Below, in pieces: positions 1-64,000 of a stretch of DNA of 64,000 nucleotides. Source of the stretch: Candidatus Accumulibacter sp. ACC003 (GTDB taxonomy: Bacteria > Pseudomonadota > Gammaproteobacteria > Burkholderiales > Rhodocyclaceae). The DNA lies in the NCBI RefSeq assembly GCF_907163085.1, contig NZ_CAJQTX010000011.1, positions 248,001 through 312,000 of the forward strand. The letters are read 5' to 3'. A model generated the notes under the pieces. It was given only the letters and a program-made list of their open reading frames with translations. It did no database searches and was not told where the DNA came from. Positions within the stretch are counted from its first letter, which is position 1. Every line of letters starts with the position of its first letter. The translations under genes and the position numbers were made by a program.

Positions 1-145
1 TCGAGAATGGCATGTTCACGGGCCTGAGTGAGTTTGTCGGTCGAGCAGCGGTGATGTTTGGTGAGGCCGCTGTGTCCACTTGTCGCTGCGTCCAGCATTG
101 ACCAGCGATTGGATTGTCGCGCACGGCGGCGTCTCTGGCTTTGAT

Positions 146-829
146 CTAGAACGGCGCCGGCGACCGAAAGAATAGTCGTTCGTCGCTCGCGGGGTGCGCG
201 AATGCCAGCTCTTCGGCGTGCAGCAGCAAGCGCCTGGCGTGCGCCGTGCTGGCGGCGCCGCCGTAGAGCGCGTCGCCGACGATCGGGTGGCCCAGCGCCA
301 GCAAGTGTACGCGCAACTGGTGCGTGCGACCCGTCTCGGGGATCAGAGCCAGCCGTGAGGTGTCGGTCGTCGAATCGTAGCCGAGCACCTGGTAGCGGGT
401 CAGCGCGCGTTTGCCAGCGACCAGGTCGACTTTCTGGCGCGGTCTGTTGGGCCAGTCGGCGAGCAGCGGCAGGTCGATTTCGCCACTCGCCAGCGTCAAT
501 CGTCCGGCGACGACCGCCAGATAGCGCTTGTCGACCTGCCGCTCGGCGAACTGTCTGCTCAAGCGCCGCTGCATCTCCGGACCGCGGGCCATGAGCAGCA
601 GGCCGGAGGTGTGCATGTCGAGGCGATGCACCGTCAGCGCGTCGGCGAATTCGGCCTGCACGCGGCGGCTGAGGCAGTCCTGCTTGTCTTCGCCGCGACC
701 CGGGACCGAGAGCAGGCCGGCCGGTTTGCTGGCCACCAGTACGGCGGTATCGACATGGACGATCTCGATGGCCGCATCCTGCGGCTTGGCGAAGTTGGTG
801 GCGGTCGCGCTCGGGATGATGTGCGGCAT
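146..829 (-). CDS. rluA: RluA-family pseudouridine synthase
   Basis: Isomerises uridine to pseudouridine in structured RNA; the closest family type is E. coli RluA (23S rRNA U746 and tRNA U32), a cytoplasmic enzyme. From the ATG at 829 the protein has 227 residues, close to the usual RluA length. The catalytic motif HRLD places the active Asp near residue 71. The C-terminal GRTHQLRVHL and GHPIVGDALYGG blocks are typical of the family, and there is no S4 domain, which fits RluA rather than RluC/D. An open frame runs further upstream but only through the IS that begins 13 bases above this ATG, so a longer start would be an artefact of the insertion. No clear Shine-Dalgarno sequence is visible, so the true start is not certain. 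The 145 bases downstream show nothing recognisable. Confidence 0.85.
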   Translation of the reverse strand: MPHIIPSATATNFAKPQDAAIEIVHVDTAVLVASKPAGLLSVPGRGEDKQDCLSRRVQAEFADALTVHRLDMHTSGLLLMARGPEMQRRLSRQFAERQVDKRYLAVVAGRLTLASGEIDLPLLADWPNRPRQKVDLVAGKRALTRYQVLGYDSTTDTSRLALIPETGRTHQLRVHLLALGHPIVGDALYGGAASTAHARRLLLHAEELAFAHPASDERLFFRSPAPF

Positions 830-842
830 GGCGGGTTGAACC

Positions 843-862
843 CATAGCCTTATACACAACTT
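843..862 (+). repeat. Left terminal inverted repeat of the IS50-like element
   Basis: This 20-bp sequence is the exact reverse complement of 3527-3546. It contains a perfect DnaA-box match TTATACACA at 850-858. The target duplication ends directly before it at 842. Confidence 0.93.
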
Positions 863-1366
863 TAGGTTTCCTCTATAAGCTATCGTTTTTCCTTGAGAAG
901 GCATCATGGCGAGGTGGGCTGAGGAGGAGTTGAAGGGAATCAACCTGGGTGACGGCCGTCGGGACAAACGAGCAATCAGGTTGCTGGATACGCTTTCTGC
1001 GAGACCGACGGCGAGTATCCCGGGGGCGTGTTCGGACTGGTCGGAGACGATGGCGGCTTACCGCTTCTTCGGCAACGATGACATTACGTGGGAGGCTATC
1101 CTCCGGCCCCATTGGTCTTGCTGCCGGACGCGAATCGCGCAGCACAAAGTCGTGCTGATGCTGCAAGACACCACCGAACTGGACTTCAACGGGCAGAGCA
1201 TCTCTGGCTTGGGGCCGCTGAGCTACGAAGCGCAGCGAGGCCTTTACGTGCATCCGACGTATGCGGTCAGCGTCGATCGCGAGCCCTTGGGCGTTCTGGA
1301 CGCTTGGATGTGGGCGCGCGAGCCGAAGGACGCCAACGGCCGGCGCCCGGGGATCAAAGAGAGCAC

Positions 1367-2650
1367 CAGGGCCTCCGCACTCGGCTGTCATAGCGGTGTG
1401 AGGCCCAGCATCGTCATCCGGACATCGTCATCCCAAGCAGCTCCTTTGCGCTTCAAGCGTAAGCTGGCTTTAGTCTTGTCGGTCGTATCCAGACGAATCA
1501 GGTTGAGAACGATTTTCTTCAAGAGGGAGAGGTTCTGTGGGGCGTTGTCCTTGCGTACAGTGCTGGCATCTTCACGAAAGCTGACGTCGAGCACCCAGTG
1601 AAGGCGGTTTTCTACGCCCCAATGGCCTCGCACCGCGGCCGCCAGCTCTTCGGCGGTCAAGGCACGAGAACTGATGTAGTAGCGTCGCTCGAAGTTCGAT
1701 TCCTTGTCGCCAACCTTGCGCAGGGAGTCGACCAGGCCGATCGTCTGGCACTTCGGCCAATCGGCCAGATCAACGAGTCCTTGCGCAGGCAAGACCGAGG
1801 CGATCTGTCCGACGATTCGACCATGGGACTTGCGGGCCTGACGGTGGCGATCAACGGCCTCGGATTGATACTGGTCGATGAACTCGGTCTCGATGGCTTC
1901 CAGCAACGTCGGCTGGTTGCCTTTGACCGCCAGCAGGTAGTCACCGCCTTGATCCGTGATCTGCCGAGCAATAGTTTTCTGGCAGCCCATGGCGTCGATG
2001 GTGACCAGCAACCCATTGATATACAGTGCCTTGAGGAGTTCCGGGATGGCGGTGATCTCATTACTCTTGCTGGCGACCTTTTCCTGGCCGAGGACAATAC
2101 CCAATTCCGTAGCGAAGGCGCTGACCATGTGAATCGCGGTTTCGCCACCACTGCCGGAACCTCGCACCGTCTTGCCATCGAACGCGACGCTGCCTCGCAA
2201 GGCGCCGACCACCCCGGCCACCCAGCGGCGAAACGCGACCTCAAATTGCTTCGGGTCAAGCGCTCGGAACACCCGCAGAAACGTCTCCGTGGAGGGAACC
2301 CCGTTCTTGAGCACCAGGAATTCACGCAGCCATTTTTCTTTCCGGCGCCCCCAGTAGGCGATGTCTTCGATGGTGTCACAATCCGAGAGTACCCCTGCCA
2401 TGGCAATCACCAAAATCTCCTGGAAGTCATGCAGCGTCCCGTTGCTGGGTCTGCGCGGGTCGTCCACTTCCCTCAAGCAGCACATCAGGCTCACTCCCGT
2501 CGTCACAGTCATTTCGTTCGTCCAAAAGACGAGAGTAGACCTGATTTCAACAGGGTTTACAAGTGGTTGTCATAAGCCCATGAATGTTAACGATTTTCCG
2601 CTGATCGAGTATGACAACAAGCACTATGCTATCCGAGTGCGGAGGCCCTG
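1367..2650 (-). mobile_element. ISAs1-family insertion sequence nested in the IS50-like transposase
   Basis: 1,284-bp element with near-perfect inverted repeats beginning CAGGGCCTCCGCACTCGG at 1367 and matched by the reverse complement ending at 2650. A perfect 10-bp target duplication AAGAGAGCAC lies at 1357-1366 and 2651-2660. It carries one intact ISAs1-type transposase on the minus strand, opposite in direction to its host transposase. The clean duplication and intact gene suggest a recent insertion. Confidence 0.95.
1388..2512 (-). CDS. ISAs1-family transposase
   Basis: DDE transposase that moves the nested 1.28-kb IS. It has 374 residues, a normal length for the family. The N-terminal 90 residues are the DDE_Tnp_1-associated type (REVDDPRRPSNGTLHDF), as in H-repeat proteins. 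The catalytic residues appear as D112 in AFDGKTVRGSG, D173 in VTIDAMGCQ and E301 in GHWGVENRLHW. The gene fills its element almost end to end. It is complete, starts at ATG and has no frameshift, so the IS is probably mobile. Confidence 0.93.
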   Translation of the reverse strand: MTVTTGVSLMCCLREVDDPRRPSNGTLHDFQEILVIAMAGVLSDCDTIEDIAYWGRRKEKWLREFLVLKNGVPSTETFLRVFRALDPKQFEVAFRRWVAGVVGALRGSVAFDGKTVRGSGSGGETAIHMVSAFATELGIVLGQEKVASKSNEITAIPELLKALYINGLLVTIDAMGCQKTIARQITDQGGDYLLAVKGNQPTLLEAIETEFIDQYQSEAVDRHRQARKSHGRIVGQIASVLPAQGLVDLADWPKCQTIGLVDSLRKVGDKESNFERRYYISSRALTAEELAAAVRGHWGVENRLHWVLDVSFREDASTVRKDNAPQNLSLLKKIVLNLIRLDTTDKTKASLRLKRKGAAWDDDVRMTMLGLTPL

Positions 2651-3526
2651 AAGAGAGCACCCGCTGGATCGAGGGCTATGAACGGGTGGCCGAACTGGCG
2701 ACGGAGTTGCCGGAGACCCGGCTGGTCTACGTGGCCGACCGCGAGTCTGACATGATCGAGTTGATGGACCGGGCCCGCGAACTGGGCCAGCCAGCGGACT
2801 GGCTGTTGCGTGCTCAGCACGATCGAGCACTGCCTGACGGCCAGAAGCTGTGGCCGACGGTGACGTCGGGTGAAGCTCTTGGGGAAATCACCTTCACCCT
2901 GCCCGCGAGGCATGGTCAAAAATCGCGCGTGGTACGCCAGCAGCTTTGGGTGCGTGTCGTCGATCTTCCGCATGGCAAGAAGCAAACGATCCGGGCCACC
3001 TGCGTAGTGGCCAAGGAAATCAACCCACCGACAGGCAGTCGCCCGGTCGAGTGGCGCCTGCTGACCAATCGTACCGCCGAGACGCTCGAAGAAGTCGCGG
3101 AACTGATCGATTGGTATCGCGCCCGCTGGGAGATCGAGATCCTCTTCCACATCCTCAAGAACGCCTGCCGCATCGAGGCCCTGCAACTGGGAACGATCGA
3201 AGGTCTGCAACGTGCCATCGCGCTGTACCTCATGGTCTCCTGGCGGATTGCTGTGCTGATGCGATTCGGCCGAACCTGCCCCGAATTGCCCGCCGACTTG
3301 TTCTTCCACGAAGATGAATGGCGTGCCGCCTATCTTCTCAACAAGAAGAAACCGCCGGCTGACCTGCCGACCCTCAACCAGGTCCTGCGCCTGGTGGCCA
3401 TGCTCGGCGGTTTTCTCGCTCGCAAAGGCGACGGGGAGCCCGGCGTCAAGACTATCTGGATCGGATTGCAGCGTGTCATGGACTGCGCTATCGGGCTCCA
3501 GTTCATGCGTCAGGCAGATCCTGGGT

Positions 3527-3546
3527 AAGTTGTGTATAAGGCTATG
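3527..3546 (-). repeat. Right terminal inverted repeat of the IS50-like element
   Basis: Exact reverse complement of the left end at 843-862. The transposase stop codon TAA (3526-3528) lies inside the repeat. A second DnaA-box match is at 3531-3539, followed by the 9-bp target duplication at 3547-3555. Confidence 0.93.
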
Positions 3547-3555
3547 GGTTGAACC

Positions 3556-4085
3556 GGGTGGGCGAGGGCAGGAGGGCAGTTCCGACAATTGTCGCGCCTT
3601 TTCGCGTTACGGCACTGTCGCACCCAATGCTTTTTTCGGGCCAACAGAAAAATAGAAATCCGTATCTGATCAATTGTGTTTCAGCGAATGGTCAGCGAAT
3701 TCTCGTAAATATTCGGTGAACCCGTAGCCCCGTTTCGTCGGCATGCTTCAGTCAGCGACTCGCGGGTGAACCGAAGAACTGAACAGCGCCGCCAAAATCC
3801 GGCACGATGCGGTGCATGAGTACGGGAGCGAACCTCATCAGCGGAGAATCGGCGACAAGTGGCCGGCCCGTGGCACCGTTTACTGCGCTGTTGGCGACGC
3901 TGACCACGGAGATCGTTTCTCTCCGTGAATTGCCGCAAGAGTGCACCCACTGGTTGGCGTTTCTCGAACGCGGCGGGGGCGCTCCAGATCTGCACGACTC
4001 TGCAAGCCGAGCAACCCCGTTGCCGAGAAAAGCTGCGGGGACAGATCCACCCGCATGAAGAAATGAAGCTTCCTGCCCTTACTCT
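3556..4085. other. Intergenic region with no supported gene
   Basis: About 530 bases between the IS and livM. Short open frames occur on both strands but none resembles a known family or has a convincing start. The sequence next to 3556 was the original upstream region of rluA before the IS arrived. The octamer TCAGCGAA or a near copy recurs three times near 3680-3770, with no evident function. No terminator with a T-tract is visible downstream of livM. Confidence 0.5.
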
Positions 4086-5015
4086 TTATCCGCCAAACAT
4101 TCGCTTGTAGAGCGCCGAAATCTCGCCAACGATACCCCTTCGGAACGCGAGTACACAGACGACGAAGATCAGCCCCATGATGACGGTGACCAGCGAGCCG
4201 ACCTTGTCGGCCAGTTCGTTTTGCAGGGTGACGATCGTACTCGAGCCGACCACCGGGCCCAGCACGGTACCCATGCCACCGAGTATGGTCATCAGAACCA
4301 CCTCGCCGGAGCTGTGCCAGTGGGCATCGGTGAGCGTCGCAAATTTGAACACCAGCATCTTGGTGGCGCCCGCCAGGCCCGATAGTCCCGCGGAGAGGAC
4401 GAAGGCGAGCAGTTTGTACTTGGCCACGTCGTAGCCGAGAGAAATCGCGCGTGGTTCGTTCTCCCGTATCGCCTTCAGAATCTGGCCGAAAGGAGAATGA
4501 ATGGTGCGGTAGATCAGGCAGAAGCCGAAGACGAATATCGCCAGCACAAAATAGTAAAGATTCAGGTCATTGGACAGATTGATCAGCCCGAGGAGCTTGC
4601 CTCGGGGAACGCCCTGGAGGCCGTCCTCGCCGCCGGTAAAGGGTGCTTGCAGGAAAATGAAATACACCATCTGCGCCAGCGCCAGCGTGACCATGGCGAA
4701 ATAGATGCCGGTGCGGCGGATCGCCAGGCTGCCGACCACCCAGCCCAGCAGTGCCGAAGCGACAGTGCCAGCGAGAATGCCCAGTTCGGGTGGGAAGCCC
4801 CAACCCTTGATCGCGTAACCGGCGACGTAGGCAGCCGTTCCGAAGAAGGCAGCATGACCGAACGAAAGCAGTCCGGTATAGCCGAGCAGCAGGTTGAAGG
4901 CGCAGGCAAACAGGGCAAAACAAAGCACCTTCATGACCAGGATCGGGTAGACAAAGAATGGCAGGACCACGCCCACGGCCAGCAAAGCGAGGTAAGCGAT
5001 TGCCGTTCTGTTCAT
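4086..5015 (-). CDS. livM: Branched-chain amino-acid-type ABC transporter permease, LivM family
   Basis: One of two inner-membrane permeases of a high-affinity uptake ABC transporter for branched-chain amino acids or related amides. It has 309 residues, is strongly hydrophobic, and carries the LivM/BPD_transp_2 hallmark GYTGLLSFGHAAFFGTAAY near the N-terminus and LGGMGTVLGPVVGS near the C-terminus. Its ATG overlaps the livH stop as ATGA (5012-5015), which implies translational coupling. It is the last gene of the livG-livF-binding protein-livH-livM operon. The actual substrate cannot be read from sequence; urea or amide transporters share this architecture. Confidence 0.92.
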   Translation of the reverse strand: MNRTAIAYLALLAVGVVLPFFVYPILVMKVLCFALFACAFNLLLGYTGLLSFGHAAFFGTAAYVAGYAIKGWGFPPELGILAGTVASALLGWVVGSLAIRRTGIYFAMVTLALAQMVYFIFLQAPFTGGEDGLQGVPRGKLLGLINLSNDLNLYYFVLAIFVFGFCLIYRTIHSPFGQILKAIRENEPRAISLGYDVAKYKLLAFVLSAGLSGLAGATKMLVFKFATLTDAHWHSSGEVVLMTILGGMGTVLGPVVGSSTIVTLQNELADKVGSLVTVIMGLIFVVCVLAFRRGIVGEISALYKRMFGG

Positions 5016-5899
5016 TGCTCTTTGCCGAATAGTCCGGCCGGGCGCATCATCAGCACGATCGCCATGATGACGAAGACCACCGTGTTGGACGCCGCCGGGT
5101 AGACCAGATTGGTGATGCCTTCGACCACGCCGAGGCCCAGACCGGTGACGATGGAGCCCATGATCGAGCCCATGCCGCCGATGACCACCACGGCGAAGAC
5201 CGTGATGATCAGATGCGAGCCCATCAAGGGGCTGACCTGGATCACTGGTGCAGCCAGGACACCGGCAAAGCCGGCCAGAGCCGCGCCGAAACCGTAGGTC
5301 AGCATCACCATTATCGGAACGTTAATGCCGAAGGCCTGGGTCAGCTTGGGATTTTCGGTTGCGGCGCGCAGGTAGGCGCCGAGGCGCGTCTTCTCGATGC
5401 CGTACCAGGTGGCGAAGCAAACCAACAGCGAGGCGAAAATCACCCAGCCGCGATAGTAGGGCAGAAACATGAAACCCAGATTGAAGCCGCCCGCGAGTTC
5501 AGCGGGGATCTGGTACGGTTGTCCCGAGACGCCATAGGCATTGATGAACAGGCCCTCGATGACCAGCGCCAGGCCAAAGGTCAGCAGCAGTCCGTAGAGG
5601 TGATCGAGCTTGTAGAGCCAGCGCAGCATAGTGCGTTCGATGAGGACGCCGAACACGCCAATGGCCAGAGGGACCAGTATCAGGGCAGGCCAATAACCGA
5701 TCCCCAGGTAGTCGAGAGCCATCCAGGCCAGGAATGCGCCCATCATGTAGAGGGCGCCGTGGGCAAAGTTGATGATGTTGAGCATGCCGAAGATCACCGC
5801 CAAACCGAGGCTGAGGATGGCGTAGAACGAGCCGTTGACCAGGCCCAGCATCAGCTGGCCCATCAAGGCCTGGATCGGAATGTCGAAGAATGAAGTCAT
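5012..5899 (-). CDS. livH: Branched-chain amino-acid-type ABC transporter permease, LivH family
   Basis: Second permease of the Liv-type importer, 295 residues, in the inner membrane. Family hallmarks are MLNIINFAHGALYMMGAF near residue 40 and VIGGMGSIMGSIVTGLGLG near residue 240. It starts 41 bases downstream of the substrate-binding protein gene and overlaps livM by four bases. No truncation or frameshift is seen. Confidence 0.92.
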   Translation of the reverse strand: MTSFFDIPIQALMGQLMLGLVNGSFYAILSLGLAVIFGMLNIINFAHGALYMMGAFLAWMALDYLGIGYWPALILVPLAIGVFGVLIERTMLRWLYKLDHLYGLLLTFGLALVIEGLFINAYGVSGQPYQIPAELAGGFNLGFMFLPYYRGWVIFASLLVCFATWYGIEKTRLGAYLRAATENPKLTQAFGINVPIMVMLTYGFGAALAGFAGVLAAPVIQVSPLMGSHLIITVFAVVVIGGMGSIMGSIVTGLGLGVVEGITNLVYPAASNTVVFVIMAIVLMMRPAGLFGKEQ

Positions 5900-5940
5900 G
5901 ACGTGTCACCACGGTGGCATACACCGTGCCGCCAGGCCTG

Positions 5941-7173
5941 CTATTTTTTGACCAGCGGGCATTGTGACGCCGACAGTGGCTGGAACGCATCTTCGCCAGA
6001 AACTACAGACTTGATTTCGTAATAATCCCAGGGGTACTTCGATTCGGATGGCTTCTTCACCTGCATCAGATACATGTCGTGGATCATGCGGCCATTCTCA
6101 CGGATCTTGCCGTTCCTGGCGAAGAAGTCATTGATCGGGGTCGACTTCATTTTTGCCATGACCGCTGCCGCTTCATCCGTTCCGGCGGCCATGACCGCCT
6201 TCAGATAGGTGGTGACCGCCGAGTAATCTCCCGCCTGCACCATTGTCGGATTGCGCTTGGTCTTGTCGAAGAAGCGCTTGCTGAACTTGCGCGTTTCGTC
6301 ATCCTTGTCCCAGTAGAAACCCGATGTCAGAAGCATTCCCTGGGTGGTTTGCAGGCCAAGGGCATGAATGTCGGTGATGAACATCAGGAGTCCGGCGAGT
6401 TGCTGATTCTTGGTGATACCGAATTCGCTGGCTGCCTTGATCGCGTTGATGGTATCGCCGCCGGCGTTGGCCAGGCCGATGATCTTGGACTTCGATGCCT
6501 GTGCTTGCAGCAGGTAGGACGAGAAGTCCGAGGCATTGAGCGGGTGCCGTACCGAGCCCAGAACCTTGCCGCCATTGGCCTTGACGACGTCCGCGGTGTC
6601 CTTTTCCAGCGAGTGGCCGAAGGCATAATCGGCGGTGAGGAAGAACCAGGAGTCGCCGCCGTTCTTGACGATGGCCTTGCCGGCGACGTTGGCTAGTGCA
6701 TAGGTGTCATAGGCGTAATGTATCGTATTCGGCGTACAGTCCTGGTCGGTCAGACGCGTCGAACCCGAGCCGACGAATATCGCGATGCGCTTCTTTTCTT
6801 GCGTCACCTTGCCGACGGCCAGTGAGACGCCGGAGTTGAGCAAGTCGGTGACCATGTCCACGCCCTCAGTGTCGTACCATTCGCGCACCTTGTTGGAACC
6901 GACATCGGCCTTGTTCTGGTGGTCGGCATAAACCATCTCGATATTGAACTTCGGTTTGTATTCCGCCTTGAAGTCATCGATCGCCATCTGCACCGCAGTG
7001 ACCGCGCCCTGACCCCCAAGGTCGGAGTAGACGCCGGACATGTCGGTCAGCACGCCGATCTTGACCACGTTGTTCGACAGTTTCATGGCGGCGGGCTTGG
7101 TCTCCGCCGATACGAGGTTGGTGGCCGGGATCAGCAGTGCGGCGAGCGCGACCTTAAGCAGTTTTGATCTCAT
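5941..7173 (-). CDS. Periplasmic substrate-binding protein of the Liv-type ABC transporter
   Basis: Captures the substrate in the periplasm and delivers it to LivHM. It has 410 residues with a classic signal peptide: positively charged MRSKLLK, a hydrophobic stretch, and likely cleavage after LVSA (residue 23). The mature part begins with the type I binding-protein motif VVKIGVLTDMSGVYSDLGG typical of the Leu/Ile/Val-binding (Peripla_BP_6) family. It lies between livF and livH in the same operon. Binding proteins of this subgroup are often annotated for amides or other non-canonical substrates, so leucine specificity should not be assumed. Confidence 0.9.
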   Translation of the reverse strand: MRSKLLKVALAALLIPATNLVSAETKPAAMKLSNNVVKIGVLTDMSGVYSDLGGQGAVTAVQMAIDDFKAEYKPKFNIEMVYADHQNKADVGSNKVREWYDTEGVDMVTDLLNSGVSLAVGKVTQEKKRIAIFVGSGSTRLTDQDCTPNTIHYAYDTYALANVAGKAIVKNGGDSWFFLTADYAFGHSLEKDTADVVKANGGKVLGSVRHPLNASDFSSYLLQAQASKSKIIGLANAGGDTINAIKAASEFGITKNQQLAGLLMFITDIHALGLQTTQGMLLTSGFYWDKDDETRKFSKRFFDKTKRNPTMVQAGDYSAVTTYLKAVMAAGTDEAAAVMAKMKSTPINDFFARNGKIRENGRMIHDMYLMQVKKPSESKYPWDYYEIKSVVSGEDAFQPLSASQCPLVKK

Positions 7174-7244
7174 GACATTGTCTCCTGTAGTTGTAGTTAT
7201 GTAGTGATACCGCGCCGGATAGTGAATCCGACAGTTGAAACTCT

Positions 7245-7955
7245 TCAGACTCCAAGATAGTCCTGCAACAATTCCTGCTTCGCATCGATTTCGTTTTGTG
7301 CAATCTCGGCAGCGATCTGGCCATGTTCGACAATGTACATGCGATCCGCCAGGGGGGCCGCAAAATGGAAATTCTGTTCGACCAGAATGATCGTGAAACC
7401 CTTGCTCTTGAGATCGCCGATGACCTGACCGAGTTGCTGCACAATCACCGGAGCGAGTCCTTCCGATATCTCGTCGAGCAGCAACAGGTGTGCACCGCTC
7501 CAGAGGATGCGTGCCATGGCCAGCATCTGCTGTTCGCCCCCGGACAGGCGGGTGCCCTGACTATGGCGGCGCTCGGCAAGGTTCGGAAACATCTCATAGA
7601 TTTCTTCCAGGCGCATACCCCGGCTGCCGACCTGCGGCGGTAGCAGGAGGTTTTCCTCGCAACTCAGACTGGCATAGATGCCACGCTCCTCCGGACAATA
7701 GCCTACGCCGAGCTGCGCTATGCGATGCGTCGCCATGTCGATGGTCTCGCGGCCATTGAGCATGATCGACCCCGTCCTCTTGCCGGTGAGGCCAAGGATG
7801 GCCCGTAGCGTGCTGGTGCGACCGGCGCCGTTCCGACCCAGCAACGACACACATTCACCGCGGTTCACCCGTAGATCGACGCCGTGCAGGATATGCGATT
7901 CGCCATAGAAGGCGTGCAGGTCGCGAATTCGCAGGTATTCGACGGACGCGTTCAC
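7245..7955 (-). CDS. livF: Liv-type ABC transporter ATP-binding protein, LivF family
   Basis: Cytoplasmic ATPase of the importer, 236 residues. It begins with GTG, which overlaps the livG stop as GTGA (7952-7955). The signature LSGGEQQMLAMAR and Walker B LLLLDEISEGLAP are intact. The Walker A reads GRNGAGRTS, with Arg where the consensus has the phosphate-binding Lys. Because the rest of the protein is conserved and the frame is clean, this is more likely a lineage variant than decay; from memory, Arg occurs here in some other LivF proteins. ATP hydrolysis could depend more on LivG. It lies 71 bases upstream of the binding-protein gene. Confidence 0.9.
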   Translation of the reverse strand: MNASVEYLRIRDLHAFYGESHILHGVDLRVNRGECVSLLGRNGAGRTSTLRAILGLTGKRTGSIMLNGRETIDMATHRIAQLGVGYCPEERGIYASLSCEENLLLPPQVGSRGMRLEEIYEMFPNLAERRHSQGTRLSGGEQQMLAMARILWSGAHLLLLDEISEGLAPVIVQQLGQVIGDLKSKGFTIILVEQNFHFAAPLADRMYIVEHGQIAAEIAQNEIDAKQELLQDYLGV

Positions 7956-8725
7956 GCGCTGCTCCCCGAAGGTTCGCGTTCGGCGGTGCCCATGTAGGCC
8001 TCGATGACCTGCGGATCGCTTGCCACCTCGGCGTATGACCCTTCAGCCAGCACGGCACCGCGGGCCAGCACCGTTATCGTATCGGAGATGCCGGCAACGA
8101 CCTTCATGTTATGTTCGACCATGAGGACCGTGCGATCGGCCGATACTTTCTTGATCAGTTGCATCACCCGTTCAACGTCTTCGTGACCCATGCCCTGGGT
8201 CGGTTCGTCAAGCAGTATTAGTTCGGGTTCAAGAGCTAGCGTCGTGGCAATCTCCAGCGCGCGCTTGTGACCATAGGGCAGCTCGACCGCCATCATCCGG
8301 AGGTAAGAATCAAGGCCGACTGCGGCCAGCAGTTCGGTGGCACGTCCGTCCAGGCGCGTCAAGGTCTTATCCGAACGCCAGAATTGAAACGACGCGCCAA
8401 GCTTTCGCTGCAGAGCGATGCGGACGTTCTCCAGGACTGTCAGGTGTGGGAATACCGCCGAAATCTGGAATGAACGGACTATCCCGCGCCGGGCGATAGT
8501 GGCCGGCTGGTCGCCAGTTATGTCGATATCGTTGAAACGGATGGCGCCGCGGGTTGGCTGGAGAAACTTTGTGAGCAGGTTGAAACAGGTGGTCTTGCCA
8601 GCGCCGTTGGGACCGATCATGGCGTGGATGTGACCGCGCCTGACTCGCAGATTGACGCGATCAACGGCGACAAACCCCTTGAATTCCTTGACCAGATTGT
8701 CCGTCTCGAGAATGAAGTCGTTCAT
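7952..8725 (-). CDS. livG: Liv-type ABC transporter ATP-binding protein, LivG family
   Basis: First gene of the operon; partner ATPase of LivF, 257 residues. Walker A is GPNGAGKTTCFNLLTKF, the signature region is ELPYGHKRALEIA and Walker B is ELILLDEPTQGMG. The longer insert between Walker A and the signature, and a C-terminus ending around IEAYMG, are typical of LivG. The ATG at 8725 lies about 100 bases downstream of a good sigma-70-like promoter (8831-8859). Confidence 0.92.
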   Translation of the reverse strand: MNDFILETDNLVKEFKGFVAVDRVNLRVRRGHIHAMIGPNGAGKTTCFNLLTKFLQPTRGAIRFNDIDITGDQPATIARRGIVRSFQISAVFPHLTVLENVRIALQRKLGASFQFWRSDKTLTRLDGRATELLAAVGLDSYLRMMAVELPYGHKRALEIATTLALEPELILLDEPTQGMGHEDVERVMQLIKKVSADRTVLMVEHNMKVVAGISDTITVLARGAVLAEGSYAEVASDPQVIEAYMGTAEREPSGSSA

Positions 8726-8830
8726 GATCCCGGGGGTGCTGAATGGTTATGGATGTCGCCTTGGGCGGCGAGTGGTCGCCGTTTGCTTGGGGTGCGCTGG
8801 CCGATTATCGGACAGCAGATTGCTTTAGGC

Positions 8831-8859
8831 AAAATACTGAACTCGCAGCGGCAAGTCAA
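8831..8859 (-). promoter_or_regulatory. Probable sigma-70 promoter of the liv operon
   Basis: On the minus strand TTGACT (8854-8859) is separated by exactly 17 bases from TATTTT (8831-8836). This is a good match to -35 and -10 boxes. It lies about 105 bases upstream of the livG start and would give a leader of about 100 nucleotides. Confidence 0.6.
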
Positions 8860-9113
8860 TTAGAATCCCTGCGAGGCAGCCCTGACGCATGACCTCCCCG
8901 AATCGACAGCACTTGCCGGTTACGCCCACTTTCGCCGCCGAGGCGGCCAGATGGGGGTTGGCTAGCGGCAAGGGAGCGCTTGCGGCGCGGGGGTTTGGTG
9001 TTGTCAGTGGGACAGGAGAGGTCGAGGGAGCTCCGTTACGATCGCCAGGCGAGCCTTTCCCGGCGCGGGGTGCGCCGCGCTTGGGAAGATGTGTTGGGCA
9101 GGCCTGGGCAAGG
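8860..9113. other. Gap between the liv promoter and the transposase gene
   Basis: Together with the liv leader this makes a stretch of nearly 390 bases without a supported gene. A plus-strand open frame through it (8889-9248) runs antisense into the transposase and resembles nothing. The candidate left end of the DruA/transposase element is at about 9096. Confidence 0.4.
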
Positions 9114-10634
9114 TTATTCGAGTTGCAGCAGGAACGGTTCGGCGAGAAGCAGACGCAGGCGTGCTGGGTCAAGCCAGGGCGCAGCACAGGAATTACGGAT
9201 GAAGGCGATGGCGCCGCGCACACCGAGTTCTTGATAGAGGTTGCGTAACTGCCGGGTGAAACGTGCCAGGGTATTGAACACATGCGCCAGGCGCATGAGG
9301 AGGTGATAGCCTTTCATGGCATTCCAGTCGAGGGCAAAGGCATGCTCGTAGTGGTAGCCCTGATGTTTTTCGACGAGGAAGCCCGCTTCGATGCCCCAAC
9401 GGTGGCGGGCACCGAGGTTGCAGCGCTCATGGACATTGTCTTGTCTGAGCGGTTGGCTGGAGAGCCAGGCGTGGCGCGATGTTTCGGTGACGGTCCTGGC
9501 CTGTTCATCGATCTTTTCCCAGCTTTCCTCACAGACCACCAGGTTCAGCTTGAGACGCTGACGCCCGTTGGCCGCGAAGGCGTAGTCGATGTCGTTGACC
9601 CAGCTGAAGTGTTGTCGGCGCCTTCCCCAAGCGCGCTGCACGGCTTGTGGCTTCAGGGCGTGGAGTGCGCGGAACTCCTGCCAGACCGTGGACAAATCCT
9701 TGTCCTTAAGCACGATCATGAACTGCCAGTGGGCGCGCAAGCAGCGCTGCATCACCGGCCCGTTGGCGTAAAGGCCGTCGAGCAGGAGCAGGATCGGCAG
9801 GCGGGGGAACAGCGTCTTGAGCCGGTCGCTCAAGCGCACAAAGCCGCGCAGCTCGCAGTCCTGCTTTTGTGCTTCGGTATCGCCCAGCGCGTGTTCGAGG
9901 AACTCGCTGAGCAGTGGGACGACCAGGCCGTTGTGGAAAGCCAGGCTGGCCTCGAGGACGTAGACGAAGTACTGGGTGTGGCGGGTTTCCTCTTTGCCGA
10001 CGGTGCGCTGGAGGAGTTCCTCCGCCCAGAGGGTGTCGCCGGCGACCTTCTGCGAGCCGTCGATGGCGATGGGGTAGCAGTGGTTGATCAGATAGCGGCG
10101 GAAGCTCTTGCCGCGGATCAGCCGCTTCACCAGATCGACGTGGGCCTGCTCAAGGTGGTCAAGGTCGATGTCGCGCAGCAGCCGAAACAGGGTGTCGGCG
10201 TGTGGTAGGGTCTCGATCTCCGGGAACAGCAGGTGGAGGTTGGCCATGAACTGGGGACGGGATATTTCGCGGTTGGTCTCGCGCCGAGAGGAGAACTGAA
10301 AGACGAACATCAGCAGACCGTAAAGCAGCAGCGCGGTCAGCTTGTGGCGGCGCTTCCTGGGGTCTCTCGGGTCGGGAATTTGTTCCAGTTGCTCGAGCAA
10401 GGCGGGTAGCTCTTTGCGCAGGAGACGCGTCTTTTTGCTCACGGCGTCCTCGCGGGCCTCCCTTTCCTCGCCGACGGTCGCGAAGGCTGAGCATCGGTTG
10501 GGCAGAGAAGTGGGGGAGTGGAGGACTTGTCCACTCGCGCGCCGTTTCGCGTTCAGTGCCTTTTCCTGCCGTTTCTTCTCTGAGCGCAGCTCCTTGAGGG
10601 CAGCGCGTGTCGGGCGACGGCAGGGTTTGCTCAT
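9114..10634 (-). CDS. DDE transposase (IS4/ISAs1-like fold, family not assigned)
   Basis: 506 residues from the ATG at 10634, which overlaps the upstream gene stop as ATGA. A basic, Lys/Arg-rich N-terminus is followed by LLEQLEQIPDPRDPRKRRHKL (about residues 80-98), which resembles the leader of DDE_Tnp_1-type transposases. Likely catalytic residues are D192 in PIAIDGSQKV, D286 in LLLLDGLYANG and E416 in RWGIEAGFLVEKHQGY. The frame is open far upstream of this ATG (to about 11678), but there it lies out of phase beneath the DUF4338 gene and is not coding. The gene appears intact. I cannot name the IS family with certainty. Confidence 0.8.
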   Translation of the reverse strand: MSKPCRRPTRAALKELRSEKKRQEKALNAKRRASGQVLHSPTSLPNRCSAFATVGEEREAREDAVSKKTRLLRKELPALLEQLEQIPDPRDPRKRRHKLTALLLYGLLMFVFQFSSRRETNREISRPQFMANLHLLFPEIETLPHADTLFRLLRDIDLDHLEQAHVDLVKRLIRGKSFRRYLINHCYPIAIDGSQKVAGDTLWAEELLQRTVGKEETRHTQYFVYVLEASLAFHNGLVVPLLSEFLEHALGDTEAQKQDCELRGFVRLSDRLKTLFPRLPILLLLDGLYANGPVMQRCLRAHWQFMIVLKDKDLSTVWQEFRALHALKPQAVQRAWGRRRQHFSWVNDIDYAFAANGRQRLKLNLVVCEESWEKIDEQARTVTETSRHAWLSSQPLRQDNVHERCNLGARHRWGIEAGFLVEKHQGYHYEHAFALDWNAMKGYHLLMRLAHVFNTLARFTRQLRNLYQELGVRGAIAFIRNSCAAPWLDPARLRLLLAEPFLLQLE

Positions 10635-11566
10635 GGCCGGGAGCTCCCAGGGGCGGCACACAGCCGGTCGCGACAATCGGCGCTCAGCGGTTTGAGCCAC
10701 ACCTGGCGGGGCGTGCTGCGATACGACTGGCCGGGGCGGGCCAGCCCGCGCCCGCTGGTTGCCCCGAGCAACTGCCAACCGGCCGCGCGGTAACAGGTGC
10801 CGGTATAGTGACGAGGATCGACGAAAGTCTCCAGCAACAGGGGCTCGAAGCCCCAGTGATCGAGCCAGTCCGCGCGTGCGCGGCGCGCGAGTTGTCCGAG
10901 CACATGACTGGCCAGATGCGGCACCCGGACGTGGGGAAAGATCAGGAAGCGGCTGTTGTTCACCACCCGCGCCAGGTTCTCGCGGCGGGCCTGGGCCGTC
11001 CAGCCGATCCAGCGGTCGCGCACGGCGACCGCGCGGGCAGCGCCGGCCAGCAGGACGCTGCCGAGCCGCCGGTCGCCCGCCGTGATGAAGTAGCGCAGGC
11101 GGTAGCCGAAGGCCCCCTGGAAACCCAGTGGGTGCCAGCGCGCCACCAGCGCATCCCACTGCGCCACCAACGCCGCGTCGCGAACGACTTCCAGGCAGAC
11201 CGGTGCGAGTGCCGACAGGGCGCAGTGCACGGGAAGCTCCCCGGTGACCGTATCTACGGGTGCCGCGGGCGGCGCGCAACGGCGTGCTGACGACGGCCTT
11301 ATCGCCGGCAGTGTCAGCAGCCCGGCCGCCTGCAAACGCTCCAGAAACTCCAGGCAGGCGCTGATCTTCGCCGTCCCTGTCAGAGTGGTCCACCCCAGGT
11401 GCTCGCAGACCGTCGCCGCCAACTCCTTGCGCGCCAATCCCGGCAGCCACGCCACCGTCCCGCACACCTCGGCGATCTCCGCGGCGCTGAATACGCGACC
11501 GCAGTGCACCCACTCCCCTTCGCTCGTTGCAACCACCACGATACCTCCGGCTGAAACGTGGACCAA
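10631..11566 (-). CDS. DUF4338 (Druantia DruA-like) protein
   Basis: About 311 residues. The N-terminal part (GEWVHCGRVFSAAEI, then a helical ELAATVCEHLGW segment) and the C-terminal core (RLGSVLLAGAARAVAVRD, FPHVRVPHLASHVLGQ, LLETFVDPRHYTGTCYRAAG, GATSGRG) match the DUF4338 family that includes DruA of the Druantia anti-phage systems. The molecular activity of DUF4338 is not established as far as I know. None of the other Druantia genes is present; the gene is coupled by ATGA to a transposase, so a role in element mobility or maintenance is more likely than a complete defence system. The longest frame starts at TTG (11566). GTG codons about 30 bases downstream, preceded by GGAGGT, are an alternative start. 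Confidence 0.8.
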   Translation of the reverse strand: MVHVSAGGIVVVATSEGEWVHCGRVFSAAEIAEVCGTVAWLPGLARKELAATVCEHLGWTTLTGTAKISACLEFLERLQAAGLLTLPAIRPSSARRCAPPAAPVDTVTGELPVHCALSALAPVCLEVVRDAALVAQWDALVARWHPLGFQGAFGYRLRYFITAGDRRLGSVLLAGAARAVAVRDRWIGWTAQARRENLARVVNNSRFLIFPHVRVPHLASHVLGQLARRARADWLDHWGFEPLLLETFVDPRHYTGTCYRAAGWQLLGATSGRGLARPGQSYRSTPRQVWLKPLSADCRDRLCAAPGSSRP

Positions 11567-11766
11567 TGACCCTCCACCTATCCTGCCAGAAGTCCCCCCG
11601 GCTGTCTAGCTCCCTTGTGCGAAACCTTTTTTGCCTGCCCACCGCAACGCCTTGCCAGTACTGGGCTGGCGCAGTCATGCTTCAGCGCTGCCTGCGAGGT
11701 CGCGCGAGCGGCAGCCCGGGTGCTAAGGTCTTGCCGTCCAACGACCCGATTCTTCAGGAGAACGAC

Positions 11767-12600
11767 TTGATTACCGCCACCGTCATTCCCCGCTTGACGA
11801 CCATCGCCATCGAGCTGCAAGACGGGCTGGCCGAAGTGCGGCTCAATCGGCCGGAGCGCTCGAACGCGATCAACGAAGCGATGTGGCAGGACTTGCGCAA
11901 CGCTTTCAGCTGGGCCGATGCGGCGCCCGAGGTGCGCGTCGTCGTGCTCGCTGGCGCTGGTGGCAATTTCTGCGCCGGGATCGATCTGTCGATGCTCGCC
12001 AGCGTCGGCAGGGCGGTCGCGCACGCCGACCCGGCGCGCAGCCACGAGGCGCTGCGACGGGTGATTCTCGACCTGCAGGATTGCCTGGCGAGCATCGAGC
12101 GTTGCCGTAAGCCGGTGTTGGCGGCGATTCAGGGCGCGTGCATCGGCGGCGCGATCGATCTGGTGAGTTGTTGCGACATGCGTTACGCGGCCGCCGACGT
12201 GCAGTTTTCGGTGCGTGAAATCGACGTCGGGATGACCGCCGACGTCGGCACGCTGCAGCGACTGCCGCGGCTCGTAGCCGACGGCATCGCGCGCGAGATG
12301 GCTTATACCGGCCGCAACGTCGACGCCTTCGAGGCCAAGCTGATCGGGCTGGTCAACCAGCTCTTCGAGACGCCCGAGATTCTGCTCGAAGGCGTTCGGG
12401 CGATTGCTCGAACGATCGCCGCCAAGTCGCCGCTGGCGATTCGCGGGACCAAGGAAATGCTCAACTACGGGCGCGACCACTCGGTGGCCGACGGCCTCAA
12501 CCACGTTGCTACCTGGAACGCGGCGATGCTGATTTCGGCCGATCTCGACGAGGCGATGGCAGCGCTGCACGAAAAGCGGCCGCCACGCTTCGGCGACTGA
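11767..12600 (+). CDS. Crotonase-family protein, probable delta3,5-delta2,4-dienoyl-CoA isomerase
   Basis: Predicted cytoplasmic acyl-CoA enzyme that shifts double bonds during oxidation of unsaturated fatty acids. The start is TTG at 11767, chosen because AGGAG (11756-11760) sits six bases upstream; this gives 277 residues. The oxyanion-hole segments are AGAGGNFCAGIDLSML and IQGACIGGAIDL. The three acidic residues known from mammalian ECH1 are all present: D131 in GGAIDL, E151 in VREIDVG and D159 in MTADVGTLQRLP. The GMTADVGTLQRLP stretch separates these isomerases from ordinary enoyl-CoA hydratases, which need two Glu. An AEC transporter gene follows 20 bases later. Confidence 0.82.
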   Translation: MITATVIPRLTTIAIELQDGLAEVRLNRPERSNAINEAMWQDLRNAFSWADAAPEVRVVVLAGAGGNFCAGIDLSMLASVGRAVAHADPARSHEALRRVILDLQDCLASIERCRKPVLAAIQGACIGGAIDLVSCCDMRYAAADVQFSVREIDVGMTADVGTLQRLPRLVADGIAREMAYTGRNVDAFEAKLIGLVNQLFETPEILLEGVRAIARTIAAKSPLAIRGTKEMLNYGRDHSVADGLNHVATWNAAMLISADLDEAMAALHEKRPPRFGD

Positions 12601-12620
12601 GCGGCGCTGGCTGATCGGCC

Positions 12621-13556
12621 ATGGATACCTTTGTTCACCACGTCGCGCTGGCGGCGCCGCTATTCGTTCTGGTGCTCGTTGGCTACGTCTTGATGCGCGG
12701 TTGTGGCTGGCCGCCGTCGATGTCGGAAAACCTGACGCGCTTCGTTTTCTCGGTGGCGCTGCCGGCGATGCTGTTCCGGCTGATGAGCGACTTCTCGAAG
12801 TTGCCGGCGGTAGACGCGCGCTTGCTGATCGCCTTCTTCGGCGGCTGTCTGATCGTCTTCGCGATGGGTCGGCTGCTCGCCTTGCGGCTGTTTCAGCTCG
12901 ACGGCACCGGCCAGTCGGTGTTTGCGATGGGCGGCGTGTTCTCGAACAACGTCCTGCTCGGTTTGCCGCTGGCCAAGCTCGCCCTCGGTGAAGCGGCCGT
13001 CGCGTCGGTCGCCCTGGTGCTGGTGTTCAACGCGCTGATCCTGTGGACGCTGGTCAGCGTGTCGATCGAGTGGGCGCGCCACGGCAGCTTCTCGGTGCAG
13101 GGTTTTGCCGCGACGGCGCGTGGCGTGCTGACCAATCCGATCGTTGTTGGCATCCTCTCGGGCGCGCTTTTCGGGCTGAGCGGCTGGCCTTTGCCGTCGT
13201 TGATCGCGCAGCCGCTGGGCTTGCTGGCGCAGGCGGCCGCGCCCCTGGCGCTGATCGCTCTGGGCATGGGGCTGGCCGAATACGGCGTGCGCAGCGGCTG
13301 GCGGATCAGCGTCGCCATCTGTTTCCTGAAGCTCATCGTGCAGCCGCTGGTGGTCTGGCTGCTGGCCGTGCTGATCGGCCTGCCGGCGATGGAAACCCGC
13401 GTCGTCGTCCTGCTGGCGTCGCTGGCCGTCGGCGCCAATGTCTATTTGATGTCGCGGCAGTTCAAGACCCTTGAGGGGCCGGTCGCCAGCAGCCTGGTGT
13501 TGTCGACCGCGCTGGCGGCACTGAGCACGCCGCTGCTGATGACCTTGACCGGCTGA
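12621..13556 (+). CDS. AEC-family (auxin efflux carrier-like) transporter
   Basis: Integral membrane protein of 311 residues with about ten hydrophobic segments in two halves, the usual layout of the AEC/Mem_trans family. N-terminal APLFVLVLVGYVLMR and a central cytoplasmic break match family members such as bacterial malate or malonate permease-like proteins. The substrate is unknown. It lies 20 bases after the crotonase on the same strand, so the two may be co-transcribed, and convergent with folE. Confidence 0.85.
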   Translation: MDTFVHHVALAAPLFVLVLVGYVLMRGCGWPPSMSENLTRFVFSVALPAMLFRLMSDFSKLPAVDARLLIAFFGGCLIVFAMGRLLALRLFQLDGTGQSVFAMGGVFSNNVLLGLPLAKLALGEAAVASVALVLVFNALILWTLVSVSIEWARHGSFSVQGFAATARGVLTNPIVVGILSGALFGLSGWPLPSLIAQPLGLLAQAAAPLALIALGMGLAEYGVRSGWRISVAICFLKLIVQPLVVWLLAVLIGLPAMETRVVVLLASLAVGANVYLMSRQFKTLEGPVASSLVLSTALAALSTPLLMTLTG

Positions 13557-13588
13557 TGACTGGCGGCTGATCCGGCGCGCTCGTTCAC

Positions 13589-14233
13589 TCAGTCGCTCCG
13601 GCGGCCACCGGCGATGGCGCGCAGGAACTCGTTGCGTGCCTGCGGCGAGTTCTCGAATTCGCCGACGAATGACTGGGTGATGACGCGTTCGTCGCCGCGC
13701 CGGTCCTCGCCAAGGAGCAGGCACAACTGCTCGGCTTCGACGACGCAGGCGGCGCCGCGTGCCTTGCCGTGCTGCATCAGCGCTTCGGCGATATCGCGCG
13801 TCATCCATTCCTGGTACGTGAAGCGATGGCCGATGGCGTCGACCAGCCGCGCGATGCGGCCAAAGCCGTGCAGGCGGCCGCCCGGCAGATAGGCGACGTG
13901 CGCCAGGCCGCGAAAGGGGACCAGGTGGTGCGGGCAGACGCCGTGCACGGCGATGCCACGGATCACTACCAGATCGCCGCGGTGATCGGCAAAGCCTTCA
14001 CCGAGCGCTGCGGCGGGGTCGAGGTCGTAGCCGCCGAGCAAGCGCTCTTGCCAGAGTTGGCGTACGCGTTGCGCGGTGCGCCCCATGTGTGCGCCATCGG
14101 CGGCGACGCCGCAGGCCTTGAGCAGGTCATCGATCGCGCGCTCGAAGGCCGCGGCGTCAAACGCTGTCTGGCGCGCGATACCGATCTCGCGGGCGTCGCC
14201 GGGTGGCTGGTCGTGGCTGCTACAGTCGGACAT
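13589..14233 (-). CDS. folE: GTP cyclohydrolase I
   Basis: Converts GTP to 7,8-dihydroneopterin triphosphate, the first step of folate/pterin synthesis; a cytoplasmic homodecamer. From the ATG at 14233 it has 214 residues. The zinc and active-site block HGVCPHHLVPF (Cys plus His-His) and the later zinc Cys in EAEQLC are present, as is the GRIARLVD segment. The frame extends further upstream but only as a non-homologous extension. The final VGEFENSPQARNEFL tail is typical. Convergent with the AEC transporter gene. Confidence 0.92.
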   Translation of the reverse strand: MSDCSSHDQPPGDAREIGIARQTAFDAAAFERAIDDLLKACGVAADGAHMGRTAQRVRQLWQERLLGGYDLDPAAALGEGFADHRGDLVVIRGIAVHGVCPHHLVPFRGLAHVAYLPGGRLHGFGRIARLVDAIGHRFTYQEWMTRDIAEALMQHGKARGAACVVEAEQLCLLLGEDRRGDERVITQSFVGEFENSPQARNEFLRAIAGGRRSD

Positions 14234-14474
14234 GGCGGTCTTCCGGTTGAAGTCTACAGCGCATGATACACGCCTCGGCCAATCACCCGTGCTGGCGCGC
14301 CGCTTGCTGTCGCAGCGTCGGTAAAGTGCGCAGAAAGCCACTGACGATGGTGATTTCATTGCTTGCAGAGAGCCATAGCGGCCCGGGATGAGCGATAATG
14401 GCGAGCTCGTGGGGATTGCGGTGATCCCCTGGCCAGCACGCTGAGGACGCTGGCCCGGGTTGGGAAGGATATGG

Positions 14475-15719
14475 ATGAAGAGCGTTGATGATTTCCGCTT
14501 GCAGTTCGGCGACAAGGAACTGGTGCCGATCATGATTGGCGGCATGGGCGTCGATATTTCGACGGCCGAACTGGCGCTCGAAGCGGCACGACTGGGTGGC
14601 GTTGGACACATTTCCGATGCGATGGTCAATACCGTCGCCGATCGGCGATTCAACGCCAAGTTTGTCAAGGACAAGCTCAAACAGTACAAATTCAACGTCG
14701 CCAATTCCGACAAGTCGGTCGTTCGCTTCGACCTCGGGCAGCTCGCCGAGGCGACCCGGATGCACGTCGGCAGGACCATGGAGGCGAAGCGCGGCGAAGG
14801 CCTGATCTTCGTGAACTGCATGGAAAAGCTGACCATGAACTCGCCCCGCGAGACGCTGCGCGTGCGCATGCAGGGGGCACTCGACGCTGGCGCCGATGGC
14901 ATTACGCTGGCTGCTGGATTGCACCTCGGCTCGTTCGCCCTGATCGAAGACCATCCGCGTTTTCGTGATGCCAAGCTGGGGATCATCGTCTCGTCGCTGC
15001 GCGCCCTACAGCTATTTCTGCGCAAGACGGCGCGCTGCCAGCGCTTGCCTGACTACGTGGTGGTCGAAGGGCCGCTGGCTGGCGGCCACCTCGGATTTGG
15101 CATGGATTGGGCGCAATACGATCTGGCGACGATCTTCGCCGAGATTCATCGTCACCTGCAGGCCGAGCAACTCGATATTCCGGTGATTCCGGCCGGTGGC
15201 ATTTTTACCGGCAGCGACGCGGTGGCTTTTCTCGAACAGGGTGCGGCGGCGGTGCAGGTGGCGACGCGGTTCACCGTGTCGCGCGAGTGCGGTCTGCCCG
15301 AGGACGTCAAGCAGGAGTATTTTGCAGCGACCGAGGATCAGATCGAGGTCAACCAGATCTCGCCGACCGGCTACCCGATGCGCATGCTGAGTAACAGCCC
15401 GGCGATCGGCGATGGGATTCGACCGAACTGTGAAGCCTACGGTTATCTGCTCGACAGTAGCGGCAATTGCTCGTACATCAACGCTTACAACCGCGAGGTC
15501 GAGGCCAATCCGGGTGTCAAACGCATCTCGGTCAAGGACAAGACCTGCCTGTGCACACAGATGCGCAATTTTGATTGCTGGACCTGTGGTCATTACACGT
15601 ATCGCCTCAAGGATACGTCTCGCCGCTTGCCCGACGGCAGCTATCAGCTGCTGAGCGCCGAGCACATTTTCCGCGATTACCAATTCAGCACCGACGGCCG
15701 CATCCTGGCCGCCGAGTAG
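14475..15719 (+). CDS. Nitronate monooxygenase-family flavoprotein with a Cys-rich C-terminus
   Basis: FMN-dependent TIM-barrel protein of the 2-nitropropane dioxygenase/nitronate monooxygenase group, 414 residues. The N-terminal VPIMIGGMGVDIS, the VVEGPLAGGHLGFG block and the phosphate-binding PVIPAGGIFTGSDAVAF and GAAAVQVATRF stretches identify the fold. The ATG at 14475 was chosen because AAGGA lies five bases upstream. Unlike typical nitronate monooxygenases it has a C-terminal extension with clustered cysteines (CLC and CWTC, residues about 355-370). Its substrate is unknown; related proteins include enoyl-reductase-like and PUFA-synthase-associated members. Confidence 0.8.
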   Translation: MKSVDDFRLQFGDKELVPIMIGGMGVDISTAELALEAARLGGVGHISDAMVNTVADRRFNAKFVKDKLKQYKFNVANSDKSVVRFDLGQLAEATRMHVGRTMEAKRGEGLIFVNCMEKLTMNSPRETLRVRMQGALDAGADGITLAAGLHLGSFALIEDHPRFRDAKLGIIVSSLRALQLFLRKTARCQRLPDYVVVEGPLAGGHLGFGMDWAQYDLATIFAEIHRHLQAEQLDIPVIPAGGIFTGSDAVAFLEQGAAAVQVATRFTVSRECGLPEDVKQEYFAATEDQIEVNQISPTGYPMRMLSNSPAIGDGIRPNCEAYGYLLDSSGNCSYINAYNREVEANPGVKRISVKDKTCLCTQMRNFDCWTCGHYTYRLKDTSRRLPDGSYQLLSAEHIFRDYQFSTDGRILAAE

Positions 15720-15799
15720 GCCGCCAACAGTCCGGGCTTTCCGGACATTGCGCGCCGTCGCGCTTGCTGCTTGTTGTCAGAGCGAAAGGGCATTAGCCG

Positions 15800-16645
15800 A
15801 TGCTCAGCTATCGTCACGCCTTTCATGCCGGCAACCACGCCGATGTCCTCAAACATCTGGTGTTGGTGCAGCTGACACGTTATCTGGGTCGCAAGGACAA
15901 AGCCTTCTGGTACGTCGATACGCACGCCGGAGCGGGCTCGTATGCGCTCGATTCGGTGCAGGCGACGAAGCTCGCCGAGCACCGGCAGGGCATCGGCCGG
16001 CTGTGGGGGCGCAAGGATCTGCCGCCAGCGGTCGCCGACTATTTCGAGTTGGTGCGCGCAATCAACCCGCGCGGCGGCCTGGAGGCTTACCCGGGGTCGC
16101 CCGATTTCGCGCTGGCGACGATGCGCGAGCAAGATCGCTTGCGCCTGTTCGAGCTGCACAGTCGCGACGTGCTGCGCCTGCGCGAGCATTTCGAGCGCTT
16201 TGGCACGCGCGTGCTGGTCGATCACAGCGACGGTTTTGCGGGCTTGAAGGCCTTGTTACCGCCACCGACACGGCGCGCGCTGGTCCTGATCGACCCGGCC
16301 TACGAAGAGAAGCAAGACTACGAGCGCGTCGTGCATGCGTTGAAGGATTGCCTGCAACGCTTTCCCGGTGGCAGCTACCTGTTGTGGTACCCGCAACTGA
16401 CACGCCTTGAAGCGCATGATTTGCCGCAGCGGCTCAAGCGTTTGCCGGCGCGCGACTGGCTGCACGTCACGCTGCGCGTCAGAACGCCGGCTGCCGACGG
16501 TTTCGGGATGCACGGCAGCGGTCTTTTCGTGATCAATCCGCCATGGACGCTGCAGGCGACGCTGCGGGAAGTCATGCCGTGGCTGGTCGAGGTGCTGGCA
16601 ATCGACAGCGGCGCGGGGTTCACGCTCGACAGCCAGGAATCCTGA
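15800..16645 (+). CDS. rlmJ: 23S rRNA (adenine2030-N6)-methyltransferase
   Basis: Uses S-adenosylmethionine to methylate A2030 of 23S rRNA. It has 281 residues, the normal RlmJ length. Hallmarks are MLSYRHAFHAGNHADVLKH at the N-terminus, the SAM-binding YVDTHAGAGSYAL and the catalytic DPAY motif in LVLIDPAYEEKQDY. It starts 80 bases after the flavoprotein gene; between them lies a small stem (15730-15746) without a T-tract. Confidence 0.93.
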   Translation: MLSYRHAFHAGNHADVLKHLVLVQLTRYLGRKDKAFWYVDTHAGAGSYALDSVQATKLAEHRQGIGRLWGRKDLPPAVADYFELVRAINPRGGLEAYPGSPDFALATMREQDRLRLFELHSRDVLRLREHFERFGTRVLVDHSDGFAGLKALLPPPTRRALVLIDPAYEEKQDYERVVHALKDCLQRFPGGSYLLWYPQLTRLEAHDLPQRLKRLPARDWLHVTLRVRTPAADGFGMHGSGLFVINPPWTLQATLREVMPWLVEVLAIDSGAGFTLDSQES

Positions 16646-16699
16646 GTCGGTCACTGCAGAAGTTGCGCCGCGGCGTGCTGCTGCCTGCGGCGGGGCTGA

Positions 16700-17068
16700 T
16701 CAGCCTTGGTCGTCGGGCCGGCTGTGCGAGTACTTCCGGCTCGATCCGTAGCTGACTTCGACAGGGTACTTGCGGGCATTCTTGAGCAGCTTGGCGCTGG
16801 CCGCGTCCTCGAGGTCGATGCCGGCGTTCTCGGCGATCAGCAGCAGGTAGATCAGCACGTCGGCACATTCGTCGCGCAGCGCTTCCTGCGCTTCGCCGTC
16901 TGCGCTTAGCGCCGCCATCTCGGCATCGCTCTTCCACTGCGTCAGTTCGAGGAGTTCGCTGGCTTCGAGATTGAGCGAAACGATCAGATTGCGCAAGCTG
17001 TGGAACTGCGCCCAGTTGCGCTGGTCGCGAAACTCGAGAACCTTGGCGGTCAGCGCCGGCAGGTTCAT
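16700..17068 (-). CDS. MazG-like nucleotide pyrophosphohydrolase
   Basis: Small all-alpha NTP/dNTP pyrophosphohydrolase of 122 residues, related to the MazG/RS21-C6 (dCTPase) type. Metal-binding acidic motifs are EASELLEL (about residues 35-42) and ECADVLIYLLLIAENAGID (about 68-86), giving the ExxE and ExxxD pattern of the fold. Likely role is clearing non-canonical nucleotides in the cytoplasm. It starts four bases after the stop of the CitE-like gene and is probably co-transcribed with it. Confidence 0.85.
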   Translation of the reverse strand: MNLPALTAKVLEFRDQRNWAQFHSLRNLIVSLNLEASELLELTQWKSDAEMAALSADGEAQEALRDECADVLIYLLLIAENAGIDLEDAASAKLLKNARKYPVEVSYGSSRKYSHSRPDDQG

Positions 17069-17072
17069 CGTT

Positions 17073-18056
17073 TCAAGCGAAAAAACGCTGCTGCGCGTCG
17101 TCGGGGAGTGGCATGCCGGTTGCGTGAGCGCGGGCCAGCAACTCCCAGTAGTAGCGGTACGAAGCGCGGTCGTGCAGTCGTCCGTGATGCCGGATCGGTC
17201 CCCAGTCGCCGTCCTGCGCGGCGATCAGGATGGCGACGGCGTCTTCGACTTCCGAGAAGTCGGGACGCATCGCTTCGACGATTGGCACGATCTGATTGGG
17301 GTGAATGCTCCACATCCGCAGGTAGCCGAATTCATTGCGTGCGCGCCGCGCATCGTCGCGAATGACTTCGAGGTCACGGAGTTCGGTGGTGACGTTGTGC
17401 GACGGTACGGCGCCGTTGGCCAGCGCAGCAGCGGCGATTTCGCACTTGGCACGGACGATCAGCGGGTGCTCGAATTGTCCCGGGCTACGCATCGCCGACG
17501 CCGGGATGGCGCCGTGGTGGCCGCTGACAAAGTCCATCAGCCCGAAATCGAGCGATTCGACTTGCGGTAGCGCGGCGATCTCCCACACGTCGCGCAAGGC
17601 GCCGTAGGTCTCGATCAACACATGTACGGGGATCTGGCGGTCGACGCCGGCGGCCGCTGCGGCGTCGGTCAGGACGCGCAGCTGATGGCGCACGTCTTCG
17701 CCGCCATTGACCTTTGGCAGCGTCACGAAGGCCAGGCGTTGGCCTGCGCCAGCGACGATGATCTCGATATCCTGTTGCCAGCCATGGTGCGCGATATCGT
17801 GCACGCGGACGCCAAGGCGGTGGTGTCGATTGCCTGAACTCATGATCAGCTCGGCGACCATCTCGGCGTGCTCGCGGTCGGCGCCGGCCGGCGCGCCGTC
17901 CTCACAGTCACAGGTGATGTCGAAGATCGGGCCGAGCTCGTTCTGCAGCTGCAAAGCCTTGTTGATCAACTTCTCGGAGCCCGCATAGTGGTCGACGGCG
18001 GGGATCATGGGGAACGGCTTTTCGCCGGCGAAGAGGACTTGGCTGGGATGGCGCAT
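17073..18056 (-). CDS. HpcH/HpaI aldolase / CitE-like lyase family protein
   Basis: TIM-barrel protein of 327 residues related to citrate lyase beta subunit and malyl-CoA lyases, which cleave or form C-C bonds of CoA thioesters using Mg2+. The FDITCDCEDGAPAG block carries acidic residues, LPKVNGGEDV and VLIETYGAL match the conserved barrel strands (Glu in LIET is the usual metal ligand), and WSIHPNQIVPIVEAM is the C-terminal family signature. The exact reaction is not determined by sequence. It lies between the mdh terminator and the MazG-like gene. Confidence 0.82.
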   Translation of the reverse strand: MRHPSQVLFAGEKPFPMIPAVDHYAGSEKLINKALQLQNELGPIFDITCDCEDGAPAGADREHAEMVAELIMSSGNRHHRLGVRVHDIAHHGWQQDIEIIVAGAGQRLAFVTLPKVNGGEDVRHQLRVLTDAAAAAGVDRQIPVHVLIETYGALRDVWEIAALPQVESLDFGLMDFVSGHHGAIPASAMRSPGQFEHPLIVRAKCEIAAAALANGAVPSHNVTTELRDLEVIRDDARRARNEFGYLRMWSIHPNQIVPIVEAMRPDFSEVEDAVAILIAAQDGDWGPIRHHGRLHDRASYRYYWELLARAHATGMPLPDDAQQRFFA

Positions 18057-18112
18057 GGTGTTTTCGACGCGTCTGGTTCTCGGGAAGGCACTATTCTACC
18101 GCGCGGCAGGCG

Positions 18113-18140
18113 AAAAAAAGCCGCGGACCGGCCGCGGCTT
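18113..18140 (-). terminator. Rho-independent terminator of mdh
   Basis: Reading on the minus strand, a 9-bp perfect GC-rich stem (arms 18118-18126 and 18132-18140, 5-base loop) is followed by seven T residues. It lies 17 bases downstream of the mdh stop codon. Confidence 0.9.
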
Positions 18141-18157
18141 TCGGAAGCGTGTCTGAC

Positions 18158-19144
18158 TTACAGCATCGCCTTGACGGCTTCAGCTTCGTCGGTCAACTCC
18201 TTGAGCGTCTTGTTGATCTTCTCGCGCGAGTAGCCGTCGATCTCGAGACCCTGGATGATCTTGAACGAACCGCCCTTGCACTCACACGGGAAGCCGAAAA
18301 CGATGCCGGCGGGGATGTCATACGAGCCGTCGGAGGGAACGCCCATGGTCACCCACTCATCGGAACCGAGTACCCAGTCACGCATGTGGTCGATCGCCGC
18401 ATTGGCCGCCGAAGCCGCCGAAGAGAGGCCGCGGGCGTCGATGATCGCGGCGCCGCGCTTGCCGACCGTTGGCAGGAAGACGTCGTTGTTCCACACCGGA
18501 TCGTTGATCAGCGCCTGCACCTTGTCGCCGTTCGACGTGCAATTGCGGTAATCGGCATACATCGTCGGCGAATGGTTGCCCCAGACGACGAGTTGCTTGA
18601 AGCTGGCTACCGGCCGATCGGCCTTGGCGGCCAGTTGCGAGAGGGCGCGGTTGTGGTCGAGGCGCAGCATGCCATGGTAGTTGGCGGGATTGGTGCGGCC
18701 GACTTTCTTTGCCGCCGAGCCAGCGATCAGGGCGTTGGTGTTGCAGGGGTTGCCGACGACCAGAACGCGTACGTCTTCCTTGGCGTTTTCGGCAATCGCT
18801 TTGCCCTGCACGGTGAAGATGGCGCCGTTGGCGGTCAGTAGGTCGGCACGTTCCATCCCCGGGCCGCGCGGCCGTGCGCCGACCAGCAGGCAGACGTCGG
18901 CGTCCTTGAAGGCGACGTTGGGGTCGTCGCTGGCGAACATGCCGGCGAGCATCGGGAAGGCGCAATCCTCAAGCTCCATGATCACGCCCTGGCAAGCTTT
19001 CTGGGCTTGTGGCAGGTCGAGCAGCTGGAGAATGACCGGTTGATCTTTGCCGAGCATTTCGCCGGAGGCGATCCGGAAAAGCAGGCTGTAACCGATTTGA
19101 CCGGCAGCGCCGGTGACCGCGACGCGCATGGGGGCTTTGGACAT
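18158..19144 (-). CDS. mdh: Malate dehydrogenase
   Basis: NAD-dependent oxidation of malate to oxaloacetate in the TCA cycle. From ATG 19144 it has 328 residues, the normal length of the LDH-like betaproteobacterial MDH. Visible are the NAD-binding [19 protein letters not shown], the substrate loop [16 protein letters not shown] and the catalytic His in [13 protein letters not shown]. The longer open frame upstream lacks homology and crosses the promoter. It is transcribed divergently from gntR and the sdh-gltA cluster, the arrangement familiar in Betaproteobacteria. Confidence 0.96.
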
Positions 19145-19303
19145 GATGCGGCTCCTGTTGTGTGGGAGTGAGTGGAAAGAGGTCGAGAACGAGAAAAAGG
19201 CAGAGGGACGAGAAAAGCGAACGGGGACCGTGCGCAGAAGAAAGCAGAAGATGATCGTTTTCCCCCACAGCCCGTTCTCTGCGGGGTGCGCCAAACCGGG
19301 GGA

Positions 19304-19333
19304 ATGATAAAACCCAAAAGCGCGAAGTGTCAA
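19304..19333 (-). promoter_or_regulatory. Probable mdh promoter
   Basis: On the minus strand a perfect -35 TTGACA (19328-19333) is followed after 18 bases by TATCAT (19304-19309). It lies about 160 bases upstream of the mdh start codon. Confidence 0.6.
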
Positions 19334-19345
19334 ATCTATATTATG

Positions 19346-19357
19346 TCTTATATATGA
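19346..19357. promoter_or_regulatory. Candidate GntR operator in the mdh/gntR divergent region
   Basis: TCTTATATATGA is palindromic in 10 of 12 positions and sits in an AT-rich patch just upstream of the mdh -35 box, between two divergent genes. Autoregulation by the adjacent GntR protein is an inference from position only. Confidence 0.4.
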
Positions 19358-19414
19358 TGTTTTTCAAGGGAACAGGATGGACGGGCGGCGCAAATTATGC
19401 TGAAATGACGCTCC

Positions 19415-20152
19415 ATGAATCGCCCTCCGTCATTGCATTCGCCGACGTTCAGCCCGCTCTACCGGCAGATCAAGGAATTGATCCTGCGCAATCTGGAATC
19501 GGGCGAGTGGGGTCCCGGTGACCCCATCCCAAGTGAGTCGGAACTCGCTGGGCGCTTCGGCGTCAGTCAGGGAACCGTCCGCAAGGCGATCGACGAAATG
19601 GCAGCCGAGAACCTGTTGCTGCGGCAACAGGGCAAGGGGACCTTCGTCGCGACGCACAAGGATCCGGGGTCGGCTTTTCGTTTTTTGCGCCTGCTCCCCA
19701 ATGATGGGGCGCTGCAGGTTTCCCGAAGCGTACCGCTCGAATGCTGGCGGGCCAAAGCTGGCCCCGATGTCGCTCGTACGCTGGCCATCGAGTCCGGTGC
19801 GCCGATTACCATCGTCAGGCGCCTGTTGAAGCTGGACGACCAACCGGTGGTCTTCGACGAGATCTATCTGCCCAGCGAGCTGTTCCCGGACCTGTCGCTT
19901 GAAGTGCTCGGCCTGGGCGAATCGCTGTATGGCCTGTTTGAAAGCCGCTATGGCATTTGCATGGTCCGTGCCGACGAACGGCTGCGTGCGGTAGCCGCCG
20001 ACCGGGTCAGTTCCGAGTTGCTGCAACTTGCCGAGGGAAGTCCGCTGCTGCTGGTCGAGCGCGTCACCTTCACCTACGGCAACAAGCCGGTCGAATGGCG
20101 TCGCGGATTCTATTCGACACGCAATCATCATTATCGCAACGAACTGGGATGA
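19415..20152 (+). CDS. GntR-family transcriptional regulator with UTRA domain (HutC subfamily)
   Basis: DNA-binding regulator of 245 residues. The N-terminal winged helix-turn-helix (about residues 12-80) contains PIPSESELAGRFGVSQGTVRK and the wing QQGKGTFV. Residues about 100-240 form a UTRA effector-binding domain, including ITIVRRLLKLDDQPVVFDEIYLP and the C-terminal VEWRRGFYSTRNHHYRNELG. It sits between mdh and sdhC, divergent from mdh, which suggests control of TCA genes by a small carboxylate or sugar effector. The effector is unknown. Confidence 0.9.
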   Translation: MNRPPSLHSPTFSPLYRQIKELILRNLESGEWGPGDPIPSESELAGRFGVSQGTVRKAIDEMAAENLLLRQQGKGTFVATHKDPGSAFRFLRLLPNDGALQVSRSVPLECWRAKAGPDVARTLAIESGAPITIVRRLLKLDDQPVVFDEIYLPSELFPDLSLEVLGLGESLYGLFESRYGICMVRADERLRAVAADRVSSELLQLAEGSPLLLVERVTFTYGNKPVEWRRGFYSTRNHHYRNELG

Positions 20153-20199
20153 ACGCCTATGGCAAGCGTTTCGGGTAGGTCAGGTACGCCTGGATAGTT

Positions 20200-20205
20200 T
20201 ATAAT
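20200..20205 (+). promoter_or_regulatory. Candidate -10 box upstream of sdhC
   Basis: A perfect TATAAT lies about 65 bases upstream of the sdhC start. No convincing -35 box is present at 16-18 bases, so this promoter may be weak, activator-dependent or not real. It would start the sdh transcript separately from gntR. Confidence 0.35.
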
Positions 20206-20270
20206 CCGGCGTGGTATTCGGGGGTCAAACGCCGCAGATGCGGCTGTATTACACATGAGGGATGACGTTC

Positions 20271-20663
20271 ATGGCAGAACTGGCAATCAAGAAAAAGCGT
20301 CCAAAGAATCTGGACTTGCCCACCATCAGGCTACCGCTTCCAGGTGTCCTTTCAATTCTTCACCGGGTCAGCGGCGCAGCGCTCTTTTTGCTGCTGCCCT
20401 TCCTGTTATGGCTGTTTCAGAGCAGCCTGAGCTCTCCGGAAAGCTTTGCCAGCTTCAGCGCGGTGGTCGGTCATCCGCTGGTCAAGATTGTCCTGCTGGG
20501 ACTGATCTACTTCTACATGCATCACTTCTGCGCCGGTATTCGCTACCTGCTGCTCGACATGCACAAGGGCATAGACCTCGAGTCGGCGCGTCTTTCGAGC
20601 AAGATCGTATTTGGCGTCAGCATCGTTCTGACCCTGATCGTGGGAGTTAGAGTGCTATGGTAA
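20271..20663 (+). CDS. sdhC: Succinate dehydrogenase cytochrome b556 subunit
   Basis: Membrane anchor of complex II that binds heme b and ubiquinone, 130 residues. The start at 20271 is preferred over the ATG at 20262 because GAGGG (20257-20261) is then at proper spacing. Three transmembrane helices are visible. The conserved SILHRVSG segment near the first helix and YMHHFCAGIRYLLLD before the last helix are SdhC hallmarks; the His in the latter region is the likely heme ligand. It overlaps sdhD by seven bases. Confidence 0.92.
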   Translation: MAELAIKKKRPKNLDLPTIRLPLPGVLSILHRVSGAALFLLLPFLLWLFQSSLSSPESFASFSAVVGHPLVKIVLLGLIYFYMHHFCAGIRYLLLDMHKGIDLESARLSSKIVFGVSIVLTLIVGVRVLW

Positions 20664-21004
20664 ATCGCATACTCGTCGGGGCGCACTACGGCCTCAAGGA
20701 CTGGGTCATCCAGCGCGGTACAGCCATCGTGATGGCTGTCTACACCGTCATCTTCCTGGTCGTCATCGGTGCTGTCGGACCGAATTCCTTCGAAACCTGG
20801 CGCGGCGTCTTCGCCAACGGTTTCATGAAGTTCGCCACCTTCCTGTTCTTTGTCAGCCTTTTCTATCACGCCTGGATAGGCGTTCGCGATATCTGGATGG
20901 ACTACGTCAAGCCAGATGGTCTGCGTTTGCTGATGATGATGGCGACAGCTGCGGTGCTGGTCGGTTACGCCGGCTGGGCGGTTCAGATTCTGTGGAGAAT
21001 GTAA
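20657..21004 (+). CDS. sdhD: Succinate dehydrogenase membrane anchor subunit
   Basis: Second membrane anchor of complex II, 115 residues with three transmembrane helices. The segment FYHAWIGVRDIWMDYVKPDG carries the conserved His and Asp-Tyr associated with heme and quinone binding. It overlaps sdhC and its stop is immediately followed by the sdhA start, so the four subunits are probably coupled in translation. Confidence 0.92.
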   Translation: MVNRILVGAHYGLKDWVIQRGTAIVMAVYTVIFLVVIGAVGPNSFETWRGVFANGFMKFATFLFFVSLFYHAWIGVRDIWMDYVKPDGLRLLMMMATAAVLVGYAGWAVQILWRM

Positions 21005-22789
21005 GTGAGCAAGCAAAGCATACCGGTACGTAAATTCGATGCAGTAATCGTTGGCGCAGGCGGTTCCGGGCTGCGGGCGGCGATTCAGCTTTCCGAAGGT
21101 GGCCTGAAGACGGCGGTGCTGTCGAAGGTCTTTCCGACGCGTTCGCACACCGTCGCCGCGCAGGGCGGGGTCTCAGCTTCCCTGGGTAACTCGGAGGAGG
21201 ATCACTGGCATTGGCACATGTACGATACGGTCAAGGGTTCCGACTGGCTCGGCGACCAGGACGCAATCGAGTACATGTGTCGCATGGCGCCCGAGGTGGT
21301 CGTCGAGCTCGAGCACTTCGGCATGCCGTTTGACCGCACCGACGAAGGCAAGATCTACCAGCGGCCTTTTGGCGGCCACATGTCGAACTTCGGTGAGAAG
21401 CCGGTTCGTCGGGCCTGTGCTGCCGCCGACCGCACCGGGCACGCGATGCTGCACGCGCTGTACCAGCGGAACGTGCGCGCCAATACGCAGTTCTTTGTCG
21501 AATGGATGGCGCTCGATCTGATCCGTGACGAAGCGGGCCAGGTGCTCGGCGTCCTCGCCCTGGAAATGGAAACCGGCGAAGTCGTTGCTTTTCACGCCAA
21601 GGCCACTGTCTTCGCAACCGGCGGTGCCGGCCGCATCTACTACTCGTCGACCAATGCTTTCATCAATACCGGCGACGGTCTGGGGATGGCAGCGCGCGCC
21701 GGTATTCCGCTCGAGGACATGGAGTTCTGGCAGTTCCACCCGACCGGCGTCGCCGGCGCTGGTGTGTTGATCACCGAGGGGGTGCGCGGTGAAGGTGGCA
21801 TCCTGCGCAACTCGGACAACGAACGTTTCATGGAGCGTTACGCGCCGAACGCCAAGGATCTGGCTTCACGCGACGTCGTTTCGCGCGCCATGGTCACCGA
21901 AATCAACGAGGGTCGTGGCTGCGGGCCGAACAAGGACTTCGTCCTGCTCGACATTACCCACCTCGATCCGGCGACGATCATGAAACGGCTGCCGGGAATT
22001 CGCGAGATTTCGATCCAGTTTGCCGGCATCGACCCGATCAAGGCGCCGATTCCGGTGGTGCCGACGTGTCACTATCAGATGGGCGGTATTCCTACCAATT
22101 ACAAAGGTCAGGTCGTCAGTCCGGACGGCACGCCGGTCAAGGGCTTCTACGCCGCCGGTGAGGTCGCCTGTGCTTCGGTGCATGGTGCCAACCGGCTGGG
22201 CACCAACTCGCTGCTCGACCTGCTGGTCTTCGGCAAGTCGTCAGGCGATTCGGTGATCGACGACGTCAAGTCGGGCGCGATCGCGCTCAAGGATTTGCCG
22301 GCGGGCTACGCCGAGCGCACGATGGCGCGTCTGGACCGCCTCAACACGCAGACCGGCGGCAGCAATGTCAACGAGACCCGACTCGATCTGCAACGCACGA
22401 TGCAGAAGCACTGCGGCGTCTTCCGCTTCAAGGACATGCTGCTCGAAGGCGTCGCCAAGATTACCGAGATCGAGAAGGCGGTGGCGAAGACGGAAATCAA
22501 GGACAAGTCGCAAGTCTGGAATACGGCGCGCGTTGAAGCGCTGGAACTCGACAACCTGATTGAAGTGGCCAAAGCGACGCTGGTTTCGGCCGAGGCACGT
22601 AAAGAGTCGCGTGGTGCGCACGTCCGTGACGATGCGCCCGATACGCCGGAAAATCCAAACGGGCGTGACGACGTCCTCTGGCACAAACACACCCTGTGGC
22701 ATCGCGAGGGGAGTCGCCTGAGTTACAAGCCGGTGACCATGACGCCACTGTCTGTCGAAACCATCGCGCTGAAGACGCGCTCCTACTGA
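21005..22789 (+). CDS. sdhA: Succinate dehydrogenase flavoprotein subunit
   Basis: Oxidises succinate to fumarate at a covalently bound FAD. It has 594 residues and starts with GTG directly after the sdhD stop. The FAD site is VIVGAGGSGLRAAIQL, and the covalent-flavin His lies in RSHTVAAQGG (about residue 47). Active-site segments HPTGVAGAGVLITEGVRGEGG and ANRLGTNSLLDLLVFG are intact. The C-terminal half ends in the usual YKPVTM tail. Confidence 0.97.
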   Translation: MSKQSIPVRKFDAVIVGAGGSGLRAAIQLSEGGLKTAVLSKVFPTRSHTVAAQGGVSASLGNSEEDHWHWHMYDTVKGSDWLGDQDAIEYMCRMAPEVVVELEHFGMPFDRTDEGKIYQRPFGGHMSNFGEKPVRRACAAADRTGHAMLHALYQRNVRANTQFFVEWMALDLIRDEAGQVLGVLALEMETGEVVAFHAKATVFATGGAGRIYYSSTNAFINTGDGLGMAARAGIPLEDMEFWQFHPTGVAGAGVLITEGVRGEGGILRNSDNERFMERYAPNAKDLASRDVVSRAMVTEINEGRGCGPNKDFVLLDITHLDPATIMKRLPGIREISIQFAGIDPIKAPIPVVPTCHYQMGGIPTNYKGQVVSPDGTPVKGFYAAGEVACASVHGANRLGTNSLLDLLVFGKSSGDSVIDDVKSGAIALKDLPAGYAERTMARLDRLNTQTGGSNVNETRLDLQRTMQKHCGVFRFKDMLLEGVAKITEIEKAVAKTEIKDKSQVWNTARVEALELDNLIEVAKATLVSAEARKESRGAHVRDDAPDTPENPNGRDDVLWHKHTLWHREGSRLSYKPVTMTPLSVETIALKTRSY

Positions 22790-22815
22790 TCGCGTACGCC
22801 AAGGAGTCAATGATT

Positions 22816-23529
22816 ATGGCCACCAGTACCATGCTGTTCAAGATCTACCGCTACGATCCCGACAAGGACGAAGCGCCCTACATGCAGGATATGTCGGTCG
22901 AAGTTGATTTCGCCCTCGACCGCAAGTTGCTCGACATCCTCACCCGCCTGAAGGCCATCGACGATACGCTGTCCTATCGTCGCTCGTGCCGCGAGGGTAT
23001 TTGTGGATCCGATGCCATGAACATCAATGGCAAGAACGGTCTGGCGTGTCTTACCGACATCAGCGAGCTCAAGCAGCCGGTCGTTCTGCGACCCTTGCCG
23101 GGCCTGCCGGTGATTCGCGACCTGATCGTCGATATGACCCAGTTCTTCAAGCAGTACCATTCGATCAAGCCCTACCTGATCAATGAAGGACCACGCCCCG
23201 AACGCGAGCGTCTGCAGTCGCCCGAAGAGCGCGATGAACTCAACGGCCTCTATGAGTGTATTCTCTGCGCCTGCTGTTCGACGTCGTGCCCGTCGTTCTG
23301 GTGGAATCCGGACAAGTTCGTCGGTCCGGCCGGGCTGTTGAACGCCTACCGCTTCATCGCCGACACCCGCGACCAGGCAACCAACGAGCGCCTCGATGAC
23401 CTCGAGGATCCCTATCGTCTGTTCCGTTGTCACTCGATCATGAACTGCGTCGACGTCTGCCCGAAGAATCTGAACCCGACGCAGGCAATCGGCAAGATCA
23501 AGGAACTGATGGTCCGTCGCGCAATTTGA
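22816..23529 (+). CDS. sdhB: Succinate dehydrogenase iron-sulfur subunit
   Basis: Carries electrons from SdhA to quinone through three Fe-S clusters, 237 residues. The ATG at 22816 lies nine bases after AAGGAG; the in-frame ATG at 22810 is too close to it. The [2Fe-2S] ligands are in SCREGICGSDAMNINGKNG, the [4Fe-4S] ligands in CILCACCSTSCPSFWW and the last cluster in CHSIMNCVDVCPKNLNP. Its stop overlaps the sdhE start as TGATG. Confidence 0.96.
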   Translation: MATSTMLFKIYRYDPDKDEAPYMQDMSVEVDFALDRKLLDILTRLKAIDDTLSYRRSCREGICGSDAMNINGKNGLACLTDISELKQPVVLRPLPGLPVIRDLIVDMTQFFKQYHSIKPYLINEGPRPERERLQSPEERDELNGLYECILCACCSTSCPSFWWNPDKFVGPAGLLNAYRFIADTRDQATNERLDDLEDPYRLFRCHSIMNCVDVCPKNLNPTQAIGKIKELMVRRAI

Positions 23530-23783
23530 TGGACCAACGAGAAAGGATCAACCGCCTGCGCTGGCGTTGTACGCGCCGCGCCATGCTCGAGATGGACCTG
23601 TTGCTCGGAGAATTTCTCGAGCAGCAGTTCCCGACCCTGACCGAGCAACAGGCCGATGCGTTTGTGGTTCTCGCCGACATGGAAGATCTGGAACTGTGGC
23701 CGCTGATCAATGGCAGCCAGGAGTGCACCGATGCCGTGCAGGGAGAAGTTCTTGCGCTGTTGCGCAACGTAAGAGTCAAGTAA
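23529..23783 (+). CDS. sdhE: SdhE/CptB-type FAD assembly factor of succinate dehydrogenase
   Basis: Small protein of 84 residues that promotes covalent attachment of FAD to SdhA. The N-terminal RLRWRCTRRAMLEMDLLL contains the family RRGMxExD-type motif, here RRAMLEMD with Ala for Gly. The ATG overlaps the sdhB stop (TGATG), and the position directly after sdhB is the usual one in Betaproteobacteria. gltA follows after 69 bases. Confidence 0.92.
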   Translation: MDQRERINRLRWRCTRRAMLEMDLLLGEFLEQQFPTLTEQQADAFVVLADMEDLELWPLINGSQECTDAVQGEVLALLRNVRVK

Positions 23784-23852
23784 GGGATCTGCCCTAATCT
23801 GGCAGTTTCAAATTTGCCGCTGTGCCATCAACACCTGAACGGGGATTAACCA

Positions 23853-25148
23853 ATGACGACCGAACGTAAAGCAATTCTCACTATCGAGGGGCGGGATCCT
23901 GTCGAGTTCCCGATCATGACGCCTACGCACGGCAATGATTGCATCGACATCCGCACCCTGGGCGCCAAGACCGGGTTATTCACCTACGACTCCGGGTACC
24001 TGTCGACGGCCAGCTGCCGCTCGAAGATCACCTTCATCGACGGCGACAAGGGCGAACTGCTCTATCGCGGCTATCCGATCGAGCAACTGGCCGAGAGCTG
24101 CAACTTCCTGGAGGTGGCCTACCTGTTGTGGAACGGCGAGTTGCCGACGCCGGTGCAGAAAGTGGCCTTCGAGAAGAACATCAAGCAGCACACGATGGTG
24201 CACGAGCAACTGGTGAAGTTCTACCAGGGCTTCCGTCGTGACGCGCACCCGATGGCGATTCTGGTCGGTGTCGTCGGCGCGCTGTCGGCGTTCTACCACG
24301 AGGCGGAGGATTTTTCGGATCTCGAGCACCAGAACATCAGCTTCAACCGCATCATCGCCAAGCTGCCGACGATCGTCGCCATGGCCTACAAGTACCACGT
24401 CGGCGAGCCGTTCATGTATCCGCGCAACGACCTTGATTACACCGCGAACTTCATGCACATGATGTTCGGCACGCCGTGCGAGGAGTACAAGCCGAACCCG
24501 GTCCTGGTGCACGCGCTCGACATGATCTTCACCCTGCACGCCGATCACGAGCAGAACGCGTCAACCTCGACGGTTCGCCTTTCGGGTTCATCGGGGGCCA
24601 ATCCGTACGCCTGCATCTCGGCGGGCATCGCCTGTCTCTGGGGGCCTGCGCACGGTGGTGCCAACGAGGCCTGCCTGCAGATGCTCGAAGAGATTCACGA
24701 CGTTTCGCGCGTTGGCGAATACATCGCGCGGGCCAAAGACAAGAACGACAGCTTCAAGCTGATGGGCTTCGGTCACCGCGTGTACAAGAACTTCGACCCG
24801 CGCGCCAAGCTGATGAGGACGGTCTGCAACGACGTCCTTCAGGAACTCGGTCTGGAAAACGATCGCTTGTTCAAGCTGGCGATGGAGCTCGAAAGAATCG
24901 CCCTTGAGGACGATTACTTCATCGAGAAGAAACTTTATCCGAACGTTGATTTCTACTCAGGGATCGTTCAGAAGGCGCTCGGTATTCCGACCACCATGTT
25001 CACCTGCATCTTTGCACTGGCCCGCACCGTTGGCTGGATGACGCAATGGGAAGAGATGATCAATGATCCGGAGTACAAGATCGGGCGCCCGCGGCAGCTG
25101 TACATGGGGGCGGCACGGCGTAAGGTGGTTCCGGCGGACCAGCGCTAG
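23853..25148 (+). CDS. gltA: Citrate synthase (type II)
   Basis: Condenses acetyl-CoA and oxaloacetate to citrate. It has 431 residues, the size of hexameric NADH-sensitive type II enzymes. Catalytic residues are visible: His in [12 protein letters not shown], His in [15 protein letters not shown] and Asp in YPNVDFYSG. The N-terminal beta-rich domain typical of type II enzymes is present. A strong terminator at 25165-25192 ends the transcript and separates it from sucA. Confidence 0.97.
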
Positions 25149-25164
25149 ACCAGCGGACTCCGAA

Positions 25165-25192
25165 GGGCGGCAGACGGTAGCCGCCCTTTTTT
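25165..25192 (+). terminator. Rho-independent terminator after gltA
   Basis: Perfect 7-bp stem (arms GGGCGGC 25165-25171 and GCCGCCC 25180-25186) with an 8-base loop, followed by six T residues. It lies 16 bases after the gltA stop and would isolate sdh-gltA from sucAB-lpd. Confidence 0.9.
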
Positions 25193-25258
25193 CATGCTGT
25201 GGCCGTAGACCACAGGGTTTCGCAATCTGAACCAAGACCGTGACGACAGGTAACTGCC

Positions 25259-28099
25259 ATGATGAATGAGCTTTTTGGTAACTCCCTCCTCTTTGGCGGC
25301 AACGCGCCCTTCGTCGAGGAGTTGTACGAAAACTATCTCGACAATCCCGGTTCCGTCTCCGAGCAGTGGCGCGACTACTTCGACAAGCTGGCGCAGTTGC
25401 CAGGTGCCGTCGCGCGCGACGTGCCGCATCTGCCGGTAATCAACGCTTTCGCCGAACAGGCGAAGAAGGGCGGCTATCGCGCTGCTGCGGTGGCGCCGGT
25501 GGACGACAAGAAGCAGGTGGCCATTCTGCAGATGATCACCGCCTATCGTTTTGCCGGCGATCGCTGGGCCAATCTGGACCCACTCAAGCGCACGCCGCGC
25601 CCTGATTTGCCACAGCTCGACCCGGCGTACTACGGCCTTTCCGACGCTGACCTGAACACCGTTTTTGCCGTTGGTTCGTTCAGGGGCGTTCCCGAGCGTG
25701 CGACCTTCGGGCAGATTCTCGATGCCTTGAAAGCGACCTATTGCGGGTCGATTGGCGTCGAGTACATGTACCTCAGCAACCTGGCCGAGAAGCGCTGGGT
25801 CCAGGATCGCCTCGAACGTATTCATTCCAAGCCGAACTACACGGTCGAGGAGAAGACGCGCAAGCTCGAGCGCCTGACCGCCGCCGAGACGCTCGAGCGC
25901 TACCTGCATACCCGCTACGTCGGCCAGAAGCGTTTCTCGCTCGAAGGTGGCGAGTCGCTGATCGTCTCGCTCGACGAGCTGATCCGCGTCGCCGGCACCG
26001 GCGGCGTTGACGAGATCGTTGTCGGCATGGCGCACCGTGGCCGCCTCAACGTTCTGGTCAATACCCTCGGCAAGGTACCGGCGATGCTCTTCGACGAGTT
26101 CGAGGGCCGGAAAGCGCAGGACTTGACCGCCGGTGACGTCAAGTATCACATGGGCTACTCGTCCGACGTGTCTACGCCGGGCGGACCGTGCCATCTGACC
26201 TTGTCATTCAACCCCTCGCATCTTGAAATCGTCAATCCGGTGGTCGTCGGTTCGGTGTACTCGCGGCAGCGCCGACGTGGCGCGGACGGCAAGGACAAGG
26301 TCCTGGCGGTGCTCATTCATGGCGATGCGGCCGTTGCCGGGCAGGGCGTCAACCAGGAAATGGTCAACTTTGCGCAAACGCGCGGCTACGGCGTTGGCGG
26401 CACGATGCATATCGTGGTCAACAACCAGATTGGTTTTACCACCTCGGACCCCCGCGACTACCGTTCGTCGCTGTACTGCACGGACATCTTCAAGATGGCC
26501 GAAGCGCCGATTTTCCACGTCAATGGCGACGATCCCGAAGCGGTGGCCCTGGTTACCGGTATCGCCATGGACTACCGCCGGACGTTCAAGAAGGACGTCG
26601 TCGTCGACATCGTCTGCTATCGCAAGCTCGGTCACAACGAGCAGGATGAGCCGATGGTCACGCAGCCGCTGATGTACAAGACGATCCACCAGCATCCCGG
26701 CACGCGCAAGCTGTACGCCGACAAGCTGGTTGCCGAAGGCGTCATTGGCCCGGAGGCTCCGGACGAGTTCATCGCCGACTACCGCGCTCATCTCGACCGC
26801 GGCGAGTTGTTGTACAATCCGGTGCTCGCCGGCTACAAGCATCCGATGACCATCGACTGGTCGCCTTTCATCGCGCCGAGCTACATCGAGACCTGCGATA
26901 CCCGGGTGCCGATCGCCGAACTGCGGCGCCTGGCCGAGCGGCTGACGACACTGCCGGAAAATTTCACCCTGCACAGCCGCGTCAAGAAAATCATCGACGA
27001 TCGCCGCCTGATGGGCGAGGGCAAGGTCCGGGTCGACTGGGGGATGGCTGAGAATCTTGCCTACGCGTCCTTGCTGGTTTCCAGCTACGGGGTTCGGATT
27101 TCCGGCGAAGACGTTGGCCGCAGCACCTTCTTCCATCGGCACGCGGCCCTGCACGACCAGAACCGCGAGAGCTGGGAGCGGGGCACGTATTACCCGCTGG
27201 CTTTCCTGCAGGAGCGGCAGGCCAGCTTCCAGTGCTTTGACTCGGTGCTCTCCGAGGAAGCGGTCCTCGCCTTCGAATACGGTTACTCGACGGCCAATCC
27301 CTTTGAGTTGGTCGTCTGGGAGGCGCAATTCGGCGACTTTGCCAACGGCGCGCAGGTGGTAATAGACCAGTTCCTCGCCGCCGGAGAGGCCAAGTGGGGT
27401 CGCGCCAGTGGTCTGGTGCTGCTGCTGCCGCACGGCTACGAAGGGCAGGGGCCTGAGCATTCATCGGCGCGCATCGAGCGCTACATGCAACTCTGTGCCG
27501 AGATGAACATGGAGGTCTGTCAGCCGACGACGCCGGCGCAGATTTTCCACCTCCTACGTCGGCAAGCGGTGCGTAACCAGCGCAAGCCGCTGATCGTCTT
27601 TTCGCCAAAGTCCTTGCTGCGCCACAAGGACGCCACGTCGAGCCTGGAACAACTGAGCGACGGCGAGTTCCAGCGGGTGATTGGTGAAGTGGAGCCGATC
27701 AACGCCAAGAAGGTTACCCGGGTGATCTTCTGTTCCGGCAAGATCTACTACGATCTGGTCGCCGCACGGCACGAGAAAAAGGTCGCCCACATCGCCATCG
27801 CCCGTCTCGAGCAGCTCTATCCTTTTCCGCAAGACTCGTTCAACGAAGAGATGGCGAAGTATCCCAAGGCCACCGAGATCGTCTGGTGTCAGGACGAGCC
27901 GCGCAACCAGGGGCCCTGGTACTGGATCGCGTCGCGCCAGCACCTGTCGCGCCAGCTCAACGACAAGCAGCACCTGCTGCTGGTCTCGCGCCCAGCGGCA
28001 GCTTCCCCGGCAGTTGGCTACGCCAGCAAGCACAATGCCCAACAAAAGGCTCTGATCGACTCCGCGCTCGGTGAGATCGAATACTACAAATTGGCCTAG
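25259..28099 (+). CDS. sucA: 2-oxoglutarate dehydrogenase E1 component
   Basis: Thiamine-diphosphate-dependent decarboxylation of 2-oxoglutarate, the first step of the OGDH complex. It has 946 residues, normal for a bacterial OdhA/SucA. The N-terminal E2-docking segment (FVEELYENYLDNPGSVSEQWRDYF) is present, followed by the AHRGRLNVLVNTLGK block, the ThDP motif from GDAAVAGQG to VVNNQIGFTT, and the transketolase-like domain with AVLAFEYGYSTANP. Twelve bases separate it from sucB. Confidence 0.96.
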   Translation: MMNELFGNSLLFGGNAPFVEELYENYLDNPGSVSEQWRDYFDKLAQLPGAVARDVPHLPVINAFAEQAKKGGYRAAAVAPVDDKKQVAILQMITAYRFAGDRWANLDPLKRTPRPDLPQLDPAYYGLSDADLNTVFAVGSFRGVPERATFGQILDALKATYCGSIGVEYMYLSNLAEKRWVQDRLERIHSKPNYTVEEKTRKLERLTAAETLERYLHTRYVGQKRFSLEGGESLIVSLDELIRVAGTGGVDEIVVGMAHRGRLNVLVNTLGKVPAMLFDEFEGRKAQDLTAGDVKYHMGYSSDVSTPGGPCHLTLSFNPSHLEIVNPVVVGSVYSRQRRRGADGKDKVLAVLIHGDAAVAGQGVNQEMVNFAQTRGYGVGGTMHIVVNNQIGFTTSDPRDYRSSLYCTDIFKMAEAPIFHVNGDDPEAVALVTGIAMDYRRTFKKDVVVDIVCYRKLGHNEQDEPMVTQPLMYKTIHQHPGTRKLYADKLVAEGVIGPEAPDEFIADYRAHLDRGELLYNPVLAGYKHPMTIDWSPFIAPSYIETCDTRVPIAELRRLAERLTTLPENFTLHSRVKKIIDDRRLMGEGKVRVDWGMAENLAYASLLVSSYGVRISGEDVGRSTFFHRHAALHDQNRESWERGTYYPLAFLQERQASFQCFDSVLSEEAVLAFEYGYSTANPFELVVWEAQFGDFANGAQVVIDQFLAAGEAKWGRASGLVLLLPHGYEGQGPEHSSARIERYMQLCAEMNMEVCQPTTPAQIFHLLRRQAVRNQRKPLIVFSPKSLLRHKDATSSLEQLSDGEFQRVIGEVEPINAKKVTRVIFCSGKIYYDLVAARHEKKVAHIAIARLEQLYPFPQDSFNEEMAKYPKATEIVWCQDEPRNQGPWYWIASRQHLSRQLNDKQHLLLVSRPAAASPAVGYASKHNAQQKALIDSALGEIEYYKLA

Positions 28100-28111
28100 A
28101 ACGGAGAGAAC

Positions 28112-29380
28112 ATGATCATCGACGTCAAAGTTCCACAGCTTTCGGAATCGGTCGCTGAAGCGACACTGGTTTCGTGGCATAAAAAGGCCGGCGAGGCCGT
28201 CGCCCGGGATGAGAACCTGATCGACATCGAGACCGATAAGGTGGTTCTCGAGCTGCCGGCTCCCGATGGCGGCGTGCTCGTTGAAATTGTCAAGGGTGAC
28301 GGCGAAACCGTTGTTGCCGGCGAGATCATCGCGCGCATCGATACCGCCGCCCAGGCAGGGGCGGTGGCTGCACCCGCGGCGAAAACCGCCGCAGCGGCGA
28401 AAGCGGCCGCACCGGTAGCGACCACTCCGGCGGCAGCACCTGCGGCAGGCGTGGCCATGCCCGCCGCGCGCAAGATCCTGGAGGAGAAGGGCGTCGCCGC
28501 TGGCGACGTGGCCGGTAGCGGCCGTGGTGGTCGCGTGACCAAGGCCGATGCGCTGGCCGCACAGCCGACGCCGCCGCCCAGCCCCTTCGTCACGGCCGCG
28601 CCGGCGGTCGCCGCTGCCGCCAGCAAGAGTGCAGCGCCGGCACTAGCCGCCGCGCCGACGGTGAGCGTGGCGCTCGGTGATCGCCCGGAACAGCGCGTGC
28701 CGATGTCGCGCCTGCGCGCGCGCGTCGCCGAGCGCTTGCTGCAGTCGCAGGCCAGCAATGCCATCCTGACTACCTTCAACGAAGTCAACATGGCTCCGGT
28801 GATGGCGCTGCGCAAGCAGTATGGTGAGCGCTTCGAAAAAGCGCACGGCGTCCGCCTGGGCTTCATGGGTTTCTTCGTCAAGGCCGCCGTCGCCGCGCTG
28901 CAGAAGTTCCCGATCATCAATTCCTCGGTCGATGGCAGCGACATCGTCTATCACGGCTACATTGATATCGGGATCGCCGTCGGTAGTCCGCGCGGCCTGG
29001 TCGTGCCGATCCTGCGCGACGCCGACCAGATGTCGATCGCCGACATCGAGAAGAAGATTGGCGAGTTCGGCGGCAAGGCCAGGGACGGCAAGTTGACCAT
29101 GGAAGACCTCACCGGCGGCACCTTCTCGATCTCGAACGGTGGTATTTTCGGGTCGATGCTGTCGACGCCGATCATCAACCCGCCGCAGTCGGCGATCCTC
29201 GGGATTCATGCCACCAAGGATCGTCCAGTCGTCGAAAACGGTCAGGTCGTCATTCGTCCGATCAACTATCTGGCGATGTCCTACGACCACCGCATCATCG
29301 ACGGTCGCGAAGCGGTACTCGGTCTGGTGACCATGAAGGAGGCGCTGGAAGACCCGGCCCGCCTGCTCCTGGGTGTTTAA
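28112..29380 (+). CDS. sucB: Dihydrolipoyl succinyltransferase, E2 of 2-oxoglutarate dehydrogenase
   Basis: Transfers succinyl groups to CoA and forms the core of the OGDH complex; 422 residues. Domains in order: one lipoyl domain with the lipoylated Lys in [11 protein letters not shown] (about residue 43), an Ala/Pro-rich linker (about 80-110), a peripheral subunit-binding domain ([22 protein letters not shown]), a second Ala-rich linker, and the catalytic domain with the active-site His in [14 protein letters not shown] lies shortly upstream of the ATG. Confidence 0.96.
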
Positions 29381-29390
29381 CCACTAAACC

Positions 29391-29436
29391 AGGGCACGGA
29401 GACGCAGAGCTTTGCTCTGTGTTAACTCCGTGCCCT
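29391..29436. repeat. Long hairpin between sucB and lpd
   Basis: The 11-bp arms 29391-29401 and 29426-29436 are perfectly complementary, and an inner stem (CAGAGC/GCTCTG, 29405-29419, extendable) continues the fold, giving a 46-base near-continuous hairpin. No T-tract follows, so it is not a standard terminator. It could affect RNA stability or the ratio of E1/E2 to E3, or be a dispersed repeat. Confidence 0.7.
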
Positions 29437-29467
29437 GTTGTCTTTGCGGCTGGAAAGGGAATCTATC

Positions 29468-30904
29468 ATGTCCAAGCAATTCGACGTTCTCGTGATCGGC
29501 GGTGGTCCCGGTGGTTACATTGCCGCTATTCGCGCCGCTCAGCTCGGTTTCAGTGTCGCCTGCTGTGAATCCAACGCCTATGCCGACCCGAAAGGCGAAC
29601 CGCGTCTTGGCGGTACTTGCCTGAACGTCGGTTGTATTCCGTCCAAGGCGCTGCTCCATACCTCGCATCTTTTCGAGGAAGCCGCGCACGGCTTTGCCGC
29701 TCAGGGTATCGGCGTCGGTACGCCGACGATTGACGTAACCAAGATGGTTGGTCGCAAGGACGGCATCGTCAAGCAGCTCACCAGCGGTATCAAGGCCTTG
29801 TTCAAGAAAAACAAGGTCACCCTGCTCAACGGCCACGGTGCCTTCGTCGGCCGTAGCGGTTCGGAAGGGAGCGAACTGTGGACGATCAAGGTCGGCGAAA
29901 GCGTCGTCGAGGCGAAACAGGTGATCGTTGCTACCGGCTCGAAGGCGCGTCACCTGCCCGGTGTTCCGGTCGATAACGAGATCGTTTGCGACAACGTCGG
30001 CGCGCTTGACATCAACGCCGTCCCGAAGAAGCTGGCGGTTATCGGCGCTGGCGTGATCGGCCTCGAAATGGGCAGCGTCTGGCGTCGTCTCGGTGCCGAG
30101 GTGACGCTGCTCGAAGCGCTGCCCGAGTTTCTCTCGCTGGCCGACATCGACGTCGCCCGGGAAGCCGCCAAGCTGTTTGCCAAGCAAGGTTTGCAGATCG
30201 TCACCGGTATCGAGATCGGCGACGTCAAGGTTTCCCAGAAGGGCGTTTCGATCGACTATACCGACAAGGATGGTCAGGAGCAGAAGCTCGACGCCGACCG
30301 GCTGATCGTCTCGATTGGCCGGATCGCCAATACCGATGGTCTGGACGCCGAAAAAGTCGGCCTGAAACTCAACGAGCGCGGCCAGATCGAAGTCGATTCG
30401 CATTGTCGTACCAATCTCCCGGGAGTTTGGTCGGTCGGCGACGTGGTGGCCGGCCCGATGCTCGCGCACAAGGCGATGGAAGAGGGCGTGATGGTCGCCG
30501 AAATCATCGCCGGCCAGGCTGGGCACTGCAATTTCGAGACGATTCCCTGGGTAATCTACACCAGCCCGGAAATTGCCTGGGTCGGCAAGACCGAGCAGCA
30601 GCTGAAGGCCGATGGCGTGGCCTTCAAGGTCGGCAAGATCCCGTTTGCGGCGAACGGCCGTGCCTTGGGGATGGGTGACGCCAGCGGTTTCGTCAAGATG
30701 CTGACTTGTGCCGAGAGCGATCGCATCCTCGGCGTACACATCATTGGCGCGAACGCCTCCGAGTTGATCTCCGAGGGCGTTGTGGCGATGGAGTTCGGCG
30801 CCGCTTCCGAGGACCTGGCGCGTATCTGCCATGCGCACCCGACGCTGTCGGAAGTGGTTCATGAAGCTGCGCTGGCCTGCGACAAGAGGCCGCTGCACTT
30901 CTAG
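29468..30904 (+). CDS. lpdA: Dihydrolipoamide dehydrogenase, E3
   Basis: FAD enzyme that reoxidises dihydrolipoamide with NAD in the OGDH complex. From ATG 29468 it has 478 residues. It shows the FAD motif [19 protein letters not shown], the redox disulfide [16 protein letters not shown], the NAD motif [17 protein letters not shown] and the C-terminal active-site [13 protein letters not shown]. An in-frame upstream start at 29438 is less likely, since an AAAGGGA sequence precedes 29468 at usable spacing. It ends the TCA cluster. Confidence 0.96.
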
Positions 30905-31069
30905 GCGAGTGGTGTAGCCGAGGGCGACGAGCACTTTCCTTGCCCTTGGCTTTTTCCTCCCGATGCCCGTCGTGGCGCTCGCCGATGGCGTTTGGCGCTG
31001 CGTCTGGCAAAGCCCGGATCGGGCTTGGCGCTTCGCCGCAAGAACGATCAGCGCCGGCGATCGCCGCTA

Positions 31070-31702
31070 CTAGTCGCCGCAGAAGGGGTTGCTGCGCCGC
31101 TCGGCACCAAAGGTCGACATCGGTCCGTGTCCCGGCAGGAAAGCGACATCGTCGCCGAGCGGCCAGAGCCGCTCGCGGATCGAAGCGATCAGCGTCTCGA
31201 AATTGCCTTTTGGAAAATCCGTCCGCCCGATCGAACCCTCGAAGAGGACGTCGCCGACGATCGCCAGACGGTCCGCCTTGCTGAAGAAAACGACGTGTCC
31301 TGGCGTATGCCCCGGGCAATGCAGGACGTCCAACTCGACCTCGCCGAAGCGCACCGAATCACCGTGTTCGAGCCAGCGGTCGGGCGTGAAGGCGAGCGCG
31401 TTGGCGAGTCCGAACATCCGGCTCTGACCCGGCATGTCGTCGATCCAGAACTGGTCGTCGCGTTGCGGCCCCTCGATCGGCAAGGACAGGCGCGCCGCCA
31501 GCTCGGCGACTGCGCCGGCATGATCGATATGCCCATGGGTGACGAGGATCTTCTCGACGACGACGCCCCTGGTGTCGACCGCGCGCAGGATACGAGCGAC
31601 GTCGCCGCCCGGATCGACGATCGCGCCGTGCATGCTTTTTTCGCACCACAGGAGGCTGCAGTTCTGCGCGAAGGGTGTCACCGGGATGATCTGATATTTC
31701 AT
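31070..31702 (-). CDS. MBL-fold metallohydrolase (glyoxalase II-like, YcbL type)
   Basis: Metallo-beta-lactamase-fold hydrolase of 210 residues. The metal motif THGHIDHAG is near residue 57. Further ligands are in VLHCPGHTPGHVVFF and GDVLFEGSIGRTDFPKG, with a final His in LPGHGPMSTFG. This matches short glyoxalase II-like proteins such as YcbL, which can hydrolyse S-lactoylglutathione. Start 31702 begins the conserved MKYQIIPVTPFAQNCSLLW; the longer upstream frame is not conserved. Confidence 0.88.
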   Translation of the reverse strand: MKYQIIPVTPFAQNCSLLWCEKSMHGAIVDPGGDVARILRAVDTRGVVVEKILVTHGHIDHAGAVAELAARLSLPIEGPQRDDQFWIDDMPGQSRMFGLANALAFTPDRWLEHGDSVRFGEVELDVLHCPGHTPGHVVFFSKADRLAIVGDVLFEGSIGRTDFPKGNFETLIASIRERLWPLGDDVAFLPGHGPMSTFGAERRSNPFCGD

Positions 31703-32156
31703 GGGCAAGGTTCGCCTGGCGAGGGGCTGCGAAGAGCGCGCAGTATAGCAGAGCGGTGCAAAGGTCGGCCGGCGGCCGCGCGTTGCGCGTCGGTCTTCGT
31801 CGGCCATGCGCTTAATGTGAAAGTCGCGTACGCGACTCACGAATTTCCCTTCTCCCCACTGCGGGAGAAGGGCCGGGGTGAGGCGGGGAATTCAGGGAGC
31901 ATGCTCCCTGCCCGGCGAACGATTCCGGCGTGCAAGCCGGAATGCGCACTGCAAGTGAGAGGGAAACGGTCATGACTTTCATGATCTGGGCTATCTCAAC
32001 ATGTCATGGCCGTTAGCGCATGATTCCCGGCCCCGCGGCACTGCTGGCTTGACCATGGCTCAAGCAGCGGGCATGCTGGCAGCGCAGCAGCGAGTTCTGC
32101 GCGGCAGGGTCGCTGCCAGTAGCGGCTTCCTCAATCGATCAAGACAGGAGAAGCAG
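31703..32156. other. Intergenic region with three consecutive hairpins
   Basis: About 450 bases with no supported gene, between divergent MBL-hydrolase and metalloprotease genes. Within 31847-31943 are a 10-bp perfect stem (31847-31856/31863-31872), a 16-bp perfect palindrome (31894-31909) and an 8-bp stem (31922-31929/31936-31943). The first resembles GGGAGAAGGG-type hairpins seen between genes in many proteobacteria. The rest of the stretch shows nothing I recognise. Confidence 0.6.
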
Positions 32157-33263
32157 ATGCCCACGTCACCCGAAGCGACAAGTTTTTCTACCGCTGCCAG
32201 CGAAGCACCGGTATTGCGCTATTGCTGTCAGCCGGTTCAGCCTGCGCGGCAGTTCGACCCGGCAGTCGATGCCGCACGCACGCGCGCCATACTGGCCGGC
32301 GGCAAGAAGTGGGTCAATGGCACGCAGCTGCGCTATTGCTGTTATCAGGGCGGCGACGCCGTTGCCGATGCCTGGAAGGGCGGGGCAGTGGCTATTGACG
32401 AGGTACGCAAGGCCTTCGAGTCGTGGTTCCAGCTGGGCATCGGTATCAGCTTCAGGCAAGTGTCGCGTCCCGACGAGGCGACGATACGGATCGCCTTCGA
32501 CCCGGCCGGCGGGTCGTGGTCCTACGTCGGGCGTGACAATCTCAATGTCCGCGACCCCTTGCAGCGCACGATGAATTTTGGCTGGCCGCTCGATACGCCG
32601 TATGGGCGCGACACCGCGATGCACGAAATCGGTCACGCCCTGGGCCTGGAGCACGAACATCAGAACCCCTTCGCGGGAATTGCCTGGGATAACGACGCCG
32701 TCCGCCGTTACTTCCAGGGGCCGCCCAACAACTGGGACGCGCAGAAGATCGACTGGAACATTCTGCGCAAGATCAGCCCGGCTGAAGTCAAGGGGTCGAA
32801 CTGGGACCCCGACTCGATCATGGAATACGCCTTCGGCGCGGGTCTGATCGTCGAGCCCGCCGCCTACCGGGGCGGCCTGCAACCCAAGGGCGGCCTTTCG
32901 CCGGCGGACAAGGCATGGATCGTCGCGTCGTATCCGCCAGGCAGTCCGCTGGCGGCGATTCCGGCGCTTGAAGTCGGGCGGTCGCTGAAGCTGGCGATCA
33001 AGGCCGGCGAGACGCGGGTCTTCGATTTCACGCCGCCACAAACGCGAAGCTATAGTATCGCCACCGCCGGCAGCGCTGACACCTTGCTGGTGCTCTTCGA
33101 AGCGCGGTCCAACGGCAACGTTCGGATCGCCGCTGACGACGACAGCGGCAGCGACAGAAATGCCAGGATCGAGATGTCTTTGCGCAGCGGCCAGCGCTAT
33201 CAGATCGGCGTCCGGTTGTACTACGAAAAAATGGCCGCTGAAACGGCACTGATGGTCACGTGA
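32157..33263 (+). CDS. Metzincin-type zinc metalloprotease with C-terminal PPC-like domain
   Basis: Predicted zinc endopeptidase of 368 residues. AGGAG a few bases upstream fixes the ATG at 32157. The zinc motif HEIGHALGLEH gives H156, E157, H160 and H166, the HExxHxxGxxH of matrixins and astacins. SIMEYAF (Met222) is the likely Met-turn. Residues about 275-368 form a beta-rich domain (AIKAGETRVFDFTPPQTRSY) resembling bacterial pre-peptidase C-terminal domains. There is no signal peptide or RTX repeat, so the export route is unclear. Two CC pairs (RYCC near residues 22 and 60) are unusual. It stands alone on the strand after a hairpin-rich gap. Confidence 0.82.
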   Translation: MPTSPEATSFSTAASEAPVLRYCCQPVQPARQFDPAVDAARTRAILAGGKKWVNGTQLRYCCYQGGDAVADAWKGGAVAIDEVRKAFESWFQLGIGISFRQVSRPDEATIRIAFDPAGGSWSYVGRDNLNVRDPLQRTMNFGWPLDTPYGRDTAMHEIGHALGLEHEHQNPFAGIAWDNDAVRRYFQGPPNNWDAQKIDWNILRKISPAEVKGSNWDPDSIMEYAFGAGLIVEPAAYRGGLQPKGGLSPADKAWIVASYPPGSPLAAIPALEVGRSLKLAIKAGETRVFDFTPPQTRSYSIATAGSADTLLVLFEARSNGNVRIAADDDSGSDRNARIEMSLRSGQRYQIGVRLYYEKMAAETALMVT

Positions 33264-33312
33264 GAATCGGCTCTCGGCCGCAGCACGGGCGCTGGCCGCA
33301 GCGCTTTTGACG

Positions 33313-34044
33313 ATGCCGGCGCCGGTCGAACGTTGCCTCCTGGGCGAACTGCCGGCGCTGATCGTTCGCCCTCGCGGCGCCGATGCTGGCGCGCCGAGTA
33401 AGCGGCGTGCTTTGCCAACCGTTCTGTGGTTCCATGGTCTGGGCGCCGACAAGGAAGTGCACCTGCCCGAGCTGCAGCTTTTTGCCGACGCCGGTCTGTT
33501 GGCGATCGGTGTCGATGCCGCCGGCCATGGTCAGCGGCCGCTGCCCGACTTTCAGCGCTTGTTTTCAGGGGTGGCTGACGCCAGTGGCGCGTTGTTCAAG
33601 ACGCTGGTCGGGCAAACGATCAGCGAGTTGCCGGTGCTGATCGACGCGCTGGTCGATCGTGGTCTGAGCGATCCGCAGCACATCGGCGTCGCCGGCGTGT
33701 CGATGGGTGGCTGCATCGTCTATGGCGCAATCGCCGCCGATCGGCGCGTCCGTGCGGCAGTCGCCCTGCTCGGGTCGCCGGCATGCAGCTGCTCGGACGG
33801 CGCCGAGCAAGCGCCTGCGCGCTTTTTCCCAACCGCCTTGCTGTCGATTACCGCCGACGATGACCAGGTCGTACCGCCGGCGGCGGCGCAGGCGCTGCAC
33901 CAGCAGCTGCTGCACGCGTACGCGTCGCAGCCGGAGCGTCTTGCTTACCGCGTCATCCCGGGCGCAGCGCATTGCATGCGCCCCGAGCAGTGGGCCGGCG
34001 CTGTCGCCCAAACCAGCGCCTGGCTCGTCCGTTTCGTCCCGTGA
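33313..34044 (+). CDS. Alpha/beta hydrolase (dienelactone hydrolase/prolyl oligopeptidase-like)
   Basis: Serine hydrolase of 243 residues. The oxyanion segment is VLWFHGLGADKEV, the nucleophile elbow is GVSMGG (Ser about residue 136), the acid is probably an Asp in ITADDDQVVPP and the catalytic His is in GAAHCMRPE. It resembles uncharacterised YjfP/esterase-like enzymes. Start is either this ATG or a TTG six bases upstream; neither has a clear ribosome-binding site. Convergent with the thiolase gene. Confidence 0.8.
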   Translation: MPAPVERCLLGELPALIVRPRGADAGAPSKRRALPTVLWFHGLGADKEVHLPELQLFADAGLLAIGVDAAGHGQRPLPDFQRLFSGVADASGALFKTLVGQTISELPVLIDALVDRGLSDPQHIGVAGVSMGGCIVYGAIAADRRVRAAVALLGSPACSCSDGAEQAPARFFPTALLSITADDDQVVPPAAAQALHQQLLHAYASQPERLAYRVIPGAAHCMRPEQWAGAVAQTSAWLVRFVP

Positions 34045-34059
34045 ACGGGGGGCCGCTCG

Positions 34060-35265
34060 TTAGACGCGTTCAATGATCATCGCCACGCCTTGGCCGACGC
34101 CGACGCACAAGGTACATAGCGCATAGCGGCCACCACGGCGACGTAGTTCCCAGGTCGCCGTCGTCGCCAGCCGCGCTCCGGTCATGCCAAGAGGGTGGCC
34201 GACAGCGATCGCGCCGCCGTTCGGATTGACGTGCTCGGCCTTGTCGGGAAGCGATAATTCGCGCATCACCGCCAGGCACTGTGCGGCAAACGCTTCGTTG
34301 ATTTCGATGACGTCCATCTGGTCCAGGCTGAGCCCTGTCCTGGCCAGCAGCTTGCGCGTGGCAGGCACCGGGCCGAAGCCCATGATGCGCGGTGCGACGC
34401 CGGCGGCGGCCATCGCCACGATACGGGCGCGCGGCGTCAGGCCGTGCTTTGCCGCGGCTTGCTCGCTGGCGATGAGCAGTGCGCAAGAGCCGTCGTTGAT
34501 ACCCGCCGAGTTACCGGCGGTGACGCTCAGTGCCGAGCCGTTGATTCCTTCGCGCTTGGCCAGTCGGCCCATGCTCATCTCGGGGCGCGGGTGTTCGTCG
34601 GTATCGATGAGCACCGCGCTACCCTTCTTCGGGGCAATTCGGACCGGCATGATCTCGTCGGCAAAGCGCTCGGCGGCGTGTGCCACGCCCCAGCGTTGTT
34701 GCGATCGCAAGGCGAAAGCGTCCTGGTCGGCACGTGAAATGTTGAACTTGGCGGCGACGTTGTCGGCTGTTTGCGCCATCGAGTGCGTGTCGTGCAGCTT
34801 CTTTAGCAAGGGGTTGACGAAGCGCCAGCCCAGCGTCGTGTCGTGGATCGCCGTCGCGCGCGAAAAAGCGCCGTCGGCCTTGGGAATGACGAAGGGTGAA
34901 CGCGACATGCTCTCGACGCCGCCAGCGATCATCAAATCGGCTTCGCCAGCCTTGATCGAGCGCGCCGCCAGACCGATGGCGTCCATTCCCGAAGCGCACA
35001 GGCGGTTGACCGTCGTTCCGGGAACCTCGGTCGGTAGCCCGGCCAGCAGGCCAGCCATGCGGGCGACGTTGCGGTTGTCTTCGCCGGCCTGATTGGCGCA
35101 GCCGTAGATCACGTCGTCGACCAGCGACCAGTCGACGCCAGGATTACGTTCGATCAGGGCGCGAATCGGCAGCGCTGCGAGGTCATCGGCCCGCACACCG
35201 GACAGCACGCCGCCATAGCGACCGATCGGCGTTCTGATGGCATCACAGATAAAGGCTTCGTTCAT
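34060..35265 (-). CDS. pcaF: Thiolase, probable 3-oxoadipyl-CoA thiolase
   Basis: Cleaves 3-oxoadipyl-CoA to acetyl-CoA and succinyl-CoA at the end of the beta-ketoadipate or phenylacetate pathway. It has 401 residues. The acyl-accepting Cys is in NRLCASGMDA (about residue 90); the second active-site elements are GGAIAVGHPLGMTG and CTLCVGVGQG. The stretch YGCANQAGEDNRNVARM is characteristic of the PcaF/PaaJ subgroup, as opposed to acetoacetyl-CoA thiolases. AAGGAA lies eight bases before the ATG. No other aromatic-degradation gene lies nearby, so the pathway assignment rests on the protein alone. Confidence 0.88.
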   Translation of the reverse strand: MNEAFICDAIRTPIGRYGGVLSGVRADDLAALPIRALIERNPGVDWSLVDDVIYGCANQAGEDNRNVARMAGLLAGLPTEVPGTTVNRLCASGMDAIGLAARSIKAGEADLMIAGGVESMSRSPFVIPKADGAFSRATAIHDTTLGWRFVNPLLKKLHDTHSMAQTADNVAAKFNISRADQDAFALRSQQRWGVAHAAERFADEIMPVRIAPKKGSAVLIDTDEHPRPEMSMGRLAKREGINGSALSVTAGNSAGINDGSCALLIASEQAAAKHGLTPRARIVAMAAAGVAPRIMGFGPVPATRKLLARTGLSLDQMDVIEINEAFAAQCLAVMRELSLPDKAEHVNPNGGAIAVGHPLGMTGARLATTATWELRRRGGRYALCTLCVGVGQGVAMIIERV

Positions 35266-36062
35266 TTACGGGATTCCTTGCTGCGGTCGAATACGCACGC
35301 TGCTTGGTCGACCTGGGTAGGGGGATTGTGGTGAGCTGTCGGCAGCCGCGTGCAGTCAGCTGTTCGTCGCTGCGCTTGACCAATCTGCGGCACCTGCGCT
35401 CGGCGTTTGGCCAGCGGCGGTCGCGGTGGCATTGGCGGTTTCCTGCCGCCGCACAGATTGTTACGCTGGTTGCAGCGGCGTCGCGGTGCTCGTCGGCGAG
35501 GCCAACGAGAAGCTGCCACAGCAAGCGATACGGCTGCTTACGGCAGCGGGCGGTCGTCTGGCGGCGACGTTTGCCGACACCCCGCTCGCCGCCGCCGGTA
35601 CGTCCCGCAAGCAATCGATTTTCGCCTGTAGCAGGCCGCATTTCGACCACGCGCGTCGGGCCGATGAGTTTGAGCCGGCGCCCCAGGGCGGCGGCCTGCA
35701 GGACGTGCTGCTCGCACGTGCAGGTAGTAACCGAGTCAGCGCAGCTTGACAGATCGCCACCGTGACAGAACTTGAAGCCGTCGACCATAGCTGGTCGAGC
35801 AAGCATCGTCAAACGGCGCGATCCGCTTTCGGCCGTGAAGCATGCTCTCCGACCGGTTGCTGCGCGCGGCCAGGCGCAGGAGTTCGACGCACAGCTGCTC
35901 GGGTACGCTTGTGCTACGACTGGCCAGGCGCCGGCGGTTGGCATGGATGACGTAACGCCAGCGCTAGGGAACGCTCATGACGTGCCGATACACAGCGCCA
36001 GCGACGGTCATCAAGGTCACGAGCGCTGGAGCATGCCGCGAGCACTCGCCTCGCGCATTGCA
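35266..36062. other. Intergenic region without a supported gene
   Basis: About 800 bases between the thiolase gene and the 3' end of the giant gene. Several open frames of 60-230 codons exist on both strands, as expected at this GC content. None shows a recognisable domain, consistent start or ribosome-binding site. No clear terminator follows the giant-gene stop at 36063. Confidence 0.5.
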
Positions 36063-39000
36063 TCAGCGGTCGATCCTGATCTGCCAGCTGGGCAGTTCGG
36101 CGGGCTTCCTGTTCTTGCTGTGGCCGCCGAGGAACTCGGCCAGCCACTTGCTTGGCGAGACGACAGGGCCGCTGAAACATGCCGGTTTGGCACCGCTCCA
36201 GTCGATCTTCGCCGGCGGTGCGCTCTGCCCGCCGTGCTTGTTCTCGATGTGGCGTAAGTCGCTCGCCTGGCGAGCGGCGAGTGCAGCGGCGGCACCTGCG
36301 CCGCTGGCGACCTGGCAGATGCCGCTGGCGGGCGCGAAGCGCACCGTAAAACGCTGCTCGACGCGGCCACCGTGGCCGTCGTCGGCCTCGAGTCGGAAGG
36401 TATGGCTGCCGGCCTGGGGCGCAGCCCAGGCGAGCACGCCGCTGGCCGCATCGACGCGCGCGCCGGCTGGAGCGTCGAGCAGGCGGTAAGTCAGCGCATC
36501 ACCGTCTTCATCGCCGGCGCGCGCCCGGTAGACGAAGGGCCGTGACGCCAGCGTCAAGCCCCGGCCCTTGATCAGCGCGTCGTCGAAATCGCCTGCACCG
36601 CCAAAGAGCAGGTCTTCCCAGGCCAGAGTCAGGCTGCCGTCTGGCTGCAGCCTGACGCGCAGGTGGTCGGAGCGATCGGGATTAGCAGCCTGGATCGAGA
36701 AGAAGGCCAGCGGACCCCGGCCGATCGCGTTGGCCGCATTGTGGTTTTGCCATTGCGTCCGGCTGGCGTCCTGGACGAGGTAGAAAGCGACGTACTGCCC
36801 GCTGGGAAGAACCAGCGCGGCCTGCTCGCCCGGCCTGGCGTCGCTGGCGAAGACGAGCGTGGCGCGGCTATCGGCGAGCGCCGCGGCGGCATAGCCGGCA
36901 TCGCCCGGAAGCCGATTGCCGATGCGGCCGTCGGCGTCGTCGACCCGGTACACGCCGATTTCGTTGGCGTACGCGGCGCGGCGAATCGTCCAGCTGAAGG
37001 AAAGCGTGGTGGCCGTACCGGCCGTGCCGGCGACCGTGAAAACGCTCGCTGGCAGGCCGTCGTGCACATCGAACGAAGTCGGCGGCGTCGTCTGCCACTG
37101 CGGCGGGTGCTTGGCCGGCGTGATCGTCAGATAGACGCTTGCCGTCGCCGTCAGCGTGCCGTCGGAGACCGTGAAAGTGAAGCGGTCGCTGCCGCTGAAG
37201 CGCGCCTGCGGGACGTAGGTCCAGGTCCCTTCGGAGTTGCGCGCGACGCTTCCGTGCGCGGCCGCGCCGAGCCGCCAGCTTAGCGTGTCGCCGTCGACGT
37301 CGCCGACCAGTGCCGCCAGATCGATGTCAACGCGGCTCCCCTGCGGCAGCGTCAAGTGCGCATCGCGCGCCAGTGGCGCGTCGTTGACCGGCCAGACGGT
37401 GACCGTTTGCTCGGCGCGGCGGCTGGCGTGCGCCTGATTGGCCTGCTCGGTCGTCGTGGCGAGCACCGTCAGCACGAAGCGGCCGTGCGCGTCGGGGGGC
37501 GGCGTGAAGTACAGTTGCTCGAGATTCCAGCCGCTGATATCGACGCGGCCGCTGCCCTCCCCATGGTGCTCATCGGCGGCGTCGCCGGTGGCGGTGAAGC
37601 GCTTGCTTCCATCGCTCAGCGTGGCACCCGCCGGCAGACCGCTGATGACAATCGCCAGCGTCTCCGAGCCGTCGGTATCGAGCAGCGCGGCGTCGATCGC
37701 CGGCAGGCGGATAGCGGTGTCTTCGTCGCCGCTGGCGGTCGGCAGCGTTTCGCTGAGCGCGATGTCGTCGATCATCAGGCCGCTGTCCCTGATCGGCCTG
37801 GGCGTCGCCTCGGCGGCGATGCGCAGCGTCTGCGTGCCGCCGCTAGCGATGAACTGAACGCTATAGGTCTGCCAGGCAAGCCCCTCGATCGGGCTGGGGC
37901 TGGCGACGGAAGCGATCGGCTGCCCATCGACCATGATCCCGACGCGCGCCTGCTCGGCGCCGTAGCCGGGCACGCCAGCCAGGTCGAAAGACAGCGTGTA
38001 GCGCGCGCCAGCGACGGTTTCGAGCTTGCGCTCGATGGCCTGCGTCGGGTAGCGGCTACCGCCGGCGTAGGTCAGTTGCAACCAGTAGAAACCATTGCCA
38101 GGCGCCGCGGCGATCGCTCGCGGCCGGCCAGTGGCATCGGCAATAAGGTTGCCGGTGTGCCAGGCCTTGATGCCGCTGGCGGCACTGGCACTCGGCTCGC
38201 CGAGCAGCCGCCAGCCCTCGAGTTCGCCCGCCTTGACGAATGTCGCACCCGGCCAGGCGTTGCCGATGCTCTCCCAGCCGGTGCGAAAGACCTCGCGTGC
38301 CGCGGCCTCGGCGACCGACAGCTTCGGCGCGTCGGCCAGCGGCGTGACGACGAGCCGTACGGTGGCCACCGCCGAGCGTGCCTGGCCATCGTCGGCGAGG
38401 TAAGTGAAGGTGTCTTCGCCGCTCCAGTTGGCGTCCGGCGTGTAGATCAAGCGCTGCTCGTCGTCTCGCGTCAGTGTGCCGTGCGCCGCCGGGCTGACGA
38501 CGAGAACGCTCAGCGCGTCGCCGTCGACGTCGTCATCGTTGGCGAGCAGATCAAGGACGATGCGGTCGTCTTCGGCCAGCGTCGCGTCATCGTCGGCAGC
38601 GACCGGGGCATCGTTCACCGCCTTGACCGTGATCCGCAGCACGCTCTCGGTGCTCAGCTCGCCGTCACTGACACGCCAGACAAAGCTGTCCTGGCCATTG
38701 AAGTCTGGCGCCGGGCGGTAGCTGATCGTGCCGTCGGCCCAGCCGCTCAGTGTGCCGTGCTGGGGGCTCTCGGTGACAAACTGCAAGGCGTCGCCGTCGA
38801 CGTCGCTGGCGTCGGCGAGAAGGTCGAGCACGACCTCGCTGTCTTCGTCGAGCGCGACACTGCGCGCGACGATGGTCGGCGCGTCGTTGACCGGCGTGAC
38901 GGTCACGCTGACGGTGGCGACGGCGGACTCGACGCCGTCGCCGCGCAAGCGATACGTGAAGCGATCGTCGCCATACCAGTTGGCGTGCGGACGGTAGCTG

Positions 39001-42000
39001 AAGCGGCCGTCGGCGTCGACCGTCAGCTCGCCGTGCGCCGGGCCATCGACCACCACGGGCCAAACGCCGGGCCGATCGGCGCCGACGTCGTTGCTCACGA
39101 CATCGAGCGTCAGCGCCGTATCTTCAGCGGTGCTGGCGTTGTCGTCGTGCGCTTCGAGCACGGTGCTGGCGAGCTGCAGCTGAGTGATCGTGACCTGGCT
39201 GCTGCTCGCCGCGGCGCCGCGGCCAAAGCCGATCAGGTCGAAAACGAGGTTGACGACCGTGCCGGCGGCGATCCCGGCGAGGTCGACGACGATCGAGCGG
39301 CTGCCATCCGGGTGGCTGGTCATCGTCACGTCGTCGGCGAGGTAGGCGCGGCCATCGGCCTGCATATTGAGGATCGCGTCGCTGCCGGCCAGGCCGGTCG
39401 AGGCGAATAGCGACAGGCCGCTATTGGCATCGATCAGCGCGACCTCGAAAGCGTCGTCGGGGGCGGCGTTGGTGTCGTCGAGGGCGATGCCGCTCAAGGT
39501 GAAGGACAGCAAGCGGTCGTGGGCGCCGACGACGAAAGCCTGGTTGAGGCGGGTCTGCGTCGCTGCACTTTCCTTGAGCGTCGCGCTGCCCTGGGCAAAG
39601 CGCACGTCGCCGGTGGTCGACCAGCCGCTGCCGTCGCTGAAGCTTGCGTTCTCCAGTGTGAGATTGGCGGCGATGTCGAATTGAGCGACGCCCGAACGCT
39701 CGTCGTCGCTCCTCCAGGGCGTCGGATCCGATTGGCGGAGGCGGCTGCTGCGCACGCTAGCCAGAGAACGGCTCAGCGGCAGCGGCGCGCCGGGCGGCGT
39801 CGACGGGTCGTAAGGGAGCGGCACCGATCCGGTGCCGAGGAGCAGGCCACCCAGAGCAGCGGCTTCGCCGGCAGACGGCAGACGACGGACGCCGGGAAGC
39901 AGCGTCGACGCCATCAGGTCGTGACTGTTGGCGCTGTGCTCCAGACCAACGACATGGCCGTATTCGTGCAACAGGACGGTAAGCATGTCCATCCGGCCGT
40001 CGGCTTCCGACCCGGGCCTGGCGATCCACTCCAGCGGGTCGCTGGTGGGGAGGAATTCGGCGTTGTCGGTCGGCGTGAGGTCGATGAACCAACCGTAACC
40101 CGCGGCGGTGGGGGAGAGGGTGATGGTGGCGTTTTGGGACTCAACGGCGGTGTAGCCCACTGCCGCAGAAGGGAGGTCCGTAAAGCGGACGATGGTCTCA
40201 GCGCTATTCCTTTGCGATGCAGCCGAGGATTCGACAACAGAAATTGGCCAGTACAGCTTGGGGCAGTACTTACGGCCGATTTTTTCGCCCAGAGTAAGGT
40301 AGTCCTCGTAGCTCTCTCTCGTGACCTTCAGGTGATACCGTAGTTCTAATTCAACTGAGTCCTTGGTTCGCTGGTCAACCCCCGTAACAACAACAGTAAC
40401 CTCGTCTACGCCGACATAGTTTCTGTCAGGTTCGTATCGCAAGTCGTTGATGGTCTTGTGGGCCTTATACTCAACCAGCTTGCCGTGCTTGGGTGACTTA
40501 ACAACGGCAAATGCATTTTTATAGATATTCAGGTCGGGTCGGCTCGGGTGGTCGAAAAGACCAATGTCACTTGCTGCTGTGCTAATATCGAGTTCGTAGA
40601 ATACGCTGCCGTGTCGCGCGTGATCCCATGCAGCTCGGGTTGATGGCATAAATCTACATAGACCATAAGTGGCACGAATATCGGCCTCGTCGTCCCCTTG
40701 AAAATTCGTGGAGCCAGCATGCCTTTGTTGTACGGCCTGCGCGTCAGCGTAGATACTAAATGCTAGGTCGACAGGCGGCAGGTAGATCATTTTGCTCCCC
40801 CCTTCGTGATCCGAGAGTGTGGTCGTCGATTGCTCGAAAAACCTTGTTCTATTGATGATGGGCTCGGACGGCAAGTTCGATTTCAAATCGTCAGGTGCCA
40901 CAAGGCGTCGGGCGCTTCCATTTTCAATTTGCGTCAGCGTGCGTTTGTTCAGAATAATGCCGATGTAGTCCTCGTAGCCACGTGCATTGCTGGCTACGAG
41001 TCCTAATCTGTCGAGCGCCGAACGCATGCTTTCATAAGGATTACCTTCCGCATATGCCTTGTTGCTAAACTCGTTGAAGTATTTCCATCTGTCCTTCGCA
41101 CCCGCTTGGCCTGCTCCGTTAACGGCTTTGGTGACTTCGAGATATTTTGCTTCGCTATAGGCGCCGAACAATCCTACTGAATCTGCTTTGTTATTTATAT
41201 TTCTTTTATTCCAATACCACCCGGCTGAATAAGCTGCAACGCCAATGTTGCTAGCAATCAATTCATGGTTTTTGGCCACGGACGTGCTTGACGGTAAATC
41301 AATCTTGGGTTTGTTTTCCAAAAACTCGATGAAGCCATCATAGACATCAGATCCGGTCAGTTGGATGAGTCCTCGCCCGATGTAGTCCCATATTTTTTTA
41401 CTATCCCTAGTATACCCTGAAGCACCATTTCCGTAGTCCGTAGAGTAGACGCGATTGGCAAAGGCCTTCTCGTAGTTGATCCACGCATCCTGGCTGCTTC
41501 CTGCCGCGGGGAGGTTGTCGTCGATGTAGGCCTTGGCATTTTCGTCAGCGTTCCGCCCTTTTTCGCGATACTTATCATTAACGGCACCCTCGGCTGCGCT
41601 GTATGTGAATGACGCAGTAAATAATCGGCTCACCCTTGTAGCATTTCTATGCCTTAGGTCCTCGCGCAAAGTGGTAAAGCTGGTTTCCTGTTTTGACTGT
41701 GCCAGGAAGGCTGCAATGCGCTGCGGCGTGTTGATACTGAATTCGTTCCAGGCGTACTCTATCAACGCTGGGGCTATGCCACTAATAGTGCCTTTGCCCA
41801 ACGCGGCTTGGTCGAGTTTTGCGCCAATATTCAGGCCCAGACCACCTAGTCTCACATCGGCAGCGGCTATAAGACCTTTGTCTTGTGTGCCATTTCCGAA
41901 TAGGGCGTATTGAATGCGCTTCTTCTCGGCGGCGCTTGTTCCTGATTGTACGCTCGTTCCAATCTCTTCCCAAGAGCCGTTTGCTGCGACATCATCTGCC

Positions 42001-45000
42001 AGTGTTGATGAATAAACGGCAAAAAAGTCACGGAGGGCCTGGTCTTGGCGGTTATCGCCGCGAGCGTTCGCTAAGACTGTTCCAGCAGTCTTTGTGACAG
42101 CGTTGTAATTATTCAAGTTTGGATTTCGCAGTAGGTTGGACAAGGCTAAGGCGTTGTTATAATCCCAAATCTTGTTTTGATAAGCGCTTTTCCCAGCGCT
42201 TGCGATTACGGACGGAGGGATGTTTGTCGTAAGGCCGGTGACGATGTCTCGGTCGTCAACACGAGTTCGGTTGGGCTTGGATACGTACTCCTCGTTGATT
42301 CCCAGGTTTAGCATGGCTCCGAGGGAGCCAGTTCCGTTGAACCACAGCGAATGCGGCCTGGCTTGCGCGGTCGCGGTGGCTTGAGCGGCGAGCATCAGGT
42401 CAAACACCCAACTGGTACCCATGGCCTCGGTTGGCTTTTTCTGATCGGTTTTGTCCACCCAGCCGACGAGTTGCTGCCTCCCTGATGGGAAGAAGTTCAG
42501 CCAATGCGGCGCGTTGTAGGCGCTCAGCCAGGCCAGGTCGTCGGGTGACAGGATGACAGGCGGAAGTCGCTCGGTGACGGGCTTCATTTTACCTTTGACC
42601 TTGACCTCTTTGGTCACGGTGTCCTTGTAGTCGGTCTCGCCTTCGACGATCTGGGCAAATTGTCGCAAGGCGATGCGTTCCGCGTCGTCGATGCTGCCGT
42701 TGACCGTGATTTCGCCCTTCTGGTTGATCGGGGATAGGCCGAAGCCAAGGTACTTCAACCTTTGCTCTGTCCGCCACACGTCGAGCAGGCTGTTCTGGCC
42801 GTCTTTCGCTGCATTGACGGGGCCAGCGGGCTCGAACGCGTGATACCCCGGGTTGTTCAGCGGCCGATCGCCAAACAAGACCGTCTCGGGCGCTTTCTGG
42901 TAGTCGACGACGCGCAGTTTCAGCAGCAGGCGCTTTTCCGGGTCGTCCTGGTCGAAGCCCTTGAGCGTAATCGTGATATCGCCCGAGGGCAGGTTCTTGC
43001 CCATGCGCAGCTGATCAACATCGACGATCGGCGCCAGAAAGATGACGCCGCTGTTGCGCAGCGTCTTCTTGCCCTGGTCGGTGTTGACCGCCTGCAGGCC
43101 CTTGTACGTTTTCTCGGTCGCCGCGGCGACCGAAGCGAAGCCGTCCTGGCGTTCGGCGGTCAGCAGGAATCCAGTGGCGTCCTTGACGACTTGCGCCGCG
43201 CCGCTGACCTCGATGTTGTCCCAGGTGACGCCGAGGTCGGCGTCCTTGACGTTGGCGAGGGTGCTGGCGTATTGGTCGCGGATGAGCTTGAAGAGGTCCA
43301 CGCGGGCGATGTCGCCGTAGTTCAATTCGGGGACTTTGTGGTCTGCGTCGGGCTCGATGCCGGTCTTGAGGAAGAGGCCGCCGTCGACCGGCGCCGTGAA
43401 CTCGACGGCATCGGGTTTCAGCAATGCGCTGGCGGCGATCCCGAATATCCAGCCGGAAGTCAGTTTCTGGCTACTGGCGAGGTCGAATTTACTCGGCGTG
43501 ACGACTTGCGTCGTGACGCCGTCGATGCGTTCGCGATCGATCGGCAGCGGCCGTGGCGACGCGTGCCTGGCGAGCGAATTTCTTTCGGCGGCGGCAAGCA
43601 GCTGTTCCAGATCCCAGACCAGTAGGCCGCTCGCCGACGGTGGTTCGCCAATCGTCGGCCAGTAGCGGATGTCGGCCCACAGCGTCTGGCCGGCGTCGCT
43701 GACCTGCAGACGAGAGATGTTGGCGTCGATGATTGGCGACGTCGCACCGAGGTATTCGGGACTGGCGCCGAAGGGGTCCTTGACGACGCCGATCTTGCCG
43801 CCCATTTGTCGGACGCCGTTCTGCGGGTCGTCGAGGGCGTAGAGTGGATCGACGAAGTCGAAAAAGTAGTCGGCGACCAGCGCGTAGTCGATGCCGTTTC
43901 GGGAAACGACCAACGCCGGCGATTGCGCGCGCTGGATGTTCAACTGGTAGCTGGCGTCGAGGTGGCTCAGGCCGGGCAGCATAGCCGACAGCACGAGCTG
44001 TCGGAACGTTGTCGTTCCATCGAGCGCGCCGCTATCGCTCAGCCCGACGCTCACCGTCGCCAGTCCCGCGTTACGGTCGAGGGCGTTGCTCAGCAGCAGG
44101 CGCAGCGCGTTGCCCTTGATGCCGGCAGAAGAAATGAACTGCGGCCCCTGACCCTGCGGCGTCGGGATGTCTACCAACACGAAAGCATCGGCGCCGCTGA
44201 CAGCGAGACGTCCGTGCTTTTCAAGGAGTCGGTCGAGGTCGACGATGAAGACCTTGCCGCCGTCGGGTTGAGCACGTTCCGCCGAAACGCCGAGATCCCT
44301 CTGGCTGGCGGTGACCGCCAGGTAGGAGTGGACGCCGTGGCTGACCGCCAGGTCGATATAGCCGTAGGGCGCGTTTTGCCCACTGACCGCCGCCGGCAGG
44401 TCGATTTGCTCGATGGCCAGGAAGTTGCTGGCGGTTTCGTCAATGTTCACGCGCAACAGGCGATAAGCGCCACGCGCGTCGTAATAGCCGCCTTCGGCGA
44501 CGTACAGCGATTGCCCGGAGACGGCGAGGCTGCTGACGTTGGCGGTGCCGACGCTGAAGGTCGCCGCGAGCTGCATCGTCGCGGTATCGATGACGTGAAT
44601 GTCGCCGCCCATTCCGGCGACGTACATTAAGCGGTTATCGAGGCTGAAGGCAATCTGGTCGGTCTTGCTGCCGTTGACGACCCCGGCACGGCCGTCGCGA
44701 CTCGGGTATTCGATTTCCTTGACGACCGCGCCGCCTCTGAAGATCCGGATGACGTGGTCTTGCGTGACGACGCTGAAGACGCTTTGGCCTTCGATCGTGA
44801 CGCGGGCGGCGTCGCCGTCGGCCAGCCAACGCATCGCTCCGGGAACGGCCGGATCCAGCGTTTGCAGCAGGCGCTGGACGGTCAGCGTATGCACGCCCAG
44901 CGCGATGTTCTTGGGAAGGTCGAGGTCGAGCGTTGCGCTGCTCGCGCCGGCGGCAACTGCTTCGAGATCGAGCAGCTTCTGCCACACGCGCAGGCCGTCG

Positions 45001-48000
45001 TGCCGCGCGCCCTGTTCGTCTTTCCAGCTCTCAGAGCTGGCTTTGCCGAGCGGGTCGACGGTCAGCCGATCTGGTGAGATCCACACCCTGAGTGCCACCG
45101 GCTGCGCCGGCATTCCTGCGGCCGTGTTGGGCTGCAACTGCTCGAGCGTTAGCCGCAGCTTGCCCGAGCTGAGCACCTGGACCGCGCTGATCCGGGGTGA
45201 CGACGCATCGTCGGCGTTCGGCGAGGCGCCATTGGCTGATTCGATGGTCAGCGTCAGGTCGCCGTCGGCGATAGTCTTCTGCACCGGAACGACCTGGTAC
45301 ACGCCGCCAGAGTCTACGCAAATGGCGAATACATCGGACAGCCCGGCGAGGCTGCCTATGAGCCCGCTGGCCGCGCTGGCTCCCGACAGCCCGTTGCCCG
45401 CCAGGCCGCCGGACATCGATATGGCCAGCGAATCCATCATCAGCGCAAAAACATTGATCGCCGAGCCGCGCACAGTGACGGCGCCGGTCTGGCTGTTGAT
45501 GGCGCTCTTGACGCACAGCAGATCGCCGGAGGCGCTGATGCCGCTATACGGCGGGCTGGCGGTGCGGGCGACGAGTTGGCCGTCGGCGTTGGTGCCGACG
45601 AAGCCGTTGTCGACCAGCCACCAGATGTCGTGCAGCTGGCCGTTGACGTCGGGCGCCGTACCGCGCCGCAGGAAAAGGACTTCGTCGCCGACCTGAACGC
45701 CGGCGTCGTCCTGCAGCGTGATCGCCAGCTGGACGGGCAGGGTGCTGTTCTCTTCGCCGATCTCGAGGTGGAAGGCGGCGAGAGCTTGCACGATTGCCGG
45801 AGCTGGTGCGGCGAGGCCGGTCGCCGCTTCGATGTTCGCCAGCTCGATCCGCCGGATGCTGACTAGCGCGTCCGCAGGCAAGGCGCCGGCACCAATCATC
45901 ACCGTTTCGCCGGAAGCCGCCTGGACGACGCCACCCTGGTCGGCGGCGATCTGGATCCCGGCGGGCGTCGCGGTCAACGGGTCGTCGTCGGTGAACTGCG
46001 CGGCCTGGACGCTGAGCCGGATGTTGGTCTGGCCGATCGCTTGTTGGCTGAGCTCGCCGTAGTCGTCGACGACGCTCGCCAGATGGACGATCGACAGTGT
46101 CACCTCGCCGGCGCGCAGGGCGCTGATCAGGCCGTCGGCGCTGACCGTCGCGACGCTGGCGTCGGAGACGAAATAACGCGTGCCGCTGTAGACCGCCGGC
46201 GCGGCCGGGATCAGCACTTCGAAGTCCTCGCCGGTGTCCGGGTCGGTGTAGGTTTCGAGCGCCTCCGGAGTGCCGGCGAAGACCGTCTGGCGCGCGTTGT
46301 GGATGTCGATCGGCTGATCGCTGTAGGCGTCGAGGACGTGCACCTTTAACTGTCGCGAGTCGCCGGGAGTCAGCGTTAGCGTCCCGGGGTAGACGTCGGG
46401 CTCGATGGTCGCGGCTTCTTCGTCGGCATAGTTTGAGTAGTCGCTTTCGTCATCGGCGGCGACGTCGAATGGCAGGGGCGCGGCGCGGACGTTCGTTGCC
46501 GCGACGGCCTGGATCAGGCGACCGTCGGCGTGCACGCGCTGGACGATGAGTAGCGCCGGACCGCTGCCGGTGGCGTGGACGAGGTCGCGCGAATCGTCGA
46601 TGCGCAGCGGCATTGGCGCCGTCGCGCCGAGCGTGCCGAGGTCGGCGGCGCTGAGCGTCAGATACGCGTCGTCGGTGATGACGACGCCCAGCTCGTCGGC
46701 GAAGTCGGCGGTGGCGTGCAGCTTCGTGAATTGGCCACTGGCCAGCGTTGGCAGTAGCGCGAGCTGCAGTTGCAGCAAGCTGGCAGCGCTGACGCGTATC
46801 GTCAGTTCGATCGCGGCGCCGGCGGTGAAGCCGTCGTCGGCCTGCAGCGTAACGTTCGCTTCGCCGCTGTAGCCGTCAGCCGGCCTGAAGAGCAGCGTCT
46901 GGCCGTCGGCGGCCAGGCGGGCGTCGCCGTGCGTGCTGCCGAGGATGCGCCAAAAAATCGGGTCGCCTTCGCGGTCTTCGGCGATGCCGCTCAGCGCGCG
47001 GCGGCTGGCGAGTCCGGCGTGCGTCGTGATCGGCGCGCGGCTGTCGGTCGCGACGGGCGCCTGGTTGGCGCGGAAGCCGCTATTGGCGTAGAGCAGTTGG
47101 CGGTCGTGGCTGTCGATCGCACCGTCACCGTCAAGGTCGGCGAGAGTGTTGTTCGCATCGTGCGCGGCCTCGGCTTCCTGCCACGCCTGGCTGTCGATGC
47201 CGTCGACGACGCCGTCGTGATTGACGTCGCCGGCGACGCTGAGGCGCAGTTCGGCATCGCCGACGCCGCGCAGGCGAATGAGTTTGACGCCCGCTTCGCC
47301 GACGCGCAGCAGGCGCGTCACGCGGCCATGGACACTCGCCGTGCCGATCAGCTGCGCGCCGACGACTTCGAGCTCGCCGTCGAGCGGCAGCGTCGTTTCG
47401 AGAGCGATGATTACGGCGCCTGGCGATCCCGGCGTGTGGGCGGTAGACGCCAGCTCGCTGGCGCGGACAGTAAAGGCGATATTGACCGACGCGTCGGCGC
47501 TCAGCGTGCCGCTCCATGTCGCGCCGCCACCACCGCCACCGTCGCTACCCTCGTTCCAGCTCGCGATCGCGCCGAGATTGGCGGTCAGCGCGTCGCTTAG
47601 CGGCTGGCCGGCGGCGTCGTAGGCGATCGGTGTTCCGAGATCGGCGTCGTCGAGTCGGCGGACCACGATCAGCCGGCCGGCGCTGTCGTAGCGGTACGAC
47701 AGCGTGCTGGCGTCGTTGCCGCCGGGCCCAATTGGGAAAGTGATCCGCAGGATGCGGCCGGCGCTGTCGCGCTGGAAGTCGATGCGTTCGCTGACGTCGC
47801 CGCCGACTGCGGCAATGCCGGCGTCCGACACCACGCACATCCGGCCGTCGGCGAAACGCACGCTGTTTATCGTTCCCTGTGCGTCGAGCGTGTAGCGGCT
47901 GCCGTCGGGAGAGGTCAAGGTGTAAGCCGTTGGCACCCACGGCAGGCCGCTGAGCTGTTCGTAAAGGCGATCGCCCTGGCGCTGGAGATTGTCGGCCGCC

Positions 48001-49310
48001 GCTGGTGCAGGGTCGTTGCTCAGGCTGGCGCGATCGGCGTCGGCGTAGGCCTGCAGCGTCCAGCCCTGGTCGGCAGCGAACTGCGGATGCCAGAGCAGCG
48101 GTGCGGCCGCTTCCTGGCCAAGTCGTTCGCTGGCGGCGTGCAGCGTGAACGACAGGTACTTCAGACCGGCGCTGGCGTCGCCGATGTCGGCGGCGACGCT
48201 CAACCAGACGCGGGCGCCGTCGGACCACGGCGCCGTCGCGCCATTGTCCAGCGTCGCCGGCTGGTCGCTGGCGAGGTGGCTGGCGAGCAGCGGCAGCGTC
48301 CAGTTGCCAAAGTCGGCGACGGTGCTGCCGTTTTGCTGACCACTACCCGTGTCGTGCCACTGGCGGGCCAGCGCCAGCGTGTGGCCGGCGAGCGTCAGCG
48401 TGGCGTCGATCTGCAGCGCGCTGGCAAAGGTCTTGTCGGCGCTGTCGATGATGATCGTACTGGCAATTTCGCTGCGGCGTCCGGCGAGGTCCCAGGCGCT
48501 CAGACGCAACTGGTAGGTGCCGTTGTCGAAGCGACGCGGATCGACGTCGGCCAGCGCCAGCGTTTGCGCGACCGCGCTGGCCGGCACGTCGGCCTCGGCC
48601 AGCGTCTGCCAGGCGTCGCTGCCGGCGGCGCTGATCTGCAGCTGCCAGCCCAGTAATTGCGCTTCGTACAGCTGCGCGGCGATGGCCGTGCTGGCGCGTA
48701 GCGTTCGCGGCTGGCTGGCGGCGTTGCTGCCGGCGAGCGCGCCGCTCCACGCCAGTTGTGGCGCGCTGTTGTCTGTTGAGTCCTTGACGCGCAGCGTATG
48801 GAGGCGGGTGGCGACGAAGCCGTCGCGGTCGGTGGCGGTGACGCGCAACTCGAGCAGGCCGGGACGCGTCGCCAGCAGCTTGACACGGCCGGCGGCGTCG
48901 AGCGCCAGGCTTTGCCAGTCGCCGTCCTGGCCATCGCGCAGCTCGACGGCGATGCGCGCGATGCCGCTCCAGGCGTCGGCGCGAACGCTCGCCAGGACGC
49001 TCTGGCCGGGCAGCAGCGGCGTGCTCGGCGTCGTCGACACGACGATTTTCGGGGCGTTGGCGGCGGCGTCGGCGACGACGCGCAAGGTGAAGGTCGCCGA
49101 CGCCGTGCCATTTTCGGCGCGGCCGTCGCTGACCCAAGCGGTCAGCGTGAAGTCGCCGATCTGCCCCGGGCCGGGGGTCCAGGTCAGGCGCCGGCTGTCG
49201 GCGTCGTAACGGGCGCCCGCCGGCAGGCCGCTGAAGCTGACGGCGAGCGCTTCGCTCTGGCTGGCGCCGTCGGCGTCGACAACGGTGATGCCTTGGAGTG
49301 CCGTTCTCTG
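36063..49310 (-). CDS. Giant modular surface/extracellular protein, downstream part (5' end missing)
   Basis: Open frame of 4,416 codons with no ATG start: it opens after TAG at 49311-49313, mid-way in a putative Ig domain. Positions below count from the TTG at 49085. In order: Ig-like domains; an RHS/YD-like segment (about 395-480, YRYDSAGRLIVV); a dockerin-like EF-hand pair (about 617-670); a Big2-like domain (about 965); a beta-propeller (about 1440-1860); a peptidoglycan-binding-like stretch (about 2100-2150); a GH19-like domain (about 2430-2680); a matrixin-like protease with HEYGHVVGLEH (about 3040); three cadherin-like VNDAP repeats (about 3310-3585); a jelly-roll-like segment; two more cadherin-like domains; a DUF4114-like domain (GGAGDFDDALIKG); and a final Ig domain. 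The C-terminus has no RTX, LPxTG or PEP-CTERM signal. It is in the same frame as the giant coding region beyond 50719 and is probably its continuation. Confidence 0.8.
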   Translation of the reverse strand, partial: QRTALQGITVVDADGASQSEALAVSFSGLPAGARYDADSRRLTWTPGPGQIGDFTLTAWVSDGRAENGTASATFTLRVVADAAANAPKIVVSTTPSTPLLPGQSVLASVRADAWSGIARIAVELRDGQDGDWQSLALDAAGRVKLLATRPGLLELRVTATDRDGFVATRLHTLRVKDSTDNSAPQLAWSGALAGSNAASQPRTLRASTAIAAQLYEAQLLGWQLQISAAGSDAWQTLAEADVPASAVAQTLALADVDPRRFDNGTYQLRLSAWDLAGRRSEIASTIIIDSADKTFASALQIDATLTLAGHTLALARQWHDTGSGQQNGSTVADFGNWTLPLLASHLASDQPATLDNGATAPWSDGARVWLSVAADIGDASAGLKYLSFTLHAASERLGQEAAAPLLWHPQFAADQGWTLQAYADADRASLSNDPAPAAADNLQRQGDRLYEQLSGLPWVPTAYTLTSPDGSRYTLDAQGTINSVRFADGRMCVVSDAGIAAVGGDVSERIDFQRDSAGRILRITFPIGPGGNDASTLSYRYDSAGRLIVVRRLDDADLGTPIAYDAAGQPLSDALTANLGAIASWNEGSDGGGGGGATWSGTLSADASVNIAFTVRASELASTAHTPGSPGAVIIALETTLPLDGELEVVGAQLIGTASVHGRVTRLLRVGEAGVKLIRLRGVGDAELRLSVAGDVNHDGVVDGIDSQAWQEAEAAHDANNTLADLDGDGAIDSHDRQLLYANSGFRANQAPVATDSRAPITTHAGLASRRALSGIAEDREGDPIFWRILGSTHGDARLAADGQTLLFRPADGYSGEANVTLQADDGFTAGAAIELTIRVSAASLLQLQLALLPTLASGQFTKLHATADFADELGVVITDDAYLTLSAADLGTLGATAPMPLRIDDSRDLVHATGSGPALLIVQRVHADGRLIQAVAATNVRAAPLPFDVAADDESDYSNYADEEAATIEPDVYPGTLTLTPGDSRQLKVHVLDAYSDQPIDIHNARQTVFAGTPEALETYTDPDTGEDFEVLIPAAPAVYSGTRYFVSDASVATVSADGLISALRAGEVTLSIVHLASVVDDYGELSQQAIGQTNIRLSVQAAQFTDDDPLTATPAGIQIAADQGGVVQAASGETVMIGAGALPADALVSIRRIELANIEAATGLAAPAPAIVQALAAFHLEIGEENSTLPVQLAITLQDDAGVQVGDEVLFLRRGTAPDVNGQLHDIWWLVDNGFVGTNADGQLVARTASPPYSGISASGDLLCVKSAINSQTGAVTVRGSAINVFALMMDSLAISMSGGLAGNGLSGASAASGLIGSLAGLSDVFAICVDSGGVYQVVPVQKTIADGDLTLTIESANGASPNADDASSPRISAVQVLSSGKLRLTLEQLQPNTAAGMPAQPVALRVWISPDRLTVDPLGKASSESWKDEQGARHDGLRVWQKLLDLEAVAAGASSATLDLDLPKNIALGVHTLTVQRLLQTLDPAVPGAMRWLADGDAARVTIEGQSVFSVVTQDHVIRIFRGGAVVKEIEYPSRDGRAGVVNGSKTDQIAFSLDNRLMYVAGMGGDIHVIDTATMQLAATFSVGTANVSSLAVSGQSLYVAEGGYYDARGAYRLLRVNIDETASNFLAIEQIDLPAAVSGQNAPYGYIDLAVSHGVHSYLAVTASQRDLGVSAERAQPDGGKVFIVDLDRLLEKHGRLAVSGADAFVLVDIPTPQGQGPQFISSAGIKGNALRLLLSNALDRNAGLATVSVGLSDSGALDGTTTFRQLVLSAMLPGLSHLDASYQLNIQRAQSPALVVSRNGIDYALVADYFFDFVDPLYALDDPQNGVRQMGGKIGVVKDPFGASPEYLGATSPIIDANISRLQVSDAGQTLWADIRYWPTIGEPPSASGLLVWDLEQLLAAAERNSLARHASPRPLPIDRERIDGVTTQVVTPSKFDLASSQKLTSGWIFGIAASALLKPDAVEFTAPVDGGLFLKTGIEPDADHKVPELNYGDIARVDLFKLIRDQYASTLANVKDADLGVTWDNIEVSGAAQVVKDATGFLLTAERQDGFASVAAATEKTYKGLQAVNTDQGKKTLRNSGVIFLAPIVDVDQLRMGKNLPSGDITITLKGFDQDDPEKRLLLKLRVVDYQKAPETVLFGDRPLNNPGYHAFEPAGPVNAAKDGQNSLLDVWRTEQRLKYLGFGLSPINQKGEITVNGSIDDAERIALRQFAQIVEGETDYKDTVTKEVKVKGKMKPVTERLPPVILSPDDLAWLSAYNAPHWLNFFPSGRQQLVGWVDKTDQKKPTEAMGTSWVFDLMLAAQATATAQARPHSLWFNGTGSLGAMLNLGINEEYVSKPNRTRVDDRDIVTGLTTNIPPSVIASAGKSAYQNKIWDYNNALALSNLLRNPNLNNYNAVTKTAGTVLANARGDNRQDQALRDFFAVYSSTLADDVAANGSWEEIGTSVQSGTSAAEKKRIQYALFGNGTQDKGLIAAADVRLGGLGLNIGAKLDQAALGKGTISGIAPALIEYAWNEFSINTPQRIAAFLAQSKQETSFTTLREDLRHRNATRVSRLFTASFTYSAAEGAVNDKYREKGRNADENAKAYIDDNLPAAGSSQDAWINYEKAFANRVYSTDYGNGASGYTRDSKKIWDYIGRGLIQLTGSDVYDGFIEFLENKPKIDLPSSTSVAKNHELIASNIGVAAYSAGWYWNKRNINNKADSVGLFGAYSEAKYLEVTKAVNGAGQAGAKDRWKYFNEFSNKAYAEGNPYESMRSALDRLGLVASNARGYEDYIGIILNKRTLTQIENGSARRLVAPDDLKSNLPSEPIINRTRFFEQSTTTLSDHEGGSKMIYLPPVDLAFSIYADAQAVQQRHAGSTNFQGDDEADIRATYGLCRFMPSTRAAWDHARHGSVFYELDISTAASDIGLFDHPSRPDLNIYKNAFAVVKSPKHGKLVEYKAHKTINDLRYEPDRNYVGVDEVTVVVTGVDQRTKDSVELELRYHLKVTRESYEDYLTLGEKIGRKYCPKLYWPISVVESSAASQRNSAETIVRFTDLPSAAVGYTAVESQNATITLSPTAAGYGWFIDLTPTDNAEFLPTSDPLEWIARPGSEADGRMDMLTVLLHEYGHVVGLEHSANSHDLMASTLLPGVRRLPSAGEAAALGGLLLGTGSVPLPYDPSTPPGAPLPLSRSLASVRSSRLRQSDPTPWRSDDERSGVAQFDIAANLTLENASFSDGSGWSTTGDVRFAQGSATLKESAATQTRLNQAFVVGAHDRLLSFTLSGIALDDTNAAPDDAFEVALIDANSGLSLFASTGLAGSDAILNMQADGRAYLADDVTMTSHPDGSRSIVVDLAGIAAGTVVNLVFDLIGFGRGAAASSSQVTITQLQLASTVLEAHDDNASTAEDTALTLDVVSNDVGADRPGVWPVVVDGPAHGELTVDADGRFSYRPHANWYGDDRFTYRLRGDGVESAVATVSVTVTPVNDAPTIVARSVALDEDSEVVLDLLADASDVDGDALQFVTESPQHGTLSGWADGTISYRPAPDFNGQDSFVWRVSDGELSTESVLRITVKAVNDAPVAADDDATLAEDDRIVLDLLANDDDVDGDALSVLVVSPAAHGTLTRDDEQRLIYTPDANWSGEDTFTYLADDGQARSAVATVRLVVTPLADAPKLSVAEAAAREVFRTGWESIGNAWPGATFVKAGELEGWRLLGEPSASAASGIKAWHTGNLIADATGRPRAIAAAPGNGFYWLQLTYAGGSRYPTQAIERKLETVAGARYTLSFDLAGVPGYGAEQARVGIMVDGQPIASVASPSPIEGLAWQTYSVQFIASGGTQTLRIAAEATPRPIRDSGLMIDDIALSETLPTASGDEDTAIRLPAIDAALLDTDGSETLAIVISGLPAGATLSDGSKRFTATGDAADEHHGEGSGRVDISGWNLEQLYFTPPPDAHGRFVLTVLATTTEQANQAHASRRAEQTVTVWPVNDAPLARDAHLTLPQGSRVDIDLAALVGDVDGDTLSWRLGAAAHGSVARNSEGTWTYVPQARFSGSDRFTFTVSDGTLTATASVYLTITPAKHPPQWQTTPPTSFDVHDGLPASVFTVAGTAGTATTLSFSWTIRRAAYANEIGVYRVDDADGRIGNRLPGDAGYAAAALADSRATLVFASDARPGEQAALVLPSGQYVAFYLVQDASRTQWQNHNAANAIGRGPLAFFSIQAANPDRSDHLRVRLQPDGSLTLAWEDLLFGGAGDFDDALIKGRGLTLASRPFVYRARAGDEDGDALTYRLLDAPAGARVDAASGVLAWAAPQAGSHTFRLEADDGHGGRVEQRFTVRFAPASGICQVASGAGAAAALAARQASDLRHIENKHGGQSAPPAKIDWSGAKPACFSGPVVSPSKWLAEFLGGHSKNRKPAELPSWQIRIDR
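38330..39165 (-). repeat. Three tandem cadherin-like (VNDAP-type) domains
   Basis: Three consecutive units of about 90 residues, each with a HGTL/HGEL turn, a Y-x-P stretch, a G-x-D-x-F core and a junction VNDAP or LADAP. This is the Tandem-95 or cadherin-like pattern of large bacterial adhesins. Two more divergent copies follow at about 37110-37740, after a jelly-roll-like segment. Confidence 0.75.
40200..42330 (-). other. AT-richer module insert within the giant gene, with a GH19-like domain
   Basis: Base composition and amino-acid use (more Asn, Lys, Tyr) change visibly here compared with the very GC-rich flanks, while the frame stays open. The segment encodes a GH19/endolysin-like domain at about 41040-41800: FLAQSKQETSF with the first likely catalytic Glu, YIGRGLIQLTG, and AYSAGWYWNKRNINN. 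A peptidoglycan-binding-like stretch (RTEQRLKYLGFG) lies just upstream at about 42640-42800. Inference: a muralytic cassette acquired by recombination into a surface protein gene. Confidence 0.65.
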
Positions 49311-50719
49311 CTATCTTGTGGGAGGCCGAGATGCGAGTGTTTTGCGCTTGTTGAGAGCGAAGAGGCAAAAACACCGCGGGAGACCCATCTATACGGGCGC
49401 ACGCGGTGCCTATTACTTATGGTGTGTGGGGTGGGGTGTTGGGTCTTCTCTCTGGACAGCGGGGTGTTCAACGGGCGTCATAGGGCATACTGATATGGGA
49501 TTATGCGAGAGGCTCACTGTCATAGGGGTGCGTGTGCCTGGGGGGCGGTGCAAGACGGAACGGGGGCTGGGAGGTTCCTACGGGGGTAAAAACAACAGGG
49601 AAATGGGGAAAGGGTAGGGTTTTGCACCGGCAGGGCGAGTCGGAGGCGAGCTGGGGGGGGTTCCGTGGGGTGATAAAAACAGCCGCGTGCGAGACGGGAA
49701 TGTCGGAGCCAAGGCGAAGGCCGGAGGTGGCTGTCTGGGTAAAAAACGCCCCGGGAGGGGGGCCGAGAGCACCAGGCGCAACTGAGGCGGCGCCGCGGGG
49801 TCGGGGCGACACGGGGAAGCCAGCGGGGGCGCCTGCGACGACGGGCAGAGGCAGGGGGGCGATGCGCCGCGCCCTTGGACGTGGCGGACGGCGAACTCCG
49901 AGAAGCACGACTGAACCGGACCGCGGCGCCGTCGCTGGCTGTCAGCGTCAAGCGCCATAGCCCGGCTTCGGTACGGGTCGTTGCCGTCCTTGCGCGATAT
50001 CATACTCCTTCATCAGATCGGACACTCAACTCGGCACGTTAAGAAGGCACTATACATACAGTCTGGCGCGATTTCGTCCGTCGGCCGGGCGAAACAGTCA
50101 TGCCTGCGGCGGGTGGCGGATTTTATACCGTCGGGCACTCACCAAAAAAATCAAGATACAAACCCCAAAGTGAGGATGGTGCGGGGTCTGGGGCTTGAGA
50201 GGTGGGTTCTCGTCGGAAGATAACTGTCTCGACGGCTATTGTCGATCAAAGCGCGTGATACGATTAGAAAATTGAGGAGGGCAGACGTGTGCTCCGGTGA
50301 GGAGTGCGGTGTGGGGTCTGTTGTCAGGGGGTAGCGTATTACCTAGATCTAAATTCTCTTCTTCGAGGCAGGCGTGACCCGGTGGTGTCGGCGTCCGCGG
50401 GTATCCGCTAGCGGCTGACCGTTGCCACAAGCGACCGGGATCCTTACAGATGCCAAGCAAGCGGAGGTGCTGCGGGGCGGACGAGATGAGGCCACGGCAG
50501 GGCTGCGTGACGGATTGCCAGGGCGGCTGCGCGGGAGTAAGGGCGAGCCAGTCGTTAAGCCCTGGTGGTGTGGGTCGGGCGTTTGTGTTCTGTTTCTTTC
50601 TAATTGTACGCTGGGGGGTTGGCTAGGGTGTCTGGTATGTGACATGCGGTGCGCGCGGCCGACGCCCGCCGGCCCTACATCGCGTGCCCGTACGGCCGGG
50701 GCAGCAACTCCGCCCAGCG
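49311..50719. other. Anomalous non-coding island that splits the giant gene
   Basis: About 1.4 kb with no homologous coding on any frame, visibly different in texture (G-runs, pyrimidine-poor tracts) from both flanks. Protein homology of the giant gene stops at about 50719 after RDLDQDPLTWRAG and resumes at about 49300 with GITVVDADGASQSEA, in the same frame. No transposase, inverted repeats or target duplication was found. CAGACGTGTGCTC (50282-50294) equals 13 bases of a common Illumina adapter, and AGATCGGA (50015-50022) starts a degenerate look-alike of the same adapter. An assembly artefact is therefore possible. Confidence 0.6.
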
Positions 50720-53700
50720 CACCGGCTCTCCAGGTCAAGGGATCCTGATCGAGGTCCCTGGCGACGAGTGCGACCGACAGCGGTTCGCCGACCAGCGCGA
50801 CGACCTGGCGCGGCGCGGTGATCTGCGGCGCTTCACTGACGCTGCGCACGCCGACGATGAACGATCGGGCGGTGCCGAGCACCTGCGTGGCGTCGCCGTC
50901 GCCGTCGTCGCTGGCGCTGACGGTGATCGTGTAGTCGCCGCGATCGCCGGCGCCCGGCGCGAAGTGGATGCGGCCGTCGACCCGGCCGGCCAGCGAGTCT
51001 GAGTCAGTGGTCTGCGTCCAGGTCGCGAAACGCGGCAGGCCGCTGATCGTGACCGCCAGCGGATTGCCATCGTCGTCGCTGACGCTGAAGGGAATTTCGA
51101 CGATCTCGCCGGCATCGACCAAAGCCTTGCCGAGGGAGGCAATCTGCGGCGCGCGGTTGGCGTTGCTGACGACGATGCTCAGCGGCAGCTGGCTGGTCGC
51201 CGGCGTTGCGCTGCCGTCGCCGTCGTCGCTGGCGGTAAGCTCGAGGCGATAGCTACCGGCCTGCGTGTAGCCCGGCGTCCACAGGATTTCCAGCGTTTCG
51301 GCGTCGAAGCTGGCGCCCGCCGGCAGGCCGTCGAGCTGGTAGTCGAGAGTCGGCGCACGGCCTTCGGCGCCGATCGCCTCGGCATCGGCGCGCGGCCGGA
51401 TGCTTGCGGCGAACTCGGGGTGGTCGGGGTCGAAGGCGAAGACGTTGATGCGCAGCGGCTGGCCTTCGAGTACATGCCAGGTCTCGGCGGTGTGGAAGAA
51501 CGGCGCGCCGTTGGCGTTGGCCACCTCGAGGACGATGTCGCGGCTGAGCGATGTGCGCTTCGTTTCACCGCCGAGCGTCGTCCACTTGGCAACGACGATG
51601 ACCGGCACACGGTAGCTGCCGTGCTGGTCAAAAGCGGGTGTCCAGGCGAACCAGCCGGTCTCCGCATCGAGCGTCGCGCCGCCGGGCAGCCAGCGCGCAC
51701 CGTATTCGATGCTGAGCGTCGTGCCGTCGGGCTGCATGCTACCGGCGGCGCTCCCCGCTACGCCGGCGACGAGTTGCAGCGACCAGGAATCGCCTTCGCG
51801 CAGCTGCTGCACAGCCAGCGCGGCGAGTGTCGGCGGCGCGTAGCCCTGGTCGACGGTGATCGTGAACGACTCGCTGGCAGTGTGCGTGCCGTCGCTGGCG
51901 ATGACCGTGATGCCGTCCCAGATGCCGGCCTGATCGAAGCCTGGCGTCCAGCTCAGGACGCCGCTGGCGGCGTCGAAGCTGGCGCCGGGCGGCAGCTTGC
52001 GGATGCTCAGCGTCAGCGCGTCGCCGTCGGCGTCGGCGGCGAGCAAGGGTAGCGATAGCGTTTCACCTTCGGCGAGCGTGTGGTCGGCAATCGGGTCGAT
52101 GACCGGCGCGTGCTGGCCGCCGATCACCAGCAAGCGGAAGCGGCGCAGCGCGGCGCCGCCGCGGCTGTCCTGAACGCGCACGACGACGCGGCTGTCGGCG
52201 TCGGCGCTGGCGGTCGGCGTCCAGGCCAGCGTCGCCTGCGCGTGCTGGCCGTCTTCGGCCGATTCGATCGTCGCCGCTGGCGTCAGCGTCACTCCGACGG
52301 GGGCTTCGACGAGTTGCCACCAGAAGCGTTCACCGTCGCTGTCGACGGCTTCGACGGTGGCGGTCCATACCTCGCCGACGGTCGCCAGCGGCAGCTCGGC
52401 ATCGTCGAAGGGTTTGTCGAACGCATCGACAAACGCGTCGCCAAACACCTCGGCAATGCGCAGGATCGGCGGCGCGTTTTCCTGCGGCAAGGCGTAGACG
52501 CCGTGGCCGACGTTGCCTTTCACCAGCTCGGCGAGGCCGGCGCGCCGTGCCAGTTCGCTGCCAGGCGTCAGCCGCACGGTCTGGCCGGCGATCGTCGCGC
52601 CACCGGCCAGCTTGCCGCCGAGCGCCTGCAGTGCGGCGCTGAGGTCGATGGTCCACAGCTCGGCTTGCGCGGCGTCGCCGCGTTGCGCGTCGGCGATCAG
52701 ATCGGCGAAGTACTGGCCGGGGTCGAGCAGCAGGAGCAACGGGCCGCGGATTTCGTCGCTGCCGACGTTGGTGACGCTGACGTCGTAGGTGATCTCACCG
52801 GTGGCGCGGTTGGCACGCGTGTTGGTGAACTCGAGCTGCAGCTCGCTGCTCATGTCGAGCAGCGCCGTAAAGCGGCTCGAGTAGCTCGCCGGCAGAGGTA
52901 TTTCGCTGCTGCTCTGCAGAGTGTTGGCAATCGTCAGCTGGTACTCGCCGGCGGCGAGACCGTCGACGGCCAGCCAGGCGGTGTAGGTCGCCGCATCCCA
53001 GCGGATGGCCTGCGGGGCGAGCTGTGCGCCGGCGTTGTCGCCGAGCGCGGTCAGTGTGAAGTTGACCGGGTTGAGAACACTGTGCGCGTCGAGCGCGTCG
53101 TGCCGCTCGCCAGCGGCGGCGCTGGCCTGTGCGCCAAGCCACATCGGCTGGTCGAAAACGACGCCAATCTGGTTGATCGGCAGCGCCAGCAGCGCGCCAT
53201 CGGCGATGGTGACGGCTTTGACCTGCGGCGCACGGTAGCGCGCGATCTCGTCGATGCGCGTTGTCTGGGCGACCAGGATGCGGCCGTCGGCGGTGGCGAC
53301 GACGCTCTCGCCACGCGTGCCGCCTTCGGCCAGCTGCAGCGTTTGGCGGCTGGCGAGTTCGATCATCCACAGCGGTGACTGCTGCGGCGTCGCTTCTATG
53401 TCGCTGGTGCGCGCGCGCTGGCGGAGCGTGCTCGAGGCGAACAGCAGGCCGGCGAGCGGCGTCGCGTTGGCACCAAAGGCAATGCTGTCGATTTCGCCGG
53501 CGAGCTTGAATTCGAGCTCGGCGCGGCCGGCGTAACGGCCTTCGAGCGCGAAGCTGATGATCTCGCTGCTGGCGTGCAGTTGTGCGCCGACGATTTCGCT
53601 GCCGGTCCACTTGACGCCCCACAGGCGGCCGTCGGGGGCGAACGCCAGGTCACCGACGCGCTGATTACTGAAGTGTCGCCAGGCGCGGCTGGCAAGCTCG

Positions 53701-56700
53701 GCCGTCGGGTCGAAGACGTCGATTCCCTGGCCCGACGAAACGTAGATTTCGCCGTTACCCGGGTCGATCGCCAGTGCGTGCGTCAGCGGCTCGCCGCCGG
53801 GGCCCTGATGAGCTGCGATGATTGTGCCGCTGGCGGCGTCCACCTGCAGCAGTTCGGCGCCGCTGAGAACCCACAGCTGCCCCAGACGATCAAGCGCCAT
53901 GTCGGTGATCGGCGCAGCAAGGGTGAACAGCGGTGTGGCGCTGGCGAATCCGTTACCGACGCCGCTACCGCCTTGGCCGCCGACTTGGCCACCATCGTGG
54001 CCAACGTGAAAGACCTGCTTGCGCTCGCTGCCGGCGCTGAACATGAAGCTGTGGTCAGGCATCTCGAGCAGCGCTTGCGCGCCGATGTCGGCGTCGCTGG
54101 CGGCGTAGCCGGCGGCGAAACCGCGCAGCGAGAAGGGCGCAAGTACCGAGCGGAAATCGCTGGCCTGCACGCTGGCGACCAGCCCCGGCAGCTGTCGCGA
54201 CGCGTCGGCGAACAGTGCGTTGGCCGGATAAACGCGGTCGGCGGGTGCCTGCGGCGTTTCCGTAGTCGGCAGCAGGGACTGATTGACGCCGAGGGTGTCG
54301 AGAATTTCCTGGCGTGCGCCGTCGTCGGGCAGCACGGCCCTGGCCAGCGAAGCGGCCTCGCGATTGCCGGCGCGATCGATGGCGACGGCGAGGAACTCGT
54401 AGTGCTTGTTGCTGCCAGCATCGCCGACGAAAATCGCCTGCGCCACCGTCGGGTCGACCTGGCGCTGCCAGATGCGGAAGTCGCCGCCGTCTTCGGCGAC
54501 GTAGAGCGTCACCGATTTGACGCCGCTGCCGACGCCGCCAAGGCTGTCGCGATCGTCGGCTTGCCAGCGCAGGTCGAAAGTCGGCGCGCCGTCGGTGTTG
54601 TCGCCGAGCGCGGTGACCGCCAGCGTCGTTCGCGGTGCGCTGGCGTCGAGCCTGACGAGCGTGCTGTCGCTGTCGATCGGCGGCGCCTGGTCAAGGATCA
54701 AGCGCGCGCTGGCCGCAATGTCGACGCCCGAGAGCGCGTCGTCGGCGGCGATGACGGTGTAGCTGACGAAGCCACGCCGCAACTCGGCGCTGGCCTGGCC
54801 GGCGCTGCCGGTGAGCAGGCCGCGCGTCGCGTCGCGCAGCAGCTCGCCGGTCTGTGGGTCGATCGCTTGCAGCAGCCAGGTGGCGATCCGCGTCGACACG
54901 TCGACGCCGGCGCTGACGCGCAGGACGAAGCCCTTGCTGGCGGTGAAATCGAAATCGCCCTGGAAGCTGCCGCGAGCCGCCGGCAGATGGACTTTGATGT
55001 CGCCGATCTGCAGGTCGCCGAGGCGGAACGAGCGCGCGTCGAGGCCGGCGTCGAGCTGGCCGAGCAGCCGCAGCTGTCCCACCGGCGTCTCGCCGGGGTT
55101 GCTGAAGTTGATCGTGTAGGGCAGTGGCGTCGCCGCTGGAACGGTCGCCTGGCCGTCTTCGCCGAGCGCCGCTTGCGGGCCCTGGACGCTGAGCAGCGCG
55201 GCGCTGCCGGTCGCCGCCGTTGTTGACTCGCTGGCCGCCTGCTGCAGATAGCGCGTCAGGTCCAGCGCCTGGCCGGGAAGAGGTTTGAAGTCGGCGTCGA
55301 GGACGCCGATGTGGCGCAGGTATTCGAGTTCGCTGATGCCGCCAGCAAAGACGTTGAAGTTGATGAAGTGCGTCGCCTGCGTCGCGTGCTGGTCGTAATC
55401 GGCCGGGTTGGCGAGCACCGGCACCGGGATTTCGACGTAGCCGGCGAGCGCCTGCCTGATTTCGAGATAGTCGATCGGCGCGGTCGTCGCCAGTGGGTCG
55501 CCGGCGCGCGCAGCGCTATCGCCGTACCACTTCTGGACGGTGGCGAAGAAACCGAGCAGGTCGCCCTGGCTGCGATAAGTCTCGCCGCCATGCGCGAGCA
55601 GGATGCCGCTGGCCAGCGTGCTGCTCAGGCTGATCATTTTGGCGTTGGCGCGGATCGGTGGCGCTTCGTCGAGCGGCCGCAGATAGCCGGCCGATTCGAG
55701 CGCCGCCAGCCAGCCGGCGAGCCACTGCCCGAGGTCGGCGGCGAGCGCCGCCAGGCTCGCCGGCGCCGTCGTGTCGGCGAGGATGGCGGTGCGCAACCGG
55801 GCGGCGTGCGCGATCTGTTCGGCGATGAATTCGTCGCGCGTCAGCGGCGTCGCCGCGCCGGCCAGGTTGAAGCGGAAAGGCATCGCCAGAGCTTCGATGT
55901 CGAGCAGATGTTCTTGCGGCACGCGCGACATGAACTTCTTCGCCAGTCCGTTGGCGATCCGGTCGAGATCCTCGGGGCCGCCGTCGAGCAGCCCCAGTTC
56001 CTGCCATTCGGGGTGCAGCGCGTAGAGCTTGCCGCGCAAGCCGTCGAAATCCCAGGCCTGCCATTCGGCCAGTCCCGGGTAGGTCTGGACCGTGAAGCTC
56101 ATGCCGACGTAGCCGCCAGCCGCCAGGTCGAGCGCGTAGCCCGGCAACAGCGTCACGCCGGCGGTGTTCAGTGCCGCGTCGAGGCTCGCCCAGGGGACGT
56201 CGGCGCGGGCCGTGCCGCTGGTCGGCGTTGGGCCGTAGGTCTGCGTGTTGCCGGCGCTGTCGAGCGTCGCGCCGTCGGGCTGGCCGGCGACGTTGCCGCC
56301 GACGACCAGATACGGTAGCGCGAGTCCGTTGAGCAGCTCAGCGCTGTAACCGAGTTCGGGGACGCCGAGGTCGAAACGCACGTAGGGCGTGTCGACGTTG
56401 CTCAGACTCTGCAGCGAGACGCTGTACAGGCCATTCTCGCCAGGGATCAGGCTGCGCGGGCCGCCGATGCCGATCGTCACGTCGGCCTCGACGCCGCGCT
56501 CGACGAGAAAACGCTGCGCTTCGGTGACGCGCTGGCCGTCGGGATTGATCACGCTCAGGTCGTAGAGACCGAGTGGCAAGTTGCGCAGGTCGAAGACCGC
56601 GCGGATGCGCGTCGCGTCGAGCACTTGCCAGCGTTCGGGTTCGGCTTCGGCGACGCCGGGCTTGCTCAGCTTGACCAGCGCGCCGGGCTTGAAGTGTGCG

Positions 56701-59700
56701 CCGTCGATGTCGATGCTCAGCCAACGGTGTTGATCGTCACCGCGACCGCCCTGGTCGGGGCTGATACGCGTGATCGACAGGGGCAGCAGGTCGGCGCGCA
56801 GCGTCACCGGCGAATGGGTCGCGCCTTGGCGCGAGCGAACGAGAAGGTAGTAGTCGCCGGCCTGCGTGTTCGGCAACCACACTTCCTGGTCGGCCGACAG
56901 CGGCCGGTCGTAGGCGGCGTCGAAAGCGTAGCCGCTGGCGACGTCGCCGTAGCGCAGATAGAGTTCATTGGCGGCGTTACTGCCGTTGCTGCCATCATCG
57001 CCAGCGCCGTCGTGCGTCAGGCTGACGCGCAGCGTCTCGCCAGCGGCGACGGCGATCTTGTAGAGCCGCTCTTGCCCCGGGCTGAGGGTAGTGTGCAGCG
57101 GCGCACCGATGGCCATGGTCGGGACGCTGACCTGCAGCGTCGCGCCCGAGGCGCTGCGGTTGTTGGCCTCGCCAGGGGCGACGATGAGGCCGTTGCTGGT
57201 GTAGGTGATGGTGCCTTCGAAGACTTCGTTGTACAGGTCGGGCCGGACGATGACCCGCCAGCTGCCCTCGTGCAGCGGCGGCAGCGAAGCGTTCAAGTGG
57301 CCGTCGTAGCTGGCGTTGGCGCCGAGGCCGCCGACGCCAGCGAGGTGATCGACCTTGCCGAGCAGGACGTCGCCGAGGTCCCACTGGTTGTCAGCGGAGA
57401 GATAGAGCGCGTCGGTCCAGCGGCCCTGCGCCGGGTTGCTCGAGACATTGCTGATCGTGTAGTCGATGCGGATGGCGTCGCCGACGCTGGCGCTGGCGGG
57501 CAGCAAGACCTGGCTGACGACCAGGTCGGCGGGCGGCGGAATCTCGATCAGCAGCGGTTGCGGCGCGGCGCTGGCGTTGTTCTGCTCGCGGCCGAATTCA
57601 CGCACCTGGCCGTATTCGCCGCTGCCCCAGGCGTACGCCGGGTCGCTGACGACGAAGACGTAGTACGCGCCGGCGAGCTGTGCTGGCGCGCTGACGCTGA
57701 GGCTGGCGTCGTAGCTGCCGCCGGCGAGCAGGCCGCCACGATGTTCGACGTAGCCCAGATAGATGTCCTGCTTGAGGTCCAGGAAGCGGTCGCGCGACAG
57801 GTAGAGCAGGTCTTGCCAGCGACCCTGATCACCGGGCGTGTCGCCGCCGGCGTTGACCACGCGGTAGCTGACGGTGAACGGCTGCCCGGCAAGCGCCGAG
57901 TCGGGGGCGATCACCTCGGCGACCTGCAGGTCGGGCGGCGTCGCCAGGCTGATCGCCAGCGGCGCCGCGGCGAGATTGTTGCCTTCGTCGGCGAATTCGA
58001 GAACCGAGCCGGCGAGGTCGCCATAGCGCGCCAGCGTCGGCAGGCCGTCACGGATGCCGCTGCGTTCATTGGTCGCCGGATTGGCGAAGACGACGGTGTC
58101 GGTCTTGACCAGAATATGGAAGTCGCCGCTGATCGATTCGGGCAGCGTGATGGTCGCCGACGCGCTATACGACTCGCCTGGCTTGAGCGATTGCCGCTGG
58201 CCGTCTTGCTGAATCTGGATGGCATGCGTCTTCAGCAGGTAATCGCCGTAGTCGAGCGACGCGTCGCGCGAGAGGTAGATGCCGTCGGTCCACTGGCTGT
58301 TGCGCGTTTCCCGGCTGCCACGATTGCTGACGCGCCAGCTGACCGTCAGCGACTGTCCGGACCACGCCGCGGCTTCGGAAATGACGACTTCGTCGATCTG
58401 CAGATCGGGCTCACGGTAGCTGACGCTGAGCGCTGCGCGGCTGATGTTGTTGTCGTTGCGGGCGCCTTCGAAGACGCTTCCCGGCTGGCCGTTGCTGCCG
58501 GCGTACCAGGCGGTGGCACCGTTCTGGTCGCCGCCCGGCCACAGTTCCTGGCGAGCGCGGCGCATTTGCGGGTCGCCGCTGTCGCGTTCGGCGTCGGTGA
58601 TCACGTAGACGTAATACGGACCGTCGGCGCCAACCGGTAAGCGCAGCCTGGTCGAAGTCGTGTAGCTGGCGTTGGCGGCGAGACCGCCGACGTTGGCGTG
58701 CGTGACGCTGCCGAGCGCGATCGCGCGTTCGGCGATGAAGGCCGCGTCGCGGCTGAGGTAGATGCTGTCGACCCAACTGCGCGTACCGGCCCAGACGGCG
58801 GCGCCGAAATTTTTGACGGTCCAGCTGAGAGTCGTTTCCTCGCCCGAGAAATTATTGGCCTCGGTGCTGATTGCGGTGACCTGCAGGTCGGCGGCGGACG
58901 CGCTCACCAGCGACGCGCTGCTGCGCGCGTTGTTGCTTTCGTTGCTTTCGCTGACGCGTGCCTGCGCGTCGCTGCGGACGATCAGGTAATTGCCGCTGAC
59001 CGACGGCGCGAGTTGCAGCGTCTGGCTGACCGAGTAGCGCTCGCCGAAACCGAGCGTTCGGGTCTGGCCGAAGTCGGCGATGTGCCAGAGCGTGTGGGCG
59101 CTGTTCCAGTCGGCGCTGTCGGCGAGATAGACCGAATCGGTCCAGCTGCCGGTGAAGGCGTCGCCGCGGTTCTCAACGCTGTAGCTGAAGCTGTAGCCGC
59201 CGCCGTCGCCAGCATCGGCGCTCGCCTGCGGGACGAGCTCGCTGACCAGCAGGTCGGGCGGCGTGACGCCGAGGACGCTGATCGGCCGCGCCCGGTAGTT
59301 GTTGTTGTCGACCTGGTTCGGGTCGTCAGGATTGACCTGCGTCGCCAGCGTGTCTTCGAGGATGAGGTCGTAGGTGTCGCTCCAGACGGTGACGAAGTAC
59401 TCGCCCGAACGCAGCGTGTCGGGGAGGACGACGCGGGCGTCGCCGAGGTAGCTGTCGCCGACGGCGAGGTGGCCGACGTGGGTGAAGGAGCCGAGAACGA
59501 TATCGCCCTTGTAGGCGCCGGGTCGCCGCCGGTCGCGCGCCAGCCAGATGGTATCGGTCCAGCTGTTGAGCGCTGCCGACTCGCCGCGCGTCGTCTGGCT
59601 GCCGTTGTTGGCGACGCGATAGCGGACGTCGATGCGGGCGCCGTGCACGCCCTGGTCGGGGGCGACGACGTCGCTGACGACGAGGTCGGCAAAGGGCAGC

Positions 59701-62700
59701 GGGTCTACGGTGAAACGCGTCGCGCGCGCGTTGTTCGCTTCGTTCGGATACTCGTCGACGCGCTGCTGGCCGTCGGCGACGACGATCAGGTAGGCGTCGC
59801 CGCGCATGCGCAGCGGGATGTCGAAGGGCGCGCTCTCGCCGGCGTAGCTTTCGCCGGGCGCCAGCGCGCTGGCGTTGGCGATCTCGCCGAGCAGGCGGTC
59901 GTCGGCGCTGAGCGTGGCGTCCAGCGACAGGTAGACCTGGTCGGTCCAGCGGCCGCTGGCGATGGCCGCGCCGAGGTTGCTGATGGTGTAGCGGATGGCG
60001 GTGGCGGTGCCGGCGCCGACGTGCTCGGCGACGGTGGCGCTGGTGACGCGCAGGTCGGGGCGATCGTTGAGGGCGATGGCGGTCGTCGTCGCGGCGAGCA
60101 GCGTGTTGTTGGTCCGCGCCGCGCCGTGCTCGTAGATCTGCTCGCCGCCGTTGCCGAGCATGGCGTTGCTGATCACCTTGAGCCGGTAGAGGCCTTCGAT
60201 TTTCGGCGGCAGACGCAACTGCTCGGTGCGCGTGTAGCGCGTGCCGGCGGCCAGGCTGCGATCGTTGCTGAAGCTACCGAGGGCGATGGCGCTGGCGTTG
60301 CCGCTGGCGGCTTGCAGCCAGACGCTGTCGACCCACACGCCGACGGCGTCGGCGTCGCCCTGGTTGACGACAGTCCACGAGACGTCGATCAGCGCGCCTT
60401 CTTGGGCGCTGGCCGGCGCGGCTATGGCCTCGACCAGCAGGTCGGGCGAGCGCGAGAGCGCTACCGGCAGCGCCAGCGAGTGGCCACTGTTGTTGGTGGT
60501 ATAGACGAACTCGAAGGGGCCACCGGTGCGCACGTTGAGATAGTGCGTGCCGCTGATTCCCGCCGGCAGTGTCACCTCGATGCGGCGAGCGTAGCGGTCG
60601 CCGACGGCCAGCTGGCCGAGGTGACGCGCCGCGGCGAACTGCGCGACGACGCCGCTGCCGTCGGCGTTGCGGCTCAGCCAGACTTCGTCCGACCACTCGC
60701 TGGTGTTGGTGCTGCCGATCCCCTGATTGACGACTTCCCAGCTCAGCGTCAAGGGCCGACCACTCGCCGGCTCGCCGTCGACGGTCAGCGCCGCGACCTG
60801 CAGGTCGGCGTAGGCGACGGGCATGACGTCGACGCTGTGCGGCAGGCGCGCGACGTTGTTGAGCTCCGAGTGGTTCTCGAAAACTTCGCCGCGCGCGTCG
60901 CTGACGACGAACAGCTGCCAGCGCTCGCTGCTGCGCGCGGCGAGAACGATCTGCTCGGCGCGGCTGTACGACTCGCCGGCCGCCAGCGCGCCGTCGTGCC
61001 GGTACTCGCCGACGATGCGGTCGTCGGCGTTGCCGATGACGTCGTCGCGCGAGAGCACGACGCGATCGACCCAGCTGGAGAACTGGCCAGCGCCGTTGCC
61101 CTGGTTGCTGACGGTCCAGGCGACGGCCAGCGTCGCCGGGTCGGCGATCAGCAGCGACGGCGCGCTGAGCTCGCTGACCGCCAGGTCGGCGTAGGGCGCG
61201 AGGGCTATCGCCAGCGGCGCGAGCGCGCGATTGTTGCTGCGCTGGCGGTCATCGAGCGCGTTGCCGCCGTCGCTGACGACGATCAGTTGGTAGTCGCCGG
61301 CGTAGTCGAGCGGGATCGCCACCTCGGCGCTGGCGGCGTAGCTGGCGCCGGTCGGCAGCGGACCCATGTGCGCGACCTCGGCGAACTTTTGCGAGACGCC
61401 GGCACGCGCCAGGAATACCTGGTCGGTCCAGCTGCCGAGCGCGACGCCGCCGTCGTTGCGCACCTGCCATTCGATCTGCAGCGTCGTTCCCGACAAGCTG
61501 CTCGCCGCCGCATTGAGCGTCGCCAGCGTCAGGTCGATGCGCGCGACGCTCAGCGCGTCGGCAGCGTACGCCTGGTTGTTGTCTTCGCCCTTGCGCTCGT
61601 AGAGCTTGTCGTCGGCATCGGCCTTGACCAGCCAGCGCCATTGGCCCTCGGGCAGCGACGCCGGCAGATTGAAGCTGGCGCTACGGCTGACGCTGCTGCC
61701 GGCGGCGAGCGGCGCGGTGTTGAAGACGCTGGCGACTTCGCGGCGCACGCCTGCGTCGTCCTCGAGATAGATGCGGTCGTACCAGGCGCCGGCGGTCGGC
61801 GCCGCACCGCTATTGTGCAGCGTGTAGCTGACGCTGGTCGCATCGCCCGGGCGCAGCGCGCTGGCTCCGAGAACGTCGCTGACGCGCAGGTCGGGAGTTG
61901 GCGTCAATTCGATGTGCAGCGGCGCCGCGCTGGCGCCGCTGTTGTTGGTCGTCAGCGCGCCCTCGTTGACGCGGCGATTGCTGTTGGTCTCGACGAGGAC
62001 GTAGTAGTCGCCGGCGATGTCGCGCGGCAGCGTCAGCGTCGCTTCGCGGTCGTACGCCTGGCCGGGCGCCAGCGCGCCGGCGTGCGCCAGCGAGCCGGCG
62101 AGGAGCAGATCGTCGGCGCTCACGGTGGCGTCCGACGAGAGCACGACACGGTCGTTCCACTGCGCCTGCATGGTCGTCGCGTTGCCGACGTCGCGCACCT
62201 CCCAGCTGATCGATACCTCGTCGCCGCTGCGCGCGCTGGCGGGTGCGTTGACGGCGGTCACCGCCAGATCGACGATCGGCGCCAATAGCTCGACCGGCAA
62301 GGCGCTGCTGAAATTGTCGCTGCCGGGGTCGGGCTCGGCTTCGGCGCCGCTGTCGGTGCGCACGCCGAGCGTGTAAGGCCCGGCGCCACGCAGCGGCATC
62401 TTGACCGACAGCTCTTGCGTGTAGCTTTCGTTGACGGCCAGGCCGCCGAGGTGGCGGAAGCTACCGATCACGACGTCGTCGGAATTGCCGAGAACCGCGT
62501 CCTTGCTGAACAGCAGCTGATCGCTCCAGGCGCCGCTGGCGTCTACCGCGCCGCGGTTGGCGACGCGCCAGCTGATCGTCGTCCACTCGCCGCCGACGGC
62601 GGTCGGCGACGTGTTCGCGGCCTCGACGCGCAGGTCGGGATACGCCTTGCTCGCCGAGTCGACTTCGACGCTGGCGCTGTTGTTGCTCTCGGCGTCGTTG

Positions 62701-64000
62701 TCGGCGTTGGTCTCGAAAACGGTGCCGACGCCAGCGCGGTTCTGGTCGGTGCTGACGCGAATCTCGATCCGGCCGCTACCCTTGTTGCCCTCGGGCAGCG
62801 TCAGGCTGAAGCGGCGCTGGCGTTGCTCGCCGGGCTGCAAGGCGCCGCCCGGGACGTCGCCAATGGCCAGCAGCGGGTCGAACGCCAGGTCGCTATCGAG
62901 CAGGATCTGGTCGGTATCGACGTTGCGGACGCGGATCCGCTCGATGAACAGCGCGTCGGTGGCACTGCCGCCGTCGTTCAGGGTCTCCCAGAAAATGTTC
63001 AACGCGCCGCCAGCGTGCAAGTCCGCCAAATCAGACGCTTCGGCGTGCAGGTTTCGCACGCGCAGGTCGGGACCGGTGACGCGCAAGACTTCGGCGCTGT
63101 TGTTGTTTTCGGCGGTGCCCGCCGGGTTGGCTTCGGCGACCTGCGCGTCGGCGTCGACGACGAGCCGCAGTGCGAAGCGGCCGGCGGCGTCAAGTCCCCG
63201 CGGCCAGAAAAACTCTGCACTGCCGGCACGGCTGGCGCCAGCAGCGAGCGGTGCGCTGCGGCTGAGCTCGACGCTGGCGACGAGCTTGCCGGTGTCGAGT
63301 TGCTGCAGTTCGAGGCGTTCGCGCCACGCGTCTTCGAGCGGCCGGGTACCGGCGTTGCGCGTTAGCCAGCTGGCGGTAACGCGCTGGCCGGGCTGCAAGG
63401 GACCGTCGGGAGTCAGCGTCAGCGCGTCGATCTGCAGGTCGACGTAGGGCGCCAGCGAAACGCTCAATGGCGCGGCCAGGCTATTGTTGCCGCGGCTGCG
63501 GTCGGCGAGGACGGCGTCGGCGTCGGTGACGACGAGCAGTTCGTAGGCGCCGACGAAGTCGAGCGGAATCAGCACGTCGGCGCTCGCACCATAGCTTGCG
63601 CCAGCGGCCAGCGGACCGCTGCGCGAGACCTCGGCCAACTGCCGCTCGACGCCATCGCGGATCACAAAGACGCGGTCCAGCCAGCTGTGCGCTTCCACGA
63701 CGCCGCCATTGCGCACGCTCCATTCGACGTGCAGCGTCGAGCCCGATTCGACGCTGTTGGCAAAGTCGAGGCTGCTGACGCCGAGGTCGCTGCGGCCAAC
63801 AACGACTGGCGCCGCGGATGCAGCATGGTTGTTGGCGGCTGTCGACTCGGCAATGGCGTCGTCGGCGTCGACGATCACCAACCAGCTGAACTGCCCTTCG
63901 GCGACGCCGACGGGCAGGGTAAATGCGACGTGCCGCGCTACCGTCGAGGCGACCGCCAGCGGCTCTGAAGCGACTACGCTCGCGACTTCGAGCAATCCGC
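50349..64000 (-). CDS. Giant CARDB-repeat surface protein, upstream part (partial at the window edge)
   Basis: The frame runs off the right edge; the first in-window start-like codon (63995, TTG) is internal. Domains from the N-terminal side: 17 complete CARDB units plus one partial unit (64000 to about 57121), a PPC-like domain (about 57105-56775), a TIG/IPT-like domain (about 56775-56500), an unassigned, partly helical region (about 56500-55100), an FN3/Ig-like domain (about 54650-54340), an NHL-like beta-propeller (about 54060-53240), a Big5-like domain (FDQPMWLG, about 53230-52850) and about five putative Ig domains (52470-50720). The last roughly 120 codons (50719-50349) are non-homologous tail sequence reading into the anomalous island. 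No catalytic domain is evident in this half. Probably an extracellular matrix or adhesion protein; the signal peptide, if any, lies outside the window. Confidence 0.8.
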   Translation of the reverse strand, partial: GLLEVASVVASEPLAVASTVARHVAFTLPVGVAEGQFSWLVIVDADDAIAESTAANNHAASAAPVVVGRSDLGVSSLDFANSVESGSTLHVEWSVRNGGVVEAHSWLDRVFVIRDGVERQLAEVSRSGPLAAGASYGASADVLIPLDFVGAYELLVVTDADAVLADRSRGNNSLAAPLSVSLAPYVDLQIDALTLTPDGPLQPGQRVTASWLTRNAGTRPLEDAWRERLELQQLDTGKLVASVELSRSAPLAAGASRAGSAEFFWPRGLDAAGRFALRLVVDADAQVAEANPAGTAENNNSAEVLRVTGPDLRVRNLHAEASDLADLHAGGALNIFWETLNDGGSATDALFIERIRVRNVDTDQILLDSDLAFDPLLAIGDVPGGALQPGEQRQRRFSLTLPEGNKGSGRIEIRVSTDQNRAGVGTVFETNADNDAESNNSASVEVDSASKAYPDLRVEAANTSPTAVGGEWTTISWRVANRGAVDASGAWSDQLLFSKDAVLGNSDDVVIGSFRHLGGLAVNESYTQELSVKMPLRGAGPYTLGVRTDSGAEAEPDPGSDNFSSALPVELLAPIVDLAVTAVNAPASARSGDEVSISWEVRDVGNATTMQAQWNDRVVLSSDATVSADDLLLAGSLAHAGALAPGQAYDREATLTLPRDIAGDYYVLVETNSNRRVNEGALTTNNSGASAAPLHIELTPTPDLRVSDVLGASALRPGDATSVSYTLHNSGAAPTAGAWYDRIYLEDDAGVRREVASVFNTAPLAAGSSVSRSASFNLPASLPEGQWRWLVKADADDKLYERKGEDNNQAYAADALSVARIDLTLATLNAAASSLSGTTLQIEWQVRNDGGVALGSWTDQVFLARAGVSQKFAEVAHMGPLPTGASYAASAEVAIPLDYAGDYQLIVVSDGGNALDDRQRSNNRALAPLAIALAPYADLAVSELSAPSLLIADPATLAVAWTVSNQGNGAGQFSSWVDRVVLSRDDVIGNADDRIVGEYRHDGALAAGESYSRAEQIVLAARSSERWQLFVVSDARGEVFENHSELNNVARLPHSVDVMPVAYADLQVAALTVDGEPASGRPLTLSWEVVNQGIGSTNTSEWSDEVWLSRNADGSGVVAQFAAARHLGQLAVGDRYARRIEVTLPAGISGTHYLNVRTGGPFEFVYTTNNSGHSLALPVALSRSPDLLVEAIAAPASAQEGALIDVSWTVVNQGDADAVGVWVDSVWLQAASGNASAIALGSFSNDRSLAAGTRYTRTEQLRLPPKIEGLYRLKVISNAMLGNGGEQIYEHGAARTNNTLLAATTTAIALNDRPDLRVTSATVAEHVGAGTATAIRYTISNLGAAIASGRWTDQVYLSLDATLSADDRLLGEIANASALAPGESYAGESAPFDIPLRMRGDAYLIVVADGQQRVDEYPNEANNARATRFTVDPLPFADLVVSDVVAPDQGVHGARIDVRYRVANNGSQTTRGESAALNSWTDTIWLARDRRRPGAYKGDIVLGSFTHVGHLAVGDSYLGDARVVLPDTLRSGEYFVTVWSDTYDLILEDTLATQVNPDDPNQVDNNNYRARPISVLGVTPPDLLVSELVPQASADAGDGGGYSFSYSVENRGDAFTGSWTDSVYLADSADWNSAHTLWHIADFGQTRTLGFGERYSVSQTLQLAPSVSGNYLIVRSDAQARVSESNESNNARSSASLVSASAADLQVTAISTEANNFSGEETTLSWTVKNFGAAVWAGTRSWVDSIYLSRDAAFIAERAIALGSVTHANVGGLAANASYTTSTRLRLPVGADGPYYVYVITDAERDSGDPQMRRARQELWPGGDQNGATAWYAGSNGQPGSVFEGARNDNNISRAALSVSYREPDLQIDEVVISEAAAWSGQSLTVSWRVSNRGSRETRNSQWTDGIYLSRDASLDYGDYLLKTHAIQIQQDGQRQSLKPGESYSASATITLPESISGDFHILVKTDTVVFANPATNERSGIRDGLPTLARYGDLAGSVLEFADEGNNLAAAPLAISLATPPDLQVAEVIAPDSALAGQPFTVSYRVVNAGGDTPGDQGRWQDLLYLSRDRFLDLKQDIYLGYVEHRGGLLAGGSYDASLSVSAPAQLAGAYYVFVVSDPAYAWGSGEYGQVREFGREQNNASAAPQPLLIEIPPPADLVVSQVLLPASASVGDAIRIDYTISNVSSNPAQGRWTDALYLSADNQWDLGDVLLGKVDHLAGVGGLGANASYDGHLNASLPPLHEGSWRVIVRPDLYNEVFEGTITYTSNGLIVAPGEANNRSASGATLQVSVPTMAIGAPLHTTLSPGQERLYKIAVAAGETLRVSLTHDGAGDDGSNGSNAANELYLRYGDVASGYAFDAAYDRPLSADQEVWLPNTQAGDYYLLVRSRQGATHSPVTLRADLLPLSITRISPDQGGRGDDQHRWLSIDIDGAHFKPGALVKLSKPGVAEAEPERWQVLDATRIRAVFDLRNLPLGLYDLSVINPDGQRVTEAQRFLVERGVEADVTIGIGGPRSLIPGENGLYSVSLQSLSNVDTPYVRFDLGVPELGYSAELLNGLALPYLVVGGNVAGQPDGATLDSAGNTQTYGPTPTSGTARADVPWASLDAALNTAGVTLLPGYALDLAAGGYVGMSFTVQTYPGLAEWQAWDFDGLRGKLYALHPEWQELGLLDGGPEDLDRIANGLAKKFMSRVPQEHLLDIEALAMPFRFNLAGAATPLTRDEFIAEQIAHAARLRTAILADTTAPASLAALAADLGQWLAGWLAALESAGYLRPLDEAPPIRANAKMISLSSTLASGILLAHGGETYRSQGDLLGFFATVQKWYGDSAARAGDPLATTAPIDYLEIRQALAGYVEIPVPVLANPADYDQHATQATHFINFNVFAGGISELEYLRHIGVLDADFKPLPGQALDLTRYLQQAASESTTAATGSAALLSVQGPQAALGEDGQATVPAATPLPYTINFSNPGETPVGQLRLLGQLDAGLDARSFRLGDLQIGDIKVHLPAARGSFQGDFDFTASKGFVLRVSAGVDVSTRIATWLLQAIDPQTGELLRDATRGLLTGSAGQASAELRRGFVSYTVIAADDALSGVDIAASARLILDQAPPIDSDSTLVRLDASAPRTTLAVTALGDNTDGAPTFDLRWQADDRDSLGGVGSGVKSVTLYVAEDGGDFRIWQRQVDPTVAQAIFVGDAGSNKHYEFLAVAIDRAGNREAASLARAVLPDDGARQEILDTLGVNQSLLPTTETPQAPADRVYPANALFADASRQLPGLVASVQASDFRSVLAPFSLRGFAAGYAASDADIGAQALLEMPDHSFMFSAGSERKQVFHVGHDGGQVGGQGGSGVGNGFASATPLFTLAAPITDMALDRLGQLWVLSGAELLQVDAASGTIIAAHQGPGGEPLTHALAIDPGNGEIYVSSGQGIDVFDPTAELASRAWRHFSNQRVGDLAFAPDGRLWGVKWTGSEIVGAQLHASSEIISFALEGRYAGRAELEFKLAGEIDSIAFGANATPLAGLLFASSTLRQRARTSDIEATPQQSPLWMIELASRQTLQLAEGGTRGESVVATADGRILVAQTTRIDEIARYRAPQVKAVTIADGALLALPINQIGVVFDQPMWLGAQASAAAGERHDALDAHSVLNPVNFTLTALGDNAGAQLAPQAIRWDAATYTAWLAVDGLAAGEYQLTIANTLQSSSEIPLPASYSSRFTALLDMSSELQLEFTNTRANRATGEITYDVSVTNVGSDEIRGPLLLLLDPGQYFADLIADAQRGDAAQAELWTIDLSAALQALGGKLAGGATIAGQTVRLTPGSELARRAGLAELVKGNVGHGVYALPQENAPPILRIAEVFGDAFVDAFDKPFDDAELPLATVGEVWTATVEAVDSDGERFWWQLVEAPVGVTLTPAATIESAEDGQHAQATLAWTPTASADADSRVVVRVQDSRGGAALRRFRLLVIGGQHAPVIDPIADHTLAEGETLSLPLLAADADGDALTLSIRKLPPGASFDAASGVLSWTPGFDQAGIWDGITVIASDGTHTASESFTITVDQGYAPPTLAALAVQQLREGDSWSLQLVAGVAGSAAGSMQPDGTTLSIEYGARWLPGGATLDAETGWFAWTPAFDQHGSYRVPVIVVAKWTTLGGETKRTSLSRDIVLEVANANGAPFFHTAETWHVLEGQPLRINVFAFDPDHPEFAASIRPRADAEAIGAEGRAPTLDYQLDGLPAGASFDAETLEILWTPGYTQAGSYRLELTASDDGDGSATPATSQLPLSIVVSNANRAPQIASLGKALVDAGEIVEIPFSVSDDDGNPLAVTISGLPRFATWTQTTDSDSLAGRVDGRIHFAPGAGDRGDYTITVSASDDGDGDATQVLGTARSFIVGVRSVSEAPQITAPRQVVALVGEPLSVALVARDLDQDPLTWRAGALGGVAAPAVRARDVGPAGVGRAHRMSHTRHPSQPPSVQLERNRTQTPDPHHQGLTTGSPLLPRSRPGNPSRSPAVASSRPPRSTSACLASVRIPVACGNGQPLADTRGRRHHRVTPASKKRI
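50720..52470 (-). repeat. Tandem putative Ig (He_PIG-like) domains
   Basis: About five successive domains with the pattern D-x-D-x-D-x-L, L-P-x-G-A-[ST]-[FL]-[DN], T-G-x-[LF]-x-W-T-P and G-x-Y-x-[LIV]-x-[LIV]-x-[AV]-x-D-[DG]. The last unit is cut off at about 50719, and a matching half-unit opens the coding on the far side of the island at about 49300. Confidence 0.7.
57121..64000 (-). repeat. Array of 18 CARDB-type repeats (one partial)
   Basis: Units of roughly 105-165 residues. Each begins with a [PA]DLxV strand, contains W-x-D-x-[IV]-[WYF]-L in the middle and G-x-Y-x-[LFI]-x-V-x-[ST]-D near the end, and closes with NN followed by a short linker. This is the pattern of CARDB, the cell-adhesion-related domain found in bacteria. 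Units differ clearly from one another, so the array is old, except for one closely related block duplication. Confidence 0.85.
61200..61740 (-). repeat. Copy A of a two-unit CARDB block (matches about 63445-63995)
   Basis: CARDB units 7-8 here are more similar to units 1-2 at about 63445-63995 than to their neighbours. Shared features include LPEGQWRWLVKADAD versus VAEGQFSWLVIVDAD, MGPLPTGASYAASAEVAIPL versus SGPLAAGASYGASADVLIPL, and LAPYADLAV versus LAPYVDLQI. Similarity is also clear at the DNA level. This implies duplication of a block spanning about six repeats. Confidence 0.65.

Follow-up and report, generated by a model that had tools for sequence, protein, structure and literature searches.

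The window analysed here, a stretch of 64,000 nucleotides (C11:248001-312000) of a 5.39-Mb genome of Candidatus Accumulibacter in 13 contigs, carries on its minus strand two very long open frames of the same phase, on either side of a 1.4-kb gap. In the open-frame list of the window, the downstream frame (36063-49085 from its first TTG) encodes 4,340 aa, or 4,415 aa when counted from stop to stop, and the upstream frame extends from 50349 to the end of the window, where it is still open after 4,549 aa. On the contig the upstream frame continues to C11:324505, 12.5 kb past the window, where a likely ATG opens it; 69 residues in lies a LEPR-XLL motif (C11:324248-324316; NF012209, above cut-off). 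The original prediction had recognized these two same-strand, same-frame giant open frames, which are indeed present and bear Pfam domains, and had read them as one gene of roughly 8,800 codons or more that appeared split in two. Since the upstream frame reaches so far beyond the window, this size has to be raised: the distance from C11:324505 to the stop at 36063 is 13,481 codons with the intervening stretch included as given, and ~13,300 codons once ~323 codons of the relatives stand in for the gap. Open frames that run to thousands of codons and bear Pfam domains do not arise by chance. TCA-cycle genes lie to one side of the gene, and to the other lies a copper-type RND pump. Upstream of the giant gene there are copper-efflux HlyD and outer-membrane genes; we weighed these as a possible exporter of its product but dismissed them, given that an RND pump (ACR_tran) and a CusF domain accompany them. 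A separate gene of 420 aa with weak Peptidase_M10 and Astacin matches lies at 32001-33260, ~2.8 kb from the 3' end of the giant gene.

Within the window the giant gene can be followed as two clean pieces. The upstream, N-terminal piece (50715..64000, minus strand, as are all features of the window given below) is open throughout, belongs to the frame that exceeds the NF012209 cut-off and is similar to all 12 relatives fetched; the downstream, C-terminal piece (36063..49292) is open to the stop codon and has no start of its own. It begins within a truncated He_PIG (Ig) domain (49077..49256; PF05345 positions 34-95 of 96), the first start-type codon being found 75 codons in, and the similarity of the upstream frame to the relatives is lost ~35 residues into an Ig-like repeat; both observations agree with the prediction that one frame opens and the other ends inside an Ig-type domain. 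Pfam matches in the window part comprise CARDB, He_PIG, Big_9, cadherin-like, dockerin and DUF4114. The CARDB repeat array occupies approximately 57072..63998 (PF07705, 354.8 bits, in 8 separate stretches that each pass on their own), a dockerin type I-like calcium repeat lies at 47091..47234 (PF00404, 29.4 bits, cut-off 22.9), the HExxHxxGxxH zinc site of an M10-type protease domain at 39936..39968 (PF00413, 31.2 bits, cut-off 24), part of a cadherin-like/Big_9 (tandem-95) array at 38343..38918 (PF17963, PF17892, PF17803; NF012211) and DUF4114 near the C terminus at 36567..36809 (PF13448). PPC scores 24.8 bits in the window part, against a cut-off of 25.9, and 41.3 bits in the N-terminal part outside the window. 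Of what had been predicted, CARDB (8 stretches, for 18 predicted units) and the Ig and cadherin-like arrays were recovered, the internal protease is supported by the M10-type site, and one stretch of the predicted dockerin-like pair passes the cut-off. The two predicted beta-propellers were not established; their profiles reach 20-23 bits for a cut-off of 305, which is only a hint.

A muralytic module had also been proposed, and here the databases disagree: PHROGs and PDB sequences back it, whereas a Pfam search of the module returned no match. The module (40851..41885) is GH19-like, matching phrog_181 at an E-value of 2.4e-25 and PDB endolysin sequences at ~1e-6; the PDB search returned 8 chains, the endolysins among them at 2e-6 to 2e-5, and its top chain is titled EF-hand domain-containing protein. 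Glu-67, which we take to be catalytic, and a GRG motif at residues 170-172 are invariant in 12 aligned modules. A fold model of the module (pLDDT 45.9) was too poor to use. The family to which the module is related in sequence, and with which it shares the invariant Glu and GRG motif, is that of the phage GH19-type endolysins (phrog_181), which are free enzymes, whereas here the module forms part of a giant protein. It also shows faster evolution, with 22-37% identity as compared with 53-58% (five closest matches) for the 340 residues before it. The G+C content of the module is lower than that of its flanks in this genome, and the relatives measured agree in 11 of 11 cases; recent acquisition of the cassette by this genome alone was therefore rejected. 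The low-G+C region (40200-42300) is perhaps an old phage-derived piece that has kept its own composition.

The N terminus of the giant matches NF012209 (LEPR-XLL) at 31.7 bits for a cut-off of 17. Judged by this match, the giant is a further LEPR-XLL member, of a family already named. The domain combination, which the original prediction did not know from a described system, is not unique to this genome either: a contig search with an alignment found 55 loci that bear homologues of a 749-aa stretch, those of Azonexus, Thauera, Methylobacter and planctomycetes among them (the window's own peptide, used as the query of a contig search, found no relative). With the LEPR-XLL giants (NF012209, LEPR-8K) the protein shares the N-terminal motif above cut-off and its very long, repeat-built architecture; it differs in that an endolysin module and an M10-type site are set within its rod, features whose presence in other members was examined among close homologues. 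Its long Ig and cadherin-like repeats also recall the RTX and BapA-LapF type I adhesins, with a weak match to NF045619 (36.7 bits, cut-off 180), but a search of this genome for TIGR03661, the C-terminal type I secretion target domain, gave no match, and the giant has a LEPR-XLL leader instead. Giant genes are reportedly also the subject of a preprint on predatory bacteria (Omnitrophota). From its domains, the product would be a rod built of CARDB, Ig and cadherin-like repeats, into which a module that cuts cell walls and a metalloprotease site are set, and we would assign it putative adhesive and wall-cutting roles; it is presumably a very long exported protein of the cell surface or matrix.

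We analysed the status of the junction by comparison with relatives. A single open frame crosses it in 12 of 12 fetched relatives (G001, G005, G009, G013, G014, G016, G017, G018, G022, G023, G025 and G027), with 335-353 codons between the flanks; four further genomes were left out of this set: G015, in which both flank matches fall in one 5,067-aa frame and the upstream flank is only partly covered, G024, in which the gene is split over contigs, G006, with the downstream flank only, and G011, with a more distant paralogue. Full frames of 12,557 aa (G018), 12,769 aa (G016) and 12,896 aa (G022) were found among the relatives. The proposal that both halves belong to one giant gene is thus borne out, and two separate orthologous genes, the arrangement that would have contradicted it, were seen in none of the 12. 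Clean similarity to the relatives stops at ~50715 and resumes at 49292, leaving a stretch (49293..50714) that lies opposite ~323 codons of Ig-like domains in the relatives and has, as given, stops in every frame. No coding signal is detected in it: the best coding score per 300-base window ranges from -0.06 to -0.62, compared with +0.64 and +0.49 at the two sides. Inside it, however, tblastn with the spacer proteins of the relatives revealed a collinear remnant, an island at 49837..49969 that is read in two successive frames and matches, in the expected order, the corresponding part of the spacer (residues ~190-234). At its best the match reaches 84% over 19 residues (E 2.2e-5), and among the matches listed the island was found with G018, G009, G022, G016, G013, G027, G017, G005 and G001, at E-values from 2e-5 to 0.13. 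A frame-tolerant alignment of the gap, which also recovers the island, scores 111 against a profile of the 12 sequences; 25 shuffles average 49 and reach at most 62, the reversed and the reverse-complemented gap score 51 and 49, and the reversed profile gives 43. Inspected by eye, the alignment is convincing only in the island, ~130 nt out of 1.4 kb, and the rest of its path resembles filler. On either side of the gap, ~8,600 codons before it and ~4,410 after it are free of any stop or frameshift. A collinear, frame-scrambled remnant amid clean codons points to a corrupted consensus and not to a spacer: the 1.4 kb, which the original prediction had taken for non-coding, is very probably corrupted coding sequence, and the gene, which it had described as apparently split, is probably not split in the cell.

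Three readings of the gap were weighed. In the one we prefer, a single LEPR-XLL giant gene of ~13,300 codons lies for the most part within the window, and its apparent split would be a local sequence error, in the form of an unpolished or badly gap-filled consensus, and not a break in the cell. The damage is dense and confined to 1.4 kb, which fits a bad consensus better than decay, and the second giant on contig C3 (see below) bears a frameshift at a homopolymer run of T, which is what an imperfect consensus would give. Against this reading, the frame of the giant gene is broken at other places in 3 of the 12 relatives, which are drafts as well: inside the downstream flank in G001, inside the upstream flank in G014 and, to judge from frame lengths, upstream of the flanks in G009; breaks in this gene are thus not rare in draft data. 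The gap measures 1,422 bases as against ~969 in the relatives, and the ~450 extra bases are awkwardly explained by error alone. This excess length, together with the stops in every frame, is what a real break in the strain would account for, in which a recent lesion, insertion or rearrangement destroyed the 1.4 kb and left a truncated protein of 8,600 codons; there is room for a recent lesion since the relatives are only 49-72% identical to the giant around the junction. We nonetheless regard it as improbable, because scattered damage within 1.4 kb amid ~13,000 clean codons is unlike the decay of a pseudogene, because the remnants are collinear, neither deleted nor displaced, and because the stretch found no strong match when searched against the rest of the genome. 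A mobile insertion as the cause of the gap was rejected on these last two grounds. If instead the two frames were independent genes, the 1.4 kb would supply a start and a promoter to the second; the non-coding-like composition of the stretch agrees with this, yet no start is found near the opening of the downstream frame, which lies inside an Ig domain, and the 12 fetched relatives all have one frame; we consider this very improbable indeed. We put the probability that the preferred reading and the LEPR-XLL identity hold jointly at roughly 0.85, one gene with an artefactual split being, taken by itself, a little more secure. The split is very probably not biology, and to report it as a case of natural gene fission would be a mistake.

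Two further LEPR-XLL giants are encoded in the genome, arranged in tandem on contig C3 (C3:25370-62146 and 62653-95161; loci L016 and L011-L014). They measure 12,258 aa and ~10,800 aa, the latter across the frameshift near 81437, match NF012209 at 25.8 and 32.5 bits (cut-off 17) and have C-terminal ends that are alike. Directly before them, on the same strand (L016:2441-10000), lies an operon that encodes an HlyD protein, a PqqD-M50-like-HlyD protein, an accessory SecA, an HlyD adaptor and a small membrane-type protein that matches no family. Thus the two sister giants are beside an accessory SecA machine, whereas the window gene is not. A secondary SecA_DEAD/HlyD/Peptidase_M50/GAF locus, with which the C3 operon shares its HlyD protein, PqqD-M50-like-HlyD protein, accessory SecA and HlyD adaptor, has been described, its role being called "completely unknown" (Kamneva et al. 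2015, PMC4452313). The text of that paper, figures and supplements aside, does not contain the words giant, LEPR, cadherin, DUF4347 or large protein and names no giant or LEPR-XLL partner of the locus; the legend of its Fig. 3 mentions neighbours of >1,000 aa. A literature search, mostly of the starts of abstracts, found no paper linking LEPR-XLL with the accessory SecA locus.

We surveyed 397 genomes of the phylum for accessory SecA (E 1e-115 or better) and for LEPR-XLL over its cut-off. Accessory SecA is present in 26 genomes and LEPR-XLL in 39: 25 have both, one has SecA only (G171), 14 have LEPR-XLL only and 357 have neither (Fisher p 1.4e-28, a value that ignores kinship). Counted by genus (n=232), the numbers are 13, 1, 13 and 205 in the same order (p 2.1e-13). 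Among the genomes with a LEPR-XLL frame of >6,000 aa, 17 of 18 have accessory SecA, compared with 8 of the 21 other LEPR-XLL genomes; the exception is G477, a 1.9-Mb single-contig genome with a 13,848-aa LEPR-XLL frame (C1:429854), in which accessory SecA was not detected. The longest open frame met with a LEPR-XLL match has 19,427 aa (G155; match at C115:112865-112924). As a control, TIGR03661 was found in 82 of the 397 genomes, namely in 3 of the 26 with accessory SecA and in 79 of the 371 without it (p 0.32); RTX adhesins carrying this domain are not associated with accessory SecA. Within the genus of the window (n=28), 17 genomes have both, one has SecA only (G006), two have LEPR-XLL only (G011, G019) and 8 have neither, the 47% SecA of G002 being taken as accessory. 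In the single-contig Accumulibacter genome G010, an accessory SecA remnant with two stops (C1:2223591-2224154) is accompanied by no LEPR-XLL match; machine and family look lost together there. Looked at from the side of the giant, 28 of 34 genomes with a homologue of it have accessory SecA by a reading of scores, and the 6 without it include three cyanobacteria; these genomes were drawn from the 55 loci, 13 Accumulibacter loci and 8 others being left out.

The association is also one of position. For 20 of 32 accessory SecA genes, a LEPR-XLL frame lies within 25 kb on the same contig; one has its nearest LEPR-XLL frame at 67 kb, and for the other 11 the contig, in several cases a short one, holds no LEPR-XLL frame. 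In 12 of the 32 loci the giant ends 3.8-5.0 kb upstream of SecA on the same strand, with HlyD and M50-like genes between. The order HlyD protein, PqqD-M50-HlyD protein, SecA is kept in 18 of 18 fetched loci, 15 of which also have the HlyD adaptor; these loci, chosen for having both genes, are 17 of the 20 linked ones plus that of G016. This demonstrates a genomic linkage of the accessory SecA locus with LEPR-XLL giants.

The N termini of the giants bear on how they leave the cell. Between the start and the LEPR-XLL motif, the highest 17-residue hydropathy is 0.61-0.94 across the three giants; thus no classical Sec signal is apparent. Among the neighbours scanned, no ABC exporter was seen beside any of the three. 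In the mechanism that we favour, and hold to be somewhat more probable than its alternatives, LEPR-XLL giants are exported by the accessory SecA/HlyD/PqqD-M50/HlyD machine: in place of an ordinary Sec signal peptide, the LEPR-XLL leader would be recognized by the machine encoded on C3, which would act in trans on the window giant and thread it through both membranes. In its most general form, which we judge to stand at even odds, the locus would be a dedicated export machine for proteins of ~6,000 to 19,000 residues that are targeted to it by the LEPR-XLL leader; it would define a SecA-driven, type I-like two-membrane pathway in which the M50-type membrane protein stands in for the ABC transporter or SecYEG, rods bearing endolysin and protease modules being among the substrates. 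What runs counter to such export are the place of the window gene, which is not beside the machine, the genomes in which LEPR-XLL occurs without accessory SecA (14 of the 397 surveyed, or 14 of the 39 with LEPR-XLL, G477 with its 13,848-aa frame among them) and the 6 of 34 that have a homologue of the giant and no accessory SecA. The same genomes speak for an explanation by which the giants are ordinary adhesins of type I (ABC) secretion and their association with accessory SecA reflects shared ancestry or island transfer only, and linkage is, moreover, not function. Such an origin seems to us rather unlikely, though it deserves to be taken seriously: TIGR03661 is absent from this genome and unassociated with accessory SecA in the survey, the association of SecA with LEPR-XLL persists at the level of the genus, and the gene order is conserved.

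An orphan locus, described in 2015 as completely unknown in its role, is now tied genomically to the LEPR-XLL giants, which often are the gene directly upstream of it in the same direction. If this tie is functional, it would provide the orphan machine with a class of substrates and the LEPR-XLL motif with a function, and the export of a chain of >10,000 residues would become testable by the deletion of a single gene. Accumulibacter is a phosphorus-removing organism of wastewater that grows in flocs and granules, and the LEPR-XLL giants are candidate matrix proteins in it.
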